Shown here: positions 1 to 58,990 of the stretch, in pieces
How positions within the stretch are numbered: position 1 is the first letter of the stretch
Layout: each line of letters begins with the position of its first letter
Assembly (NCBI GenBank): GCA_019456305.1
Contig: VRUD01000017.1
Span: 1-58,990 of the forward strand
Source: Cytophagales bacterium
GTDB lineage: Bacteria > Bacteroidota > Bacteroidia > Cytophagales > VRUD01
Direction of reading: 5' to 3'
DNA length: 58,990 nucleotides
The notes under the pieces: generated by a model
What the model was told of the DNA's origin: nothing
What the model saw: the letters and a program-made list of their open reading frames with translations, nothing else
Databases searched by the model: none
Made by a program: the position numbers and the translations under genes

Positions 1-264
1 CAAAAATATGTATTTTTGCCACATCTAATTGGAGTTTCTATAAATATTTCATTAAACCTTTTGCTAATACCTATGTATGGAATCAAGGGAGCGGCTTTTT
101 CTACATTAATATCCTATTTTAGTCTAATAATTTTACCTCCTGTTTTTATTCCTAAGATCAGAAAACCTTTTTATATGATATATAGATCATATCTTCATAT
201 ATTTACCAACTCATATAATTTGATTAAAGATATTAAAGAATTAAAAAACAAAAAAATGTATTAA
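1..264 (+). CDS. Polysaccharide flippase (Wzx-like), C-terminal fragment
   Basis: This is the 3' end of a gene that begins before the window. The frame is open from base 1, and a TTG at 16 is only an internal codon. The roughly 87 visible residues contain two hydrophobic segments joined by a short loop with the sequence PMYGIKGAA, as in the last helices of MATE/MVF-type O-antigen flippases, followed by a basic cytoplasmic tail. Such proteins move undecaprenyl-linked oligosaccharide units across the inner membrane. The CDP-sugar genes immediately downstream support this role. The assignment rests on a short fragment and on context. Confidence 0.6.
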   Translation, partial: QKYVFLPHLIGVSINISLNLLLIPMYGIKGAAFSTLISYFSLIILPPVFIPKIRKPFYMIYRSYLHIFTNSYNLIKDIKELKNKKMY

Positions 265-284
265 TATAGTAACAATTGAAAAAA

Positions 285-1064
285 ATGAAAGTAGTAATAT
301 TTGCAGGAGGAATAGGCACAAGAATTTCTGAAGAATCTCACTTCAGACCCAAGCCTATGATTGAGATCGGTGAAAAACCAATTTTATGGCATATCATGAA
401 ACTCTATGAATTTTATGGGCATAATGATTTTATTATATGCCTTGGATATAAAGGTTATATGATCAAGGAATATTTTATGAATTATTTTATGCATAATTCT
501 GATGTTACAATTAATTTAAAAAACAATAAGGTAGAAATACATCAAACAGATACTGAATCATTTAAAATTACTCTTCTTGATACCGGATTACATACTAAAA
601 CTGCCGGACGTTTGAAAAGGGTACAAAGTCATATTGGAGAGGAAGATTTTATGCTCACTTATGGTGATGGCCTTTCTGATATTAACATTAAGGATTTAGT
701 AAAATTTCATTTTTCTCATGGTAAAATTGCTACTATAACAACTACACAGATCATTGACAGGTATGGAATATTAGATACTGAAGGAAATAACGTGGTACAT
801 AGTTTTAAGGAAAAACCAAAACAAAGCGGTTCATGGATCAATGGTGGATTTTTTGTTTTAAAACCAGATGTTTTCAAATATCTCAAAGATGATGCCGATT
901 CTGTGATGTGGGAACAGCAACCGCTTGAAGATTTGACAAGAGAGGGACAACTGGCAGCATTTAAGCATACAGGCTTCTGGAAGTGTATGGATGCAATCAG
1001 AGATAAAATTGAATTGGAGCAATTGTGGGAAACCGGTAACGCCAAATGGAAAATATGGAAATGA
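285..1064 (+). CDS. rfbF: Glucose-1-phosphate cytidylyltransferase
   Basis: The enzyme makes CDP-glucose from CTP and glucose-1-phosphate, the first committed step toward CDP-linked 6-deoxy and 3,6-dideoxy sugars. The product has 259 residues, the normal family length. It shows the nucleotidyltransferase signature FAGGIGTR near the N-terminus, the RPKPMIEIGEKPILWHIMK substrate segment, and a YGDGLSDIN stretch carrying a metal-binding Asp. I chose the ATG at 285; an in-frame TTG at 276 only adds three residues. Next downstream is rfbG, the following step in the pathway. Confidence 0.93.
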   Translation: MKVVIFAGGIGTRISEESHFRPKPMIEIGEKPILWHIMKLYEFYGHNDFIICLGYKGYMIKEYFMNYFMHNSDVTINLKNNKVEIHQTDTESFKITLLDTGLHTKTAGRLKRVQSHIGEEDFMLTYGDGLSDINIKDLVKFHFSHGKIATITTTQIIDRYGILDTEGNNVVHSFKEKPKQSGSWINGGFFVLKPDVFKYLKDDADSVMWEQQPLEDLTREGQLAAFKHTGFWKCMDAIRDKIELEQLWETGNAKWKIWK

Positions 1065-1077
1065 AAGAAGAAAATGA

Positions 1078-1214
1078 AACCACGAATTACACGCCTGCGT
1101 GCCGAAACTTGTGTCAGCCCGTACTATGGCGTGCAGGCACTAATTTCACTAATTATCTTAGTGCCCGCCTGCCATAGGCCCTTGGCGGGCAGGTAATTCG
1201 TGAAATTAGTGGTT
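1078..1214 (+). repeat. Palindromic intergenic element between rfbF and rfbG
   Basis: The segment begins AACCACGAATTAC and ends with GTAATTCGTG followed by AAATTAGTGGTT, so its ends are imperfect inverted repeats of the CCACTAATT family seen elsewhere in the window (21.58, 22.01, 32.26 and 47.5 kb). Inside is a second inverted repeat, CCCGCC/GGCGGG, near 1173-1189. It fills the gap between two genes of one pathway and creates a spurious GTG upstream extension of rfbG. No gene is visible here. Confidence 0.6.
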
Positions 1215-1232
1215 AAAAAAACTATAATATTA

Positions 1233-2321
1233 ATGAGTATAAAACTTTTCAATGGAATATATAAAAATAAGACCGTACTGATAACAGGCCATACCGGATT
1301 TAAAGGTTCCTGGCTTTCATTATGGCTAAAAAAATTAGGCGCACATATTATTGGATATTCTTTAAGAGAATACCCTAATACAGATCATTTTTTTGACCTG
1401 AAACTTGATATAGAAAACATATTTGCTGATATAAGAGATATGGACATGTTAAAAAAAACGATTATTACATATAAACCCGATATAATATTTCACTTAGCTG
1501 CTCAGTCATTGGTTATAGAATCATATAAAAATCCGGTTTTAACATACGAAACCAATGTCATGGGCACTTTAAATTTGCTTGAAGCAGCCAGGAATTGTCA
1601 GTCGGTAAAAGCGATAGTCAATGTAACAACTGATAAAGTTTATGAAAATAAAGAACAGGATTTAGGATATAAGGAAACGGATAATCTCGGAGGTTTCGAC
1701 CCTTACAGTTCATCCAAAGCTTGTTCTGAAATATTAACGTCTTCTTACAGGAATTCATTTTTAAATAACTCTATCCACGAAATTTTGATAGCTACTGCAA
1801 GAGCCGGTAATGTAATAGGAGGTGGAGATTGGGCTAATGACCGCCTGATCCCTGATATTGCCAGAGCAGTTATTAAAAAAGAGAAAGTTAAAATCAGAAA
1901 TCCCGGTTCAGTTCGTCCCTGGCAGCATGTGCTGGAGCCATTATCAGGTTATTTGTTATTAGGACAAAAACTTCTGGAAGGTAAGGAAGTGTTTGCTTCA
2001 GCATGGAATTTTGGCCCTGATGATAAGACCCGTGTTGAAGTGCAAAATGTAGTTAAACTTATACAACAATATTGGGATAAAGTTGAATTTAAAACCAGCG
2101 CCAAAGAACAGGATGTGTTCCATGAAGCTGATTTTCTCAGACTTGACAGCTCAAGAGCAGCTAATGATCTTAAATGGGCGTCTGTATGGGATCTTAATAA
2201 AACCATTAAAAAAACTGTTGATTGGTATAATGAATATATAACATCAAAAAGGATTTGTACCGTGGATGATTTAGACCAATATGTAAATGATGCTAAAACA
2301 CAACGGTTAGTTTGGCATTAG
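1233..2321 (+). CDS. rfbG: CDP-glucose 4,6-dehydratase
   Basis: This extended SDR enzyme converts CDP-glucose to CDP-4-keto-6-deoxyglucose. The 362-residue product has an N-terminal Rossmann motif (TGHTGFKGSW), the FHLAAQ segment after strand beta-4, and the catalytic YSSSK (YxxxK) preceded by VTTDKVYEN. The length matches the family (about 360). The reading frame is open back to a GTG at 1200, but that stretch lies in a palindromic repeat, so the ATG at 1233 is preferred. It lies after rfbF, and the product can feed the aminotransferase and epimerases downstream. Confidence 0.92.
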   Translation: MSIKLFNGIYKNKTVLITGHTGFKGSWLSLWLKKLGAHIIGYSLREYPNTDHFFDLKLDIENIFADIRDMDMLKKTIITYKPDIIFHLAAQSLVIESYKNPVLTYETNVMGTLNLLEAARNCQSVKAIVNVTTDKVYENKEQDLGYKETDNLGGFDPYSSSKACSEILTSSYRNSFLNNSIHEILIATARAGNVIGGGDWANDRLIPDIARAVIKKEKVKIRNPGSVRPWQHVLEPLSGYLLLGQKLLEGKEVFASAWNFGPDDKTRVEVQNVVKLIQQYWDKVEFKTSAKEQDVFHEADFLRLDSSRAANDLKWASVWDLNKTIKKTVDWYNEYITSKRICTVDDLDQYVNDAKTQRLVWH

Positions 2322-2330
2322 ACTTTTATC

Positions 2331-2873
2331 ATGCAATTTATTGAAACAGAATTAAAAGGCGCTTATATTATTGAAATAGAACCTCATACTGATGAGAGAG
2401 GTAACTTTGCAAGAACTTTTTGTGCCAATGAATTCAAGCAACACGGATTGAATTATAATATGGTTCAGAGTAATCTTTCAATATCTCTACATAAACATAC
2501 GCTAAGGGGCATGCATTATCAGATAAATGACTTCCAGGAGGTAAAATTGGTGCGTTGTATCAAAGGAAAAATATGGGATGTAATAATAGATATTAGACCC
2601 CGATCCGAAACCTATTGTCAATATGAATGTGTTGAATTATCAGAAAATAATTTAAAAATGCTGTATGTGCCGGAAGGTTTTGCTCATGGCTTTATTACGC
2701 TTGAAGATAATTGTGAAGTTGCTTACCAGGTATCAAATTTTTACAGTCCTGAAAATGAAAGAGCAATAAGATGGAATGATCCTGAGTTTTCCATTAAATG
2801 GCCTACAAATGATCCTATTTTGTCTGAAAAAGATAAAAATTATCAGGATTTTGAGAGGCTGGCAAAAAATTAA
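2331..2873 (+). CDS. RmlC-like nucleotide-sugar 3,5-epimerase
   Basis: This is a cupin-fold epimerase of the dTDP-4-dehydrorhamnose 3,5-epimerase family with 180 residues, the usual size. Visible family motifs are DERGNFAR, the catalytic-His segment LRGMHYQ, KLVRCIKGKIWDV followed by DIRPRS, and PEGFAHGF. It lies 9 bp after rfbG, and no dTDP-glucose genes (rmlA, rmlB) are present. The substrate may therefore be a CDP-4-keto-6-deoxy sugar, as in ascarylose-type pathways. That substrate choice is inference; the fold assignment is secure. Confidence 0.82.
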   Translation: MQFIETELKGAYIIEIEPHTDERGNFARTFCANEFKQHGLNYNMVQSNLSISLHKHTLRGMHYQINDFQEVKLVRCIKGKIWDVIIDIRPRSETYCQYECVELSENNLKMLYVPEGFAHGFITLEDNCEVAYQVSNFYSPENERAIRWNDPEFSIKWPTNDPILSEKDKNYQDFERLAKN

Positions 2874-2881
2874 AATATAAT

Positions 2882-4030
2882 ATGAAAATCAGATTGTTTA
2901 AACCAAGTATTGGTCAAGACGAAATCAATGCAATAAAGGAAGTGTTTGATAGATCCTGGCTGGGTTTGGGACCTAAGGTCGGAGAATTTGAAAAAAAATG
3001 GTCAAAATATATTAATTGCGTTACCTCTGTAGCTGTTAATTCCGGAACAGCAGCTTTGCACCTGGCATTGGCAGCATTTAACTTTCCTAAAGGTTCCAAG
3101 GTACTGGTTCCTGTAATAACCTTTATTTCTACTGCATCTGCTGCACTTTATAATGGGTTGGAGCCTGTGTTTGTGGATATTGATGAGAATACCCTGGGTT
3201 TGGATTTAGAAGATTTAGAAAGAAAAACAACCGAAGACTGTGTTGCTATAATGGCTGTTCACATGGGTGGGCATCCCTTACCAATGGATAAAATTATGGA
3301 GTTTGCAGATCGAAAAAATTTAGTAGTAATTGAGGATTGTGCTCATTGCGCCGGTGGCGAATTTTTGGGTAAAAAATTGGGTACATGGGGACATATCGGA
3401 TGTTTTTCTTTTGAAGAAAAAAAAAGCATGACTACCGGAGATGGCGGTATGATCTGTTCAAATGATGAAAAACTCCTTAAGCCTTTGTATGCAATGCGAT
3501 GGATTGGAATTGATAAGGATACCTGGAAAAGAAGTGCAAAATACACCGGCAAAGATTTAGACGCCCGCCACTGGTATTATGAAATTGCGCTGCTTGGATA
3601 CAAATACAATATGAACGATCTATGTGCATCTATCGGTCTGGTTCAATTAAACAAGATTGATTTGATGAATGCCAATCGTCTCAAAGCGATAAAACGCTAT
3701 GTTGAGGGGCTAAAAAATATAAATTATCTCACTCCTTTATTACCCTATGATCTTAGCAAAAACTCATCTTACCATATATTTGGTTTAAGAAGTGATAAGC
3801 GGGATGCTCTTATGATGTATTTAAAAAACAAGGATATTGCAACAGGATTGCATTATACTCCTTTAAATCAGCATCCACTTTTTAAAACATTTCAAGATGA
3901 CACCCCAATTGCTAACAAAGTATATAAAAAAATTATGACGCTGCCTTTATTTTCAGATATTACCGAAGAAGAGGTAGATTATGTGATTGAAAATATAGTA
4001 CAATTTAATGAACATTATGACACAAATTGA
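2882..4030 (+). CDS. DegT/DnrJ/EryC1-family PLP sugar aminotransferase
   Basis: This fold-type I PLP enzyme has 382 residues. The PLP-lysine segment is CFSFEEKKSMTTGDGG, with the Schiff-base Lys near residue 181, and the phosphate-binding NSGTAALHLAL lies near residue 53. Because the lysine is kept, it should act as a 4- or 3-amino transferase on a keto sugar. RfbH-type 3-dehydrases carry His at that position. It starts 8 bp after the epimerase gene. Its most likely substrate is CDP-4-keto-6-deoxyglucose or an epimer of it, which is inferred from context. A dead second copy of the family follows. Confidence 0.85.
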   Translation: MKIRLFKPSIGQDEINAIKEVFDRSWLGLGPKVGEFEKKWSKYINCVTSVAVNSGTAALHLALAAFNFPKGSKVLVPVITFISTASAALYNGLEPVFVDIDENTLGLDLEDLERKTTEDCVAIMAVHMGGHPLPMDKIMEFADRKNLVVIEDCAHCAGGEFLGKKLGTWGHIGCFSFEEKKSMTTGDGGMICSNDEKLLKPLYAMRWIGIDKDTWKRSAKYTGKDLDARHWYYEIALLGYKYNMNDLCASIGLVQLNKIDLMNANRLKAIKRYVEGLKNINYLTPLLPYDLSKNSSYHIFGLRSDKRDALMMYLKNKDIATGLHYTPLNQHPLFKTFQDDTPIANKVYKKIMTLPLFSDITEEEVDYVIENIVQFNEHYDTN

Positions 4031-4056
4031 AATATTTGAAACTTCATTTGCAAATT

Positions 4057-4357
4057 ACAAATAATGATGAACTTTATGAAAAAGCAGCAATTCTTAACAA
4101 TCATGGACAAGATCCTAAAATTAATAAGACCTTTTGGATGGCACAATAAGGCTATAAATATAAAATGTCTAACTTGCAAGCTGCCATGGGCTATGCACAA
4201 ATAGAAAGGGCAGATGAATTGGTGATTAAAAAAAGAGAAATCTGTTTCTTACAGTATTTATGATAGAGGCGTTGATCTGCCGAGTTGCTATGATACAAGC
4301 AGTGACAATGTGCAGCGTGTAGTGGAACAGGTAAAAAGTTTTGTTTTTTCTAAATAA
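4057..4357 (+). pseudogene. Remnant of a second DegT-family aminotransferase
   Basis: Translation from 4057 gives a typical DegT C-terminal half: NNDELYEKAAILNNHG, then an in-frame TAA at about 4150, then GYKYKMSNLQAAMGYAQIER. After about 4255 the match moves to another frame and resumes as YDRGVDLPSCYD, ending at a TAA at 4355-4357. The catalytic half is absent. One nonsense codon plus an internal deletion indicate a dead gene. It follows the intact aminotransferase directly but belongs to a different subgroup, so it is not a simple tandem copy. Confidence 0.75.
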
Positions 4358-4363
4358 TCGGTT

Positions 4364-5389
4364 TTGCAGAAACATGAAATATTAATTGCCGGAATTGGAG
4401 GTGCATCTTTAGGGACTGAAATAGCTAAATGTTTAGCTTTAGCCAATCGTTATCAAATTTTTGGCTGTGATATTTCCCCATTAGCTTATGGGCATTTTAT
4501 GAATTTATTTCAGCAAACATTTCTAGCAAATGATAAAAATTACATTGAATCAATTCTAAATATTTGTAAAAAGCATAAAATATTTTACATTATCCCTGGC
4601 GGAGAGCTTCCTATGACATTGCTTGTTGAGGAAGAAGATATTCTTAAAGAAGAGAAAATTACCCTGGTTTCTAATTCTCCTTACGTAGTAAAAACATTTT
4701 CAATAAAAAAAGAAACTTTTGTAAAACTAAAGCAGTTTGGATTTGCGATTCCTGAAACGATAGAATATAAAACAGAAAAAGATTTAGACCAAATACCTTT
4801 CCCATGCATTATTAAACCATCAGTTGGAACAGGTGGAAGTGATTCGGTATTTTTAGCAGCCGATAAAAAGGAGTGCTCGGTAATGGTTGAAATATTAAAA
4901 CGTAATAAAAGATCAATCATACTTCAGGAATATATATCCCTTGATGAGGGTGAATTTACCATTGGTGTTTTGTCATTACCGGATAAGACGATAGTCGGTT
5001 CCATAGCTATGAAACGTATTTTTAACACTAAATTATCAATAGCTCATAAAAGTAATTTAGGGCTTATTTCCAGTGGGTATAGCCAGGGATTAATTGATGA
5101 CTTCCCTCAATACAGAAAAACAGCGGAAAAAATAGCTGTATCTATTGGCAGTAGGGGACCTATTAATATTCAGGGCAGAGTAAAAGATGGAAAATTTATA
5201 CCATTTGAAATTAATCCCCGGTTTTCTGCTTCTACCTATTTACGCACTCTGGCGGGGGTGAATGAAATAGATGTTTATTTACAATATTTGATTCATAATA
5301 AATACGATGATAGTTGTTATCGCAATATTAAAAAAGGATATTATTTAAGGAGTTTTACTCAAGAATATGTTCCTGGTAAAGTAAAATAA
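4364..5389 (+). CDS. ATP-grasp domain protein
   Basis: The 341-residue product has a Rossmann-like pre-ATP-grasp region (LIAGIGGASLGTEIAK) and a glycine-rich ATP-grasp loop (PCIIKPSVGTGGSDS). It also has QEYISLDEGEFTIG and the metal-binding motif EINPRFSAST, so ATP-dependent carboxylate ligation is likely. It resembles the carbamoyl-phosphate-synthase-like ATP-grasp proteins found in polysaccharide loci, where they may add an amino acid or amine to a sugar or its precursor. The start is the TTG at 4364. It ends 2 bp before the next gene, so the two are probably co-translated. The substrate is unknown. Confidence 0.75.
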   Translation: MQKHEILIAGIGGASLGTEIAKCLALANRYQIFGCDISPLAYGHFMNLFQQTFLANDKNYIESILNICKKHKIFYIIPGGELPMTLLVEEEDILKEEKITLVSNSPYVVKTFSIKKETFVKLKQFGFAIPETIEYKTEKDLDQIPFPCIIKPSVGTGGSDSVFLAADKKECSVMVEILKRNKRSIILQEYISLDEGEFTIGVLSLPDKTIVGSIAMKRIFNTKLSIAHKSNLGLISSGYSQGLIDDFPQYRKTAEKIAVSIGSRGPINIQGRVKDGKFIPFEINPRFSASTYLRTLAGVNEIDVYLQYLIHNKYDDSCYRNIKKGYYLRSFTQEYVPGKVK

Positions 5390-5391
5390 GA

Positions 5392-6624
5392 ATGATTAGA
5401 TGGATTACAGATGAGATTGGTACAGGCCCTTATGGAGAAACAGACAAGACTGATGCAGAGATTATTGATGTTAGAGACTTGGTTGATAAACGTGGTAATT
5501 CTCCAGATTTAATAAATAATAAAATTGATGCGGCATTAGCATATTTAGAATTAAATAAGAAAATCATTATTTGCTGCGATTATGGAATGTCAAGAAGCAA
5601 TGCTATTGCTATAGGTGTAATTTCAAAATGGTATAAAATTCCCTTTAATGAAGCAATTAGACAAGTTGTTAAAGCTACCAACGAAACCCAAATAAAGATT
5701 CAGGTCATTAATGTTGTCCGTAATGCAATAGAAAATAATAATTCTAAAAAGATCAAGAAAAACAGAATAGACAAAATTTTAGTTACAGGGGGAACGGGTT
5801 ATATTGGTTCTAATTTAATTGCCCAATTAAAAGGTAAGTATAAAATATTTGATCCATCCAGTCAGGAAATTGATATCATTAATGATTTAGTAGAATTAGA
5901 TTTAAAAGTAAAAGAAGAGCACATAGATTGTTTGATACATTTAGCTAATCCAAGGATCGTCAATACCAACAATTCTATTGGAGAATCAATGGTAATGATA
6001 AAGAATATGTTGGATATTTGTGTAGAAAATAATTGCTGGTTGGTTTATCTGTCCAGCATGGATATTTATGGTTCATATAAAAACAATGATCTAATAGTAA
6101 AAGAAAACCGTACTCCTTTTCCGAATGGAATAAATGGAGAAACTAAGTTTCTTTGTGAATCATTAATTAATCATTATCAAAAAAAGTTTAATTTAAGAGC
6201 AACAGTGATCCGAATTAATAATGTTTATGGCCCGGGCAGCAAAAAACCGAGATTTTTATATGATTTTATTCATAAAGCAAAAAATGATTTACTTATAACT
6301 GTCCATAAATATTTCAACGGTTATCCTAAAATAGACTTGCTTAATATTAATGACTTGATTTCATGTATTTTATCTGTTTTAAAAAAGGGATATAAAGGTG
6401 AATTGAACATTGGAAGCGGTCAACTGGTTACAACAAAAGATTTAGCGAGTTTAATTATAAATCAATTGGATTCTAAAAGTAAAATAGGCATTCATCATAT
6501 TCACGTTAAAAATGATAATTTTGTTGTTGATATGGCTAAAGTCTTAAAAGAAATTCAATGGAAGCCAGGAATTTCTCTTTCTAAAGGACTTAATGATATA
6601 ATCCTCACTTACACAAATAACTAA
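5392..6624 (+). CDS. Fusion: dual-specificity-phosphatase-like domain + SDR epimerase
   Basis: The 410-residue product has two parts. Residues 1-120 look like a compact cysteine phosphatase: IICCDYGMSRSNAIA contains a CX5R loop (Cys62 to Arg68), preceded by DVRDLVDKRG. From about residue 125 there is an extended SDR with GGTGYIGSNL near 132-141 and LSSMDIYG as the catalytic-Ser region. The expected YGxSK active-site motif reads NGETK, so the catalytic Tyr is missing while Lys remains. It sits 2 bp after the ATP-grasp gene and 4 bp before a methyltransferase. The roles of the two domains are not known. Confidence 0.7.
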   Translation: MIRWITDEIGTGPYGETDKTDAEIIDVRDLVDKRGNSPDLINNKIDAALAYLELNKKIIICCDYGMSRSNAIAIGVISKWYKIPFNEAIRQVVKATNETQIKIQVINVVRNAIENNNSKKIKKNRIDKILVTGGTGYIGSNLIAQLKGKYKIFDPSSQEIDIINDLVELDLKVKEEHIDCLIHLANPRIVNTNNSIGESMVMIKNMLDICVENNCWLVYLSSMDIYGSYKNNDLIVKENRTPFPNGINGETKFLCESLINHYQKKFNLRATVIRINNVYGPGSKKPRFLYDFIHKAKNDLLITVHKYFNGYPKIDLLNINDLISCILSVLKKGYKGELNIGSGQLVTTKDLASLIINQLDSKSKIGIHHIHVKNDNFVVDMAKVLKEIQWKPGISLSKGLNDIILTYTNN

Positions 6625-6628
6625 TACT

Positions 6629-7414
6629 ATGGAAAAAAATACAACAGAAAAAGAAAGACAAGAGCAATATCCATGGTCAAGAACTAAATATCATAACGAA
6701 TATAATTATTATTTAGCCAAATATAAAGTAGAATCTTGCATGGAGAACTCGCAAGGGACGAGTTTATTAGATATGCCCTGCGGAGATGGTTTAATGACAA
6801 AGATGTTTGCAAAAAAATTCGACAGAATTGTTGGTGTTGATGCTTCAGGCATTCATTTAAAAGAAGCTAAAAAACGTGTGCCTGATGCCGGGTTCCATGA
6901 GTGCCTTATTGAAGAACTGGAATTGAATGAAAAATTTGACTCTGTTTTTATGCTCGATATCCTTGAACATGTTATTGACCCGGTTGGGTTGTTAAAAAAA
7001 GCTGCAACATTTATGAAAGATGATGGTGTATTAATTGTTCACGTTCCAAATGCAAATGCCATAAACAGAAAAATTGCAGTAAAGATGGGCACGCTTAAAA
7101 CTTGTGATGAACTCTCACCTTGGGATATAAATATAGCAGGCCACAGAAGATCGTACACTTTGGAAACCTTAAGTGAAGATATTTTAGCTGCAGGCTTAAA
7201 AATTAAAAAAACAGGTGGGATTTTTTATAAAATGTTTTCAACACCGCAAATGGACTGGATTTTGAAGAATGGATTATGGAATGCAGGTCATGGATGGGGT
7301 AGGCAGGGTGTTGATAACGTAGATTGGAAATCGGAATTTTGTAGAGCATGTTATGAAATTGGCAAAGAAAGACCGGAAGATTGTAATGTAATATTTGTAT
7401 GTATAATCAAATAG
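6629..7414 (+). CDS. Class I SAM-dependent methyltransferase
   Basis: The 261-residue product has a standard class I methyltransferase core: motif I LLDMPCGDGLMTKMF, the motif II acidic residue in IVGVDASG, and VFMLDILEHVIDP as motif IV. It resembles UbiG/type 11 enzymes. Start is the ATG at 6629, 4 bp after the fusion gene. In this locus it probably methylates a sugar or sugar precursor, but the acceptor cannot be read from the sequence. Confidence 0.8.
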   Translation: MEKNTTEKERQEQYPWSRTKYHNEYNYYLAKYKVESCMENSQGTSLLDMPCGDGLMTKMFAKKFDRIVGVDASGIHLKEAKKRVPDAGFHECLIEELELNEKFDSVFMLDILEHVIDPVGLLKKAATFMKDDGVLIVHVPNANAINRKIAVKMGTLKTCDELSPWDINIAGHRRSYTLETLSEDILAAGLKIKKTGGIFYKMFSTPQMDWILKNGLWNAGHGWGRQGVDNVDWKSEFCRACYEIGKERPEDCNVIFVCIIK

Positions 7415-7416
7415 TT

Positions 7417-8148
7417 ATGGAAGAATTGAAGGAATTTGAAAGAAAGAAATTGAATAATATTGAAAATCTGTCTAAAGATATTGTTCTTAAAAAGGCAGGT
7501 ATTGATTTTTTAAAAAATACTTCCAAATATAATTATACTTATAATTTCACCTGGATGGGAGTGCCAATTATTCAAGTACCTCAAGATATGATTGCCATGC
7601 AGGAAATTATTTGGGAAGTAAAGCCAGACTTAATCATAGAGACAGGAATAGCACATGGAGGTTCATTAATTTTTTATGCGTCCTTGCTTGAGATGATTGG
7701 TAAGGGTGAAATTGTAGGCATTGATATAGATATCCGCGATCATAATCGGGAAGTGATTGAAAATCATCCGATGTTTAAAAGAATTAAACTTATAGAGGGC
7801 CCTTCCACCTCCGAAAATGTTTTGAATCAAGTAGAAAACATTGTTGAAAAAAATCAAAAAGTTTTGGTATCATTAGATTCTGATCATACACACGATCATG
7901 TATTAAAGGAGTTAGTGTCGTATTCAAAGTTTGTTTCACAAAATAGTTATGTAGTTGTTTTTGATACAGCAATAGAAGATATGCCTGAAGATTTCTTCTC
8001 AAACAAAAATTGGGGAAAGGGAAACAACCCTAAAACCGCAGTGTGGGAATTTTTGAAAAATAATGATAAATTTGTTATTGATAAGAATATCGAAAACAAA
8101 TTGTTGATTACTGTTGCGCCTGATGGATATTTAAAAAGAATAAAATAA
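7417..8148 (+). CDS. Cephalosporin-hydroxylase (CmcI)-like methyltransferase family protein
   Basis: The protein has 243 residues from the ATG at 7417, 2 bp after the previous stop. An ATG at 7399 in the same frame would overlap the upstream gene and add six residues. Family marks are GVPIIQVPQD, DLIIETGIAHGGS (the SAM-type glycine-rich loop), VGIDIDIRDHNRE and VLVSLDSDHTHDHV. Relatives are annotated as cephalosporin hydroxylase or rhamnosyl O-methyltransferase and are common in surface-polysaccharide loci, where sugar O-methylation is the likely role. Its last 87 bases are copied at 9541-9627. Confidence 0.75.
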   Translation: MEELKEFERKKLNNIENLSKDIVLKKAGIDFLKNTSKYNYTYNFTWMGVPIIQVPQDMIAMQEIIWEVKPDLIIETGIAHGGSLIFYASLLEMIGKGEIVGIDIDIRDHNREVIENHPMFKRIKLIEGPSTSENVLNQVENIVEKNQKVLVSLDSDHTHDHVLKELVSYSKFVSQNSYVVVFDTAIEDMPEDFFSNKNWGKGNNPKTAVWEFLKNNDKFVIDKNIENKLLITVAPDGYLKRIK

Positions 8149-8171
8149 ACTCCTTAAATAATTATACTATT

Positions 8172-9425
8172 ATGCCTTTAATCAATATAATCATACCCAC
8201 CCGCGAAAGAGCTGATACACTTTATTGGACGATAAAAACCTGTTTAAATCAGAATTACAATAATTACAAGATCTGGGTAAGTGATAATTGCAGCACAGAT
8301 AATACTGCAGAAATTGTCCATAATTTCAATAATCCTAAAATTATCTATTTGAAAACCCCCAAACGCTTTTCAATGACCCATAACTGGGAGTTTGCACTAG
8401 ACCATATTGAGAGTGGATACGTAACATTCATCGGGGATGATGATGGATTAGTACCAGATACTTTGATCAATATTGCATATATTATTAAAAAACATCATAT
8501 TGACGTAATTAAATGTGATCCTACTGTTTATCATTGGCCAAAATCTTCTATGGAACATAGACGAGGGGTTCTGTACGCCAGATTGCTAAAAAGTTATTTT
8601 TTTATTGACTCTCAAAAAGCATTGAACCATACCGCTAAAAAACTTGAAATTACCTTACCAGGTTTCCGCATGGGAAAATGTATTCCAATACTATATCATG
8701 GCGGAATTGCAAGTATGGATATTATAAATAAAATTAAACAAAGAGACACTACTTTTTTTCATTCTTCTATCCCAGACTGTTATGCAGGGATGATACTTGC
8801 CGGAGAAGTTGATAAATATATTTTTTGTCATTACCCATTTGCGATTTGCGGGATTTCTCACCATAGTAGCTCCATGTCCAATTACTTTAGAAATGATAAA
8901 GAAAAGTCAGCCTCTGTTAAAAAATTTTTTTCTGAAAATAATATGCCATTTCATCCAAATATTAAAGAAGTCGATACTTGGGCAATGGTGATAGCAGAAA
9001 CATTATTGCAAGCAAATGAACAAAACCCAAAAATCCCAACCCCAGATATTAAAATGGTTCTAAAAAAATCAGTTGAAGAAGCGTTATTAAAACCTGATAA
9101 GATTTCTTATCAGAAAACTATCAATGCTACCAAAAATGTTGCAAAGATCAATGGCTTAACAGAATATTGTGAAAAAATAATCAAAAAAAATAAATATGTT
9201 ATTAACTCTATAAACAAACCCATATCTGGATTTAATTATTTCCCAAAAACCATTACCTTAGATACAATAGATTATTTTTCAAACATATATGAAGCCAGCC
9301 TTTTGCTCTCAAATTTTATAAATAAAAAACCCGTGTATAGATCCTATTTTAAAACGCTTATTATCAAATACCTGGTAATTGGATTGAGAATATTAAAAAG
9401 AATAAAACATATAATTTATTTGTAA
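8172..9425 (+). CDS. Glycosyltransferase family 2
   Basis: The N-terminal 110 residues form a GT-A domain with IIIPTRERADTL, VSDNCSTDNT and the acidic GDDDG metal-binding stretch. The remaining 300 residues are poorly conserved, with a basic C-terminus. At 417 residues it is longer than a minimal GT2 domain. It most likely adds one sugar to the lipid-linked repeat unit on the cytoplasmic side. Donor and acceptor are unknown. Confidence 0.8.
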   Translation: MPLINIIIPTRERADTLYWTIKTCLNQNYNNYKIWVSDNCSTDNTAEIVHNFNNPKIIYLKTPKRFSMTHNWEFALDHIESGYVTFIGDDDGLVPDTLINIAYIIKKHHIDVIKCDPTVYHWPKSSMEHRRGVLYARLLKSYFFIDSQKALNHTAKKLEITLPGFRMGKCIPILYHGGIASMDIINKIKQRDTTFFHSSIPDCYAGMILAGEVDKYIFCHYPFAICGISHHSSSMSNYFRNDKEKSASVKKFFSENNMPFHPNIKEVDTWAMVIAETLLQANEQNPKIPTPDIKMVLKKSVEEALLKPDKISYQKTINATKNVAKINGLTEYCEKIIKKNKYVINSINKPISGFNYFPKTITLDTIDYFSNIYEASLLLSNFINKKPVYRSYFKTLIIKYLVIGLRILKRIKHIIYL

Positions 9426-9492
9426 AATTCCCTTTCTCAGATATAGCTGTATAAAAAGTTCGTCCTGCTGTTGTCGTTTCTAGTAAATTTTA

Positions 9493-9535
9493 GTTTATAA
9501 TTTAGGAGGAGGCAGAGATAATTCCTGCTCAATTA
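9493..9535 (+). repeat. Displaced copy of an epimerase-gene fragment
   Basis: These 43 bases closely match 12977-13019 inside the CDP-paratose 2-epimerase-like gene, where they encode the [12 protein letters not shown] segment, with several point differences. The copy lies in the 305-base gap 9426-9730 and has no coding context of its own. It adjoins another copied fragment at 9541, so the gap looks like a recombination junction. Confidence 0.7.
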
Positions 9536-9540
9536 TTTAT

Positions 9541-9627
9541 AATGATAAATTTGTTATTGATAAGAATATCGAAAACAAATTGTTAATTACTGTTGCGCCT
9601 GATGGGTATTTAAAAAGAGTGAAGTAG
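9541..9627 (+). repeat. Displaced copy of the CmcI-like gene's 3' end
   Basis: These 87 bases repeat 8062-8148, the last 29 codons of the CmcI-like gene including a stop codon (TAG here, TAA there), with about six substitutions. The coding frame is kept, but there is no upstream gene body. A 24-codon open frame (9630-9704, beginning MNINIQNLDDVLQLGEGQY) follows and may be another remnant. The rest of the 9426-9730 gap shows nothing recognisable. Confidence 0.8.
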
Positions 9628-9730
9628 AAATGAATATAAATATACAGAATTTGGACGATGTTCTTCAATTAGGCGAAGGTCAGTATATTAAATTCAAAAA
9701 CTAATATGTTAAAATAAATCTCCCCTAACT

Positions 9731-11185
9731 ATGTTGTTTAACTCCTTACAATTTCTAATCTTTCTTCCAGCAGTCATCATAATTTACTTTTCAATTCCTT
9801 ATAAATGGCGTTGGCTGCTATTATTAATAGCAAGCTATTACTTTTATATGTGTTGGAAAGTTGAATATATAATTTTAATAATAATCTCTACATTAATTGA
9901 CTTTTATGCAGGTATTCAGATGGGAAAGATCAAAGAGAAACATAAACGAAGAAAATATTTATATGTAAGTTTATTAACAAATTTAGGACTATTATTTGGA
10001 TTCAAATATTTTAATTTTTTTAGTGAAAATGTACAACAGGTTTTTGATTATTTTAATATTTTTTATAATGTACCCCTATTTAATGTGCTGTTACCTGTCG
10101 GGATATCCTTCTATACATTCCAAACGTTGAGCTATACAATTGATATTTATAATGGCAAAGCAGAACCACAAACAAATTTAGGAATATTTGCTTTATACGT
10201 TTCATTTTTCCCTCAATTAGTTGCCGGGCCTATTGAACGTTCACAAAGATTATTACCTCAGTTTTTCCAAAAATTTGACTTTGATTATGATAGGGTAAAA
10301 AGCGGTTTATTATTGATGCTATGGGGATTTTTTAAAAAGCTGGTCATTGCTGACAGTATAGCCCGGTTTGTAGATACAGTTTATAATAATCCTGAAGCAT
10401 CTGATGGTATAACAACATTATTAGCCACTTATTTTTTTGGTTTTCAGATCTATTGTGATTTCTCTGGATATTCTGATATTGCTATTGGCGCTGCTTTAAT
10501 AATGGGCTATAAGTTAATGGAAAATTTCCGAAGGCCATATTTTTCTCAATCTATTGGTGAGTTTTGGAAAAGATGGCATATTTCTCTCTCAACCTGGTTT
10601 CGGGATTATTTTTATATCCAGCTTGGAGGTAATCGGGTTGTTAAATGGCGCTGGTACTATAACTTAATAGTCGTATTTCTGGTCAGTGGCCTGTGGCACG
10701 GGGCAAATTGGACATTTTTAATTTGGGGAGGATTGCATGGCTTTTATCTTGTTTTTAGTTTAATGACCCTAAAGGTTAGAAACACATTTACTTCCTTTAT
10801 TGGTCTGGATAGAATACCAGCGCTAAACAGGCTCATAAGTATTTTTATTACTTTTAATTTAGTAATGTTTGCCTGGATATTTTTCAGGTCAAATTCTCTT
10901 AGTGATGCTCTTATTATAATTAGTAATATTGCCCAAACAAAGATTTCTTTTTCTTTATTTAATCAAGCAATGCTGTCGTTTGGAAGATTGGATTTTTTAA
11001 TTTCTATTGCTGCAATATTATTAATGGAAGTTATTCACATAGTTCAGGAAAATAAACCCAATATAAGGTTAAGATTGTCAAATAAGCCTGTATTACTGAG
11101 ATGGGGAATTTACACATTCCTGGTAATGACAATAATCCTTTTTGGCAAATTCGGTAAACAAGCATTTATATATTTTCAATTTTAA
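9731..11185 (+). CDS. MBOAT-family membrane O-acyltransferase
   Basis: The 484-residue polytopic protein begins MLFNSLQFLIFLP like AlgI/PatA/DltB relatives and has about ten hydrophobic segments. The MBOAT core is visible: PQLVAGPIER, CDFSGYSDIAIGAA, FWKRWHISLSTWFRDY, and the catalytic-His motif SGLWHGANWTFLIWGGLHG. Such proteins transfer acyl (often acetyl) groups across the membrane to extracytoplasmic sugars. The next gene encodes an SGNH-like partner 9 bp downstream, the usual pairing. It probably O-acylates the polysaccharide of this locus. Confidence 0.88.
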   Translation: MLFNSLQFLIFLPAVIIIYFSIPYKWRWLLLLIASYYFYMCWKVEYIILIIISTLIDFYAGIQMGKIKEKHKRRKYLYVSLLTNLGLLFGFKYFNFFSENVQQVFDYFNIFYNVPLFNVLLPVGISFYTFQTLSYTIDIYNGKAEPQTNLGIFALYVSFFPQLVAGPIERSQRLLPQFFQKFDFDYDRVKSGLLLMLWGFFKKLVIADSIARFVDTVYNNPEASDGITTLLATYFFGFQIYCDFSGYSDIAIGAALIMGYKLMENFRRPYFSQSIGEFWKRWHISLSTWFRDYFYIQLGGNRVVKWRWYYNLIVVFLVSGLWHGANWTFLIWGGLHGFYLVFSLMTLKVRNTFTSFIGLDRIPALNRLISIFITFNLVMFAWIFFRSNSLSDALIIISNIAQTKISFSLFNQAMLSFGRLDFLISIAAILLMEVIHIVQENKPNIRLRLSNKPVLLRWGIYTFLVMTIILFGKFGKQAFIYFQF

Positions 11186-11194
11186 AACTAACAG

Positions 11195-12151
11195 ATGGGA
11201 AGAAATTTATTTATAAAATTAGCTGCATTTACTTGTATAATATCAGTATTGTGCAGTTGTATTTTCTTTGGAGTGGCTCCTGATAAAGAAATATATACAG
11301 CTAGCTTAATTGACAAGCACAATTATATTAAAACGCTAAAATCCCCAAAAATTATTATTATAGGAGGTTCTAATATTGCTTTTGGCATAGATAGCAGAAC
11401 TATTGAAAAAAAATTTGATATGCCTGTGGTAAATATGGGCGTACAAGGCAGCTTAGGATATGATTATATGCTAAATGAAATAAAAGAGTACATACATAGC
11501 GAAGACATTATATTGATCATACCTGAATATTTACTTTTTGATTATCCATTTTATAGGGGCGCATTTTATGATGCTATTGAAGTATTTCCACGTGCAATAA
11601 CATATCTTGATAAACCTAAAATATATTCAGAAGTTGTAATATCATTTGTAATGGTATTACAAAATAAATTTAAAAGGATACTAATAAGGCAAATTAAAAA
11701 AAAGAGAAAAGGATTTTTTGGAAAAGGGGATGTGTATTATCGTAAGGCTTTTAATCAATATGGAGATGTTACAAGTCATTTACAGCTTGAAAGAAGAAAG
11801 AAATTAGCGGGGACAGGGATGAATAGATTTGAAAAGAATTATAAGGTTAATAGTGAATTTATTATTCTTACAAATAATTTTAGTAATTTTGTAAAAAATC
11901 ATAATGCAAAAGCATTTTTTTTATTTCCATCTGTTGCAAAATCAGCCTACAAAAAGGAAATAGCAGAAACAATTTATAATCAATTAAAAAGCGAATTTCA
12001 TGTACCTCTAATTTGTGTTCCTGAAAGGTATGTATTTGACGACACCTTATTTTTTGACACTGTTCACCATCATACACATCTGGGAAGAAAAATAAGAACT
12101 CAAAGAATAATTGAAGATTTATTGAATTCACTACATAAAAAGTTGTTGTGA
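11195..12151 (+). CDS. SGNH-hydrolase-like partner of the MBOAT acyltransferase
   Basis: The 318-residue protein has an N-terminal hydrophobic anchor (residues 8-27) containing Cys residues. A block-I-like motif, IIIIGGSNIAFGIDS, lies near residue 50. A C-terminal DTVHHHTHLGRK fits the block V DxxH of SGNH enzymes. It follows the MBOAT gene by 9 bp. In comparable systems (AlgX/AlgJ, PatB, DltD) the partner completes acyl transfer to the polymer outside the inner membrane. The protein is divergent, so the assignment rests on the motifs and the pairing. Confidence 0.6.
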   Translation: MGRNLFIKLAAFTCIISVLCSCIFFGVAPDKEIYTASLIDKHNYIKTLKSPKIIIIGGSNIAFGIDSRTIEKKFDMPVVNMGVQGSLGYDYMLNEIKEYIHSEDIILIIPEYLLFDYPFYRGAFYDAIEVFPRAITYLDKPKIYSEVVISFVMVLQNKFKRILIRQIKKKRKGFFGKGDVYYRKAFNQYGDVTSHLQLERRKKLAGTGMNRFEKNYKVNSEFIILTNNFSNFVKNHNAKAFFLFPSVAKSAYKKEIAETIYNQLKSEFHVPLICVPERYVFDDTLFFDTVHHHTHLGRKIRTQRIIEDLLNSLHKKLL

Positions 12152-12169
12152 TTTTAGCAAAAATTCATA

Positions 12170-13231
12170 GTGAAAAAATTATTAGTAACCGGCTCAAGCG
12201 GATTAATAGGTTCTGAAGTAGTCACTTATTTTGACAAACTTGGGTGGGTGATTCATGGACTAGACAACAACATGCGTGCCGATTTTTTTGGTGAGAAAGG
12301 GGACACAAGATGGAATCAGCGCCGGTTGGAAGAAACCTGCCGGAACTTCAAACATCATGAAATAGATATCAGAAGCCGCAATGATATTTTAAAACTGATA
12401 GATACTTTAAAGCCAGATGTAATCGTGCATACTGCTGCGCAGCCAAGCCATGACCTGGCTGCCGGCAGGCCCTTTGACGATTTCGATGTGAATGCTGTTG
12501 GTACGCTCAATCTCCTGGAAGCTGCCAGAAGACACACCCCGGAAGTGATTTTCGTTTTTATGTCAACCAATAAGGTATATGGTGATGCTCCCAACAAACT
12601 GAACTTGAAGGAATTAGAAACCCGTTGGGATTATGCTGACAGAGCATATTACAATGGTATAAAAGAGGATTTTACGATAGATCAATCCAAGCATTCTTTA
12701 TTCGGCGCTTCCAAAGCGGCTGCTGACATAATGGTTCAGGAATACGGCCGCTATTTTGGTATGAATACTTGTTGTCTGAGAGGTGGCTGCCTTACAGGCC
12801 CCAATCATTCCGGAGTTGAACTGCATGGTTTTTTGAGTTATCTGGTAAAGGTAAATGTAAGCGGTGGAGTTTACAACATCTATGGGTATAAGGGCAAGCA
12901 GGTAAGAGACAATATTCACGCTTACGATGTAGCACGTTTTATTGATCTCTTCATTTGTAACCCCAAAGCAGCAGAAGTTTATAATTTAGGCGGAGGCAGA
13001 GGCAATTCCTGTTCAATTTTAGAAGCATTCAGATTAACAGAAAATATATCAGGTAAAAAAATGAAGTATGAGTATATTGAAAAAAACAGGGAAGGGGATC
13101 ATATTTGCTATATTTCTGATTTATCTAAAATGAAAGCTCATTATCCTGAATGGGATATAACTAAAAGTCTGGATGATATTGTTGAAGAGATCGTAGTGGC
13201 TTGGGAGCAAAAAGAATTGCCGATTGCCTGA
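12170..13231 (+). CDS. CDP-paratose 2-epimerase-like SDR
   Basis: This 353-residue extended SDR starts at GTG 12170. It shows [25 protein letters not shown], the family-typical [11 protein letters not shown], and [11 protein letters not shown] at the active-site Lys region. Length and motifs fit the RfbE (CDP-paratose/tyvelose 2-epimerase) group, which inverts C2 of a CDP-dideoxy sugar. Together with rfbF and rfbG this points to a CDP-linked deoxy sugar. No RfbH or RfbS homologue is visible in the window, so the exact product stays open. A fragment of the gene is duplicated at 9493. Confidence 0.8.
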
Positions 13232-13280
13232 ATTACTAACCCTACACAAAAAATAGAATTTATTTTATCAATTGCAAATA

Positions 13281-14447
13281 ATGGCACTCCAAAAAATATT
13301 GCTTGTTTCCTGGGGTATACTTCCCTATAAAGGAGGCTCTTCATTTATTATTGAGAAATTAGCCAAGCAGTTTTCTCCTGATGAAATGGTTGTGCTTGGA
13401 GAAAAAGAAAGTAAACCAATTATTCGTGATAGCGGGTTGCCTGAATTCTATTACTGCCCAACTTCAATAAGTTTGAAAGGGAGAGGGAAAAGGTTTTTTG
13501 TCTTAATCCGCTGGCTATTATTCCCAATTTTACTTTTTCGCATGTATAAGATTGTTAAAAAAGAATCTTGTAGGGTAATATTAGCAGTTTTTCCTGACGA
13601 ATACTATCTTTTTGCCGCATATTTAGTAGCAAAACAAAAAAAAATAGACCTTTATACATATTTTCACAATACTTACCTTGAAAACAGGAATGGTTTTATA
13701 TCCACAAAATTTGCAAAATGGCTCCAACCACGAGTATTCTCCCTATCAAAAGTGGTGTTTGTAATAAGCCAGGGAATGAAAAATTATTATGAAAATAAAT
13801 ACAAAAGGATTAGATTTGAACCCTTACTTCACACTTTTGATAAATATTTGTCTGATAAGTATAAAGAGCCCTTTATAGAAACCAGTAAAAAGAATATTAA
13901 ACTTGTTCTGGTAGGTAATTTTAATCAATCAAATGTTGAGGCTACAACCAGATTGTTGAAAGCGATCGAAAAAAATAACAGCTATAAAGTTAGTATCTAT
14001 ACCGCTGTACCCAAGTGGTTGTTAAATATAAGAGGAGTTAAAAGTAAAAATCTGATTTATAAAGGTTTTATAGATGACGACAAATTATTATCAGAATTAC
14101 AGTATTATGATATTATGCTCTTAACACATGGATTTAGTGGATTATATGGCGATGTTGAGTATCAGACAATTTTTCCTACACGTACTATTCCTTTTTTGAT
14201 ATCGGGTAAACCAATTTTTGCTCATAGCCCTAAAGAAAGTTTCTTAAATCAATTTCTCAGAAAATATGATTGTGCTGAAATTGTTGATCAACCGGATGAA
14301 GAAGTGATTGTTGAAACACTCGACAGACTTGTGGATAGTCCCCAAAGATGCAGGCAGCTTGTTAAAAATGCTTTTAAGGCAGCGGATCAATTTTATGGGC
14401 CAAATGTTGCAAAGAAATTGAAAAGTATTATATTAAATTACAACTGA
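13281..14447 (+). CDS. Glycosyltransferase, GT-B fold (GT4-like)
   Basis: The product has 388 residues from the ATG at 13281; a TTG at 13272 is also in frame. It begins with LLVSWGILPYKGGSSF, typical of the donor-side glycine-rich loop of GT4 enzymes. The second domain contains LVLVGNFNQSN, a YKGFIDDDKLLSELQYYDIMLLTHG segment (parts of the nucleotide-sugar site) and a C-terminal dimerisation-like helix. The usual EX7E is weak. It probably extends the repeat unit, but donor and linkage cannot be read. Confidence 0.65.
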   Translation: MALQKILLVSWGILPYKGGSSFIIEKLAKQFSPDEMVVLGEKESKPIIRDSGLPEFYYCPTSISLKGRGKRFFVLIRWLLFPILLFRMYKIVKKESCRVILAVFPDEYYLFAAYLVAKQKKIDLYTYFHNTYLENRNGFISTKFAKWLQPRVFSLSKVVFVISQGMKNYYENKYKRIRFEPLLHTFDKYLSDKYKEPFIETSKKNIKLVLVGNFNQSNVEATTRLLKAIEKNNSYKVSIYTAVPKWLLNIRGVKSKNLIYKGFIDDDKLLSELQYYDIMLLTHGFSGLYGDVEYQTIFPTRTIPFLISGKPIFAHSPKESFLNQFLRKYDCAEIVDQPDEEVIVETLDRLVDSPQRCRQLVKNAFKAADQFYGPNVAKKLKSIILNYN

Positions 14448-14461
14448 ATTACAGCAGAAAA

Positions 14462-15745
14462 ATGAACCGCCTGTTAAAATTCCTCCTTTATCTCTACGTG
14501 TTTTTAATCCCTTTTGAACATATTCTGGTCAAAATGTATGATATCACAAACATTTTTAAACCATACAGGGTGACGGGCATTATTTTAACACTTTTTGTAG
14601 TAGTCAGCATTATTTTATCAAAAACCAGGCTGCGATTTGATAAATTTGATAAAGTATTGCTTTTTATTTATGTTTACGGCTTCATGGCGGGAATGATTTA
14701 CTACGCTTTTGGTTATGGGAATTTATATTCCCTTACTAACGATGCACTATTAATATTTCAGACCTATTTTATTTTTGTGGCAATAAAAAATCTCCCTATA
14801 ACGCACCAAAATATGCGGAATATTTTTTCTGTTTTCGTTGCAGCAGTATTTATTAATACACTTTATTTTCAATTATTTGTTACTGCTGATGCACTGACAA
14901 GGGAATCCGGCTTCTTCAAAAATCCTAACACGACTGCCTTATCTATAGTTATGTCGGTTTTTATTCTGATATATCAAATAATTAATGATATTAATTTTAA
15001 AAGATCATTTATTATTTCACTTAAAACAGCGTTGATCATTTTCTTTTTCTTCTCTATTTTTAATACCGGTGCAAGGGGAGCAGTAGTCGGATTATTTACC
15101 GGATCATTAATATTTTTTTATTTTAATTTAAAAACCACCAGATACAGGTTTTTCCACATGTTTATTGCCATAACCATTGCTTTAAGTGTTTATTATTTAT
15201 ATGATAAAAATATTGAAGCCGCATCAGCGTATTCTGTTCTGGGAAGATATCAAGGGGAACAAATGAAAGAGTCTTCCGGCAGGTTAGATATATGGAGAAG
15301 CGCATCACTTTTAGCCCTTGACCATTATTTTTTAGGAGTTGGCATTGCACAATACGCATCATATCATCATGAATATTTAGAAAAACTCTCTTATTTATTC
15401 ACTCCTGAATTATTATCTCAAAGCTCACGGGGAACACATAGTGATTATTTAGCTTTATTTACAGAATTCGGGCTGCATAATTTGATACTTTTTCTTATGA
15501 TCATTTTTTGGATTTTAAGAGACTTAGCTCAACTAATTAAGAGCTCTGATATGAATAATAAAATATATGTATTTTTTATTGCTGTTGTTGGTTGTTTAGT
15601 CGTGAATGGTATTTTTACTACATCGCTTAAAAGTCCTATTTATTGGCTGTTTTTTGCTTTAGCCACTTATATTATCACTAACTATCCTATCTTTAATCAA
15701 GGGATAATCGACAAGTCAGACTTTCGGGATGACACCGCGCAATAA
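14462..15745 (+). CDS. O-antigen polymerase/ligase-like membrane protein
   Basis: The 427-residue protein has roughly ten transmembrane segments and a large extracytoplasmic loop around residues 250-330. That loop holds SSGRLDIWRSA and RGTHSDYLALFTEFG, the conserved R...H motifs of the Wzy/WaaL (PF04932) family. It either polymerises O-units or ligates the polymer to lipid A core. The two cannot be separated by sequence alone. It lies 15 bp after a glycosyltransferase gene. Confidence 0.8.
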   Translation: MNRLLKFLLYLYVFLIPFEHILVKMYDITNIFKPYRVTGIILTLFVVVSIILSKTRLRFDKFDKVLLFIYVYGFMAGMIYYAFGYGNLYSLTNDALLIFQTYFIFVAIKNLPITHQNMRNIFSVFVAAVFINTLYFQLFVTADALTRESGFFKNPNTTALSIVMSVFILIYQIINDINFKRSFIISLKTALIIFFFFSIFNTGARGAVVGLFTGSLIFFYFNLKTTRYRFFHMFIAITIALSVYYLYDKNIEAASAYSVLGRYQGEQMKESSGRLDIWRSASLLALDHYFLGVGIAQYASYHHEYLEKLSYLFTPELLSQSSRGTHSDYLALFTEFGLHNLILFLMIIFWILRDLAQLIKSSDMNNKIYVFFIAVVGCLVVNGIFTTSLKSPIYWLFFALATYIITNYPIFNQGIIDKSDFRDDTAQ

Positions 15746-15849
15746 TAATGTAGCATTTAAAATAATAATTAACAAGATACCGGTTTAGTTGATACATCAG
15801 ATATTTCTTTCCCTCCACCTGCTATAAAACTTTACCGGTAGCGTGGTCT

Positions 15850-16065
15850 ATGTTGGATACTTATGATACTTATGCAACAAAAATTGTTCATCAATACAGG
15901 GGAAAAGATATTTTTCATTGGTTTTTGTCAGAAGGAATGGATCGCATAATACTTCATAATGGACGGGCAGGCTGGGTAAGTGTTACCGGCATCAAACGTT
16001 CAGATGAAGAAAGGGAAAAGTTGAAAATTGTTGAATCACAGCCAGGAGATATTGGTATTAAATAA
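15850..16065 (+). pseudogene. C-terminal remnant of a SAM methyltransferase
   Basis: The 71 codons starting at 15850 read like the last part of a class I sugar methyltransferase: DTYDTYATK, then DIFHWFLSEGMDRIIL, then a beta-strand ending VSVTGIK. In intact relatives this block follows a full SAM-binding domain, which is missing here. The preceding 100 bases carry no recognisable SAM motif. It marks the left edge of a disrupted region within the polysaccharide locus. Confidence 0.55.
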
Positions 16066-16078
16066 GATTATAAACACC

Positions 16079-16140
16079 GTGTGCGGAATTTGTGGAATTG
16101 CAAATGTGCTGTGCTGCGAAGCGTTGGGGTCTTTCGGAAA
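16079..16140 (+). pseudogene. asnB start stub fused to a dispersed repeat
   Basis: A GTG at 16079 begins an open frame encoding VCGICGIAN, the N-terminus of a class II glutamine amidotransferase and nearly the same as the start of asnB at 18424 (MCGICGIAS). After nine codons the similarity stops. The following 37 bases match a non-coding repeat at about 32.82 kb. Either an asnB paralogue was truncated here, or the start of the asnB gene was copied when the 2.3 kb island was inserted. Confidence 0.55.
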
Positions 16141-16292
16141 CGCGTCAATGGAAACCGAAATAAGGTCTTGCAGTTATACAAAAGGGTCTTGTCCTGATAC
16201 AAACTTATCTTACAACGATTCATTTATTACGATAATATTTTTATAATTTTGAGCGTTTTTTCAAATGAAACATTAAAAAGTACCAAAGCAAA

Positions 16293-17057
16293 ATGAAACA
16301 TTTTATAATTGATACAGAAAAAAATCGAGTTAAGGACTTGGCTGAATTGGATGAAGATACAATAACAATTAGACGAATTGAAGCAGCCAATATGGATGAA
16401 GTGATGGACTCCTCATTGTTTATCAACACAAAGTATGACATGCGTTCATCTGGTAATGCCTTAACTCCTGGAGCTTTTGATGTTAGAACGGACAAGCAAA
16501 CTGGGAAAGTTGCAGTTTTGCTTTCTCATCGAATTGAAGAGTGTCGGAGAACGACAATAGAGCAGCATGGGAAGGGTAAACTGACAGTATTTTACGAGAC
16601 CTTAGATGATATTTTAAATGGCATAAAAAAAAAAGAGGAAGAAAGCAGAGTAAATATTAAAGAGGAAATTAAGAATTGGCAAAATGCAGTAAATGACCTG
16701 TTTGATACAATTTCAACGGATTGGTTGAAAAAATATGCTCCAAACATTACAACAAAAATGACGGGGATTAAAATTACAGAGGAGTTGACAGGACAATACG
16801 GTATCAATCAATTGCATATCAGCTTAATTAAGAACAAGGAAATTGTTCTTATTCCAAGAGCTACTTTTGTCATTGGAAGTCATGGAAGAATTGATATGAT
16901 GATTAAGGGAATAAGACATGATCCGATAATGATTATTCGATTCAGAGGAAACGGCAAGGATAGGTGGGAAATTATTTTTGACCGTAATATTCGAGACAGG
17001 ATAGAATTTAACAAGGCACAGCTTGAAAATATAATCACTGATGTTATCTACGGATAA
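16293..17057 (+). CDS. Unrecognised protein, first gene of a HEPN module
   Basis: I do not recognise this 254-residue protein. It is rich in Ile, Lys and Glu, with no signal peptide or transmembrane segment. A short charged helical stretch lies near residues 108-125 (IKKKEEESRVNIKEEIKNW). The C-terminal half is predicted beta-rich (INQLHISLIKNKEIVLIPRATFVIG). Its stop codon overlaps the start of the HEPN gene by 17 bases, so the two are translationally coupled. It could be the antitoxin or the sensor of the HEPN partner. It lies in a degraded defence-type island between polysaccharide genes. Confidence 0.7.
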   Translation: MKHFIIDTEKNRVKDLAELDEDTITIRRIEAANMDEVMDSSLFINTKYDMRSSGNALTPGAFDVRTDKQTGKVAVLLSHRIEECRRTTIEQHGKGKLTVFYETLDDILNGIKKKEEESRVNIKEEIKNWQNAVNDLFDTISTDWLKKYAPNITTKMTGIKITEELTGQYGINQLHISLIKNKEIVLIPRATFVIGSHGRIDMMIKGIRHDPIMIIRFRGNGKDRWEIIFDRNIRDRIEFNKAQLENIITDVIYG

Positions 17058-17625
17058 ATTCGAGGAATATTGTGAGGAGTTAGACAATTTGAAGGACTAT
17101 TGTCAGGTCATAAAAACCGCTTCGCATAATGTTAAAACTAAGCTGGGAAAGGAAAGCTATTTAACTGATGAGAGGTTAGATGCTTTGATTGGTAAACCGA
17201 CTTCTATTTTGGAAGCAGCTCTGGACAGAAAAACAACCATTGCTTGTTTCTTGTTGTATATTTCTGCATTTGAGAGAATATGTTTTCATATCTATGATGG
17301 CTCTCTGAAGAAGACAAAGGAATTTGTATCGAAAAATGGTCAGCAAAAAAGAGCCGGGGATATCCTGCTTAAAACCATCATGGATTTCTACTCGTTCAGT
17401 GAAGTCAAAAAGTTGTTTGGTGGAATATCTGACAAGGATAAAAAATATTTAGTAATACTGATTTGTTCTCGGAATTATTTTGCACATGGAGAAAAGAATG
17501 AGGGGGATTTGAACTATGATAAAAAAAGAAGCCATAAAGAAAAAGAGGCGGAGATTTTTGCTATGATAGAAGATTTGGATGAAATACATGAACGGTGCAA
17601 GGAGTTGTTAAAGTATCTACTATAA
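17041..17625 (+). CDS. HEPN-type putative RNase, second gene of the module
   Basis: The 194-residue, largely helical protein has a conserved-looking CSRNYFAHGEKNE near residues 142-154. Arg144-X4-His149 fits the RX4-6H active site of HEPN ribonucleases. A helix with FLLYISAFERICFHIYD precedes it, as in other HEPN folds. It overlaps the upstream gene by 17 bases. HEPN RNases are effectors in toxin-antitoxin, abortive-infection and CRISPR-linked systems. The family within HEPN is not one I can name, and the catalytic role is inferred from the motif. Confidence 0.6.
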   Translation: MLSTDKFEEYCEELDNLKDYCQVIKTASHNVKTKLGKESYLTDERLDALIGKPTSILEAALDRKTTIACFLLYISAFERICFHIYDGSLKKTKEFVSKNGQQKRAGDILLKTIMDFYSFSEVKKLFGGISDKDKKYLVILICSRNYFAHGEKNEGDLNYDKKRSHKEKEAEIFAMIEDLDEIHERCKELLKYLL

Positions 17626-17693
17626 TTTGCGGGTATGCAAAGCCAAGTTCATTTCAATTTTGCTTTGACCTATGAAAATAAAATGATTGTAAA

Positions 17694-17831
17694 TCAAGAA
17701 TAATATCTTCCAATGGTATTCCTGATAATATCATAATCTTTTTCATCAATCAGTTTTGCTTCAAAGCCGTATTGCGTTCTGTGTGCTTCATCAGCAATCA
17801 CTACAATGATATTTTCGGTGATGGGTTTCAA
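17694..17831 (-). pseudogene. Type I restriction HsdR fragment (DEAH motor)
   Basis: On the minus strand this stretch encodes IIVVIADEAHRTQYGFEAKL in a frame that ends at a TGA. That is the Walker B/DEAH region of type I restriction R subunits. Neither the Walker A region before it nor the helicase domain after it is present. It follows the RhuM fragment by one base and belongs to the same degraded locus. Confidence 0.65.
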
Positions 17832-17832
17832 A

Positions 17833-18159
17833 TTACTTTTTCTTTTTTGGTGGATTTAGTTTCTTAACTGCCTTGTCAAAATCACTTTCAATTTCATTGT
17901 TGTAGAATTTTTGATTCCGTTCCACCATTCGTCCACCTTCTTTTCCAACTTGTAAGAAATCCTTACAAGTTGCCGCTTCATTCAATTCACCTTCTTCAAA
18001 AATATTTTTGAGGTGAATGGTTATGTTTTGTGGCGTAGTTTGAAACAGTTCTGCCATCAGTTTTTGCGTAAGCCAAACGGTTTCGTTTTCCAAACGAACT
18101 TCTAATTTGGTTTCGCCTGTTTCGGTGGTGTAAATTATTATTTGAGAATTATGCGTCAT
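17833..18159 (-). pseudogene. Truncated RhuM-family protein
   Basis: The first 70 of 108 residues match the start of RhuM-family proteins, which often sit in type I restriction loci. Visible marks are IIIYTTETGETKLEVRLENETVWLTQ, then MAELFQTTPQNIT and IFEEGELNE. Normal members continue for about 250 more residues. Here the frame jumps to what looks like the RhuM C-terminal end (SDFDKAVKKLN) and stops in a Lys-rich tail. The ATG overlaps the stop of an hsdR fragment upstream. I read it as an internally deleted, inactive gene. Confidence 0.65.
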
Positions 18160-18270
18160 TGTGATTTTAATTTTTCATACTGCTTTCTTATTCTTATTGT
18201 TTCCCAACCCAGCGACTGCAAAATTTCAATCGCTGATTCTTCAATAATATTTTTGGAAGGATGAAGAACA
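18156..18270 (-). pseudogene. Type I restriction HsdR N-terminal fragment
   Basis: On the minus strand a short frame encodes SKNIIEESAIEILQSLGWE and ends at a TGA overlapping the RhuM-fragment ATG (ATGA). This resembles the first helix of HsdR nuclease domains. With the DEAH piece at 17694-17831 it suggests that one hsdR gene lost most of its body and acquired a rhuM piece between its two remaining parts. The stretch 18271-18423 before asnB shows nothing recognisable. Confidence 0.5.
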
Positions 18271-18423
18271 TATATTTAAACCTAAAAATCTAAATTAAAA
18301 TGAAAGGTTATGTTTTAAATGGTTAATATTGTGATATAATGGCATAAATATAAGCATAAAATAAAAATACTATTTTTTCCATACACAATACCTTTCTCTT
18401 TTCATTCTTTTCAAAATATAAAT

Positions 18424-20340
18424 ATGTGCGGAATCTGCGGAATTGCCTCTCCCCTGAATTTCAATGAACGTGATGCTATTGTTCATAAAATGAACAATGC
18501 AATCACCCATCGTGGACCCGATGAAAACGGATTTTATTCTTCAGGATTTTGTACGCTGGCAATGAGCCGTCTGTCAATAATTGACCTGAAAGGCGGCAAA
18601 CAGCCCATATTCAATGAAAATGATCAGTATTGTGTTATTTTTAATGGAGAAATATATAACTATAAAGAACTAAAAGAAGATTTAAGTTCAAAAGGGCATA
18701 AGTTTAAAACTAATACTGATACAGAAGTAATTGTACATTTATACGAAGAATATGGAGCAGATACGCCCAGGTATTTAAAAGGAATGTTCGCTTTTTGTGT
18801 CTGCGATATAAAAAATGAAGCGCTCTTTTTTGCCAGAGATCGTTTTGGTGAAAAGCCCTTATATTATTATTACAAAAAAGGGGTTGGAATAGCTTTTTCA
18901 AGCGAAATTGCGAGCTTGTTAAGTTACCCTGCCGTTCCGCGAATTCTTGATTTTGAAGCTTTAGGCTATTATCTGAAAGTAAGCATTGTTCCGGAACCTC
19001 TCACGTTGTTTAAAGATATCAAAAGCCTGCCTCCAGGATGCTGGCTTGAATATAAGGATGACAATATTAAAGTAAAATCTTATCATCAAATTGATTATGC
19101 ACCTGATAAAAACCTAAAAACCATATCAGATGTCATAGACTTGATCAATCCTGTGCTTGAAAAGGCAGTAAAAAGACAGACAATAAGTGACGTACCTATC
19201 GGGGCTTTTTTATCAGGGGGCATTGATTCAAGCACAGTAGTTGCCAAGCTTCAGCAAAATTCATCAAAAAATATCAAAACTTTTACCGTAAAGTTTGAAG
19301 AATCAACTTATGATGAAAGTAAGATAGCTAAACAGGTTGCTCAACATTTAGGTACAGAACATCATGAGATCACTATACCTAATATGAATTTTACACCCGG
19401 TATGTTCTGGACAATCTTAGAACATACCGGGCTTCCTTTTCCGGATTCTTCTGCAATACCAACCTACATCATCACAAAAGAAATAAGCAAATACGTCAAA
19501 GTAGCCCTTTCGGGTGACGGGGGAGACGAAGTTTTTGCCGGCTATAATATTTTTCAGTGGGGTAATAAGATCCAATCTCTGAAAAAGATGCCTCCCGGTT
19601 TAAGAAAGTTTAATTCATGGGTACTAAACAAGTTAACATCAAGTCCGTTTTTCGCAATATCGAAATTACGACAAATAAGAAAAGCAACAAATATTTCATT
19701 ATTTGATGATAATTACCTTCCTGTGGAATTGCACAGCATGTTTAATACCCATCAGTTAAATAAGATGATCGTTGACAAAACTACTTTGGAATATGTTAAT
19801 GGCCAAATGCCATTATTAACTTATTTACCCGAAGAAGCAGAAGACTGGACACAGTTAAAACGCCTCATGTACTACAGATTAAAACATAATTTACCATTGG
19901 ATATGCTCACTAAAGTTGACAGAATGAGTATGGCAAATTCATTGGAAGTAAGAACCCCTTTTCTTGACGTTGATCTGTTTGATGAAAGCATGAAAATACC
20001 CGACAAATTTTTGATAAAAAACGGGAAAGGAAAATATATTATCAGGCAGCTTATGAAAAACAGTTTGCCTCGCATCGTTTTTGAGCATCCAAAATCGGGT
20101 TTTAGCATTCCGCTCCATAAATATCAAAATAAAGCTTACGAAGAACTAGCCAATTCATTGATCAATGAAAACAACCCAATCAGTGAACTTTTTTCAAAGC
20201 AGTATATAAATATAGTTAAAGAGTTGGCATTTACCAGGAAAAGTGATAAAGGAGATTTTAGCGTTTATCAAATTACGCATCAATTGTGGGCTATTATGCA
20301 TTTGTTTGGATGGGTAAAAAGGTTTGGGGTATCAGTATAA
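18424..20340 (+). CDS. asnB: Asparagine synthase (glutamine-hydrolysing) family protein
   Basis: The 638-residue amidotransferase starts MCGICGIAS, so Cys2 is the N-terminal nucleophile after Met removal. THRGPDENG and SRLSIIDL mark the glutaminase domain. The synthetase domain has the PP-loop LSGGIDSSTV and LSGDGGDEVFAGY. Length and layout fit the AsnB-like enzymes of surface-polysaccharide loci, which amidate sugar acids or other acids, as well as housekeeping AsnB. The position between a polymerase/ligase and a glycosyltransferase favours the former. Confidence 0.9.
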   Translation: MCGICGIASPLNFNERDAIVHKMNNAITHRGPDENGFYSSGFCTLAMSRLSIIDLKGGKQPIFNENDQYCVIFNGEIYNYKELKEDLSSKGHKFKTNTDTEVIVHLYEEYGADTPRYLKGMFAFCVCDIKNEALFFARDRFGEKPLYYYYKKGVGIAFSSEIASLLSYPAVPRILDFEALGYYLKVSIVPEPLTLFKDIKSLPPGCWLEYKDDNIKVKSYHQIDYAPDKNLKTISDVIDLINPVLEKAVKRQTISDVPIGAFLSGGIDSSTVVAKLQQNSSKNIKTFTVKFEESTYDESKIAKQVAQHLGTEHHEITIPNMNFTPGMFWTILEHTGLPFPDSSAIPTYIITKEISKYVKVALSGDGGDEVFAGYNIFQWGNKIQSLKKMPPGLRKFNSWVLNKLTSSPFFAISKLRQIRKATNISLFDDNYLPVELHSMFNTHQLNKMIVDKTTLEYVNGQMPLLTYLPEEAEDWTQLKRLMYYRLKHNLPLDMLTKVDRMSMANSLEVRTPFLDVDLFDESMKIPDKFLIKNGKGKYIIRQLMKNSLPRIVFEHPKSGFSIPLHKYQNKAYEELANSLINENNPISELFSKQYINIVKELAFTRKSDKGDFSVYQITHQLWAIMHLFGWVKRFGVSV

Positions 20341-20358
20341 TATCTATAAATTTCAAAT

Positions 20359-21570
20359 ATGTCTAAACATTCAATTCTATTTGTCGGTTCATTTAAGAAG
20401 GAAGGTAAAGATGGTAGCATAGGGGGTACCATGGTTGCATGTAGATCACTCGTTGAAAGCAAACTTTCCCAATATGTTCATTGGCATTTGATTGATAGTA
20501 CATCGGATACGGTACCTGCACCTGTAATGTATAAAAGACTTTTTAAGGCAATTAGCAGAATTTACAGGTTTATTTATTTAATCAATAATAAGAAGATTAG
20601 AATCGCATTGGTTTTTTGTAGTTCCGGATTCAGTTTTGTTGAGAAAGGAATAATGATACTAATTGTAAAATTGTCCGGGAAGAAAACAATTTTTAGTCCC
20701 CGTTCAGGATTGATCATAAATGATATTGAAAATTCTTCGTTTATGAAGTGGTTTGTCGCAGTAGTGATCAGATCTTCAGATTTAGTAATATGTCAAAGTA
20801 ATAGCTGGAAAAATATTTATCAATCAATATCCGGAGAAGATGATAGCAAATTTCAGGTGATCAGTAATTGGATAAATTCTAAAGAATATACCAGCCCCAG
20901 CCCCCCTGCCTCCCGCAATGCTGGCCCAATGTCCACTGGACATCGTCCTCCCCAAAGGGGGGACTTTACCACCCCAATTGCCAAAGGCAAAAGCGAGGGC
21001 AAAGCCCCCGCCTCGGGGGGGTTGGGGGGGGCTAATATATTATATTTAGGATGGATAGAAATATATAAAGGAATTTATGACCTGATAAAAGCGGTTGAGT
21101 TAAATAAATCAGACTTTAAAAACTGCTTATTCCATATATGTGGAATGGGTTCTCAGATAAATTCTGCAAAAAAGCTTGTAAATGAATTAGGACTTGACAA
21201 GAGAATAATTTTCAAAGGCTGGGTCGGCCCTGAGAAGAAACTAGCTATGCTGAAAAGCAGTGATATTTTAGTTTTGCCTTCACATAGAGAGGGGCTTCCA
21301 AACGCTCTTTTAGAAGCTATGGCAGTTGGTCTGCCGGTCATTGCTTCCAAAGTAGGAGCTATTCCTGAAGTAATTAAACATGGTGAAAACGGCCTCTTAT
21401 TTGATGCAAAAGATCATAAAACTTTATCCCGGTTGCTTATATCATTGATTGTTGATCGAAATAAAAGAAAAGTTTTAGGCCAAAAAGCACGTGAACATAT
21501 TTTAAAACATCATGATATTGAAAAAGTCTGGAAAATATTTTTAGAGCTTTTTGATAAACTGGATCCATAA
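20359..21570 (+). CDS. Glycosyltransferase family 4 with a repeat-encoded insert
   Basis: This GT-B enzyme has 403 residues. The acceptor domain begins ILFVGSFKKEGKDGSIGGT. The donor domain holds ILYLGWIEIYKGIYDLIKAV, FKGWVGPEKK and the EX7E motif in HREGLPNALLEAMAVGLPVIAS. Residues about 179-225 are a Pro/Gly/Ser-rich insert encoded by a palindromic DNA element (20893-21033), placed at the junction of the two Rossmann domains where a loop could tolerate it. Without it the protein would have about 356 residues, the normal size. It is the last gene of the polysaccharide locus. Confidence 0.85.
   Translation: MSKHSILFVGSFKKEGKDGSIGGTMVACRSLVESKLSQYVHWHLIDSTSDTVPAPVMYKRLFKAISRIYRFIYLINNKKIRIALVFCSSGFSFVEKGIMILIVKLSGKKTIFSPRSGLIINDIENSSFMKWFVAVVIRSSDLVICQSNSWKNIYQSISGEDDSKFQVISNWINSKEYTSPSPPASRNAGPMSTGHRPPQRGDFTTPIAKGKSEGKAPASGGLGGANILYLGWIEIYKGIYDLIKAVELNKSDFKNCLFHICGMGSQINSAKKLVNELGLDKRIIFKGWVGPEKKLAMLKSSDILVLPSHREGLPNALLEAMAVGLPVIASKVGAIPEVIKHGENGLLFDAKDHKTLSRLLISLIVDRNKRKVLGQKAREHILKHHDIEKVWKIFLELFDKLDP
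20893..21033 (+). repeat. In-frame palindromic element inside the GT4 gene
   Basis: The 141-bp (47-codon) segment starts AGCCCCAGCCCCCC and ends with a matching G-rich inverted end (GGTTGGGGGGGGCT). It contains the palindrome ATGTCCACTGGACAT at 20929-20943. A 43-bp core (20911-20953) matches 38070-38112 in apbE at 40 of 43 positions. The reading frame is kept and no stop is created. The local GC content is far higher than the flanking gene. Confidence 0.85.
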
Positions 21571-22031
21571 TCCACTAATTGGACGTATCGCCTGTCTGCC
21601 ACCCGCCTGCCAATTTGCGGGCAGGCAGGCAGGGAATTTCAATCCCGAATGCTCGGGACGAATTACACTAATTTGCACGAATTAAATTAACTTTGACATA
21701 ATCCCATAGAAATAATTGGCTTTAGTTTAATATAGCGTGTTAAACTGTATCTTACCTCTGTAAACGTACACGAAATTGATAAAATCGGTCCCGAGTACTC
21801 GGGAGCAATCGGCAAAAAGGCAAAATTGATAAAGTATCCAGTCGGCAGTCCACAGTCCCCAATCGGCAAAAAACAATTGCCGACTGCTCCCGAGTACTCG
21901 GGATGGACTGCCGACTAAAGACTGTGGACTGCCGATTGCCGACTGCAGATTGTGGACTGCCTACTGCCGACTGAAGATTGCCGACTTAAAGGTATTCAAG
22001 GCAATTTTGTGTAATTAGTGGCTATATTTTC
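21571..22031. repeat. 460-bp composite repeat region, no gene
   Basis: The gap between convergent genes is entirely repeat material. It is bounded by CCACTAATT (21582) and AATTAGTGG (about 22012-22020). Inside are a GGCAGGCAGGCAGGG palindrome and three TCCCGARTRYTCGGGA palindromes at 21643-21658, 21789-21804 and 21888-21903. A 70-bp unit at 21718-21788 is repeated at 32287-32355. An array of degenerate CGGCAGTC/GGACTGCCGAC units runs from 21836 to 21990. No coding potential was seen. Confidence 0.75.
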
Positions 22032-23867
22032 TCACCCAAACGTCTGCATCAAATTAAGCTTCTTATACAGCCCGTTTGTCTTCATCAGCTCCGGGTGAGC
22101 GCCTCTTTCAACGATCTTGCCATCATCTATCACGATGATCTCATCAGCGTGCTGAATGGTGCTGAGGCGGTGTGCTATTACGATGGAAGTGCGGTTTTTC
22201 AGCAGGTTGGAGAGCGCCTGCTGCACGAGCTTTTCAGATTCGGAATCAAGACTGGAGGTGGCCTCGTCCAGGATAATAATGGGGGGATTTTTCAATATTG
22301 CTCTTGCGATGCTGATCCGCTGTTTCTGCCCGCCTGAAAGTTTTACTCCCCTGTCTCCAATATTGGTCTGATACCCGAATGTTGTTTGCATAATAAAATC
22401 GTGGGCATTGGCTATTTTCGCTGCTTTTACCACTTCATCTTCAGCAGCATCAGGCATTCCAAATGCGATATTATTAAAAATGGTATCATTGAAAAGGATA
22501 GATTCCTGCGTAACGATACCCATAAAATTTCGGATAGAGCCGGTATTATATTCTTTGAGGGAAATATTATCTATCAAAACCTTGCCCTCAGTAGGATCAT
22601 AAAACCTTACGATCAGGTCAGCCAAAGTTGATTTGCCGCCTCCGGACGGACCTGCGAGCGCTATGTTTTTTCCTTTCTCTATTTTCAGGTTTATATTGCT
22701 TAGAACCAGATTTTTTTCATAAGCGAACGAAACGTTTTCGAACCTGATGCTATCCTTAAATTCCGTTAAATGTATTGCCTCTTTTTTGTCTTTAATTTCC
22801 GTATTGGTATCTACAATTTTTAATACCCTTTCTCCTGATACAAGCCCGCGCTGGATACTGCTGAAGGCAGATGAAATCGCTTTTGCAGGTACCAATACCT
22901 GCGAAAACAGAATGATATAAGCAATAAATTCACTGGCAGAGAGGTCAGATTGATCACTTAATACTAATGTACCTCCATATAGTAAAATGCCTGCTACTAT
23001 GGTCACGCTCATAAATTCTGAAAGCGGTGAGGCAAGGTCTCTTTTATATGCCATGGATTTAACATAGCCGGCATACCTGTTGTTTTGTTTGTTGAATTTA
23101 TCCATGATATATTGCCTCGCATTGAACGCTTTTATCACGCGTAGCCCGGTCAAGGTTTCATCTATGATACTTAATATGATACCGAGGGATTGCTGACCCC
23201 GAACCGACTGTTTTTTTAATCTTTTTGTGATCTCTACAATAATAATTCCCATAGTAGGCATGATTATAAGTGTAAAAATCGTAAGCTTGAATGACATGAT
23301 GAATAAAAGGATAAAAAAGCCGATAATAGTGGCGGGGTCTCTGAACACTACGGTTAAGGTACTCACCACAGAAGTTTCAATTTCCTGTACATCATTGGAA
23401 AGCCTGGACAGTATATCTCCCTTTCTTTTGCTGGAAAAATAGCCCAAATGCAATTCTGTGATCTTTTCGAAAACCGTTTTACGGATATTCCTGACAACAC
23501 GCGCCCTTACTTTACCAATGATCCTTTGCGCAAAATATTTGAAAAAATTATTTAAAAAGACTGAAACTACAATGACGCCACATACAAACTTCAATGCACC
23601 GATCTTACCGTAAGCATTAATAATAAGACTGAAATAATAATAAAATATTTCTTTCAGGTAATTGATCCCGAAACCCAATTCAGGCTTAGTAAGCATGGCA
23701 TTAAGCTGTTCATCTTCAACTGTTCCAAATAAAACATTCAATAAAGGAATAAGTAAAGCAAAATTCATCAGCCCGAAAATGATGGAGAGGATCGCGAACA
23801 GGAAATAGAGGGGTACAAATCTGCTGAAAGGTTTGGCAAAAGAAAGTAGTCTGAGGTAGGTTTTCAT
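22032..23867 (-). CDS. MsbA-like ABC exporter (fused permease and ATPase)
   Basis: The 611-residue half-transporter has an N-terminal membrane domain with about six helices (residues 1-330) and a C-terminal nucleotide-binding domain. Walker A GPSGGGKST lies near 406, the signature LSGGQKQR near 510, Walker B IIILDEATSSLD near 530, and a switch His follows in IAHRLST. It belongs to the lipid A/lipid flippase (MsbA) type common in Bacteroidota. The start codon follows the HEPN gene's stop directly (TAAATG), so the two are translationally coupled. Confidence 0.9.
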   Translation of the reverse strand: MKTYLRLLSFAKPFSRFVPLYFLFAILSIIFGLMNFALLIPLLNVLFGTVEDEQLNAMLTKPELGFGINYLKEIFYYYFSLIINAYGKIGALKFVCGVIVVSVFLNNFFKYFAQRIIGKVRARVVRNIRKTVFEKITELHLGYFSSKRKGDILSRLSNDVQEIETSVVSTLTVVFRDPATIIGFFILLFIMSFKLTIFTLIIMPTMGIIIVEITKRLKKQSVRGQQSLGIILSIIDETLTGLRVIKAFNARQYIMDKFNKQNNRYAGYVKSMAYKRDLASPLSEFMSVTIVAGILLYGGTLVLSDQSDLSASEFIAYIILFSQVLVPAKAISSAFSSIQRGLVSGERVLKIVDTNTEIKDKKEAIHLTEFKDSIRFENVSFAYEKNLVLSNINLKIEKGKNIALAGPSGGGKSTLADLIVRFYDPTEGKVLIDNISLKEYNTGSIRNFMGIVTQESILFNDTIFNNIAFGMPDAAEDEVVKAAKIANAHDFIMQTTFGYQTNIGDRGVKLSGGQKQRISIARAILKNPPIIILDEATSSLDSESEKLVQQALSNLLKNRTSIVIAHRLSTIQHADEIIVIDDGKIVERGAHPELMKTNGLYKKLNLMQTFG

Positions 23868-24266
23868 TTAGACATAAAAGTTCATTTTATCCAAAATTAT
23901 TTTCCTAAATTTATCAGCTATATTAATTGCATCTTGCAGTTCTTTATCAGTTGGCTCAACAATTTTTTCAGGGTATCGTATTTCAACAGCATAATCTTCT
24001 AATTTGTCAACCATCTTATAATATTGATCTGAAAATTTGTCTTTTGAGCTAATTAAATCCAATAGATATGTAAGATTGTGTTTATGTTCAAAATCAATAT
24101 CTAAAAATATCAAGTATCCTTTTAGATATTTTTCTACGGCTTGCTGACAATGAAAACCGATAATATCTTTATATTCAGCAATGTGTTCAAGGGTCAATTT
24201 TGAAGTACCTAAATCATGATCACCTTTAATAATCCAATTTTTAATAATTTCTTGCTTACTTTTCAT
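23868..24266 (-). CDS. HEPN-domain protein (MNT/HEPN pair)
   Basis: The 132-residue helical protein shows the pattern of the MNT-associated HEPN group: WIIKGDHDLGTSKLTLE, then FHCQQAVEKYLKGYLIF, then KHNLTYLLDLI, and AVEIRYP near residue 95. Its start overlaps the nucleotidyltransferase gene by 11 bp, and its stop abuts the ABC exporter start. In characterised MNT/HEPN modules the HEPN protein is the RNase toxin, and the nucleotidyltransferase silences it by AMPylation. Which subtype this is cannot be told from the sequence alone. Confidence 0.8.
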   Translation of the reverse strand: MKSKQEIIKNWIIKGDHDLGTSKLTLEHIAEYKDIIGFHCQQAVEKYLKGYLIFLDIDFEHKHNLTYLLDLISSKDKFSDQYYKMVDKLEDYAVEIRYPEKIVEPTDKELQDAINIADKFRKIILDKMNFYV

Positions 24267-24570
24267 ACACTACCTTACCCGTTTTTAACACATTATTAAT
24301 AAAAGTAAATCTTAAATCTTTATCTTCGTTGAATTCTTTATTCGTATAGATTACGATATCAATAGGTATCATTGATCTCCAAAAATATTTCCTTACTTCA
24401 CTGCCTCTTTTATACCTTGGTAATTTAGTATCTTTTATTACCAATAAATCTAAATCACTATGTTCATTTGGGTTTTTATTGGCATAAGAACCAAAAAGAA
24501 TGATTTTTTCAGGGTTGTAATTCTCAACAATTTTGTTTATAACCTCATTAATTTTTCTTTGACTTATCAT
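24256..24570 (-). CDS. MNT-type nucleotidyltransferase (antitoxin)
   Basis: The 104-residue minimal nucleotidyltransferase contains ILFGSYANKN followed by SDLDLLVIK, giving the GSX-DXD catalytic pattern. A later acidic residue in IPIDIVIY completes the metal site. It overlaps the HEPN gene by 11 bp and sits 20 bp after the DUF4476 gene's stop on the same strand. Its expected role is to modify and inactivate the HEPN partner. Confidence 0.85.
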   Translation of the reverse strand: MISQRKINEVINKIVENYNPEKIILFGSYANKNPNEHSDLDLLVIKDTKLPRYKRGSEVRKYFWRSMIPIDIVIYTNKEFNEDKDLRFTFINNVLKTGKVVYEK

Positions 24571-24590
24571 TTTATGGAAAGTATTTATAA

Positions 24591-25805
24591 CTATCTTGAA
24601 TTTATATATTCATTCAATTCCTCAATACTTGATTCAAAGTCAAAAGCATCGTTTACCTTATAGTAATTACCCAGGTCATAGGTATAGCCGTAAGCATATT
24701 TAGCATACTTGATGCGTGTATCTTCAAAATCAAATAAAAGCATAATTTCCTTAACCTGTGAGGAGAGCAGGCAATTTGAGCTGGTTACTTGCCTGGCAAT
24801 GGTAAGCTTGCTGTCTGAAAAAGATTTTGAAGCGATGGAATTTTTTGCATTTCTGAAATCGTTGTCGGTCATAGGCAAAGGGCAGCCAACAGGCCCATTA
24901 TATCCAGGCAGCACATAAACATGCTCATGTGGCGGTGCAGTTTCTTCTGTAGTGGTCGTTGTAATGGTAGTTGAAATAGTCCCGCCAAAGGCGGGATTAA
25001 CACCGGTTGCCGGCTTTCCACAACTGCCTACATAATCACCATGAGCAAGATGTGACTCCAGCGCATTCCTGGAAATACTGAGCGTATGCGCCATGGAGGG
25101 ATTGCCGGGTGGTATGTGGCAAATTGTTACCTTATTTCCGGCAACATCACCGCCAGTAGTAGTACCTGCTGATGTACAATGATGGCAGGTGCAGCCCGGT
25201 GGATGCCCGGTTGTAACAGTAGTGCTGGTGGTTATAGTACCTTCATCGGTGCCTGTATTCGTCCCTTCAGCGCCTACATTTACATTCATATTAAATCCAA
25301 CACCATCTTCACTCACATTGATGCCTATGGATACGTTATCCCCCCCGGTATTTCCTCCCTGATTTTCTGTGGTAGTGGTAGTAGTGGTGGTTTCTGTAAT
25401 GGTAACTTCAGTTACCGGTAGTGGCTCAGCATGGTAAACGATTACAGCTTGATTTGGAGCAGGTGGCGGGGCGCTCGCTAAAGGCACTTCACTGATCATC
25501 CGCAATACATATTGCCCTTTTTTATTTAGTTTGATGTTGAATGCACGCTCCGTACCTGGTTCAAGGTAGAGATTTTTGTCCATCACACCCAATGACTGAT
25601 CTGCAAAGATCACTTTGAGCTTATAGGAATTGGCGTTCAGATCAGTGATCTTTACGTTGGTTTCGGGTTTTGGATTTTGTTTTACTCCGTTAAGGATGGC
25701 GGTGAATTGCTCACCCTGTTCGGTAAACAATATTATATTTGATCTCTGAGCGAATAGCTGAGACGCAAACATTAATGCAGCTAGAATTAGAATTTTTGTT
25801 TTCAT
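24591..25805 (-). CDS. Secreted DUF4476-domain protein
   Basis: The 404-residue protein has a signal peptide (MKTKILILAALMFASQLFA). A beta-rich N-terminal domain spans roughly residues 20-110. The middle is low in complexity and rich in Thr and Gly, with several Cys and His residues (GCTCHHCTS and CHIPPGNP around 215-245). A C-terminal DUF4476 domain (about 310-400) carries CLLSSQVKEIMLLFDFEDTR. The family is common in Bacteroidota and of unknown function. A short TCCCGCC/GGCGGGA palindrome (24980-24996) lies in frame near residue 270. Confidence 0.8.
   Translation of the reverse strand: MKTKILILAALMFASQLFAQRSNIILFTEQGEQFTAILNGVKQNPKPETNVKITDLNANSYKLKVIFADQSLGVMDKNLYLEPGTERAFNIKLNKKGQYVLRMISEVPLASAPPPAPNQAVIVYHAEPLPVTEVTITETTTTTTTTENQGGNTGGDNVSIGINVSEDGVGFNMNVNVGAEGTNTGTDEGTITTSTTVTTGHPPGCTCHHCTSAGTTTGGDVAGNKVTICHIPPGNPSMAHTLSISRNALESHLAHGDYVGSCGKPATGVNPAFGGTISTTITTTTTEETAPPHEHVYVLPGYNGPVGCPLPMTDNDFRNAKNSIASKSFSDSKLTIARQVTSSNCLLSSQVKEIMLLFDFEDTRIKYAKYAYGYTYDLGNYYKVNDAFDFESSIEELNEYINSR
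24980..24996. repeat. Small in-frame palindrome in the DUF4476 gene
   Basis: A 17-bp inverted repeat, TCCCGCC-AAA-GGCGGGA, encodes part of the linker (VNPAFGGT) of the DUF4476 protein. The same palindrome type occurs at 35943-35959 inside another gene and in intergenic elements. Confidence 0.5.
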
Positions 25806-25923
25806 GATTAAAAAAGCATCTATTATTTAAATCGTAAATTTACCATTCTTATATCTCAAATACAACCCTCAATTAAATAAATGCTCTATTATAGAAAAGT
25901 TTTTATTTTTTTTATAATTTTTT

Positions 25924-25954
25924 TTTGACAAAACCATTAAACCTTTTACCTTTG
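25924..25954 (+). promoter_or_regulatory. Bacteroidota-type promoter of the lipoprotein gene
   Basis: TTTG at 25924-25927 and TACCTTTG at 25947-25954 are separated by 19 bases, a full match to the Bacteroidota -33/-7 consensus. Transcription would start about 80 bases before the ATG at 26040. The leader contains a small hairpin around CCCGGTCTGTATGGACGGGG (25982-26001). Confidence 0.75.
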
Positions 25955-26039
25955 CCGTTGTCTTAATGAGGTAAATCAATCCCGGTCTGTATGGACGGGG
26001 TAAACAGTTCAATTTTTAACCTTTAAACAATTTACAATT

Positions 26040-26972
26040 ATGAAAAAGTTAATTTTTATCGGGTTATTCTTCGCCTTTGCAGGCGGTTTGGTATTAACCG
26101 GCTGCAAAAAAGAAAAAGAAAAGGAGCCGAAACCGACTACGGATACGCAGTCTACTACGGATAATGATCTGGCACAAAGTGAGTTTGATGATGTATATAC
26201 CACTACTGATGAAGTGATGGAAACAAACAAAGGTACTATTGGCAGACTTTCTGCACCGGTGGTTATTACAGTTTGGGATTCAATGCGGTGTGCGTGGGTT
26301 ACAATCAATACAATTGCTAAGACAATTGATATTAATTTTCCAGATACAACATGTACCAGTTATGACGAAAAAGAAAGGAGAGGCAAAATTCATATTACCT
26401 ATACTGCCCGGCTAAGAATTCCACAAGCAGTAGTTACGGTTACTACAGACAGTTTTTATATTAATGGTAACAAAGTAGAAGGTACAAAAAGAATCGAAAA
26501 TATGAACACAGTATCTAATTTTGATTCAATGACTTTTAATATCAAAGTATATGCAGAAAATGGTGACACTGCTGTAATGGCCAGGGTTATTTTGAGTGAT
26601 GGAGCTATAATTCAATGGAAAACAGATAGAATAAGAAAACACTTTTTTAAAACAAATTGGCCGATACCTGGTTGGTGGAAGGATGATGAATTTGAAATAA
26701 CCGGTAGTGCAAGTGGTGTTAACCGTGCTAATATCTCATTTTTAGTAAACATCATAAAACCACTAAGACGCAAAAGAGCATGTTTGTTCTATCCAACACC
26801 ATCGGCAAACAGAACAGTGATTCCTGTTAGCGGTACTATTGAAGTTAAGCCCGACAACAAAGATAAAAGAGTTATTGATTTCGGAGATGGTACTTGTGAC
26901 AAAATTTTCACTGTAACAGTTGCTAATGTTGTATGTACATGTACAGCAGGTGTAGGCTGTAATTGTCAGTAA
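26040..26972 (+). CDS. Putative lipoprotein of unknown function
   Basis: The 310-residue protein has a lipoprotein signal (FAFAGGLVLTGC, Cys near residue 22), then a charged, Thr-rich spacer (about 23-60) and a beta-rich body. I recognise no domain. The C-terminus has four Cys residues (VVCTCTAGVGCNCQ), which could bind metal or form disulfides. It is a single-gene unit with its own promoter (25924-25954) and terminator (27004-27041). It is probably exposed in the periplasm or on the surface. Confidence 0.75.
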   Translation: MKKLIFIGLFFAFAGGLVLTGCKKEKEKEPKPTTDTQSTTDNDLAQSEFDDVYTTTDEVMETNKGTIGRLSAPVVITVWDSMRCAWVTINTIAKTIDINFPDTTCTSYDEKERRGKIHITYTARLRIPQAVVTVTTDSFYINGNKVEGTKRIENMNTVSNFDSMTFNIKVYAENGDTAVMARVILSDGAIIQWKTDRIRKHFFKTNWPIPGWWKDDEFEITGSASGVNRANISFLVNIIKPLRRKRACLFYPTPSANRTVIPVSGTIEVKPDNKDKRVIDFGDGTCDKIFTVTVANVVCTCTAGVGCNCQ

Positions 26973-27003
26973 ATAACTACAAGAATATTTTTTTAAAAGA
27001 ATA

Positions 27004-27041
27004 AAAAATCAGGGGCGTTAGGTATAGCGTCCCTGATTTTG
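27004..27041 (+). terminator. Rho-independent terminator of the lipoprotein gene
   Basis: A 12-bp stem (AAATCAGGGGCG paired with CGTCCCTGATTT, including a G-U pair) closes an eight- to nine-base loop and is followed by a short T-rich tract (GTTTT). It lies 30 bp after the lipoprotein stop codon. Its 3' end overlaps the promoter of the downstream toxin-antitoxin pair. Confidence 0.75.
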
Positions 27042-27068
27042 TTTTAAATCAATATTATTCTAATTTTG
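27038..27068 (+). promoter_or_regulatory. Promoter of the PIN toxin-antitoxin operon
   Basis: TTTG at 27038-27041 and TAATTTTG at 27061-27068 are spaced by 19 bases, matching the Bacteroidota consensus. The ATG of the antitoxin gene is only 17 bp further on, so the leader would be very short. Confidence 0.7.
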
Positions 27069-27084
27069 TAAAAAAATACTACTT

Positions 27085-27360
27085 ATGAACACTATAGAAG
27101 TAAACATCAAAAGCAATACAAAAGACGAGTTGTTTGTATTACGTCTTAAAAGCGTCAAAAAATTGCAGTTCTTTAAGAAATTCCTGGAATTTATGGATTT
27201 TTCCAGAAAAAGTAATTCGATTGAAAAAAATAAATACAAGGATTTGCCTATTGAGCCAAGAGATCCAAACGTTGATTTTCTTGATTTAGCTGGTATTTGG
27301 AAAGGTAGAAATATCACTTTAAAAGAATTACGTAAAAAAGCATGGGGAGGGAGGGCATAA
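27085..27360 (+). CDS. Putative antitoxin of the PIN-toxin pair
   Basis: The small 91-residue basic protein has an N-terminal beta-strand (NTIEVNIKSN), a central Lys-rich helix and an IWKGRNITLKELRKKAW tail. Its 3' end overlaps the PIN gene by 19 bp. The tail resembles the toxin-binding ends of antitoxins. There is no clear DNA-binding fold. The role is inferred from size, position and overlap with the toxin. Confidence 0.65.
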   Translation: MNTIEVNIKSNTKDELFVLRLKSVKKLQFFKKFLEFMDFSRKSNSIEKNKYKDLPIEPRDPNVDFLDLAGIWKGRNITLKELRKKAWGGRA

Positions 27361-27743
27361 ATAATCGATTGGTATTGTGTGATAGCAATATTTTTATCAA
27401 TATTTTCGACAATCACCAACCTACTATTGATATTTATAAACAAATTGGCGCAAATAATGTTCTAATTTCTGACATATCCGTAATGGAATTATACAAAGGA
27501 ATGAGAAACAAAACTGAATTGAATAGAATGATCAAAAAGTTAAAAGGTATTCAGCGGCTGCATTTTAATGATGAAGTTTCAAAATTGGCAACAAAATATA
27601 TCAAAAAATACCATTTAAGTCAAGATTTAGAGATCCCTGATGCTATTATTGCTGCATCTGCTGTTAGATATAAATTACCCCTTTTTACCTATAATACCAA
27701 AGATTTTAAATTTATTCCCGGCATAAAACTTTATAAGTCTTGA
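27342..27743 (+). CDS. PIN-domain ribonuclease toxin (VapC-like)
   Basis: The 133-residue protein has the PIN acidic quartet: LCDSNIFIN (Asp14), SVMELYKGM (Glu), IPDAIIAA (Asp) and FTYNTKDF (Asp). VapC-type toxins cleave tRNA or rRNA and are silenced by the cognate antitoxin. The gene overlaps the upstream small gene and converges on the Lrp-family gene after 16 bp. Confidence 0.85.
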   Translation: MGREGINNRLVLCDSNIFINIFDNHQPTIDIYKQIGANNVLISDISVMELYKGMRNKTELNRMIKKLKGIQRLHFNDEVSKLATKYIKKYHLSQDLEIPDAIIAASAVRYKLPLFTYNTKDFKFIPGIKLYKS

Positions 27744-27759
27744 TTAACAAAAATTTTTC

Positions 27760-28230
27760 TTAGCTAATACTGATCTGCCTGTTTGTTATCTCTTCTAAAG
27801 TTATAAAGGTTTCTGTTCGTTCGACCTCTTCAATGCTTTGTATTTTGTCAGTGATCAGCTTAGCCAGATCGCTGGTGTCTTTACATACAATTTTAGCCAT
27901 CAATGTATAAGCTCCGGCAGTATAATATAACTGGGTGATCTCAGGGATATCTTGAAATTTTTTCCGGCCTTCTTTACTCAATTGCCCTTTTTTGAGATGT
28001 AATCCCAGGAAAGCTATTATGTCATATCCGAGTTTAGATGTATCTATTTGCAGCAATGCTCCATTTACAAGACCTGTTTTTTCCAATTTTTTCATCCTGA
28101 AATGGATCGTGCCACCAGAAACTTTTAATTCTTTGGCTATATCAGTAAATGAACACCTGGCATTATTTAAAAGAAGGTTTAAAATTTTTTTGTCAAGCGC
28201 ATCAATTTTTATTACCTTAGACTTCGACAT
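27760..28230 (-). CDS. Lrp/AsnC-family transcriptional regulator
   Basis: The 156-residue product has an N-terminal winged-helix region (LDKKILNLLLNNARCSFTDIAKELKVSGGTI, DNA recognition helix around residues 30-50). A C-terminal RAM/AsnC ligand domain contains GAYTLMAKIVCKD. Length and layout are typical. Members sense amino acids or related molecules. The target genes are unknown; the divergent prfA transcript starts from the same gap. Confidence 0.88.
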   Translation of the reverse strand: MSKSKVIKIDALDKKILNLLLNNARCSFTDIAKELKVSGGTIHFRMKKLEKTGLVNGALLQIDTSKLGYDIIAFLGLHLKKGQLSKEGRKKFQDIPEITQLYYTAGAYTLMAKIVCKDTSDLAKLITDKIQSIEEVERTETFITLEEITNRQISIS

Positions 28231-28316
28231 GGTATTTTATCTTTTGTTATTAATTATTAATAAAGCACAAAATTATGAAAGTTTTTTTATTATAAAATAA
28301 CTATTGTACATTTGTT

Positions 28317-28610
28317 CTAAATTTTTTTCAAGATCTCGCTTACATGCTTGCCAGGTGTTTGCCTAAGCTGGCGTAGCCAGAACCAAACAAGTTATTAATC
28401 AACAATCAACAGTCAACAGTCGGCAGTCGGCAGTCGGCAGTCGGCAATCGGCAATCGGCAATCGGCAGTCGGCAACATTGGCGACTGTGGACTGCAGACT
28501 GTGGACTTGTTTCAGAATGTATAAAAATATTCTGCCAAAATATGTCAGAAGTAAAAATATTAGACACTAAGACAGGCGGGCAGGTAAGCAAGATCTTGAA
28601 AAAAATTTAG
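28317..28610. repeat. Element with 31-bp terminal inverted repeats upstream of prfA
   Basis: Bases 28317-28347 and 28580-28610 are inverted repeats matching at 29 of 31 positions. They enclose 232 bp holding a CGGCAGTC-type array (28404-28505) and no gene. The right end stops 5 bp before the prfA ATG. A TACATTTG box (28307-28314) just outside the left end could be a promoter -7 element. If so, the whole element would lie in the prfA leader. Confidence 0.7.
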
Positions 28611-28615
28611 TTAAA

Positions 28616-29680
28616 ATGCTAAAAAAATTAGAATCAATTAAACAGCGATTTGAGGAAGTAGGGAAGCTGCTCGTACAACCTGAGACCATAGCTGATATGA
28701 AGCAGTATTCTATGCTTAATAAGGAATACAAGGCTCTGGAGAAAACCGTCAGCATATATAAGGAGTATAAAGATCTGCTGAGTAATATAGATCATACAAA
28801 ACATATTCTTGAAACAGAAAAAGATGCGGATTTTCGTCAAATGGCTAAGGAAGAATTAGAGGCGCTATATCCTAAAAGGCAGGAAATAGAAGAAAAGATC
28901 AAGCTAATGCTCATCCCAAAGGACCCCAATGACAGTAAAAACATTATTTTGGAGATAAGGGCAGGAACAGGAGGAGATGAAGCTTCCATCTTTGCCGGGG
29001 ACTTATACAGGATGTATCAAAAGTTTTGTGAAAAAACGGGCTGGAAACTGGAGCTGTTAGACTATAGCGAAGGAACATCAGGAGGTTATAAAGAGATTGT
29101 AAGCACAATCTCAGGAGAGGATGTTTACGGCATGATGAAATTCGAATCAGGGGTACACCGGGTACAACGGGTACCGGTAACCGAGTCACAAGGACGCATC
29201 CACACTTCCGCAGCCAGTGTGGCAGTGCTGCCCGAAATGGATGAAGTAGATGTGCAACTTGATATGAATGATATAAGGAAAGATACTTATTGCTCATCCG
29301 GGCCAGGCGGTCAATCAGTAAATACCACTTATTCAGCGGTAAGGCTTACGCATATCCCAACGGGCGTTGTGGTTCAGTGCCAGGATGAAAAATCTCAGAT
29401 CAAAAACGCTGAGAAAGCAATGAAGGTGCTAAGATCAAGAATTTATGACCTGGAAGTTGAAAAGCATAATGCAGAAGTTGGCGCTCAACGCAGGTCTATG
29501 GTTGGCAGCGGGGATCGTTCTGACAAAATAAGGACATACAATTATCCACAGGGACGCGTGACCGACCATAGGATCGGCTATACAGTTCATAACCTCGCTG
29601 CCATCATGGATGGGGAGATCAGTGATTTTAGTGAGAAGCTGAGGATTGCGGATAACGCTGAAAGATTAGTTGAAAGTTGA
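28616..29680 (+). CDS. prfA: Peptide chain release factor 1
   Basis: This factor recognises UAA and UAG and triggers peptide release on the ribosome. The 354-residue product has the stop-recognition PVT (PxT) tripeptide near residue 187 and the universal GGQ motif near 231-233 (SGPGGQSVN). Both are normal for RF1. The start ATG lies directly after the right inverted repeat of an upstream element. A few GTCGGGAG repeats follow the stop. Confidence 0.97.
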
Positions 29681-29811
29681 CAAAAGTCGGGAGTCGGGAG
29701 ACCGAAGTCGGATGCAAAAACTTCTGGTTTTAAACAAAAATATTAAATACAAATTTCCTTTTTAGAATAAACGATTTGCAATTTTTTAATTTACACTTCG
29801 TTTTGTCGGTA

Positions 29812-31170
29812 ATGAAAACATGGTTGCTAATATTATTCTCTCTTCTAACGCTACTATTCTCTTGCAAACCTGACGATGAAATAATTATCACTGATCCTGG
29901 TATTAGGCTCCGCTTTTCTACGGAGACCATTTTGTTTGATACGGTTTTTACTTCTGTAGGCAGTGTTACCAAAAGGCTGAAAGTGTATAATGACCATAAA
30001 AATGCGGTAAACATTAAAAGTATCTCACTTGATCCAAATTCCCCTTATTCTATAATTATTGATGGGCAGGAGACCAATATTGCGCTTGATCACTTCCTTC
30101 GTGGGGGCGACAGCCTTTATATTTTGGTAAAAGTAACCATTACTCCCGGAGGGATTGATACGGTGTTCATAGAAAAAGATTCCATCGTTTTTAATACAAA
30201 TGGAAATTTTCAGGATGTGAAGCTGGTAGCATGGGGGGAGGATGCGTATTTTTTTAACGATTCCATTTTAGATTGCAATATAGTTTGGAACAATGTTAAA
30301 CCTTATGTGATCTACAATTCAATACTGGTTGATAGTGCGTGTAGTTTAACTATTCAGGCAGGGGCAAGGATTTATTCAAATGTCACTACTTTCATCATTG
30401 TAAAAGGAACATTAAAAGTAGAAGGTACAGTAGATGATCCTGTAATATTTTGTGGGGTGAGGTTAGAAGATAAATTTGATAATGTACCGGGGCAGTGGGG
30501 GGGGATATTTTTTTTAGGAGCTAGTAAAAATAACACCATTGACTGGGCTATTATTAAAAATGCATTCCGGGGAGTATGGTTAGGAGCGCCGGACGATAAC
30601 GATATAATTCCTGAATTGACAATATCAAATACGATCATCAAAAATATGACCGATGTTGGAATTTTGGGTTATACGGTTGATATCGAGGGTTATAATTGTT
30701 TGGTTACCAATTGTCAAAACAATACCGTAGCGGGTTTACTTGGTGGTTATTATGATTTCAAACATTGTACTTTTGCTAATACTTCTATGTTTTCCCGAAC
30801 TGATCCTGGAGTTGTTTTTAGTGATAATTTAGTGGGATTTAATAATGAACCTTTAACTGTGATATTAATTAATAATATTATTTGGGGAAATTTAGAGGAT
30901 GAATTTTTACTGAGTATTATTGATACGCCTCAAACTTCAGTAGGATTTAATTCTAATTTAATTAAAACCACTGATAAGTTATTAGATAATTTTGGGAATA
31001 TAATAAATAATGACCCATTATTTATTAACCAGATAGACTATAATTTTCAATTAGATGCACTATCTCCTGCTATTGATTCAGGTTTATATATCGGTATTAC
31101 AAATGATCTTGCAGGAAATTCCCGCGATACGAAGCCGGATATTGGAGCTTATGAATATGTGCCCGAATAA
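29812..31170 (+). CDS. Lipoprotein with a right-handed beta-helix domain
   Basis: From the ATG at 29812 the product begins MKTWLLILFSLLTLLFSCKPDDE, a lipoprotein signal with Cys near residue 18. An open frame runs further upstream to 29776, but that would hide the signal. The rest (452 residues in total) has an N-terminal beta-sandwich-like region and repeating strands of parallel beta-helix type (around 190-400). A choice-of-anchor-like end, LDALSPAIDSG and DIGAYEY, is typical of Bacteroidota surface proteins. Its ligand is unknown. Confidence 0.75.
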   Translation: MKTWLLILFSLLTLLFSCKPDDEIIITDPGIRLRFSTETILFDTVFTSVGSVTKRLKVYNDHKNAVNIKSISLDPNSPYSIIIDGQETNIALDHFLRGGDSLYILVKVTITPGGIDTVFIEKDSIVFNTNGNFQDVKLVAWGEDAYFFNDSILDCNIVWNNVKPYVIYNSILVDSACSLTIQAGARIYSNVTTFIIVKGTLKVEGTVDDPVIFCGVRLEDKFDNVPGQWGGIFFLGASKNNTIDWAIIKNAFRGVWLGAPDDNDIIPELTISNTIIKNMTDVGILGYTVDIEGYNCLVTNCQNNTVAGLLGGYYDFKHCTFANTSMFSRTDPGVVFSDNLVGFNNEPLTVILINNIIWGNLEDEFLLSIIDTPQTSVGFNSNLIKTTDKLLDNFGNIINNDPLFINQIDYNFQLDALSPAIDSGLYIGITNDLAGNSRDTKPDIGAYEYVPE

Positions 31171-31196
31171 ACTTATTCAAAAATAAATCTAAATCG

Positions 31197-32234
31197 ATGA
31201 CGAACAAATTTTCAGACGCCCTCAATTTCTTCTCTAAGCTAACCTTGCTGCGGATCTGGAATGCTATTCAGATACTGACAAGCTATTACATTTCAAAGTG
31301 GACAAAAAAACTCTACCACAGGGGTTTTCCCATAAGCATTGCCATTGAACCCACTACTTCCTGTAATCTTCGCTGTCCGGAATGTCCGAGCGGGTTGCGG
31401 TCTTTTACTCGCCCAACAGGAATGTTAACGGCTGAGCTGTTTACCAAAATTATTGATGATCTGTATAAACATATAGTTTACCTGACATTTTATTTCCAGG
31501 GAGAGCCTTATTTGCACCCTGAATTTACCAGGTTAATAAAATATGCCTCCCAAAAAGGTATCTATACGGCTACCTCGACTAACGCACACTTCCTGCGTGA
31601 TGAGAATGCCCGAAAAACGGTTGAATCGGGCCTTGACCGTCTTATCATCTCCATTGACGGCACAACAGAGGAAACTTATCAAGCGTATAGAATAGGGGGG
31701 AGTCTGAGGGGGGTGATTGAAGGAACTAAGAATATTGTCAAATGGAAAAAGCAGCTAAAGTCAAAAACACCCTACCTGGTATTCCAGTTTTTAGTAGTAA
31801 AACCAAACCAGCATCAAACAGAGGAGGTCTATAGCTTAGCAAAAGAGCTGGGTGTGAATGAAGTTAAATTAAAAACCGCTCAAATATATGATTACGAAAA
31901 TGGATCACCGCTAATGCCTACCATAGACAAATATTCACGTTATAAGCAAAATGATGATGGAACATACAGCATCAAAAATAAATTGTTGAACAGTTGCTGG
32001 AAAATGTGGCACTCCTGTGTGATCACCTGGGATGGACAGGTAGTACCTTGCTGTTTTGACAAAGATGCACAGCATCGTTTAGGTGATGTGAAAACTGATA
32101 ATTTTAGCACGCTTTGGAAAGGAGAAAAATACGATCAGTTCAGAAAGGCATTGCTCATATCACGCAGCGAAATTGATATTTGCAGGAACTGCTCGGAAGG
32201 GACGAAAGTGTGGGGAGGGCCGAGCGTATTGTAG
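31197..32234 (+). CDS. Radical SAM/SPASM-domain protein
   Basis: The 345-residue protein has the radical SAM cluster motif CNLRCPEC (CX3CX2C) near residue 55, after PTTS. A C-terminal SPASM region holds Cys pairs (CWKMWHSC, VVPCCFD and CRNCSEG) that would bind extra Fe-S clusters. SPASM enzymes modify peptides or small substrates by radical chemistry. No substrate or precursor gene is visible nearby, so the reaction is unknown. Confidence 0.88.
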   Translation: MTNKFSDALNFFSKLTLLRIWNAIQILTSYYISKWTKKLYHRGFPISIAIEPTTSCNLRCPECPSGLRSFTRPTGMLTAELFTKIIDDLYKHIVYLTFYFQGEPYLHPEFTRLIKYASQKGIYTATSTNAHFLRDENARKTVESGLDRLIISIDGTTEETYQAYRIGGSLRGVIEGTKNIVKWKKQLKSKTPYLVFQFLVVKPNQHQTEEVYSLAKELGVNEVKLKTAQIYDYENGSPLMPTIDKYSRYKQNDDGTYSIKNKLLNSCWKMWHSCVITWDGQVVPCCFDKDAQHRLGDVKTDNFSTLWKGEKYDQFRKALLISRSEIDICRNCSEGTKVWGGPSVL

Positions 32235-32523
32235 AACAGACTTGAATGATCTAAACCACTAATTACACGAATTTCACTAATAAAAGGCTTTAGTTTAATA
32301 TAGCGTGTTAAGCTGTATCTTAGCGCTGTAAATGTACACGAAATTGATAAAATCGGCAGTCTCCAGTCGGCAATCAGCAGTCTGCAAAAAGGCAAAAAAC
32401 AATTGAGTCCCATCAGAGTCCCCTTTTTAAGATAGTAATATGTTTGAATTTAGGATTTCCGGTCCCGAGTACTCGGGATGATTGTACTAAGTAGGGGCAA
32501 AATTCTTTCCACCGGGTTACCAT

Positions 32524-32674
32524 TGGGAGTCCCACTTATGGGAGTCCCACTTCCCGTGGGGCTCCCAATCAAGGGATTGGCAATCCTTTATTCGGAGCCC
32601 CACTTGGAGTGGGACTCCGAGAGTCGGGCTCCCAATAGGGGACTATGGCAATCTTCATTCGGAGCCCCACTTGG
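32524..32674 (+). repeat. 151-bp long repeat, copy 1 (inverted at 51.8 kb)
   Basis: The segment is identical, base for base as I read it, to the reverse complement of 51805-51955. It is built from short palindromic units such as GGGAGTCCCACTT and GGAGCCCCACTTGG. Open frames across it in either direction come from the repeat and are not genes. Confidence 0.9.
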
Positions 32675-32708
32675 GCAGAGACGCCCAAATTGGGCGTCTC
32701 TGCCCAAG
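32670..32708. repeat. 39-bp near-perfect palindrome
   Basis: Two 19-bp arms, CTTGGGCAGAGACGCCCAA and its exact complement, surround a single A at 32689. It overlaps the right end of the 151-bp repeat. It has no T-run, so a terminator role is doubtful. It resembles the other palindromic units in this gap. Confidence 0.8.
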
Positions 32709-32855
32709 TATCACCTCTTAAAAGATTTTTTTAGGGGGAGAAGAAGATTTTTTATTTTTTTTCTTTTGTCTTTTGCGGAGGGGCAGCCACACTTATTTGA
32801 TCCCGAATATTCGGGACTGGCAAATGTGTTTAGCTGCGAAGAGTGGGCTTTCTTC

Positions 32856-34025
32856 TTAATTGTTCAATATTATTATCTGTTTATTAATTACTCCTTTATT
32901 ACTTATTAGTTGGAGATTATAGACGCCAACCGGATACTTGTTTAAATCAAGTTGCTTTTCATAGATGCCTTTAAATTGTTTTAGCTTCTCTCTAAATAAT
33001 ACCTGTCCTAAGTTGTTGACAATTTTTAGCTCTAAATTTTCTGCTTGCCCGCCTGCCGAACGGGCAGGTGTTATGTTCATTACAATATTGAACTCGCCGG
33101 TATTGGGATTGGGATATATTTTTAAAATACTGCATCCTGAACAAATTGCGGCAGATGTTGGAATTGTTGCCGGGGTACCATTTAACAATCTTGCAATCCG
33201 GTTTCTCCCTGTCCCATTATAGGAAGTGAACCAGCCACCGATAATAATTTTCCCATCGCTTTGTATAGAGGTTGTCAAGACATCATCGTTTGCTCCTGTG
33301 CCAACATTAAAAGTACTGTCAAGGGTACCATCGGTATTGAGGCGGGCAATACGGTTTCTCGATATTCCATTATAGAAAAAGAAGTCACCACCGATAATAA
33401 TTTTCCCATCGTTTTGTATAGAGGTTGTAGAGACACTAAAGCTTGCTCCCGTACCAACGGTAAAAGTACTGTCAAGGGTACCATCCGCATTGAGGCGGGC
33501 AATACGGTTTATGGCTGTTCCATTATAGGAAGTGAACAAGCCACCGATAATAATTTTCCCATCGCTTTGTATAGAGGTTGTCAAGACATAACCGTTTGCT
33601 CCCGTACCAACGGTAAAAGTTCCGTCAAGGGTACCATCCGCATTGAGGCGGGCAATACGGTTTATTGCTGTTCCATTATAGGAAGTGAACTGTCCACCGA
33701 TAATAATTTTCCCATCGTTTTGTATAGAGGTTGTCTGGACAGTCCAGTTTGCTCCAGTACCAACGGTAAAAGTACTGTCAGGGGTACCATCCGCATTGAG
33801 GCGGGCAATATAATTTCTTGCTGTTCCATTATAGGAAGTGAAATCGCCACCGATAATAATTTTCCCATCGCTTTGTATAGAGGTTGTCCGGACAGTACTG
33901 TTTGCTCCATCCCCAAAACCAAAGCCGATGTCTGTGGGGTTAAAGGAGGGGTCAATGGAGCCGGGTTGGGCTTTTGCACAAAAAATTATGTGCAAAAACA
34001 AGGATAAGAATAGAAGTTTTTTCAT
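32856..34025 (-). CDS. Delta-60 repeat protein with type IX secretion signal
   Basis: The 389-residue secreted protein has a signal peptide (LLFLSLFLHIIFCAKA). Five to six 51-residue delta-60 repeats follow (each with DGKIIIGG, SYNGT and IARLNADGTLD-like segments), likely a beta-propeller. The C-terminal T9SS sorting domain starts near YPNPNTGEFNIV and ends in IILNN. At DNA level the units recur every 153 bp (33235 to 33847). The substrate or partner is unknown. A palindromic insert at 33045-33070 adds PARSAGGQ within the sorting domain. Confidence 0.88.
   Translation of the reverse strand: MKKLLFLSLFLHIIFCAKAQPGSIDPSFNPTDIGFGFGDGANSTVRTTSIQSDGKIIIGGDFTSYNGTARNYIARLNADGTPDSTFTVGTGANWTVQTTSIQNDGKIIIGGQFTSYNGTAINRIARLNADGTLDGTFTVGTGANGYVLTTSIQSDGKIIIGGLFTSYNGTAINRIARLNADGTLDSTFTVGTGASFSVSTTSIQNDGKIIIGGDFFFYNGISRNRIARLNTDGTLDSTFNVGTGANDDVLTTSIQSDGKIIIGGWFTSYNGTGRNRIARLLNGTPATIPTSAAICSGCSILKIYPNPNTGEFNIVMNITPARSAGGQAENLELKIVNNLGQVLFREKLKQFKGIYEKQLDLNKYPVGVYNLQLISNKGVINKQIIILNN
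33045..33070. repeat. In-frame palindrome in the type IX sorting domain
   Basis: An inverted repeat with CCTGCC/GGCAGG arms around GAACG lies in the coding sequence and encodes PARSAGGQ. The sorting-domain consensus does not normally include this stretch. The same CCTGCC...GGCAGG family occurs at 1173-1195, 21600-21632, 35325-35355 and 38900. Confidence 0.55.
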
Positions 34026-34050
34026 AGCTTTAAAATTGGTTTGGATTAAA

Positions 34051-34140
34051 GGGCATCTCTAAAAACTACATATTTTTTAAAACACACCCCTTGCCCCTCT
34101 TGATAGAGGGGAATGTATGGTGTAGTTTTTAGAGATGCCC
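34051..34140. mobile_element. 90-bp MITE-like element, copy 1
   Basis: The ends, GGGCATCTCTAAAAACTACA (34051-34070) and its exact reverse complement (34121-34140), are 20-bp terminal inverted repeats. The middle carries a CCCCTCT-TGATA-AGAGGGG hairpin. A related copy of the same 90-bp length lies at 47633-47722. No protein is encoded, so it would depend on a transposase elsewhere. Confidence 0.8.
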
Positions 34141-34266
34141 ATAGAATACAATTTTTGGTGTTCAGGGCAAAAAAGATGCTAATGTAGCAACAATTTAATT
34201 ACGCAATATTGTAATCATAAAATATATTATTACAAATTAATGTTGCAAAACTAAATTGTTGCTACA

Positions 34267-34926
34267 CTACTTTCTCCACCAATCATCTTCATCATCATCA
34301 TCTCCATCGCCAAATCCGTAGTCGTAGGGATTGCCGTTTTCATCATCGTAATCCGGGTCAAGGTGGTAAGGGTAATACTTCATCCAGTCGTCTCCGTATT
34401 TTCTCTTAATATGACTTGTTTCACATTCTAATTCCATTTTCCGTTCTTCTTCAGGGCTTAGTTCTTCATCGCTCATTCCGGCAAAGAGTTCGGCAAATAA
34501 GAGGCAATGACAGTATTCTCCCAGAGCGCATTTTCCGTGTTCGGTACCCGGGAGGCAAAGGTCAAAGAAGCCCATGCTCCAGCGTTTAACTTTGGCTTCC
34601 TGATTGAAGTTGTCGCGGAGAGCGGCATACTGAATGCGCTCCGGAACTTCAATTTGAAGCACAAAATGCCAGTTGTAAGCGTCAAGCATTTTTATTAAAG
34701 TGTTAAGAAGACGGTGCACCTGTTCATCGGTAAGCATTTCGGGAGGCGGCAGTTGAACCTTGCTGATGCCTGTCCATTCTTCAAGAGAGCGTACAGGAGC
34801 GGTTTTATCTTCTTCATCACACGGTATCCAATCGAACAATGACTCTTCGCTCTCAATAAAAGGCAAACTTACATTTTCAGTGGCGTAAGCGATGTCCGCT
34901 AAAAGTTGTTCAATGTATTTTTCCAT
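34267..34926 (-). CDS. Conserved acidic protein of unknown function
   Basis: I do not recognise this 219-residue protein. It has no signal peptide. It is strongly acidic, and the last 20 residues are nearly all Asp, Glu and Gly (DGDDDDEDDW). A Cys/His-rich middle (GKCALGEYCHCLLF) could bind metal. It is flanked by repeats on both sides and looks like an ordinary cytosolic gene. Confidence 0.7.
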   Translation of the reverse strand: MEKYIEQLLADIAYATENVSLPFIESEESLFDWIPCDEEDKTAPVRSLEEWTGISKVQLPPPEMLTDEQVHRLLNTLIKMLDAYNWHFVLQIEVPERIQYAALRDNFNQEAKVKRWSMGFFDLCLPGTEHGKCALGEYCHCLLFAELFAGMSDEELSPEEERKMELECETSHIKRKYGDDWMKYYPYHLDPDYDDENGNPYDYGFGDGDDDDEDDWWRK

Positions 34927-34969
34927 GTTGAATGGGATTTTTATTAACTGCTTGTGCTAAAACACCCAC

Positions 34970-35130
34970 ATAAAGTTAATAACAGTTAATAACAGTTAAC
35001 AACAGTTAACAACGGTTGCTTAAAACACTGCTTTTTTGCAATATGCTCCTTTTTTTCAAGATTAAGCATATGAAAAAGTAACCGATATTAACCATTATTA
35101 ACCGCTATTAACTGTTTTTAACCATTTACA
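34970..35130. repeat. TTAAC-type degenerate repeat array
   Basis: About ten spaced AGTTAATAAC/AGTTAACAAC units on one side, and ACCGATATTAACC-like units on the other, fill this stretch. The same family occurs at 43340-43530. The units resemble half-sites and form inverted pairs. No gene lies in the 280-bp gap 34927-35207. Confidence 0.6.
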
Positions 35131-35207
35131 TAGAGGACAGCCAATGCAAATACCACCATTAGGCATTTCTTAAATATTTTCATAGCGCAAATCTAATAAA
35201 TATTTCT

Positions 35208-37484
35208 CTAAAATCTATAAAGACAAACCGGTCCCCTTTTAACAACGTCTATGTCACTGCAAAAAATTCTATCTTCTTTTTTAACAGGAGATTCCCCGCC
35301 TGCCATTGCGCTGTCTTTGCTTTGGCCTGTCCGCCAGACAGGCGGGCGGGCAGGCTCGCTTGCGCCATCGCTTTCTGCCAGCCTTGCACCCGGAATGACA
35401 AGCTCTTTATGAACACCCAATTTCACTTCGCTGCATAATAAGTAATCAAATCTCTTTTTTAAAAAAACAAGATCATCTTTTGTGTTAATGCTGTAAATTT
35501 TACCGTCTATAAGGATATGATCCGGCCTGGCAACAATCACCTCCAGATCGGGGCGTTTTATAAGGAAGGGAAACACCCAGTTCCAGCTATCTTCTGCTGC
35601 TAAAAACAGTAAACGCTTGCCTGGTTCTACCAGGTTGGTAAACCTTTTTACTACATCACTATGGTAGTGCATGTCATAATAGGCATCCCTGTTTAGCACA
35701 AAGTGAACCCAGGTAAAGATCACAGGCCCCGGATATACGAACCCAGCTTGCTTGCCCTCAAAATGACCTGTTATTCCCAACTTTTCTTTTATCAAATATC
35801 CCAACTCATAAATATTGATAAAGGGTTTCTTTATATTAAAAAGCGATGCGTAAAGCATGGTTAAAAGGGCAAGGAACAAGATAATGTTTTTGAGTTGCCT
35901 CGCTATCGTTTGAGAGGTTTTCGCAATAGCATAGGGTTGCCTCCCCGCCTTTGGCGGGGCCCGGGACAAGCTTTGCCACGTAAAAGCAATACATACCCCG
36001 CTTCCTCCAAAGAATAAAGCAAAAAAACGGCTGTTCCAGGGCATCCAGGCTACCGTATAGGAAAGGATCAGGAAGTAACATAAAAGCGAAAGTGAGATAA
36101 CACGAATAAATCCTTTTCCCTTGATCGAAGAATAAATTACAGCAGGTATTATTAAAATACCCAGCAGCCCGTACCATGAAAAATCCTCATCCGGAAAAGG
36201 TTTACCAGAAAGGTTAACCGGATAAAGCGCCCCCGTTGAGTTGTGATTACCCAGCATCTTATCATGGAATCCGGTTAGCAGATTTCCGCCAAGTTCTTCA
36301 GGCAGGTCAATTGCTTGTAAAACATACCTGCCTGCATTTATAGCGCCTCCTGCCAACCCATCTTGATTTATGTGCTGCTCTACACCAGCCCTTTCTCCCC
36401 AAATGCTGCCATAATTATTTAAATTGTTGTTCCAGAATACCATCAAACAAAAGATCAGCCCTAATGGTAATAAGAAAGATATTTTAGATAGAAATCTTCG
36501 TCCGGCCACTAAACGTTGGAAATAGGGAAGGAAAGTGGCCAGATTGAGTATCAGCGAAATCCCGATCTTATCGGGACGAATATTTCTTATTGTAAACAAC
36601 ATTTTTTTTATCCTGTACTCTTTTATCAATAACAGTGCATAGAAAAATAAAAATGGGACTAAAAATCCTAAGAAGTAGGCTTTTACAGATAATCCGAATA
36701 ATAAGGCGACAACAATGATATAAAAATTAGAATATTTTTTAGTAGAGTAAAAGTTAAGTGCAGCAAGGAAACATACAACCACAACAGCAGCCACAGGAAT
36801 ATCATTTTTTGTAGTCACAGCCTGCAGGATGAGTCCTGACAGAGAAGCGATAATGAAAGAGGTGGTTAAGCTTAAATTGGCATTATTGAAAATCTTCCTT
36901 ACCAGTCCGAAGGTGCCTGCTATCACTGCCGTATAGCTCAAAAAGCTAAAAACAGCAAGGCCAAAGTCTGAATAGAATCTTAAAAATAGAAAGGACAAAA
37001 TATCATATCCCCAGGGATGCATTACTTGCCGGTAAGTGCTGAAGTTTTTTAAAAACAAGCTTCCTTCTTCCTGGAACAACAGTACTCTTGCCAGGTTGTA
37101 AGTCAAGGCATCCCAGTTGCCGGGAGGCAAAAGAAAGGATTGTAAAAAAAGATAGCTTGAGACTGAAACTAAAATGAATGATATGGCCTTATTTGTCTTG
37201 CAAAATTGAACAGACTCTTTGAATGAGTCGAAAATGATCTGTTTATTCTTCCGGATCTGAAAAAATGAAAAAGCCAGAATACCAAAGTCAAAGAAATAAT
37301 AATATTGATGGATTCTTAATAGAAAGAACAACTGGATGGATAAAGAATAAGTTGCAAAAATTAATATAATGGAGTAAACATATGATTCAGGTGTGGTGTA
37401 TTTTTTTTTTCTTAGAAGAGAAAAAACGGCAAGGATAGCTATGAATATTTCAAAGATGACCAAGGATGATAGAAATAGGTTCAT
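35208..37484 (-). CDS. GT39-like polytopic membrane glycosyltransferase
   Basis: The 758-residue protein has about 12-14 transmembrane segments. An early periplasmic-type loop has NWDALTYNLAR and MHPWGYDILSF, the region that holds the catalytic acid in GT39/PMT-2 enzymes. It may transfer sugars from polyprenyl phosphates to protein or lipid. At least three palindromic repeats lie in frame (35325-35355, 35943-35959, 36560-36576), including one in the soluble C-terminal tail. The family assignment comes from topology and one motif. Confidence 0.6.
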   Translation of the reverse strand: MNLFLSSLVIFEIFIAILAVFSLLRKKKYTTPESYVYSIILIFATYSLSIQLFFLLRIHQYYYFFDFGILAFSFFQIRKNKQIIFDSFKESVQFCKTNKAISFILVSVSSYLFLQSFLLPPGNWDALTYNLARVLLFQEEGSLFLKNFSTYRQVMHPWGYDILSFLFLRFYSDFGLAVFSFLSYTAVIAGTFGLVRKIFNNANLSLTTSFIIASLSGLILQAVTTKNDIPVAAVVVVCFLAALNFYSTKKYSNFYIIVVALLFGLSVKAYFLGFLVPFLFFYALLLIKEYRIKKMLFTIRNIRPDKIGISLILNLATFLPYFQRLVAGRRFLSKISFLLPLGLIFCLMVFWNNNLNNYGSIWGERAGVEQHINQDGLAGGAINAGRYVLQAIDLPEELGGNLLTGFHDKMLGNHNSTGALYPVNLSGKPFPDEDFSWYGLLGILIIPAVIYSSIKGKGFIRVISLSLLCYFLILSYTVAWMPWNSRFFALFFGGSGVCIAFTWQSLSRAPPKAGRQPYAIAKTSQTIARQLKNIILFLALLTMLYASLFNIKKPFINIYELGYLIKEKLGITGHFEGKQAGFVYPGPVIFTWVHFVLNRDAYYDMHYHSDVVKRFTNLVEPGKRLLFLAAEDSWNWVFPFLIKRPDLEVIVARPDHILIDGKIYSINTKDDLVFLKKRFDYLLCSEVKLGVHKELVIPGARLAESDGASEPARPPVWRTGQSKDSAMAGGESPVKKEDRIFCSDIDVVKRGPVCLYRF
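35325..36576. repeat. Three in-frame palindromes in the GT39-like gene
   Basis: Within the gene, GCCTGTCCGCC/GGCGGGCAGGC lies at about 35325-35355, CCCCGCC-TTT-GGCGGGG at 35943-35959 and TCCCGAT-CTT-ATCGGGA at 36560-36576. Each keeps the reading frame. Near the third, the protein reads RPDKIGIS between two hydrophobic segments. Each is the same type of palindrome that occurs between genes elsewhere in the window. Confidence 0.55.
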
Positions 37485-37720
37485 TAGGAATTTAATTCAA
37501 TAGTAATTCAATAGTAATTTGATGGTCATACAATGGTTATACAATGGTTATACAATTGATCAAGTAAAAAGTAAAAAGTAAAAAGTAAAAAAAAAGTAAA
37601 AAACTATTGACAACTGAATTACAACTGAATTAACAACTGAATTACAGCCGAATGAAAGCAAACAATTGAGGAGTATAATTGAGTGTCATAATTACTATTA
37701 CTTTTGCAACTAAGTACTAG
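37485..37720. repeat. Tandem repeats between two minus-strand genes
   Basis: The 236-bp gap holds short tandem units: three of TCAATAGTAAT/ATACAATGGTT type, four of AAAGTAAAA (37565-37600) and three of CAACTGAATTA (37610-37650). No gene or clear promoter was found for the flanking minus-strand genes. Confidence 0.6.
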
Positions 37721-38884
37721 TCATTCTTCAATAATTATGCCTTCCAATCCTTCTGTCATAAAAGAGTTTATTTTCCCTTTATCATCCTCAAAAATAAAAT
37801 ATGCTTCCAAGTCATCCCTGTGTTTTATAATTTCAATTGCTTTATCTTTACCCACCACCATGAATGCCGTAGCGAAAGCATCAGCGGTCATGCAATCTTC
37901 GGCAAATACGGATACGCTTAACAAATTGTGCTCTACAGGATATCCGGTTTTGGGGTCAATCGTGTGTGCGTATTTTAACCCTTCTTTGATATAATAATTA
38001 CGGTAATTCCCGGAAGTAGCGATGGCTTTGTTATCAAGCTTGAAAGCCACCCTAAACCCCAAGCCCCCATCCCGCAATGCTGGCTCGATGTCCACTGGAC
38101 ATCGCCCTCCCCCCGAATCGGTGAATCGGTGAATCGATGAATCGGTGACTTGCCTCCCCCGTTTCTCCGTTTCTCCGTTTCTCCGTTTCTCCGATTCAGA
38201 GGGACTTGGGGGCATGGGGGGGCTGATGATGCCTATTGTCCAGACTTTTCCATCTTTATTTTTTCCCATGCAAGCTACCTCTCCCCCTATTTCTACGAGG
38301 TAGTTATCAATATTACGAGACCTTAAAAAAGCCGCTATTACATCTACACCATACCCTTTTGCTATGGCGCTAAAATCAAGCATGAAGCCAGGTTTGGGTT
38401 TACGAATTGACAGGCTATCGAAATATATGCTATCAAAGCACACGTATTGTAATAGAGAGTCCACAGCGTCACTATCGGGCATTTCTGCTTCTATAAATCC
38501 AAAACCCCAGGCATTGACAAGCGGCATCACCGTTGGATCAAAGGCGCCTTTAGTATAATGGAATACCTCGTAGCTTTTTTGCAGTACAGGATAAAAATAG
38601 GTTGATGAAAATTTGTGTATGGAGTCATTGTTATTAAATAGTGAGATCTCTGATTCGGCAATATAGGTGGATAAAGCATTATTGAAATCTACCAGTAACA
38701 AATCTATTTCTTTTTTAAAAATTGTTCCACTCTTTCCGAAATATTTTATGGAATAGTAGGTTCCCATAGTGGTTCCATTAATTCCAACAAGTTGTTTCCG
38801 TGATTTCCTGTAGTAGTAAACAATAACCATTATCAGGATCAGGACAATGGGGTAGATTTTGCTTTTGTGGGGGAATTTTGCCAT
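37721..38884 (-). CDS. apbE: FAD:protein FMN transferase (ApbE)
   Basis: This enzyme attaches FMN covalently to target proteins such as NqrB, NqrC or RnfG. The 387-residue product has an N-terminal membrane anchor (residues 10-22), the family motif GTMGTYYSIKYFG, a metal-binding SAIAKGYGVD and IATSGNYRNYY. A later stretch reads HTIDPKTGYP. About 55 residues between IGIISPP and VAFKLDNKAIATSG are encoded by a palindromic insert and are not part of the family. No Nqr or Rnf genes are visible. Confidence 0.9.
   Translation of the reverse strand: MAKFPHKSKIYPIVLILIMVIVYYYRKSRKQLVGINGTTMGTYYSIKYFGKSGTIFKKEIDLLLVDFNNALSTYIAESEISLFNNNDSIHKFSSTYFYPVLQKSYEVFHYTKGAFDPTVMPLVNAWGFGFIEAEMPDSDAVDSLLQYVCFDSIYFDSLSIRKPKPGFMLDFSAIAKGYGVDVIAAFLRSRNIDNYLVEIGGEVACMGKNKDGKVWTIGIISPPMPPSPSESEKRRNGETEKRGRQVTDSSIHRFTDSGGGRCPVDIEPALRDGGLGFRVAFKLDNKAIATSGNYRNYYIKEGLKYAHTIDPKTGYPVEHNLLSVSVFAEDCMTADAFATAFMVVGKDKAIEIIKHRDDLEAYFIFEDDKGKINSFMTEGLEGIIIEE
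38050..38222. repeat. In-frame palindromic element inside apbE
   Basis: The insert starts and ends with C-rich and G-rich inverted ends (CCCCAAGCCCCC and GGGGGCATGGGGGG). It contains GATGTCCACTGGACATC at 38087-38103 and a 43-bp core (38070-38112) that matches the GT4-gene element at 40 of 43 positions. It also has four GTTTCTCC repeats and four GAATCGGT-like repeats. On the coding (minus) strand it encodes RCPVDIEPALRDGG and an Arg/Ser/Thr-rich stretch, with no stop. Confidence 0.85.
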
Positions 38885-39404
38885 GGGAGATAATTTATTG
38901 TATCGCCTGCCTGCCGCAGGCAGGGAATTTCAAAGTTATTAAAGATTTGTACTTCAATTTATTTTTCTAGCTTTTAATAATCAGGTTCTGGGTTCTTGGC
39001 ACTTGGCTCTGGGTTCTGGTTACTGGGTTCTGGGTTGTCGGTATCCAGTAAGTTTTATCTTTTTCTATTGCTTGTAGAAAAAGATTTAGTTTCAAAGTTT
39101 TTGTAACTAATAATTTCTAATTTTTAAGTACTAAATATTTGATATACAGTACCCAAGCGCCCAGTACCCAGTACCCAGTTATGAAATTATCTCATGGGTT
39201 GAAATTATCTCACGGGGTCAATTTACGAAGTTAGGTTCTTTATTCTTTTTTACTTTTTACTTTTTACTTGATGAGTCCACTCTAAAAAGTCTCACAAACA
39301 TAACCACTTATTTTTAAAATATTCGGGATTTTTTTTGATTTATTCTCATAAAAACACTACTTTGGCGGTGATTAATTATTTAACTAACTTATCAATCATT
39401 AGCC
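38885..39404 (+). promoter_or_regulatory. 520-bp gap with repeats and the ruvB promoter
   Basis: Nothing coding is seen. There is a CCTGCCTGCC/GGCAGGCAGG palindrome near 38910-38930, several GGTTCTGGG/AGTACCCAG repeats (38985-39050 and 39145-39180) and T-rich stretches. The gap ends with the ruvB promoter: TTTG at 39334-39337, a 20-base spacer and TACTTTG at 39358-39364, about 40 bp before the ruvB ATG. Confidence 0.7.
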
Positions 39405-40433
39405 ATGCGTGAAGATTATTTGAATCCTGAAAATGAGCAGCTCACCGTGGCTGAAAAGGAGATTGAAAATACCCTTCGCCCTTTAAGCTTCAAAGATTTC
39501 ACAGGCCAGCAAAAAGTTGTTGATAATCTAAAGGTCTTTGTTTCGGCAGCAAAACAGCGTGGGGAAGCTTTGGATCATGTCTTATTGCATGGCCCTCCGG
39601 GGCTGGGAAAAACCACACTCGCTTACATTATTGCCAACGTATTGAATTCAAAAATAAAAGTTACAACCGGCTCGGTGCTTGATAAACCCGGTGATCTGGC
39701 AGGGCTGCTTACAAACCTGGAAGATCATGACGTACTTTTCATAGATGAAATACACAGGCTCCAGCCGGTTGTTGAAGAGTTTCTTTATTCAGCCATGGAA
39801 GATTATAAAATTGACATTATGATCGATTCAGGCCCGCATGCACGAAGCGTTTCTCTAAATTTGAATCCTTTTACTTTGATTGGAGCTACCACAAGAGCCG
39901 GTTTGTTAACATCTCCCTTGCGTTCCAGGTTTAACATTAACTCCCGCTTATCGTATTATGACGCGAACCAGCTTACAAAAATAGTGAAACGTGCGGCAAC
40001 CATCCTTGAAACTTCACTCCATGACGATGCTGCCTGGGAAATTGCCAGGAGAAGCCGCGGTACTCCCCGGATCGTTAATAACCTGCTCAGGAGAATAAGG
40101 GATTTTGCCCAGATAAAAGGGAAAGGGATCATTACGATGGAGATAGCTCAAATGGCGCTCGCTGCACTCAATGTAGACCAAAATGGCCTGGACGAAATGG
40201 ATAACAGGATATTAACTACCATCATTGAAAAATTTAATGGCGGGCCCGTAGGTTTATCTACCATTGCCACTGCCTGCGGTGACGAAGCGGAGACCATAGA
40301 GGAGGTTTATGAGCCCTTTCTTATCCTTGAAGGTTATATTAAAAGAACTGCAAGAGGCAGGGAAGCCACTGAATTGGCTTATAAGCATTTAGGGGCGCTT
40401 CCTCCTTCCAAACAGAATACGTTGTTTGATTAG
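39405..40433 (+). CDS. ruvB: Holliday junction branch migration helicase RuvB
   Basis: This AAA+ motor drives branch migration with RuvA. The 342-residue product has Walker A GPPGLGKTT (about residue 63), Walker B with DEIHR (about 114), sensor 1 in LIGATTRAG, and the winged C-terminal domain (GGPVGLSTIATACGDEAETIEEVYEPFL). All are normal. It has a strong Bacteroidota promoter at 39334-39364. Confidence 0.97.
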   Translation: MREDYLNPENEQLTVAEKEIENTLRPLSFKDFTGQQKVVDNLKVFVSAAKQRGEALDHVLLHGPPGLGKTTLAYIIANVLNSKIKVTTGSVLDKPGDLAGLLTNLEDHDVLFIDEIHRLQPVVEEFLYSAMEDYKIDIMIDSGPHARSVSLNLNPFTLIGATTRAGLLTSPLRSRFNINSRLSYYDANQLTKIVKRAATILETSLHDDAAWEIARRSRGTPRIVNNLLRRIRDFAQIKGKGIITMEIAQMALAALNVDQNGLDEMDNRILTTIIEKFNGGPVGLSTIATACGDEAETIEEVYEPFLILEGYIKRTARGREATELAYKHLGALPPSKQNTLFD

Positions 40434-40489
40434 TTAGTATTATAAATAAAATAAATTCTTATATTTGAATTTTTAAAATCATTTATTTT

Positions 40490-40894
40490 ATGAGTAAAAA
40501 TCCATATCTCCATTTCCTAAAACGTCTTATAATTTTATCATCACTGCTGGGAATTATGACCTTAGCCTCCTTCTATCTTTTGCCATCAGGTTATCTTCCA
40601 TTAGAAACCGGGTATTTATTCATATTTTTTATAATGACCATCGGCATTTCTCACTATATCCTGCTTCTTTCCACAAAAAAAAGTATCCATAGCTTTGTCA
40701 TATTTTTTGTGACGGCAACGGTTATTAAATTACTGCTCTATTTTTCATCTATAATTTTTTACACACTGAATTACCCGGAGGAAACGGTGAAATTTATTGT
40801 CACCTTTTTTATTCTTTACGTATTTTATACAGTTTTTGAAATCATTTATTTATTAAAAAATTTTCCTACGCTAAATTCATCGAAAGAAGAATAG
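40490..40894 (+). CDS. Small four-helix membrane protein, unknown function
   Basis: The 134-residue protein has four predicted transmembrane helices (about 13-33, 40-58, 67-88 and 100-122) and a charged C-terminal tail. I do not recognise the family. Size and topology are reminiscent of AtpI-like proteins, but no ATP synthase genes are nearby. It lies 56 bp after ruvB, with a possible TATATTTG -7 box at 40460. Confidence 0.65.
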   Translation: MSKNPYLHFLKRLIILSSLLGIMTLASFYLLPSGYLPLETGYLFIFFIMTIGISHYILLLSTKKSIHSFVIFFVTATVIKLLLYFSSIIFYTLNYPEETVKFIVTFFILYVFYTVFEIIYLLKNFPTLNSSKEE

Positions 40895-40925
40895 GCATTT
40901 AAAAAGCTATTGTTAACACAATAGA

Positions 40926-41157
40926 ACATTTTGGCTCTATTCTAAATATTGGTTGATAGTAATTATAAAAACAGTTAGCAGTTGGCATTTTCAAGTTGGC
41001 AGTTGGCAATAGGCAGTTGGCAAAAAACTCCCTCGCCAAAGGCGAGGAAAGATTTGCCAACTGCCAACTGCATTTTGCCAACTTATTGAATTTACTGAAC
41101 CGAAAACCGATCTCAAGTACTCGGGATCATCCAATATTTAGAAAAGAGCCAACATTC
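40926..41157. mobile_element. 232-bp element with 27-bp terminal inverted repeats
   Basis: Bases 40926-40952 and 41131-41157 are inverted repeats with about three mismatches. In between are a GTTGGCA-type array, a CCTCGCC-AAA-GGCGAGG hairpin and a TCAAGTACTCGGGA half of another repeat family. It encodes nothing. Its plan is the same as the element at 28317-28610, but its ends are different. Confidence 0.7.
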
Positions 41158-41170
41158 TTAAAGTATCCGG

Positions 41171-42583
41171 GTGTACAATTTTAATACTGCATTCATAATC
41201 TTGCTTTGTTGTCCTTTTACTTCTTGTGTTGTTGACAACAGAAGTTTGAGTAACAGAGATATCGCTTATCTGTATAATGAAAATACCTACTTAACTTGTA
41301 ATTGCCTTTCATTAAATGAAAAAGATAGTATAAATGTTTACTTGAAGCTTACTATTCAACATAAAATGAAAGGTGTTCAGGCCAGAGATTTTAAGATATT
41401 TTATTGGCTGACTAATGATTATCGAAGCAGTAATATAATTTTATCGGATACTTTCAGATTAAAATTTGAGCTCAATCCGGATGCCGGTTCCTTACAACAT
41501 AAATATATTTCATTTAAAATTCCGAAATCAAAACCTGTCACGCCTGCCTCCCCGGGTTACCCGGGGGGGACAAAGTCTGAGAGCTCATTGGGGGGCGAAA
41601 GCGGGAAAACTACAGATGCATTACTGATTATTGGAATAAAAGAAGTAGATAAATATACCTTTATTCCACGTAAGAGTGAAAGGTTCATCTGTGAGACTCC
41701 TGTAAATTTTGATAATAAATTTTCTGATAGATTTTACCTTTTTGATAAAACGGGCAAATATCCTTTGTTTAAAGATTACATCAACCCTGCTGATACGATA
41801 CAAATCTCCGAATCAAGCATTCCCGACTCCGTACCTCAGTCGGGATCTCCGATTCGCTCCGACCGGCAACCTGTAACCAGCCTGTATATTTATCATTATG
41901 ATCATAATTTTAAGCCGGCTCTGCCACCGATGGCGCGTGATCGTGATCATAGCGGCAGCTCTAAAACGTTGAAGATAGACACTGTTTATACCGTTCATTC
42001 TAATTCACTACTCATGTTCCCCAAAAAAGGGTTATATTTTGTACAACAAGATACAAATGGAAATGATGGTTTTTCTTTTTTAGTGTTAGATGGTAAGTAT
42101 CCAAAGGCAACAAAAGTCAAAGACCTGATTGAACAGCTTATTTATATTACCACTAAAGAAGAAAGAAAACGATTGATCAATTCCAAACATCCCAAGTTAG
42201 CTTTAGATGATTTTTGGATTGATATCGCCCGTAATGAAAATTATGCACGCAGGCTCATAAAATTATATTATAACCGGGTAGAATTTGCCAATCGTAATTT
42301 TACATCCTATAAAGAAGGATGGAAGACAGACCGGGGGATGATCTATATAATCTATGGAAGGCCTGAAGAAGTATATAAGTTTGATGATAAAGAAAAATGG
42401 ATCTATTCAAGGTATGTGATCAACCAGTGGGATGCCCGTCCATTCCATGAGGAATTATCCTTTACATTTGTTCATAAAGCCAATATTTTTTCCGGCAATC
42501 ATTATGAATTGATAAGGTATCCTTCATATCAAAGAGAGTGGTATTCTGAGGTTGAGCAATGGAGGAAGGGAATGTTGAGGTAA
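41171..42583 (+). CDS. GWxTD-domain lipoprotein
   Basis: The 470-residue protein starts at GTG 41171 with a lipoprotein-like signal (FIILLCCPFTSC). The GWxTD domain is near the C-terminus (KEGWKTDRGMIYIIYGRPEEV, about residues 380-400). The family is found in Bacteroidota and is of unknown function. Two palindromic repeats in the middle add low-complexity stretches (about residues 124-145, SPGYPGG, and 216-230, SIPDSVPQSGSP). It ends 13 bp before the rlmB ATG. Confidence 0.82.
   Translation: MYNFNTAFIILLCCPFTSCVVDNRSLSNRDIAYLYNENTYLTCNCLSLNEKDSINVYLKLTIQHKMKGVQARDFKIFYWLTNDYRSSNIILSDTFRLKFELNPDAGSLQHKYISFKIPKSKPVTPASPGYPGGTKSESSLGGESGKTTDALLIIGIKEVDKYTFIPRKSERFICETPVNFDNKFSDRFYLFDKTGKYPLFKDYINPADTIQISESSIPDSVPQSGSPIRSDRQPVTSLYIYHYDHNFKPALPPMARDRDHSGSSKTLKIDTVYTVHSNSLLMFPKKGLYFVQQDTNGNDGFSFLVLDGKYPKATKVKDLIEQLIYITTKEERKRLINSKHPKLALDDFWIDIARNENYARRLIKLYYNRVEFANRNFTSYKEGWKTDRGMIYIIYGRPEEVYKFDDKEKWIYSRYVINQWDARPFHEELSFTFVHKANIFSGNHYELIRYPSYQREWYSEVEQWRKGMLR
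41550..41845. repeat. Two in-frame palindromes in the GWxTD gene
   Basis: CCCCGGGT-TACCCGGGG at 41550-41566 and TCCCGACT...AGTCGGGA at 41821-41845 lie inside the coding sequence. Both keep the frame and encode Pro/Ser/Gly-rich peptides. The second contains the TCCCGA...TCGGGA ends of the intergenic palindrome family. Confidence 0.6.
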
Positions 42584-42596
42584 TTGAGGATTGAAA

Positions 42597-43343
42597 ATGG
42601 AAAATATAAAATTAATATATGGCATAAGACCTGTTCTTGAAGCTCTTACTGCAGGTAAGGAAATTGATAAACTGTTTATCAAAAGTGGATTCAACAATGA
42701 AAAAATAACAGAGCTTATAAAATTAGCACAAAAGCTGAAAATCCCTGTTTTAAATGTGCCTGCTGAAAAATTAAACCGGTTAACAAAAGGAAATCATCAA
42801 GGGATTGTCTGCATTATTTCACCAATAAATTTTGCTTCACTCCATCACATTATTGATGAAACTTTCCGGAGCGCTCAAAATCCACTTTTATTGATCCTTG
42901 ACAGGATAACAGATGTAAAAAATTTCGGGGCTATAGTACGAAGTGCAGAATGCGCTGGTGTAAATGCCATTATAATACCTGGTAAAGGAAGCGCCAGTAT
43001 CAATGCTGATGCTGTCAAAACATCTGCTGGCGCTTTGAACTATTTGCCGGTATGCAGGACCAATAACCTGCTATCAACCATTGAGTACCTGAAAGACAGC
43101 GGTTTACAGGTAATAGCTTGTACGGAAAATGGTGATAAATATATCTATGACACAGATTTTCGTGATCCGGTAGCAATTATATTGGGTTCGGAAGAATATG
43201 GTATTCATCCGCAATATACTAAATTGGCAGATTCAACTGTAAAAATCCCACTATCAGGAAAAATCGGATCTTTAAACGTCTCTGTAGCTGCCGGAATTGT
43301 TATTTATGAAGTAGTGAGGCAAAGGATATACAATCTGGGTTAA
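42597..43343 (+). CDS. rlmB: 23S rRNA 2'-O-methyltransferase, RlmB-type
   Basis: This is a SpoU/TrmH SPOUT methyltransferase that modifies a G in the 23S rRNA peptidyl-transferase centre. The 248-residue product (ATG at 42597; a TTG at 42591 is also in frame) has IYGIRPVLEAL at the N-terminal substrate domain. The knot motifs are DRITDVKNFGAIVRSAECAGV, AIILGSEEYGIHPQY and KIPLSGKIGSLNVSVAAGI. All catalytic features are present. Confidence 0.93.
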   Translation: MENIKLIYGIRPVLEALTAGKEIDKLFIKSGFNNEKITELIKLAQKLKIPVLNVPAEKLNRLTKGNHQGIVCIISPINFASLHHIIDETFRSAQNPLLLILDRITDVKNFGAIVRSAECAGVNAIIIPGKGSASINADAVKTSAGALNYLPVCRTNNLLSTIEYLKDSGLQVIACTENGDKYIYDTDFRDPVAIILGSEEYGIHPQYTKLADSTVKIPLSGKIGSLNVSVAAGIVIYEVVRQRIYNLG

Positions 43344-43535
43344 TAGCAGTTAAAAACGGTTAAAAATGGTTGCAACGGAAATCCCATTTCAAAAAGTAAC
43401 TGGTATTAACCGATATTAACCTTTGTTAACTGATATTAACTTTATATAAGTTGGATAGAGAAGGTAAATGGAAAACCCGTTTCAAAAAGTAACCGTTATT
43501 AACCGTCTATTAACCAATATTAACCAATATTAACT
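43344..43535. repeat. TTAACCGATAT-type repeat array
   Basis: Two related halves each run CATTTCAAAAAGTAAC or CGTTTCAAAAAGTAAC and then a series of GTATTAACC/GATATTAACC units (43367-43440 and 43474-43530). They resemble the array at 34970-35130. A TACTTTTG box at 43566-43573 lies 40 bp before the symporter ATG and may be its -7 element. Confidence 0.6.
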
Positions 43536-43612
43536 GAATTTACGAAGTTATATCCCAAATATCATTACTTTTGCCCGTATTTATTACTTAAAATTCACTA
43601 ATCAATACAAAA

Positions 43613-44974
43613 ATGGCTTTACCAACTCAACAACGCGGCCAATGGGGTTCCAGCTTAGGTTTCATTTTGGCAGCTTCAGGATCAGCAGTAGGATTGGGAA
43701 ATATATGGAGATTTCCTTACATAACAGGTGAAAATGGCGGGGGAGCGTTTGTTCTTATTTACCTGCTATGTGTAGTTCTGATAGGAATACCCCTGTTATT
43801 CAATGAAATAGCAATGGGACGGCTTACCGGTAAAAATCCTATCGGCGCTTTTCAAAATTTAAAACCAAAAAGCGCCTGGGTGATCACAGGTTTGCTTTGC
43901 ATTTTAGCCTGTTTTTTTGTGATGAGCTACTACAGTGTGATCGCAGGCTGGACTATCGGTTATATCTACACTACACTCTTTAATATTGAAACTGATTTTC
44001 ATACATTTATTGCAACTCCTGAATATGTTATCCCACTTTTAGCAATATTTATTGTATTGACCATTCTTATTGTTGTGGGAGGAGTTGAAAAAGGTATAGA
44101 ACGCTGGTCTAAAGTGTTGATGCCGGTATTGCTGTTTTTAATTCTTGTTGTGATTGTCCGCAGTGTTACCTTAGATGGAGCTATGGAAGGAATCAAATAC
44201 TATCTTATTCCTGATTTTGGTAAAATAAATGGTAAAGTCGTATTGGCTGCGTTGGGGCAGGCATTCTTTTCCATGAGTGTAGGCTGGGGACTTATGATCA
44301 CTTATGGCTCTTACCTGCCTAAGACCCAAAATATTGTTTCAGCAGGTGTATGGATTGCTTTTGCCGATACTTCGGTGGCTCTTTTAGGCGGCTTGATGAT
44401 CTTCCCTGCAGTTTTTGCCCTTGGACTATCACCGGCACAAGGGCCAACATTAACTTTTGAAGTATTACCCAAAGTTTTTGAGGCAATGCCTTTTGGCAAC
44501 ATAGTAGGAGCGCTATTCTTTCTATTGCTTATGATAGCAGCGTTGACATCTTCCATTTCCATGTTGGAGGTACCTGTTTCTTATTTTGTTGATGAACATA
44601 AAACAAAACGAAAATATGCTGCGTGGATCGTTGGTGGTTTGGCTTTCGTATTTGGCTTACCTTCAGCGCTGTCACAGGGTTGTTCAGAAACACTTACAAA
44701 AATGTCCTTTTTAGGTAAGACGAGCTTCCTGGATATTATGGATCATATCTGGGGCACTTCTGTTATTACAATTATTTGCTTATTACTTAGCTTGTTTGCC
44801 GGCTGGGCAATAGATACAAAAAAGATAGTTTTTGAATTAAATATTGGCGCTCCGGTTTTTGGTAAGCCCCTGTTTGGTAAAATAACATTATCACACATTT
44901 GGGTATTTTTTATCAAAGTTATTTGTCCTCTGGTCATCGGTCTTGTCTTGTTGAATTTATTTGGAATTTTTTAG
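43613..44974 (+). CDS. Sodium-dependent symporter (NSS/SNF family)
   Basis: The 453-residue protein has about 11-12 helices. The family start is typical: RGQWGSSLGFILAASGSAVGLGNIWRFPY, with the sodium-binding unwound TM1 (GSAVGLGNIWRFP), and TM6 GWGLMITYGSYLP. It transports an amino acid or similar solute with Na+. The substrate cannot be inferred from sequence. Confidence 0.93.
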   Translation: MALPTQQRGQWGSSLGFILAASGSAVGLGNIWRFPYITGENGGGAFVLIYLLCVVLIGIPLLFNEIAMGRLTGKNPIGAFQNLKPKSAWVITGLLCILACFFVMSYYSVIAGWTIGYIYTTLFNIETDFHTFIATPEYVIPLLAIFIVLTILIVVGGVEKGIERWSKVLMPVLLFLILVVIVRSVTLDGAMEGIKYYLIPDFGKINGKVVLAALGQAFFSMSVGWGLMITYGSYLPKTQNIVSAGVWIAFADTSVALLGGLMIFPAVFALGLSPAQGPTLTFEVLPKVFEAMPFGNIVGALFFLLLMIAALTSSISMLEVPVSYFVDEHKTKRKYAAWIVGGLAFVFGLPSALSQGCSETLTKMSFLGKTSFLDIMDHIWGTSVITIICLLLSLFAGWAIDTKKIVFELNIGAPVFGKPLFGKITLSHIWVFFIKVICPLVIGLVLLNLFGIF

Positions 44975-44992
44975 TATTAATTTTACAAAATT

Positions 44993-45205
44993 ATGGTCAC
45001 TAATTCAAAGATGTTGAAAGCGATACAAAATTATTTCGGAGATAAAGCACGGTTACAACATATACTTGATGCAATTTGCGAAATAGAAAATTATGTTAAA
45101 GGGGTTTCAATAGATGAATTCGTTTCCAATATTAAAACAAGGTTTTATATTTATATTAATTATTCTTTTTTGATTAAAAAATACTATGTATTTGGATATT
45201 ATTAA
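44993..45205 (+). pseudogene. Truncated HepT-like (DUF86) remnant
   Basis: The first 45 codons resemble HepT/DUF86 HEPN toxins (ARLQHILDAICEIENYVKGVSIDEFVS). The frame then shifts into a hydrophobic tail, with no RX4-6H/Y active site. Intact members have about 110 residues. No nucleotidyltransferase partner lies next to it. It overlaps the next gene by 20 bp. Confidence 0.6.
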
Positions 45206-45524
45206 TGTAGTTTTTTCAGCCACTATTCTTTTAGCTTTAATTTGGTTTGCATGGTGGTTGAGAGGAAAGTTTGATAAAATTGATAATAATACGATTATTA
45301 ATCTTACATCTTTTAATCCTTTAACAAAAAGCGAAGTAGAACGTTTGGTGATATATGTTAAAGTATGTCAGGAAGGAAAGCGGCTTTTAGAATATGAAGA
45401 GGCAAAAGATTTTGATCAAATAGCTCAAAAAATAAAAGAAGAAAGAAGTGATGATGTGGGTGCCATATTAATTGCCGGTGTTGCAGGTTTAGCTTTAGGA
45501 GCATATCCAACTGCAAGTGAATAA
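45186..45524 (+). CDS. Small membrane-anchored protein, unknown
   Basis: The 112-residue protein has one N-terminal transmembrane helix (about 8-26), then a charged helical region (KSEVERLVIYVKVCQEGKRLLEYEEAKDFDQIAQKI) and an Ala/Gly-rich end. I do not recognise the family. It lies 22 bp before the helix-hairpin-helix gene. Confidence 0.55.
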   Translation: MYLDIINVVFSATILLALIWFAWWLRGKFDKIDNNTIINLTSFNPLTKSEVERLVIYVKVCQEGKRLLEYEEAKDFDQIAQKIKEERSDDVGAILIAGVAGLALGAYPTASE

Positions 45525-45546
45525 CTGACTACTTTCAGGAAAATAA

Positions 45547-46746
45547 GTGAAAAAAATAAAATTTTGGATCCGTAATTACTTTTCCTTCACACAAAGAGAA
45601 ACCAACGGTTTTATTATTTTAAGTATTTTAATGGCGCTGTTACTTGTAGCGCCACTGTTGTATAAAAGCTTTATTGGCAGGCAATATAATAACCTTTCGG
45701 ATCAAAAATTATTGGATAGCCTTGTTGCTAAAATAGATCCAGGATCAATTTCACCGGACGGTAAAATTAGCAGCGATCCTTATACTTCAGCAGGCAAAAA
45801 AGTACTTTTTAAATTTGATCCCAACACCGTTTCTTATGATGCTATGAGGCAATTAGGGATGAGTGATCTGATAGCAAAAAGGATCATCAAATTTAGAAAC
45901 AAAGGCGGCAGATTCGTTACCAAAAAAGACCTGCAAAAAATTTATGACCTCCCTGAATTATTATTTTATCAATTAGAAGTTTATATCGTGTTACCGGAAT
46001 TAACAGCCCGTAATGCCTCGAATTTTCTAAACAATGAGTCACCCGTTAACCTCACTGATGAAACATTTGATATTGATGCAAACCTTGATAGAGACAAAGT
46101 CTCTAAGGAGGCAAACAAACCCTTCGATTTTGATCCAAACACTGTTTCTTATTACGAAATGAGACAGTTAGGAATGAGCAGCCTGATAGCCAACAACATA
46201 ATTAAATACCGGAATAAAGGCGGCAGTTTTAAAGCTAAAAAAGATCTTCAAAAAATTTACGACTTCCCTGAAACACTTTTTTCTCAATTAGAAAAATACA
46301 TCACGCTACCCGAAAAGATAGAAAGATTCAACATCAATATAGCTGATACGGTACAGCTCCAGCGGATTTACGGAATTGGAACAATTTTATCCAATAAAGT
46401 TATCAAATTCAGAGATAAATTGGGGGGATTCGTTTCACTTGATCAGTTAAGAGAAGTTTATTATGGGCGTGATTCTATAGCAGCGCTAGCAGCGCTGAAA
46501 GCACTTTTAAAATATGCTTATATAGCAGATAATTTTATTCCAAAGAAAATACTGATAAATAGCGCAGCTATTGATAAACTAAGCCGGCATCCTTATGTTT
46601 CTTATAAGCTGGCAAGAACGATTGTAGATTACAGGAAACAACATGGAGTTTTTGAATCTGTAAAGGCAGTAAAAAACATCAAAGTACTATCAGAAGAGCA
46701 ATTTGAAAAGTTGGCGCCTTACTTGTCAGTTGATCCCGTTAGATAA
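45547..46746 (+). CDS. Helix-hairpin-helix (ComEA-like) membrane protein
   Basis: The 399-residue protein has a transmembrane anchor near residues 20-38 and four HhH units. Two of them, around 95-145 and 195-245, are nearly identical in sequence (each has FDPNTVSY, RQLGMS, FRNKGG or YRNKGG, and KDLQKIYD). The third (about 262-310) and fourth (about 340-395) are more diverged. The domain is found in ComEA and in DNA-binding proteins. A function in DNA uptake or binding is plausible, but no other competence genes are seen. Confidence 0.8.
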   Translation: MKKIKFWIRNYFSFTQRETNGFIILSILMALLLVAPLLYKSFIGRQYNNLSDQKLLDSLVAKIDPGSISPDGKISSDPYTSAGKKVLFKFDPNTVSYDAMRQLGMSDLIAKRIIKFRNKGGRFVTKKDLQKIYDLPELLFYQLEVYIVLPELTARNASNFLNNESPVNLTDETFDIDANLDRDKVSKEANKPFDFDPNTVSYYEMRQLGMSSLIANNIIKYRNKGGSFKAKKDLQKIYDFPETLFSQLEKYITLPEKIERFNINIADTVQLQRIYGIGTILSNKVIKFRDKLGGFVSLDQLREVYYGRDSIAALAALKALLKYAYIADNFIPKKILINSAAIDKLSRHPYVSYKLARTIVDYRKQHGVFESVKAVKNIKVLSEEQFEKLAPYLSVDPVR

Positions 46747-46785
46747 ATAGCTGCCGTTGTATTTTTGAATGAAATTCCCTATTAA

Positions 46786-47115
46786 TTACAAAAACTCAAG
46801 TCTGTTTTCCATTTCTTTTTGATCAATAATATCATATAGTAATTCCAATTTCCTTATTAAATCTCCAATGCTATATTTTTGTTGATGGACATAAATTATT
46901 CCTTTATGCTTATATTTCGTTGCCATAGTAAGAAAATCTACATCATGTGTTACAATAACTAAATTATTTTTTTTTGCATAATCAAGCTGTTCGTCATCAC
47001 TAAGCCCAAGATTATTAGCATCTCTTGCTGAAAAGACATTAACACCTCTTCTTTTTAGACCATCAGAGATAGCTATATTGACACCTTCGTTTGTATAAAA
47101 TGTAATCTTAATCAA
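46786..47115 (-). CDS. DUF5615 PIN-like protein (toxin)
   Basis: The 109-residue PIN-like protein contains FYTNEGVNIAISDGLKRRGV and then NLVIVTHDVDFLTMA, the acidic core of the DUF5615 group. It overlaps the DUF433 gene by 8 bp on the same strand. The two families usually occur as a pair and are classed as a type II toxin-antitoxin-like unit. The nuclease role is inferred. Confidence 0.82.
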   Translation of the reverse strand: MIKITFYTNEGVNIAISDGLKRRGVNVFSARDANNLGLSDDEQLDYAKKNNLVIVTHDVDFLTMATKYKHKGIIYVHQQKYSIGDLIRKLELLYDIIDQKEMENRLEFL

Positions 47116-47410
47116 CGAACTCTTTTATGATCGATGGGTGTTTTTTTATTATTTTTTTTATTGTTTCTTTTTCCTCTCTTATTTTCTTTTTAAAATAAGA
47201 AATGTTTTCATAATAATAAGATAGTGCACCGTGTATCTGTTCCAAATTTAGATGAGGGTGGGCATCTATAATCTGGTCAGGAGTAAGCCCTAGCTTGTCA
47301 TATTCTATTGCAATATCTATTACTCTTATCCTGGTTCCGGAAATAATAGGACTACCCTTGGAAATGCCGGGATCATTAACAATGTAAGGATGTTTGGAAT
47401 TTAATCTCAT
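47108..47410 (-). CDS. DUF433 protein (antitoxin partner)
   Basis: From the ATG at 47410 the product has 100 residues: HPYIVNDPGISKGSPIISGTRI, the DUF433 motif, and a VIDIAIEYDKLGLTPDQII winged-helix-like segment. The frame extends upstream to 47515, but that part lies in a palindromic repeat and is not conserved. It precedes the DUF5615 gene with an overlap and is probably the antitoxin/DNA-binding partner. Confidence 0.82.
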   Translation of the reverse strand: MRLNSKHPYIVNDPGISKGSPIISGTRIRVIDIAIEYDKLGLTPDQIIDAHPHLNLEQIHGALSYYYENISYFKKKIREEKETIKKIIKKHPSIIKEFVD

Positions 47411-47505
47411 ATTTAATAATAGTGGAAAAAAACGCGAATAAGAAAAACCCTTAGAAGTGAGCGGCGCTTCAATAGAGATAGGCGCTCCTGAAACCAGGAT
47501 GATGG

Positions 47506-47572
47506 ATGAAACCACTAATTACACGAATTACACAAATTAAATTAGTGTAATTCGTGTAATTAGTGGTTTCAT
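47506..47572. repeat. Perfect 28-bp-arm palindrome of the CCACTAATT family
   Basis: Bases 47506-47533 are exactly the reverse complement of 47545-47572, with an 11-base A/T spacer. The arms contain ACCACTAATT, ACACGAATT and ACAC. It is the most complete copy of a family seen in pieces at 1078-1214, 21582, 22012 and 32255. It lies between two operons and has no T-run, so a terminator role is not convincing. Confidence 0.85.
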
Positions 47573-47632
47573 TTTCAGATTTAAATTGGACCCGAAGTCA
47601 CCGCCCATTTCAGAGAGATAATATTTATTTAA

Positions 47633-47722
47633 GGGCATCTCTAAAAACTCCGCTTAACCCTTCTCCATTCAGGAGAAAGGCAGGGTTGAGGTGTAATCCC
47701 GAGTGCTCGGGAAGATATGCCC
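47633..47722. mobile_element. 90-bp MITE-like element, copy 2 (damaged)
   Basis: It begins GGGCATCTCTAAAAACT as at 34051 and ends AGATATGCCC. It is exactly 90 bp like the other copy. The right end has been altered by a TCCCGAGTGCTCGGGA palindrome (47697-47712), so that the inner inverted repeat is lost. The core carries a CCTTCTC...GAGAAAGG hairpin. Confidence 0.7.
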
Positions 47723-47752
47723 TTAAAAAAGATAACTTTTTCAACGTGATAC

Positions 47753-48382
47753 TTAAGTTCCGGATTCCCAGTCAAAATCCTTTTCTCCGGCTTCAACCTT
47801 TACGTCAAGTGTATTTTCATCGGGGGGTATGGGGCATAATTTTTTGATGTTATAGACACAATTAGGATTAAAGGCATTGTTAAAATCAATTTCGCCTTTT
47901 TCAGCATCCTGAATGCTCCATTGAATATACCTGCCGCCTCCAAACGTTTCCTCCCCGTTGGACAGGTCTCTGAAAGGTACGAACAGATAATTTGCCCACT
48001 TAGCTTTCTGAGCCAACTTAGGATCCTGATAAGCAAAAAGCTTACAATCAACGCCATTGATCTTAAAAGAAATTACTCCATGCTTAACATACAAAGATGA
48101 CTTGCCGGTAGAGCCTGTCATCATAAAAGGAGGCTGGTTCTTCAACTTTTTATATTCTCCTTTTATTTTATATTCAGCTGTCACAGCAAAATAGGCTAAA
48201 TGTTCAAAATTACTTTTCCGCTCTTTAGAAAGCGGAGAGCCCTTGTCGCTTTTGAAAAAAACATCTTTCTTGTTTCTTAATTTTTCAATTTGCTTAACGT
48301 AATCATCTTGTGCAAAGTTATTATTGCTATATAATAAGGCGCACAACGTAATGAATACCGAGAGTTTAGTGATTTTTTTCAT
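47753..48382 (-). CDS. Secreted DUF1684-domain protein
   Basis: The 209-residue protein has a signal peptide (MKKITKLSVFITLCALLYSNNNFA). The DUF1684 domain runs from about residue 40 to the end and contains VPFRDLSNGEETFGGGRYIQW, NPNCVYN, CPIPPDENTLDVKVEAGEK. The family is of unknown function. It may have a promoter with TATATTTG (minus strand, 48485-48492). Confidence 0.85.
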   Translation of the reverse strand: MKKITKLSVFITLCALLYSNNNFAQDDYVKQIEKLRNKKDVFFKSDKGSPLSKERKSNFEHLAYFAVTAEYKIKGEYKKLKNQPPFMMTGSTGKSSLYVKHGVISFKINGVDCKLFAYQDPKLAQKAKWANYLFVPFRDLSNGEETFGGGRYIQWSIQDAEKGEIDFNNAFNPNCVYNIKKLCPIPPDENTLDVKVEAGEKDFDWESGT

Positions 48383-48707
48383 AATGCTTTTATTTTCTGA
48401 TTATTAAATAACCCACGCACAACCTATACTCCCGCCTGCCCCGATCCTCTCGGGGAATGCCCGGGGGATAAATTTTGTGCGGTGCAAATATAAAAAAAAA
48501 GTTATAAAAAAACAATAAATGAGTTTTTTTTTAGATATTTGAAAATAAATATTTTTGCAAACAATAATATCCTGGTTCAAAACCTGATTAGTGGTGGGTT
48601 GCAATTATAAAAAACTAACTAACCAAAACCAGTAACCAACTAACTAAAACTATTAACTAATAAACCAATAACTGAATTTTTAATGATCTTTAATTAAGTG
48701 ATATTGG
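48383..48707. promoter_or_regulatory. Divergent gap between DUF1684 and purD
   Basis: The 325-bp gap holds a CCCGCCTGCC/CGGGGATA hairpin near 48430-48470, a minus-strand TATATTTG (48485-48492) probably serving the DUF1684 gene, and a plus-strand TATTTTTG (48550-48557) for purD. A run of AACTAACCAA-type degenerate repeats lies at 48610-48670. The promoter calls are weak because the -33 boxes are not clear. Confidence 0.4.
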
Positions 48708-50072
48708 ATGAATATTTTAGTCCTCGGCTCAGGGGGCAGGGAGCATGTTCTTGCCTGGAAGCTATTGCAAAGCAGAAAATTTCACGCTGCAGGTGACCAC
48801 GCGGAAGGTGGTAAAAAACTGTTCGTAGCTCCGGGTAATGCCGGCACGCAACAAATAGCTCAAAACATCTCAATTGATGTAAATGATTTTGAGAAAATTG
48901 CCTCTTTTTCAAAGCAAAACGATATTGATATGATCGTTGTTGGACCGGAAGCGCCTTTGGTTGAAGGAATTTGGGATTATTTTAATGATAATGATGATTT
49001 GAACAATATTAATATTATTGGTCCAAGTAAACTAGGCGCGCAATTGGAAGGAAGTAAGGATTTTGCCAAAAATTTCATGCGTAAATATGGCATACCAACG
49101 GCAAAGTCTAAAACTTTCACGAAGGACTCTTTACAGGAGGGATTGGAATATATAGAATCGCATGATGCATGGCCCCGCCAACTGGCGGGGCATATCGTAT
49201 TAAAAGCAGACGGATTAGCTGCTGGCAAAGGGGTGATCATTGCAGATTCGATCCATAGTGCAAAAAGAACATTTAAAGAAATGCTCACCAATGAAAAGTT
49301 TGGCAAAGCAAGCGCTAAAGTGGTAATAGAGGAATATCTTGATGGCATAGAGGTGTCTGTCTTTGCGATCACAGATGGACGCAGTTATAAGCTGCTGCCG
49401 GAAGCTAAGGATTATAAGCGTATTGGTGAGGGAGATACTGGGCCGAATACGGGTGGTATGGGCGCTGTTTCACCGGTACCATTTGCTGATAAAAATTTTA
49501 TGAGCAAAGTTACAGAGCGGATTGTTGATCCGACTATAGAGGGACTGCAGCAGGAAAATATTGATTACTGCGGCTTCATTTATTTTGGTCTGATGAACGT
49601 AAACGGTGATCCTTACGTTATTGAATATAATGTAAGACTTGGCGACCCGGAAGCCGAAGTGGTTTTACCAAGAATAAAAACAGACCTTATGGATATTTTT
49701 TATGCTGCAGCTGAAAACAGGTTAAGTGAAATTAATATTGAATTTGATGAGCGAACCGCTGCTGCCGTTATGTTAGTATCAGAAGGATATCCGGGGAAAT
49801 ATTTAAAAGGAAAAGAAATTACAGGCCTTGAAAGAATGACGAATGACGAATTACGAATTACGAATAATTCTTCATTCGTAATGGCTTTTCATGCAGGTAC
49901 TACAACGAATGGCAACGGCAAGGTGATCACAAACGGGGGAAGAGTATTGGCGTTATCAGCCTTGGGTTCAAATATGAAGGAAGCGCTGCATCTCTCTAAT
50001 GCAGCGGCAGAAATGATTGACTGGGAAGGTAAATATTACAGGAAAGATATAGGATTTGATTTGACAAATTAA
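48708..50072 (+). CDS. purD: Phosphoribosylamine-glycine ligase with repeat inserts
   Basis: This is the second step of purine synthesis. The 454-residue product has the GARS N-terminal motif ILVLGSGGREHVLAWKL, APGNAGTQQIAQN, GPEAPLVEGIWD, ATP-grasp segments ADGLAAGKGVIIA, and GGMGAVSP. The family length is about 425-430. The additional residues come mainly from two palindromic inserts: DAWPRQLAGH (about 151-160) before the GARS grasp loop, and a stretch near residues 379-391 in the C-terminal domain. Key catalytic segments are not interrupted, so it should be active. Confidence 0.95.
   Translation: MNILVLGSGGREHVLAWKLLQSRKFHAAGDHAEGGKKLFVAPGNAGTQQIAQNISIDVNDFEKIASFSKQNDIDMIVVGPEAPLVEGIWDYFNDNDDLNNINIIGPSKLGAQLEGSKDFAKNFMRKYGIPTAKSKTFTKDSLQEGLEYIESHDAWPRQLAGHIVLKADGLAAGKGVIIADSIHSAKRTFKEMLTNEKFGKASAKVVIEEYLDGIEVSVFAITDGRSYKLLPEAKDYKRIGEGDTGPNTGGMGAVSPVPFADKNFMSKVTERIVDPTIEGLQQENIDYCGFIYFGLMNVNGDPYVIEYNVRLGDPEAEVVLPRIKTDLMDIFYAAAENRLSEINIEFDERTAAAVMLVSEGYPGKYLKGKEITGLERMTNDELRITNNSSFVMAFHAGTTTNGNGKVITNGGRVLALSALGSNMKEALHLSNAAAEMIDWEGKYYRKDIGFDLTN
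49172..49191. repeat. In-frame palindrome 1 in purD
   Basis: Two 9-bp arms, GCCCCGCCA and TGGCGGGGC, flank AC. The palindrome encodes the extra WPRQLAG peptide, which I do not recognise from normal PurD sequences. It is of the same CCCCGCC/GGCGGGG type as 35943-35959. Confidence 0.7.
49834..49882. repeat. In-frame repeat 2 in purD
   Basis: Three ACGAATTACGAAT-like direct units are followed by ATTACGAAT (49857-49865) and the reverse complement ATTCGTAAT (49874-49882). It encodes RMTNDELRITNNSSFVMA in place of a short family loop before FHAGT. Confidence 0.65.
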
Positions 50073-50083
50073 GCGAAACAATT

Positions 50084-51091
50084 ATGGGATGTAATACATG
50101 TTCATCAGGTGGTGCCTGTCACACAGTAACGGGTTGCAATAACAATGGGGGTTGCTTAACAGGCGGATGCAATAAAATGAATGTATTTGACTGGCTTGGC
50201 AATATGGATTATGCTTACGGTCCTGATACTTTTAATATTGTTGAGGTTCGTTTTAAAGGAGGCAGAAAGGGGTATTACCACAATGCCAATGATCTTGAAT
50301 TGGTGACAGGTGATGCTGTGATTGTAGAGGAACAGAAAGGTCATCACTTTGGATTTATCTCTTTACAGGGAGAGCTGGTAAGGTTGCAGATGAAGAAAAA
50401 GAAAATTTCAGAAACTGATGATCTAAGAATTATTTATCGTCAAGCTTCTGAAAATGAGATAGAAAAATATAAACAAACACAGGAAAGGGAACTTTCCTGT
50501 CTGTTCAGAACAAGGGAGATCATCAAAGATTTGGGACTTGAAATGAAATTGTCAGACATAGAATTTCAGGCCGATAATACCAAAGCCATATTTTATTATT
50601 CTGCAGAAGAAAGGGTTGATTTCCGGGAATTAATCAAAATGCTCGCTGCCGAATTCAATATTCGTGTTGAAATGCTGCAGGTTAGCCTGAGGGTGGAAGC
50701 TGGAAGGTTGGGAGGTATAGGAGATTGCGGAAGAGAATTATGTTGCTCTACCTGGCTGACCGATTTTCAATCTGTTTTCACAACAGCAGCCCGTTACCAA
50801 AATCTTTCACTCAATCCAACCAAACTGGCAGGCCAATGCGGTAAACTTAAATGCTGTTTAAATTATGAATTAGAGACTTATATGGAGGCTCTTAAAGAAA
50901 TACCAACGGTTGAAGAACCATTATTAACGAAAACAGGAGAAGCCCAGCTCCAGAAGACTGATATATTTAGAAAAATCATGTGGTTTGCTTTTGAAAATGA
51001 AAATACCTGGCACCCGATCACTACTGATAGGGTAAATGAAATAATGCAGATGAATAAGAAAGGAGAAAAGCCGGGATCATTAAGCGCATAG
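50084..51091 (+). CDS. PSP1-domain protein (RicT/YaaT-like)
   Basis: The 335-residue protein has a Cys-rich N-terminus (GCNTCSSGGACHTVTGC) and the PSP1 domain. Motifs GGIGDCGRELCCSTWL and KLAGQCGKLKCCLNYE are typical of RicT, which carries Fe-S clusters in Bacillus. In Bacteroidota this gene commonly precedes gldH, as here. Its function in this phylum is not established. Confidence 0.88.
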   Translation: MGCNTCSSGGACHTVTGCNNNGGCLTGGCNKMNVFDWLGNMDYAYGPDTFNIVEVRFKGGRKGYYHNANDLELVTGDAVIVEEQKGHHFGFISLQGELVRLQMKKKKISETDDLRIIYRQASENEIEKYKQTQERELSCLFRTREIIKDLGLEMKLSDIEFQADNTKAIFYYSAEERVDFRELIKMLAAEFNIRVEMLQVSLRVEAGRLGGIGDCGRELCCSTWLTDFQSVFTTAARYQNLSLNPTKLAGQCGKLKCCLNYELETYMEALKEIPTVEEPLLTKTGEAQLQKTDIFRKIMWFAFENENTWHPITTDRVNEIMQMNKKGEKPGSLSA

Positions 51092-51232
51092 CGCTTTAGT
51101 TATTAGTTTATTAGTTTTTAGTTATGGTTGATTGGTTACTTGTTTTAGTTTTTTGGTTTATCAAAACTAATGACAATTGATCTAAAATTAACAAACTAAA
51201 ACCAAAAACTAACAAACTAATAACCATTATCG
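51092..51232. repeat. Inverted AACTAAAACC-type repeats before gldH
   Basis: The 141-bp gap has TTATTAGTTTATTAGTTTTTAG near its start and AAAACCAAAAACTAACAAAC near its end, which are partial inverted repeats with loose matching. It resembles the repeats at 48610-48670. No gene or clear promoter was seen. Confidence 0.5.
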
Positions 51233-51712
51233 GTGAATTATTATAAATATCTGTTACCCATATTATTAGCCTTCACTGCTTGCGATAAAAACCGTATTTA
51301 TGAGCAAAACGTTGAATTGACTAATGAAGGCTGGTATGTTGATTCGGTGCTTACATTTGGTTTTAATATCCAGGATACAAGCCTAAGGTATAATATCTAC
51401 TACAACATTCGTAACGCGAATACATACCCCTATTATAATCTTTATACCCGGTATTATTTAGAAGATTCAGTTGGTTCAACCCTTTCAACTTATCTGCATG
51501 AAATGTTTTTGATGGATGCGAAAACAGGCAGACCGTTAGGTTCCGGTATTGGCGATATATATGATCATCAATTCGAATTACTCCATGATCTTAAATTTAA
51601 TGCTGCCGGCACATACAAAATAATCTTAAAGCAATACATGCGTAAAGACCCGTTGCCTGGTATATTAGCGGTTGGTATTAGGGTAGAAAAGAAATTGACA
51701 GTTGACAAGTAA
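51233..51712 (+). CDS. gldH: Gliding motility lipoprotein GldH
   Basis: The 159-residue lipoprotein starts at GTG 51233. The signal LLPILLAFTAC places the Cys at about residue 17. Family features include a YxN-rich start, GWYVDSVLTFGF, YNIYYNIRNANTYPYYNLY and FNAAGTYKIILKQYMRKDPLPGI. GldH is required for gliding in Flavobacterium johnsoniae and is part of the gliding/type IX secretion apparatus. It follows the PSP1 gene, its usual neighbour. Confidence 0.9.
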   Translation: MNYYKYLLPILLAFTACDKNRIYEQNVELTNEGWYVDSVLTFGFNIQDTSLRYNIYYNIRNANTYPYYNLYTRYYLEDSVGSTLSTYLHEMFLMDAKTGRPLGSGIGDIYDHQFELLHDLKFNAAGTYKIILKQYMRKDPLPGILAVGIRVEKKLTVDK

Positions 51713-51804
51713 AAAGTAAAAAGGAAAAAGGAAAAAGTGAATTTATACTTTTTACTTTTTACTTTTTACTTGACGATTAACAGTTGACAAATTAGTTACT
51801 TGCT

Positions 51805-51955
51805 CCAAGTGGGGCTCCGAATGAAGATTGCCATAGTCCCCTATTGGGAGCCCGACTCTCGGAGTCCCACTCCAAGTGGGGCTCCGAATAAAGGATTGCC
51901 AATCCCTTGATTGGGAGCCCCACGGGAAGTGGGACTCCCATAAGTGGGACTCCCA
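51805..51955 (-). repeat. 151-bp long repeat, copy 2 (inverted)
   Basis: This is the exact reverse complement of 32524-32674, about 19.1 kb away. It lies 92 bp after gldH and 18 bp before the duplicated sensor-gene start. The 51713-51804 stretch before it holds AAAAAGTAAAAAGG-like repeats only. Confidence 0.9.
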
Positions 51956-51972
51956 TTAGCAATTTTTGCCTA

Positions 51973-52253
51973 CCGTTATCTTCTATTTTGCCCAATTTTA
52001 AAATCAATTGAACAAGTTAATAAACATACTCCAAAACCCCCTCTTTATAGCTCTCGTAGTTGCCGCTATTATTATCCCCTTTTTACCTCAGTCCTTTGAC
52101 AAATACAAAATGGAACTTGTTGACAGTGAAACAGTTTATGTATCACCGGACAAAAAATCATGGAATATTATTCTTTACAACGACCTTGACAATGACGGGA
52201 AAAGTGAGAAAGTTCGCTGCGGTTTTAGCCCCATTCTACAGTTACTTTTGTAA
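51973..52253 (+). pseudogene. Truncated duplicate of the sensor gene's start
   Basis: This is a copy of 53622-53876, including about 35 bp of upstream sequence and the first roughly 70 codons (TTG at 52008). The protein begins MNKLINILQNPLFIALVV with few changes (SFDKYKMELVDSETVYV versus TFDKYKMELIDSQTALV). After GCTGCGG (52217-52223) it diverges and stops. The downstream gene retains the complete sensor. The two copies flank the DUF1016 nuclease gene like direct repeats around an insert. Confidence 0.85.
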
Positions 52254-52315
52254 ACATAATTAAGGAATTTAAAGTAAACAATTTCAAAAATTGGGAACAC
52301 TATATAAACTTTTAC

Positions 52316-53398
52316 ATGGCTAAGAAAAAAAACGAGATATCGTCCAACCAAAAATACACGGAACTGCTTGCCTCCATTGGTTTTGCTATTGAAATGGGTC
52401 GTGAAAACGCTTTGGCAGCTATTAATGAGCGGTTACTTGCTACCTATTGGAAAATCGGCCAATACATTGTTGAATTTGAGCAACACGGACTTGAAAGGGC
52501 TGAATATGGGACTGAATTATTAAAGGATTTATCTAATGACCTAAAAATGCGTTATGGCAAAGGATTCAGCGTGAGCAATTTACAATATATGCGGTTGTTT
52601 TATCAATATTACCCAAAATTCCAGAAGTCTGGAAAATTCCAATCGTCTGAAATTCACCAGACGTCTGGTAAATCTCAAAAATACCAGACATCTGGTAAAT
52701 TGACCTGGTCGCATTATTGTGAATTACTTGGCATTTCGGACGACCTGACCAGGAGTTTCTATGAGAAACAATGCAGTAAAGAAAATTGGTCGGTAAGAGA
52801 GCTAAAAAGACAGATAATTTCAGGACTTTTTCAACGGATCGCATTAAGCAAAGACAAAGAAGGGGTTTTAAAGCTATCCACTCACGGACACGAAATTGCG
52901 ACAACAAAGGATATTGTAAAAGACCCATATGTATTTGAGTTCCTGAATATTCCGGAAAGCAAGAGAGTTTCTGAAAAAGCACTGGAAAAGAAGCTGCTTG
53001 ACAACCTGCAAACATTTCTTCTTGAACTTGGAAAAGGATTTTCATTCGTTGCCCGACAATTCAGAGTAACCATTGATAATGACCATTTTCACGTTGACCT
53101 TGTATTTTATCACCGAATCCTAAAATGCTTTGTATTGATTGACCTGAAAATCAGAAAAGTCAAGCATCAGGACATAGGACAAATGAATCTTTATCTGAAT
53201 TATTTTATAGAAGAAGAAAACACAGAAGGCGACAATGCACCAATTGGCATTATCATTTCAGCAGACAAGAATGAGCTATTGGTAAAATATGCAACAGGTG
53301 GCCTTTCAAATAAGATATTTGTTTCAAAATACCAGCTTTACCTCCCGGACAAAAAATTACTTGAGAATAAAATGAAGGAAATATTAGAAAAAGAATAG
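52316..53398 (+). CDS. DUF1016 (YhcG-like) PD-(D/E)XK nuclease
   Basis: The 360-residue protein has the DUF1016 N-terminal helical domain (NERLLATYWKIGQYIVEFEQ, SNLQYMRLFYQ) and TWSHYCELLGISDD. A C-terminal PD-(D/E)XK domain contains FHVDLVFYHRILKCFVLIDLK (Asp, Asp/Lys). In between (about residues 102-127) is a repeated, variable stretch (QKSGKFQSSEIHQTSGK) encoded by three CCAGA-TCTGG palindromes. Members are associated with mobile elements and defence loci. It is flanked by duplicated DNA. Confidence 0.88.
   Translation: MAKKKNEISSNQKYTELLASIGFAIEMGRENALAAINERLLATYWKIGQYIVEFEQHGLERAEYGTELLKDLSNDLKMRYGKGFSVSNLQYMRLFYQYYPKFQKSGKFQSSEIHQTSGKSQKYQTSGKLTWSHYCELLGISDDLTRSFYEKQCSKENWSVRELKRQIISGLFQRIALSKDKEGVLKLSTHGHEIATTKDIVKDPYVFEFLNIPESKRVSEKALEKKLLDNLQTFLLELGKGFSFVARQFRVTIDNDHFHVDLVFYHRILKCFVLIDLKIRKVKHQDIGQMNLYLNYFIEEENTEGDNAPIGIIISADKNELLVKYATGGLSNKIFVSKYQLYLPDKKLLENKMKEILEKE
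52619..52696. repeat. Three in-frame CCAGACNTCTGG palindromes in the DUF1016 gene
   Basis: TTCCAGAAGTCTGGAA (52619-52634), ACCAGACGTCTGGT (52656-52669) and ACCAGACATCTGGT (52683-52696) occur at about 27-37 bp spacing and encode the QTSGK-type repeats. The stretch falls between the two domains. Confidence 0.7.
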
Positions 53399-53513
53399 CC
53401 GCATTTCGCAGCCACATGAAGAAAATATACCCCCTAAAAAACAAAATTTTTTGGTATTTGGTATAAAATAACTGTATTTCGGCAGACAGAAATTTGCCCT
53501 AAAACAAGGGCTA

Positions 53514-53614
53514 TAAGCAATAGCGGTTGACGAAAAAACATGTATCTTTACACTTTCAATATGCGGTTGGTTTTTGGGACAGGTGCGTAGTTCTTAAACC
53601 GCAACGAAACATAT
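53514..53614 (+). repeat. GCGGTT-type element, copy A
   Basis: Roughly 100 bp that match copy B (56722-56829) at about 65-70% of positions. The most conserved parts are GCGGTTGACGA near the left end, a second GCGGTT in the middle, and GTAGTTCTTAAACCGCAACG near the right. The two GCGGTT sites can pair with AACCGC. It lies between the DUF1016 gene and the start of the sensor gene. It follows a GCCCT-AAAACA-AGGGC hairpin (53496-53511) that may end the DUF1016 transcript. Confidence 0.65.
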
Positions 53615-53656
53615 GCGCGTCCCGTTATCTTCTATTTTGCCCAATTTTAAAATCAA

Positions 53657-55816
53657 TTGAACAAGTTAATAAACATACTCCAAAACCCCCTCTTTATAGC
53701 TCTCGTAGTTGCCGCTATTATTATCCCCTTTTTACCCCAAACCTTTGACAAATACAAAATGGAACTTATTGACAGCCAGACGGCTCTTGTTACACCGGAC
53801 AAAAAATCATGGAGCATTGTTCTTTACAACGACCTCAACAATGACGTGAAAAGTGAGAAAGTTCGCTGCGGTATTTTATCCTTGCAATCACCAGGGAGTT
53901 ATGATTATTTCATTCTATCTGACAATAAAGATGGCGTAATATGCCAGTTGAATTTCACAACCCGCTTGCATCGCCGCAGCAGGGTGTCATTTGGTGACTG
54001 CGACAATAACGGGTTCAATGAAATATACTTTTTTACTTTCAGGAACGACTCCATTTTTATTCAGCGCTTTATTGACCCCTACAAAGGAAAAGGATGCGAA
54101 GGAAAACTTACAAAACCCAAATACGTTGACAAAGTATGGAAAAATAATAAAAATGAGATTGGCGGAATTTCGGAAGCCAAATTCTATGATTTGAATGGCG
54201 ATGGATACAAAGAAGTGATTTTTAGTATCCATACCGGTTTTGCACAACAGCCCCGTAATATGTATGCTTATGATATAATCAATGACACCATTTTGAAATC
54301 TCCTCAAAGTGGTGCTCACAGTGGTTATGGCAGTCCAATTTTCTATGATTTGAATAATGATGGGGAAATTGAAATTATTAAGGGCTATACTGCAGCTGGT
54401 AATTTGCCGGAAGATTTTCCGTATTCAGACAACAGCGCCTGGCTGATGGTCTTTGACAATAAGTTAAATTTTTTCTTTGACCCGATTGAATTTCCCCTGT
54501 TTCAATCCAATGTACTAGCAGTTCCATACAGAATAAAAGGCGAGACATTCATTGCTGTTTTATACCGGTATACCGGAACAGAAAATATAAAGCCGGCTTT
54601 ATATCTATATAACATCAAAGGAAAGAAAGTAAAAGAAAAAATATTACCTGAAGCATATAACTGGAAAGCACTAAACATCATATCACTTAATTCAGAAAAA
54701 AGAGACAGATTGTATTTAATTGATTTCAAAGGAAATATAGAACAATTAAATGAAGAATTTGAAACAATAAATGAATATAAAATTGAACCGCTAGTGCACT
54801 CCTTTCCGCACTTTATTGATGCAGACGGTGATGGGGAAGATGAACTGTGTTTTTTTAGCGAGGACATGCAAAGGATCATTATCGTCCGCAACGATTTTTC
54901 GCATCCCATTGCCGCGGATGTACCGAATACAGGGGGTCATTTAGCATTGGAAATTAAACGAAACGGAGACCTGCACCCCAATATTTTCGTACAGCGGGGT
55001 GCAAACCGCTACATGTTCAGCTACCTCCCCAACCCGCTGTATTACCTCAAATACCTGATATACGCAGGCATCTGGCTGGGGCTGTCGCTGTTCATATTCG
55101 GAGTTCAAAAGGCAGGGGCCTATAAGTTAGAACAGGACAAAAAGAAGCTTGAGCATACGGTTAAAGAAAGAACCGCAGAAGTTATGACGCAAAAAGAAGA
55201 GATATTAACGCAAAATGAGGTATTGGAAAGTCGAAAGGAAGAGTTAGAAACAATGAATATTGAATTAGATAAGCTTTCATTAGTAGCGAGAAAAACAGAC
55301 AACTACGTGATAATTACCGATAAAGATGATAAAATTGAATGGGTTAATGAGGGGTTTACACGCATTACGGGTTTTAAACTGAAAAACGTTATAGGCCAGC
55401 ATCCCTCCGTTATTTTAAGAGGCGATGGTACAGACCCTGAAGTGGCAAAAAAAATTGATAAAATGGCAAAAACAAAAAAGCCATTTACATCAGAAATTCT
55501 CAATTACAATAAAAAGGGTGAGCCGGTTTGGCTTTATACTAACGTTACTCCGGTATTAGATGATGCCGGTGAAATTATACGATATATTTCAGTTGGTAGT
55601 GATATTACTGAACGCAAAAAAGCGGAAGAAAAGATCAAACAACAAAACAAAAACATCACCGACAGCATTCACTACGCAGAACGGATTCAAAAGGCAATCT
55701 TACCTTCAGATGAGTACATCAGGGAAATACTCTCGCCTGTTGAAGATGTAGGCTTTTTTATATTGTATAAGCCAAAGGATATCGTGAGTGGTGATTTCTA
55801 TTTTTTTAAAAGGTGA
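53657..55816 (+). pseudogene. Sensor part of a SpoIIE-type phosphatase (frameshifted)
   Basis: The 719-residue frame begins at TTG 53657. It has a transmembrane helix (residues 11-27), a periplasmic FG-GAP/VCBS-like region with DxDxDG loops (near 114, 178, 231 and 388), a second helix (463-483), a coiled coil (488-545) and a PAS domain (about 545-665). The start of a SpoIIE domain follows and breaks at GDFYFFKR-stop. The SpoIIE domain resumes at 55813 one frame back. One added A in the AAAA run at 55808-55811 would join both parts. Confidence 0.8.
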
Positions 55817-56469
55817 GGGATACTACTGTAATAGCCGCCTGTGATTGCACGGGGCATGGCGTACCGGGCGCCTTTATGAGCATGATAGGCAGCCGGTTGC
55901 TTGATGACATCGTATATGACAAAAAAGTCACTGATGCAGCTCAGGTATTAAATCAACTCCGCAAGGGTGTGATACACGCGTTTGGCAAGGCAGGGGCTAC
56001 AGGCAAGCAGCAGGATGGTATGGATATGGCGCTAATAAGTTTAAAGTTTAGAAAAAGCGATGCCATCGCTACGAGCGATGGCATCGCTACACTGCAATAC
56101 GCAGGTGCATACAATCCTCTTTATATCTTTCGGAATATAAAAAACAGCGATAATGCGAATGGTTTGGAGGTAATAAAAGCGGACAGACAGCCTGTTGGTT
56201 ATTATGGAGATAATGAAAAACCTTTTACCAACCACCACCTGCAACTGCGAAAGGGAGATACTCTTTACATTTTTTCAGATGGCTATCAAGACCAGTTTGG
56301 TGGATCTGAGGGGGGGAAATTCAGTCCCGGTCAATTCAGGGAACTGTTATTTTCTGTGCAGGATAAGAAGATGTCTGAACAACATGACGTCCTTGATAAA
56401 ACTATTGAGGACTGGAAAGGAAATGAAGAGCAGCTTGATGATATATTGGTGATTGGGGTGAGGATATAA
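55813..56469 (+). pseudogene. SpoIIE phosphatase part of the same gene
   Basis: This frame (218 codons from GTG 55813) contains VIAACDCTGHGVPGAFMSMIG and GMDMALISL, then LQYAGAYNPLYIF and DTLYIFSDGYQDQFGG. These are the metal-binding and catalytic motifs of PP2C-like SpoIIE serine phosphatases. It has no start signal of its own and completes the upstream frame. An 11-codon palindrome (56056-56088) lies within it. If the break is a sequencing error, the gene is one 930-940-residue sensor phosphatase. Confidence 0.8.
56056..56088. repeat. Perfect 15-bp-arm palindrome inside the SpoIIE domain
   Basis: AGCGATGCCATCGCT (56056-56070), ACG, and AGCGATGGCATCGCT (56074-56088) are perfect inverted repeats. 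They encode SDAIATSDGIAT between LKFRK and LQYAGAYN, where related proteins have a short turn. The inserted length is 33 bp (11 codons), so the frame is kept. Confidence 0.85.
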
Positions 56470-56635
56470 TCGGCAGTCGGCAATTGGCAGTCTGCAGTCG
56501 GCAGTCGGCAATTGGCAGTCGGCAATTGGCAGTCGGCAATTGGCAGTCGGCAATTGGCAGTCGGCAATCGGCAGTCGGCAATTGGCAGTCGGCAGTCGGC
56601 AATTGGCAGTCGGCAGTCAGCAGTCGGCAGTAAGA
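56470..56635. repeat. CGGCAGTCGGCAATTGG tandem array
   Basis: About 166 bp of alternating CGGCAGT and CGGCAAT or TGGCAGT 7-mers (roughly 20 units) immediately after the SpoIIE stop. Related shorter arrays lie at 21836-21990, 28404-28505, 32351-32400 and 40977-41084. There are no unique spacers, so it is not a CRISPR. Minus-strand open frames across it are repeat artefacts. Confidence 0.85.
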
Positions 56636-56721
56636 AAGATACCTGAAAAAGAGACAGAAGAAGATAGTGGAAAAATAAGAACACTGTGGACTGAAAATTG
56701 AGCAAAACAGAAGATAATCTA

Positions 56722-56829
56722 TATGCCATTGCGGTTGACGAGGATATTCGTACTTTAGTGTTTTCAACAAGCGGTTTATTTCGGAGACAGTGACGTAGTT
56801 CTTAAACCGCAACGGCACATAGCATTGAC
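56722..56829 (+). repeat. GCGGTT-type element, copy B
   Basis: The ends TATGCCATTGCGGTT and AACCGCAACGGCACATA are nearly perfect inverted repeats. A second internal GCGGTTTA (56771-56778) pairs exactly with TAAACCGC (56803-56810). It matches copy A at 53514-53614. It stands between the array and the 175-residue hypothetical gene. A TACTTTAG in the left half resembles a -7 box. Function unknown. Confidence 0.65.
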
Positions 56830-56889
56830 CGTTTTGCTTAATGCTACTGAACACCTACGATATTCAGAAAAAATTCGTAAATTTGTCAT

Positions 56890-57417
56890 ATGAAGAAGCA
56901 GAGAATCACTGAGCTCGATTTTATCATTGACCAGCTGACCGACTCAATTTTAAACACATATAGCGGGGACAGTTTTCAAACCAATATTGTACGACTAACA
57001 AAACTGGATTTAAAACAGGTGACAAATAAGAATGGTTGGGCTTTTGACTGGAAAAGTGAACTTAAACAAAATGACAGGGACGTTTATAAACTGACAATTT
57101 TTAACAATCCGGATATCATTCAGGGACTACTGAGCTTCACTATTAAAAGTGACCATGTATTCATGCATCTTTTGGAAAGTTCACCGTTTAACAGAGGAAA
57201 AGACAAAGTTTACGAAGGAGTACCGGGAAATCTTGTGGCGTTTACCTGTAAAATATCTTTTCAGCATGACAATGACGGGTTGGTTTCGTTTCATTCCAAG
57301 AGTAAGCTAATAGAACATTATAAAAGAACATTAGGGGCGTACCATTTTAAAGGACAATTAATGGTCATTACAACTGATGCTGCACAAAAACTAATTGACA
57401 AATATTTTAAAACATAA
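56890..57417 (+). CDS. Hypothetical protein (175 residues)
   Basis: I do not recognise this cytosolic protein. It has a helical N-terminus (ITELDFIIDQLTDSIL) and a beta-rich body (YKLTIFNNPDIIQGLLSFTI, GNLVAFTCKISFQ). It lies 60 bp after the GCGGTT element and 3 bp before a small gene, so they may be co-transcribed. Confidence 0.65.
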   Translation: MKKQRITELDFIIDQLTDSILNTYSGDSFQTNIVRLTKLDLKQVTNKNGWAFDWKSELKQNDRDVYKLTIFNNPDIIQGLLSFTIKSDHVFMHLLESSPFNRGKDKVYEGVPGNLVAFTCKISFQHDNDGLVSFHSKSKLIEHYKRTLGAYHFKGQLMVITTDAAQKLIDKYFKT

Positions 57418-57420
57418 AAC

Positions 57421-57579
57421 ATGGGACTAATAAAAGAGCCAAAGGGAGTTGACTTTATGATTCAGAGTAGACCGTTGACTGCTAAAGAACAAACTGACTT
57501 AAGTGAATATATACGTAAGTTAAAACAGAAACGAAAGTCAAAATCCCGTAAACGACTAACAAAAATAGAATCCGAATAA
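57421..57579 (+). CDS. Small basic protein (52 residues)
   Basis: This short frame was below the length limit of the supplied list. It begins MGLIKEPKGVDFMIQSRPLT, which resembles a short conserved protein often found in Bacteroidota (VDF and RPLT in the first 20 residues). The second half is Lys/Arg-rich (YIRKLKQKRKSKSRKRLTK). It starts 3 bp after the 175-residue gene and ends 29 bp before the likely intron end. Confidence 0.6.
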   Translation: MGLIKEPKGVDFMIQSRPLTAKEQTDLSEYIRKLKQKRKSKSRKRLTKIESE

Positions 57580-57607
57580 ATAACGGACAGAAACCGCACT
57601 AAGCACA

Positions 57608-57690
57608 ATCGAGTAGCCCGCCCCGCCAAATCCTGACGGGGTGAGGCTCTCACACCACTGTACGTACGGGTCTCGTATACAGCGGTTCGT
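57608..57690 (-). ncRNA. Group II intron 3' end: domains V and VI
   Basis: On the minus strand, CCGCTGTA (57684-57677) pairs with TACAGTGG (57662-57655) around an ACGAGACCCGT region, which fits the domain V stem. A CCCCG...CGGGG stem (57642-57622) fits domain VI. The sequence then ends in CTACTCGAT, so the 3' splice site is likely near 57608. The reverse-transcriptase ORF stops inside domain V (57650). The 5' end lies beyond the window. Confidence 0.6.
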
Positions 57691-58966
57691 TAAGATGTGG
57701 GGCAACCTTTTCATAGTAAGAAAGCAATGATATGTAGCCCCTTTTCATTAGCCGTTTTAAGGTGATTGTAGTCACCAGAATCGGACTTTGAGCTACTGCC
57801 CATCCACCCATCCGTGTCCTGCTCCATGCGTACGCCTGACCGTTCGGAATACCTAACCGAATTAAATTCTTTCGTTTCCTCTCTGGTTTCTTCCAATCAG
57901 ACCAAATACAGTACCTCAGCCGGTTACGCAGCCAACTGTCCAGTTCTTTGAGTTTGCTGTGAATACTTGCCATACGGAAGTAGTTCACCCATCCTCGCAA
58001 GACTTCTTTCAGTTTGCCTATGCGTTCGTCCAAGGTGCATGGAGTGGTTTTCTTTGTGATGAGTTTCAGGTTTTGTTTGAGTGTTTTCCAACTTTTATTG
58101 CTCACCGTCAGTTGGTATTTACCCTTCTCCCCTTTGATGTACGTGGGTACGAATTTGAAACCCAGTATCTCAAATTGCACAGGTTTGCGTAGGCCGCTTT
58201 TCTCCCGGTTGATGGGTAGTTTTAGTTTGTTCTTTAGAAACAAATAAACACTGTTTCCCACTTTGCGGGCTGCTTGATGGCTTTTTGTATAAATACTAAA
58301 GTCATCAGCATAACGAACATAGCGCAGTCCTTGTTTTTCCAGTTCCTTATCCAACTCATGCAACATGATATTGGACAGCAACGGACTTAGAGGGCTGCCC
58401 TGCGGTACGCCTTTTCTGCGTTTGACTAACTTCCCATCAATAAGGATGGGCGCACGTAGCCACTTGCGTATCAGGCGTAGCGTGAGAGGGCATTTTACCT
58501 TGCGGTACAACAGTTGTAAAAGAAGGCAATGATCCACTTCATCGAAGAAGTTTTTAAGGTCTATATCAACTATGTGCTGATAGCCTTCATTGATGTTCTT
58601 CTGCGCTTGAAGTACCGCTTGGTGAGCATTTCGGTTGGGGCGAAATCCATAGCTGTATGCTTTGAACTCCAGCTCAAACTTTGGCATTATCACTTGACTT
58701 ACCGCTTGTTGTAGCAGTCTGTCAATTACGGTAGGTATGCCTAAAAGGCGTTTCTTACCGTTGCTCTTGGGTATAAATACCCCGAGGATGGGTTGAGGAA
58801 GATATGTGCCGTCTTGCAATGCGGTAGTTATCTTGTCCCTGTTTATGTTCAGGTGTTCGGATAACTCCTTTACAGACACGCCATCCACGCCTGCCGAACC
58901 TTTGTTCGACACGACTTGCTGACATGCAAGTCGCATGTTCTTACGGTTAATTACTTTCTCAATCAT
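57650..58966 (-). CDS. ltrA: Group II intron reverse transcriptase/maturase
   Basis: The 438-residue protein has reverse-transcriptase blocks: IPTVIDRLLQQAV, DIDLKNFFDEVDH (about 134), GVPQGSPLSPLLSNI (about 187) and the catalytic YADD (219-222). A maturase segment LRGWVNYFRMA lies near 340. No HNH endonuclease domain is visible, so it resembles the endonuclease-less bacterial classes. The final codons are encoded by the intron's domain V. The start ATG is at 58964-58966. Confidence 0.95.
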   Translation of the reverse strand: MIEKVINRKNMRLACQQVVSNKGSAGVDGVSVKELSEHLNINRDKITTALQDGTYLPQPILGVFIPKSNGKKRLLGIPTVIDRLLQQAVSQVIMPKFELEFKAYSYGFRPNRNAHQAVLQAQKNINEGYQHIVDIDLKNFFDEVDHCLLLQLLYRKVKCPLTLRLIRKWLRAPILIDGKLVKRRKGVPQGSPLSPLLSNIMLHELDKELEKQGLRYVRYADDFSIYTKSHQAARKVGNSVYLFLKNKLKLPINREKSGLRKPVQFEILGFKFVPTYIKGEKGKYQLTVSNKSWKTLKQNLKLITKKTTPCTLDERIGKLKEVLRGWVNYFRMASIHSKLKELDSWLRNRLRYCIWSDWKKPERKRKNLIRLGIPNGQAYAWSRTRMGGWAVAQSPILVTTITLKRLMKRGYISLLSYYEKVAPHLNEPLYTRPVRTVV

Positions 58967-58990
58967 CTCGTTTACTATTCATTGTATTCC

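What the first reader, a model, noticed from the sequence alone, without database searches (positions are those of the whole stretch)
16293..17625. Unrecognised HEPN two-gene module inside a degraded defence island
A 254-residue protein of no recognised family overlaps a 194-residue protein with an RX4H HEPN motif (RNYFAH). They sit between an asnB stub and fragments of a type I restriction locus, an accessory position typical of defence genes. The pair could be a new toxin-antitoxin or abortive-infection system.
Basis: partly seen in the sequence, partly recalled or inferred. Interest (0 to 1): 0.7.

Follow-up and report, generated by a model that had tools for sequence, protein, structure and literature searches.

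The report
Undescribed HEPN RNase two-gene defence module
Two overlapping genes that match no family library form a rare, mobile pair found in distant bacteria, encoding a probable RNA-cutting toxin and a partner protein of a new family, most likely a toxin-antitoxin or phage-defence module.

Summary
In detail: an intact 254-aa ORF (P1, 16293-17057) overlaps by 17 bp an intact 194-aa ORF (P2, 17041-17625) carrying RNYFAH. Neither matches Pfam, NCBIfam, PADLOC, PHROGs or PDB. A partner domain (P1's C-terminal ~150 aa) was found at 16 distinct loci in Bacteroidota, Pseudomonadota and Bacillota. At 14 of them a HEPN gene or its remnant follows directly on the same strand. Five of the 14 are held-out loci, not used to build the profiles. 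The predicted HEPN catalytic residues (E78, R144, H149, G150) are invariant in 10-11 homologues, most only 15-20% identical to the window protein. All nine intact pairs overlap by 4-17 bp, and the distances within the two families are correlated (Mantel r=0.67). The module sits in mobile and defence settings: small Klebsiella ColRNAI plasmids, beside Xre-RES and MqsA/ParE genes, and as the last two genes of a methylase/GHKL/Z1/DUF4420 defence operon. Best reading: HEPN RNase effector plus cognate upstream regulator (antitoxin or sensor), a new variant of the HEPN toxin/abortive-infection theme. Toxicity, neutralisation, phage protection and fold were not testable here.

The parts
16293..17057 (+). 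P1, 254 aa partner protein: variable N-terminal extension (about residues 1-103) plus conserved C-terminal partner domain (about 104-254; conserved P188, G195, G198, W225)
   Evidence: ORF; domain defined by alignments A1, A4, A6; no known family
16602..17054 (+). conserved partner domain shared with 15 other loci
   Evidence: profile A6 and hmmsearch
17041..17625 (+). P2, 194 aa HEPN-superfamily protein, predicted metal-independent RNase
   Evidence: ORF; E78/R144/H149/G150 invariant; relatives L030, L051 and L053 give sub-threshold Pfam HEPN hits
17470..17487 (+). RNYFAH codons, HEPN R-x4-H catalytic motif (residues 144-149)
   Evidence: sequence; alignment
17041..17057 (+). 17-bp overlap of the two genes; all nine intact pairs overlap by 4-17 bp
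17646..17852 (-). fragment of a type I restriction HsdR subunit (SWI2/SNF2 ATPase), neighbour
   Evidence: Pfam PF18766 E=2.7e-4
17833..18159 (-). N-terminal fragment of a PDC-S05 family protein (RhuM-like by eye), neighbour
   Evidence: PADLOC PDC-S05 E=2.1e-35
16080..16101 (+). 22-nt near copy of the asnB 5' end (asnB stub), left edge of the inserted segment
   Evidence: the repeat finder D2, 91% to 18425-18446

Best explanation
A two-gene toxin-antitoxin-like or abortive-infection module. P2 is a HEPN endoribonuclease: Arg144/His149, helped by Glu78, would cut RNA without metal and stop growth. P1, translated first and coupled by the 17-bp overlap, is its cognate regulator. Its conserved C-terminal domain most likely binds and holds P2 inactive. 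Its variable N-terminal extension (absent, or different, in relatives) would sense a trigger such as phage infection or failed restriction and release the RNase. Shown: the pair, its co-conservation and co-divergence, invariant predicted catalytic residues, fixed gene order, mobile and defence contexts. Inferred: RNase activity, toxicity, physical interaction, the sign of regulation (inhibition rather than activation), and the trigger.
For: (1) Partner domain at 16 distinct loci, 14 followed directly by a HEPN gene or remnant on the same strand. Five of these (G109, G284, G185, G248, G1063) were found by the partner profile alone, and all five had a HEPN-profile hit directly downstream. (2) Reciprocal searches: in one family of 59 genomes both profiles hit the same four genomes, with only weak extras on each side. 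In a second family the HEPN profile hit only the two partner-positive genomes. (3) E78, R144, H149, G150 invariant, matching the published HEPN signature of Rx4-6H, a polar residue after R, and an upstream acidic residue (PMC3710099). Relatives give HEPN hits: Csx1/Csm6 1e-4, ApeA 4e-4, RiboL-PSP 2e-4. (4) Inter-pair distances of the two families correlate, Mantel r=0.67, p about 1e-4, 9 pairs. (5) Contexts: 3.7-4.7 kb ColRNAI Klebsiella plasmids; beside Xre-RES and MqsA/ParE; last genes of a C5-methylase/GHKL/Z1/DUF4420 operon before an RmrA-like regulator; HsdR and PDC-S05 fragments in the window. (6) Regulator gene first, as in MNT-HEPN pairs (PMC3710099).
Against: No experiment. P2 itself matches no HEPN model; the assignment rests on motif conservation and sub-threshold hits of relatives. 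AlphaFold models from single sequences were unusable (mean pLDDT 44 and 36), so the fold is unproven. The partner domain occurs without HEPN in Rhizobium (L022) and Aneurinibacillus (L023), so it is not only an antitoxin of this toxin. Decay does not go strictly toxin-first: in L046 the partner carries the stop codon while HEPN is intact. Regulation could be activating rather than inhibiting.
Confidence: 0.66

Rival explanations
1. The pair is a plug-in suicide effector of restriction-type defence operons rather than an autonomous addiction module. P1 is an adaptor or sensor that activates the HEPN RNase when the linked restriction system fails, in the place AIPR holds in Z1/DUF4420 operons; P2 need not be toxic on its own.
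For: In G1063 the pair starts 3 bp after DUF4420, in the operon C5-methylase/GHKL/Z1/DUF4420, with no AIPR in sight. Published Z1/DUF4420/methylase systems carry AIPR as an extra gene (PMC9523054). HsdR and PDC-S05 fragments lie beside the pair in the window.
Against: Most other loci are not next to a restriction system: Klebsiella small plasmids, GroEL and glycosyltransferase neighbourhoods.
Confidence: 0.22
2. P2 is an inactive or regulatory HEPN (MtlR-like RNA binder) and the pair controls a host gene rather than acting in conflict.
For: Some HEPN families are regulatory (PMC3710099). Toxicity not shown here.
Against: Inactive HEPN families lose the Rx4-6H motif; here R, H and the acidic residue are invariant over very low overall identity. 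Sporadic distribution (4 of 395 genomes in the class) and plasmid carriage do not suit a housekeeping regulator.
Confidence: 0.06
3. The window copy is a relic: part of a decaying island, no longer expressed or functional, whatever its relatives do.
For: Neighbouring hsdR, PDC-S05 and asnB pieces are truncated. HEPN or partner is broken in several relatives.
Against: Both window ORFs are full length with all conserved HEPN residues and the usual overlap.
Confidence: 0.2

Closest known systems
MNT-HEPN (HepT/MntA, type VII toxin-antitoxin)
   Same: two small overlapping genes, regulator first, HEPN RNase second with R-x4-H
   Different: P1 has no nucleotidyltransferase domain or hit; the HEPN is outside PF05168; inactivation by AMPylation is not expected
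ApeA-like, MAE_28990, RiboL-PSP and Csx1/Csm6 HEPN families
   Same: R-[NHD]-x-x-x-H-G motif; relatives of P2 score just below the Pfam cut-offs
   Different: P2 itself is not recovered; different gene partner (MAE_28990 pairs with a ParB/DUF262 gene; a pair of that kind is seen in L043)
Mza-like / Z1-DUF4420-methylase-AIPR defence operon
   Same: one relative (G1063) is embedded at the 3' end of such an operon
   Different: partner plus HEPN where an AIPR gene is usual; the window has only HsdR and PDC-S05 fragments
Classical type II toxin-antitoxin modules (RES-Xre, MqsRA, ParDE)
   Same: organisation, size, mobility, and co-location with such loci
   Different: neither protein belongs to a known type II family; neutralisation untested

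Membership tests
HEPN superfamily (P2) | Rx4-6H motif with a polar N/D/H after R | tested here: met
   R-[NHD]-x-x-[AGV]-H in all 11 sequences
HEPN superfamily (P2) | conserved acidic residue upstream, in helix 2 | tested here: met
   E78 invariant in 10 of 10 sequences that cover it; its place in helix 2 not shown
HEPN superfamily (P2) | profile match to a HEPN model | tested here: inconclusive
   P2 none; relatives sub-threshold: PF18739 4e-4, PF18735 2e-4, Csx1/Csm6 1e-4
HEPN superfamily (P2) | four-helix bundle fold | tested here: inconclusive
   all-helical but low-confidence model, pLDDT 44
HEPN superfamily (P2) | RNase activity | not testable with these tools
   needs a biochemical assay
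MNT-HEPN type VII toxin-antitoxin | partner is a minimal nucleotidyltransferase | tested here: not met
   no MNT or other family hit for P1 or its relatives
toxin-antitoxin module in general | two small, overlapping, co-inherited genes | tested here: met
   nine intact pairs overlap by 4-17 bp; 14 of 16 partner loci have a HEPN gene or remnant next door
toxin-antitoxin module in general | one protein toxic, the other neutralises it | not testable with these tools
   needs an expression assay
abortive-infection / defence system | located with defence genes or on mobile elements | tested here: met
abortive-infection / defence system | protects against phage | not testable with these tools
   needs a phage challenge
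Mza / Z1-DUF4420 defence operon (window locus) | Z1 and DUF4420 genes in the same operon | tested here: not met
   no such gene among the ORFs beside the window pair (read by eye); present only at the G1063 locus

The most novel reading that the evidence does not exclude
The partner domain (P-x-G-x-x-x-x-G-x-x-G-R-[VI]-D, about 150 aa) is a new family of HEPN regulator with interchangeable N-terminal sensor segments, forming a portable effector cassette. The cassette travels alone on small plasmids as a toxin-antitoxin unit, or docks into restriction-type operons in the slot usually held by AIPR.
Probability: 0.35. Interest if true: 0.7.

Novelty: new variant of a known kind. Interest (0 to 1): 0.52.

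Why it matters
HEPN RNases are major effectors in toxin-antitoxin, abortive-infection and CRISPR systems. A further HEPN lineage with its own non-nucleotidyltransferase regulator would add another way of controlling such an RNase, and would add an element missing from the defence-system models tested here. Its carriage as cargo of 4-kb Klebsiella plasmids makes it easy to test in a laboratory E. coli strain.

Tried and rejected
Exact-peptide scans of viral and genome contigs with six proteins and one degenerate-motif scan of the viral contigs gave no confirmed relative; the module is rare and too divergent for exact peptides. tblastn of the window proteins against plasmids and phages found nothing; relatives appeared only by stepping through L003. 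Most weak hits were chance, and none of those loci gave a HEPN hit. The idea that the toxin gene always decays first was dropped: three loci fit (L012, L028, L033), L046 contradicts, and in L048 the HEPN has a stop and the partner is 5'-truncated. G901's weak HEPN hit is a separate HEPN/DUF262-type pair (DUF262 by eye).

Full report
What is there. The window carries two intact, overlapping genes at 16293-17057 (P1, 254 aa) and 17041-17625 (P2, 194 aa). Neither has a significant match in Pfam, NCBIfam, PADLOC, PHROGs or the PDB. The window genome (G000) is the only one held of its family, and 290 other genomes of its order showed no relative of P1 at the cut-off. The pair lies inside a polysaccharide gene cluster. 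To its left is a 22-nt near copy of the asnB start, which lies 2.3 kb downstream. To its right is an HsdR-like fragment (SWI2/SNF2, E=2.7e-4) and an N-terminal fragment of a PADLOC PDC-S05 protein (E=2e-35).

Finding relatives. P1 against 395 genomes of its class gave one weak true lead, L003 in G781 (E=5e-4). There a 162-aa homologue of the C-terminal part of P1 is followed, with a 4-bp overlap, by a 189-aa protein with RNWLAHG. A second lead, L012 in G810, shows the same pair with a frameshifted HEPN gene. From L003, tblastn reached Klebsiella and Raoultella plasmids, including 3.7-4.7 kb ColRNAI plasmids. A 188-aa and a 183-aa gene there overlap by 8 bp, and the second reads RHWLAHG. Profiles built from these found G909, G1018, G1005 and G1038, then G109, G185, G284, G248 and G1063. 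A Methylobacterium conjugative plasmid carries the partner with a broken HEPN next to a transposase.

Co-conservation. Sixteen distinct loci carry the partner domain; at fourteen the next gene on the same strand is a HEPN gene or remnant. The five loci found last were not in either profile, and all five have a HEPN-profile hit directly downstream. The false-positive loci have none. In a family of 59 genomes, partner and HEPN profiles hit the same four genomes; two of these four had contributed sequences to the HEPN profile. The weak extra on the HEPN side, G901, is a HEPN/DUF262 pair of another kind; the weak extra on the partner side, G1053, is a match inside an 819-residue open frame. In a second family the HEPN profile hit only the two partner-positive genomes. 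All nine intact pairs overlap by 4-17 bp. Distances between the nine pairs correlate across the two families (Mantel r=0.67, p about 1e-4). The few close pairs show dN/dS below 1 (about 0.1-0.5), on very few differences.

HEPN assignment. With most pairs of HEPN proteins only 11-25% identical, the invariant positions are E78, R144, H149 and G150 (window numbering), and N, H or D follows the arginine. This is the signature described for the superfamily: Rx4-6H, a polar residue after R, and an upstream acidic residue in helix 2, together forming the RNase site (PMC3710099). P2 itself is not picked up by HEPN models, but its relatives are, below cut-off: G1018 by ApeA HEPN (4e-4) and Csx1/Csm6 (1e-4), G185 by RiboL-PSP HEPN (2e-4), G1063 by ApeA HEPN (1e-3). 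The single-sequence AlphaFold model is all-helical but of low confidence, so the fold remains to be shown.

The partner. The conserved part is about 150 aa: a helix, then a predicted strand-rich domain with an invariant E, P, G and W and the core P-x-G-x-x-x-x-G-x-x-G-[RK]-[VIL]-[DNE]. The window, G909 and G1063 proteins carry N-terminal extensions of about 100-120 aa; BLAST of the window protein detected no similarity to the other two there. Other members have almost none. The domain also occurs without HEPN on a Rhizobium and an Aneurinibacillus plasmid. It matches no library and no solved structure.

Contexts. In G1018 the pair is next to an Xre-RES pair. In G185 and G284 it lies among MqsA, ParE and other antitoxin genes. 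In G1063 it follows DUF4420 by 3 bp in a run of sigma-54-type ATPase, C5-methylase, GHKL ATPase (weakly MzaB), Z1 (MzaC), DUF4420, partner, HEPN and an RmrA-like regulator. Related Z1/DUF4420/methylase systems have been described with AIPR as an additional gene (PMC9523054); no AIPR was seen here. Other loci stand alone beside ordinary genes, as expected of a mobile unit.

Mechanism. The best-supported reading is a HEPN RNase under control of its cognate upstream partner, as toxin-antitoxin or abortive infection. The pair, its conservation and its settings are shown; activity, toxicity, binding and trigger are inferred. The partner-first order agrees with the argument made for MNT-HEPN pairs (PMC3710099), but no nucleotidyltransferase is present. 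Whether the partner inhibits or activates is open. Broken copies do not settle it: HEPN is broken with partner intact at three loci (L012, L028, L033), the reverse is seen at L046, and at L048 the HEPN has a stop and the partner is 5'-truncated.

Novelty. No library tested contains either family. No open-access paper mentions the Klebsiella protein accessions, and searches for HEPN systems found none that matches. Subscription literature could not be searched. I rate it a new variant of a known kind: a known effector superfamily with a partner family not described in the sources searched.

Noticed in passing
window 23868-24570 (-): A second HEPN-type pair: a 104-aa protein with the nucleotidyltransferase motif (GSYANKNPNEHSDLDLL) overlapping a 132-aa HEPN-like protein, i.e. 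a classical MNT-HEPN module 6 kb from the finding (read by eye).
   Followed up: no
window 27085-27743 (+): A 91-aa protein overlapping a 133-aa PIN-domain-like protein, probably a VapBC-type toxin-antitoxin pair (read by eye).
   Followed up: no
L051 2039-10598: C5-methylase, GHKL ATPase, Z1, DUF4420, partner, HEPN and RmrA-like genes in one run: a Mza-like operon with the HEPN pair where AIPR is usual.
   Followed up: partly
L033 6001-6525 and L029 970-1500: The 5' part of the HEPN gene is replaced by short repetitive DNA (GATTAGACAGATTAGAC...) while the partner is intact; the sister genome G1018 has the whole gene.
   Followed up: partly
L046 1309-1857 and L048 791-1330: Single in-frame stop codons in otherwise about 97% identical partner (L046) and HEPN (L048) genes of one genus.
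   Followed up: partly
L022 4905-5420 and L023 4920-5384: Partner domain without any HEPN gene on Rhizobium and Aneurinibacillus plasmids (the latter beside DUF262); it must have another role or another partner there.
   Followed up: partly
L020 1472-2582: The pair is a main cargo of small Klebsiella ColRNAI plasmids (few other annotated genes) and also occurs on an IncFIB plasmid (L021).
   Followed up: partly

Follow-up and report, generated by a model that had tools for sequence, protein, structure and literature searches.

Hairpin-forming repeats lie in frame within conserved genes of a Cytophagales bacterium

How do palindromic repeats come to lie in frame within genes encoding conserved proteins? 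The question is raised by a 58,990-nucleotide stretch of a Cytophagales genome (GCA_019456305.1, contig VRUD01000017.1; hereafter the window), in which stem-loops are abundant. Specifically, 32 stem-loops scoring at least 9 occur in the window versus 9, 7, and 10 in three Markov-resampled controls, and 10 score at least 12, with a maximum of 30, versus best scores of 10 and 11 in two further resampled controls. The initial annotation placed in-frame palindromes in eight genes, and the phenomenon is both real and not confined to the window, as the main element occupies 69 places in 824 kb of the same genome (19.4% of a 4.2-Mb, 159-contig draft, and not a random sample). Six of the eight genes stand, namely those encoding a GT4 protein, ApbE, PurD, a SpoIIE phosphatase, a GWxTD protein, and a GT39-like protein (Table 1), and two were not confirmed. 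In the delta-60 gene, the 153-bp repeats at 33193-33909 were rejected as inserted elements and are taken as ordinary protein repeats, and the DUF4476 gene holds a single 23-bp match with an own-genome depth of 2. A ninth gene, of the DUF1016 type, had escaped that list; no copies of its palindrome beyond the pair itself were found in the 824 kb.

Table 1. Repeat features of the window, in order of position.
Feature	Position	Strand	Host gene	Remarks
GT4 composite (A module + B module)	20893..21033	+	20359-21570	141 bp = 47 codons
GT39-like repeat EPARPPVWRTGQS	35320..35355	-	35208-37484	depth 5
GT39-like repeat LSRAPPKAGRQP	35936..35968	-	35208-37484	depth 1
apbE insert, 8-nt repeat array + A module	38069..38203	-	37721-38884	45 aa
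GWxTD insert, DNA with CCCCGGGTTACCCGGGG	41528..41596	+	41171-42583	23 aa, residues 120-142
GWxTD insert, TCCCGACT..AGTCGGGA	41819..41866	+	41171-42583	16 aa, residues 217-232
AT-rich palindrome	47506..47572	.		67 bp, intergenic; example of families outside genes
purD insert HAAGDHAEGG	48783..48812	+	48708-50072	10 aa, residues 26-35
purD insert, palindrome GCCCCGCCAACTGGCGGGGC	49170..49190	+	48708-50072	7 aa, residues 155-161
purD insert TNDELRITNN, 7-nt repeat type	49839..49868	+	48708-50072	10 aa, residues 378-387
DUF1016 palindrome pair, ACCAGACGTCTGGTA type	52651..52701	+	52316-53398	ninth gene
SpoIIE phosphatase palindrome AGCGATGCCATCGCT..AGCGATGGCATCGCT	56056..56088	+	55813-56469 (ORF)	

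Alignments with loci drawn from relatives of the same order demonstrate that, for purD, apbE, GWxTD, and SpoIIE, homologues whose DNA lacks the repeat also lack the corresponding residues, as the initial annotation had supposed. In ApbE, residues 228-272 are gapped in all 14 homologues (four further loci, below the similarity cut, were dropped); in agreement with this insert, PDB alignments are interrupted from about 224 to 282, and the underlying repeat (38045-38227) has an own-genome depth of 62. PurD had been credited with two inserts. Both palindromic or repeat-type inserts were borne out, and the count rises to three with the first insert of Table 1, which is non-palindromic in appearance and has no second copy in 824 kb. 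All 19 homologues are fully gapped at the first and second PurD inserts and 17 of them at the third, the other two carrying one or two residues there; PDB alignments agree. Own-genome depth is 5 for the repeat spanning the second insert (49159-49198) and 8 for that spanning the third (49834-49866), and CCCCGCCAACTGGCGGGG, with one mismatch allowed, occurs at 19 places in 824 kb, 11 of them within ORFs. Similarly, the GWxTD inserts are fully gapped in 12 of 14 (23 aa) and 13 of 14 homologues (16 aa; own-genome depth 1), the incomplete gaps holding one to seven residues, with one weak locus (L284) excluded from the alignment. Residues 83-92 (10 aa) of the SpoIIE phosphatase are gapped in 22 of 22 homologues; its repeat (56058-56086) has depth 1, and the motif recurs at two ORF places on contig C4. 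For the GT4 and GT39-like genes, support comes from dispersed own-genome copies rather than homologue alignment. The GT4 element, across the whole of which the frame is open, has an own-genome BLAST depth of 64 (at 20897-21033) and is flanked by Pfam domains at 56-174 and 227-379. In the GT39-like gene, own-genome copies uphold two of the three repeats originally proposed and not the third, and the peptide encoded by the repeat at 35320-35355 recurs in an ORF of contig C5.

Of the 69 places occupied by the main element, 63 lie in frame in a long ORF, defined as one with at least 100 aa outside the element, and at 60 of these 63 codon usage gives the same best frame on both flanks. The remaining six are surrounded by low coding scores (the highest, 5.9, is reached on a single side of one place), and so no broken gene is seen for this element. 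Consistent with these counts is a search of the whole genome for ATGTCCACTGGACAT, which returned 29 exact places, 27 of them inside ORFs no shorter than 193 aa. Host genes include those for ArgS, AlaRS, PheRS beta, LigA, MutL, HemF, UvrA, and SecD. In HemF, a 13-aa insert is gapped in 18 of 18 homologues and a 54-aa insert is fully gapped in 15 of 18, with one residue in each of the other three. Pfam matches are likewise affected: those of HemF and the LigA adenylation domain split into two stretches at the insert, and the Radical_SAM match of MiaB is stretched there to 216 residues for a 166-position profile. The share of places within genes is barely above that given by random insertion of lengths always divisible by three (63 of 69 versus 0.82 expected, P 0.02; P 0.17 against the same expectation if the share is taken as 60 of 69). 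Gene targeting was therefore set aside as unnecessary, since random insertion followed by loss of broken genes already gives 0.82.

GC-rich and about 100 bp long, the main element is a hairpin with ends AGCCCCCC...GGGGGGCT, to which a 47-bp module is added in some copies; these terminal inverted repeats are present in copies with both ends recognizable, and the ends appear by inspection as AGCC..GGCT. The B module is about 100 bp long, and the element arm reads AGCCCCCCTNANTCCCCCC. In some copies CGTC follows the inner ATGTCCACTGGACAT hairpin, and in others it is missing. The loops of the hairpin arms covary in 19 of 20 pairs (AAA/TTT 14, GAA/TTC 4, GGA/TCC 1), one pair being mismatched. Two of three copies folded strongly (z -7.2 and -12.9), and the third, the GT4 composite of the window, folded poorly (z -1.4). 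Related copies are dispersed in both orientations, are absent from homologues, sit in frame in many conserved genes, and covary in their arms. Taken together, we consider it very probable that these are MITE-like selfish hairpins that act like the palindromic elements of Rickettsia and are translated in place. By such a mechanism, non-autonomous, hairpin-forming DNA elements would enter the chromosome and would survive within a gene provided that the inserted length is divisible by three and the frame in which it is read has no stops. The host gene would then be translated directly across the element, turning it into a short Pro/Gly/Ser/Lys-rich protein insert. We infer that the element moves, or once moved, as a hairpin, that the insert-bearing protein is made and functional, and that selection clears broken insertions.

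The main competing explanation is non-mobile, and holds that slippage, template switching, or gene conversion gave rise to C-rich and short-unit tracts and spread them within length-tolerant loops. Copies of the element are indeed mosaics of modules, in-gene repeats include 7- and 8-nt tandem arrays, and the ends seem by eye to lengthen in 12-nt steps (AGCCCCCCTAAC). Nor was a mobilizer or a footprint of insertion found within the material searched. The search for a mobilizer addressed Y1 transposases, of which the genome has seven matches; none adjoins an element in the five loci read (the two weaker matches fall outside them), and the sole one of the five with an element, L199, has it about 1 kb away inside another ORF. 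A Y1 transposase as mobilizer is accordingly unsupported, and inspection by eye of the flanks of 39 copies revealed no constant target-site duplication. Against this explanation, however, a single model fits copies of up to 147 bp over their whole length, on several contigs and in unrelated genes; the A module occurs in both orientations (14 forward, 13 reverse); and slippage does not transfer a non-repetitive module such as the 47-bp one from gene to gene. We therefore judge a non-mobile origin improbable.

The translated-hairpin interpretation is also served by the reading frames. Among the in-gene copies of the main element, 38 have both ends recognizable, and 36 of these have a length divisible by three, as the initial annotation anticipated; measured from AGC to GCT, these copies show 20 different multiples of three between 84 and 177, and in the two with an odd end-to-end length the frame is nevertheless open. 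Where the gene strand offers two or more open frames (35 copies), the AGC frame is the one used in 29, versus 16.2 expected (P 7e-6). Used frames are the more hydrophilic (mean hydropathy -0.82 versus -0.39 for other open frames). Of the 43 copies in which more than one gene-strand frame is open, however, just 24 use the most hydrophilic one (22 of the 32 that have two such frames and 2 of the 11 that have three), and selection for hydrophilic peptides, which was considered and rejected, is therefore not established. The inserts plausibly lie at surface loops of the proteins. An E1-type dehydrogenase found in two other genomes carries the element at a position where homologues differ in both length and sequence; AlphaFold models of ApbE and PurD built from single sequences (mean pLDDT 34.1 and 39.8) are too low in confidence to place the inserts. 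A second alternative supposes that inserts are excised from RNA or skipped by ribosomes, in the manner of inteins, introns, or bypass elements. Their presence in conserved enzymes and the strong hairpin in two of three copies folded would accord with this, yet removal requires neither lengths that are multiples of three nor a stop-free used frame, and even the two odd-length copies lie in open frame. Removal of this kind is very unlikely.

In-frame placement of the element has parallels elsewhere in the class, where related arms were found in eight other genomes belonging to six families. Judged by open frame alone, 27 of the 30 loci read in these genomes lie in a long open frame, although nine of the 27 fall within 41 residues of the frame start, so close that the actual start codon is in doubt; host genes include those for IleRS, GuaA, PanC, GatB, and MeaB. 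Similar placement in eight genomes, together with in-frame placement at 63 places here, makes an artefact of assembly or binning negligible as an explanation, many though the repeats and contigs of this draft are. The part common to other families is the B-module arm. None of the 58 other genomes of the order that were searched contains a 19-mer of the A module, even at one mismatch, and a 26-mer has one record in GTDB 220 contigs (NORP27), a collection from which records of the own genome may be missing; on both counts the A module looks rare. The 58 relatives belong to the same order and none to the same family, and the family of G065 was represented in the searched set by G065 alone. The 58 thus offer no empty site from a close relative, and movement of the element is putative.

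Several further repeat families of the genome also lie in frame within genes, and the AT-rich family that was counted lies between them, with 16 of 17 places of its palindrome arm outside ORFs. In a 400-kb sample, 54 repeats were within ORFs, at least eight of these being ordinary protein repeats (contigs C3, C5, and C16); at least eight of 112 non-ORF segments had coding-like flanks on both sides, at least six in different frames.

A bolder proposal is that genes are the main habitat of the element, as might be suggested by two stop-free frames per strand, lengths in multiples of three, one favored frame, and spread in housekeeping genes across families. We hold this to be possible but rather doubtful; if true, the element would be a selfish DNA fitted to translation that provides a steady supply of new protein loops. 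Whether selfish DNA is a source of protein loops, and for what reason one reading frame is favored, is an old question that now becomes testable. For annotators, peptides such as SPPASRNAGPMSTGHRPPQRGDF or APLNPPKGG are best recognized as translated repeats that may mislead alignments and domain calls.

Known repeats offer several points of comparison. REP elements include the GTAG and CGTC families, some of which are mobilized by RAYTs. According to the portions available of one report, REPs are short palindromes of 20-40 bp, mostly intergenic, that in several species also occur within genes, including those for DNA repair and tRNA synthetases, and CGTC repeats are found in Bacteroidetes as well (PMC3733652). 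The present element differs in its length of about 100 bp, in its AGCCCCCC/GGGGGGCT ends, and in not adjoining the five Y1 transposase genes read. The MITEs ERIC, Correia/NEMIS, YPAL, and RU are described, in the available part of another source, as non-autonomous, with terminal inverted repeats and some in-frame fusions (PMC2229807). The main element shares such terminal repeats, and differs in that no constant target-site duplication is apparent in the 39 flanks viewed by eye and no parent transposon was identified from the Y1 matches. The best-known examples of in-gene hairpin repeats come from Rickettsia and Wolbachia, and as regards behavior the initial comparison with Rickettsia palindromic elements is apt, as both are in frame, stop-free, and housed in unrelated conserved genes. 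Excerpts of three papers give the Rickettsia and Wolbachia elements a length of about 100-150 bp and an in-frame position in unrelated, often conserved genes (PMC3767692; PMC2229807; PMC10969869). The resemblance to these elements (RPE-1 to RPE-10 in Rickettsia) is one of mode of action, and no common descent is claimed. Main-family places lie in ORFs in 63 of 69 cases here, in a non-random sample, as against "nearly half" of RPEs in the part available of the source (PMC10969869). The literature searched contained no description of such in-gene elements in Bacteroidota. Here they occur in another phylum, in a 4.2-Mb genome holding several repeat families at once; the mode of action is a known one, met in a Bacteroidota genome at high density and in many housekeeping genes.

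Inspection of the window confirmed that the palindromic repeats within protein genes are real, and that the finding is broader than the initial annotation had it. Specifically, a stem-loop scan returned 32 stem-loops scoring 9 or more, several of them located within genes, whereas three Markov-resampled controls yielded 9, 7 and 10. Ten of the window's stem-loops score 12 or more, and their top score is 30 versus 10 and 11 in two further controls. When aligned with orthologues from relatives of the same order, purD carries three inserts of 10, 7 and 10 aa, one more than had been counted, which are fully gapped in 19/19, 19/19 and 17/19 homologues, while the single 45-aa insert of apbE is gapped in 14/14; PDB alignments of both proteins are interrupted at the insert positions. 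Similarly, the repeats proposed for SpoIIE and, twice, for the GWxTD gene were borne out, with a 10-aa insert missing from 22/22 homologues of the SpoIIE ORF, and two GWxTD inserts, one of 23 aa and one of 16 aa, fully gapped in 12/14 and 13/14 homologues, respectively. The GT4 repeat and two of the three claimed in the GT39-like gene are supported by further copies in the same genome rather than by homologue alignment, and those suggested in the delta-60 and DUF4476 genes went unconfirmed.

A 43-bp stretch (family D17) is common to GT4 and apbE, which read it in opposite directions. A whole-genome search matched its core, ATGTCCACTGGACAT, exactly at 29 places, 27 of them within ORFs of 193 aa or more. 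Translated searches likewise revealed copies of the HemF and ApbE inserts throughout the genome, and many of these sit in long open frames. The main element comprises a B module, an imperfect inverted repeat of about 100 bp whose ends are AGCCCCCC/GGGGGGCT; some copies also have a 47-bp A module at one end. A profile search (E below 1e-4, after merging) identified 69 places in 824 kb (19.4%) of the genome, a non-random sample composed of copy-bearing places and a systematic sample, in which many stretches were chosen for carrying a copy.

At 63 of these 69 places an open frame with at least 100 aa outside the element (15 before and 5 after) runs through it. Because about 88% of the genome is coding by our gene calls, most native sequence would show such a frame, and the weight of the count comes from the places being dispersed inserts. 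When codon usage was scored separately for each flank, the best frame was identical on both sides in 60/63. Flanks of the remaining 6 places have low coding scores (the highest, 5.9, belongs to a single flank of one place), and by this scoring no gene-breaking copy was therefore seen among the 69. End-to-end length was measured for 38 of the 69 places, the other 31 being unmeasurable this way or outside genes. As the initial annotation had anticipated, element length is a multiple of three in 36 of the 38 in-gene copies whose two ends could be recognised, with 20 different multiples from 84 to 177 represented. Since the two other copies nonetheless lie in open frames, their true ends probably differ from those measured.

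A Pfam family was found for 19 of 20 host proteins scanned in this genome; names beyond the Pfam labels are our reading. A first set consists of MiaB- and MtaB-type proteins, asparagine synthase, ArgS, MutL, ribonucleotide reductase, LigA, exonuclease VII large subunit, SecD and HemF, and a second of SpoIIE, phosphomannomutase, a PrmC-like methyltransferase, AlaRS, PheRS beta, a GT4 enzyme, UvrA, a ceramidase and another methyltransferase. In several hosts the domain match is stretched or split at the insert; the Radical_SAM profile of 166 positions, for example, spans 216 residues of MiaB. For HemF, a 13-aa insert is missing in 18/18 homologous loci, and a 54-aa insert is fully gapped in 15/18, with one residue in the other three.

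A typical B module offers two stop-free frames per strand. The frame starting with AGC is used by 29 of 35 copies having at least two open frames (expected 16.2, P 7e-6); when 57 of the 63 copies were tallied, 38 fell in this frame and 8 in another, with 11 unassigned. One simple explanation would be selection for a hydrophilic peptide, as mean hydropathy is -0.82 in used frames versus -0.39 in other open frames; however, of 43 copies with a choice, only 24 use the gene-strand open frame that is most hydrophilic. Alternatively, insertion may prefer codon boundaries. As to gene targeting, simulations inserting real copies at random and removing broken genes put a share of 0.82 of the copies in genes when every length was divisible by three, and 0.69 when the measured lengths were used, against which the observed 63/69 has P 0.02 and 1e-5, respectively (0.17 and 5e-4 if 60 are counted in place of 63). 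Given these simulated shares, targeting of genes by the element is not required, but in-frame insertions have to be tolerated nearly everywhere.

Each B arm contains a small palindrome, TCCCCCCnnnGGGGGGA. For pairs of such arms no more than 130 bp apart, the loop triplets are complementary in 19/20 and come in three kinds (AAA/TTT 14, GAA/TTC 4, GGA/TCC 1); 22 copies were aligned. Among three copies folded, two B copies gave z of -7.2 and -12.9, and the window's composite copy -1.4. The hairpin is thus maintained as such, as would be expected if folding into the long hairpin were required of source copies for them to spread; this carries no information on how copies spread.

Beyond this genome, a 19-mer of the A module has no match in the 58 other genomes searched within the order, and a 26-mer has one match in GTDB 220 contigs, at the end of an ORF in Flavobacteriales MAG NORP27. 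B-module DNA has matches, mostly covering the arm, in at least 18 other genomes of 295 in the class searched (own included), a lower bound with at most three candidates scored per genome. The arm pattern, sought in 12 of the 18, occurs at 38 places in 8 genomes (six families). Of 30 arm loci read in other genomes, all but 3 lie in a long open frame; 9 of these 27 are within 41 residues of the frame start. Ten host proteins scanned there include IleRS, GuaA, PanC, RNase H1, GatB, MeaB and SpoIIE types, and one is without a family. In an E1-type dehydrogenase gene (bkd-like, by our reading) the arm occupies the same place in two genomes of different families, within a stretch variable in length and sequence among homologues; 30 loci were fetched, and 12 of the 14 readable at this site are without the arm. 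Seven copies read in one other genome of the class, G065 (L209, L213, L216, L219, L223-L225), are located 21-41 residues from the frame start, following an apparent hydrophobic leader, two of them just before a cysteine.

Other repeats were surveyed systematically in 400 kb, taking the first 20 kb from each of 20 contigs; this sample holds 166 repeat segments, 54 in ORFs and 112 outside. The best frame is the same on both flanks in 45 of the 54. Among those listed, at least 8 of the 54 are ordinary protein repeats; coding-like flanks on both sides accompany 8 of the 112. Palindrome CCCGAGTACTCGGG has 28 places in ORFs and 40 outside, and CCCCGCCAACTGGCGGGG has 11 and 8. Many SpoIIE matches elsewhere in the genome fall in ORFs of 600-1400 aa, and the position matching the window's SpoIIE junction is an element site in some other SpoIIE genes.

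Further repeats and neighbouring features of the window
Position	Feature	Detail
32478-32709, 51803-51956	Two blocks of a separate GC-rich palindrome family	GTGGGGCTCC..GGAGCCCCAC
34970-35126, 43338-43534	Arrays of a 10-nt unit (TAACCGATAT type)	In intergenic gaps
47506	AT-rich 67-bp palindrome	Outside genes at 16/17 places
51968-52226, 53617-53875	Direct repeat, 259 bp	92% identical
53657-55816	Sensor/PAS ORF	Ends just after GDFYFFKR
55813-56469	ORF with rest of SpoIIE domain	Overlaps sensor/PAS ORF by 4 bases, by a poly-T run
56468-56631	Array of 14-nt unit AATCGGCAGTCGGC	11.7 copies, directly at SpoIIE stop codon
57650-58966	ORF resembling group II intron reverse transcriptase	Our reading of the ORF

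Several known repeat systems offer comparisons. TAACTGA repeats, recorded in other bacteria (PMC4679880), can be set beside the 10-nt arrays by description only. REPs are reported to occur within genes in a number of species, and CGTC repeats are reported from Bacteroidetes (PMC3733652). Five Y1 transposase genes read in this genome (L198-L202) have small palindromes of different sequence nearby, such as GCCCTGAAAGGGC in L199 and CGCTCCGTTAGGAGCG in L200, and perhaps represent RAYT-type systems. The genome itself reads as Bacteroidota from its gene content, for instance the GWxTD domain. For that phylum, a search of literature mostly excluding subscription papers and preprints yielded no account of palindromic inserts lying in frame in genes, and this negative is thus weak evidence of novelty. 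That the inserts are translated is inferred, as is the way in which the elements spread. The closest precedent is the Rickettsia palindromic element (PMC3767692, PMC2229807, PMC10969869, PMC5771137), and the main element is best filed as one that acts like the Rickettsia elements, without evidence of belonging to them.
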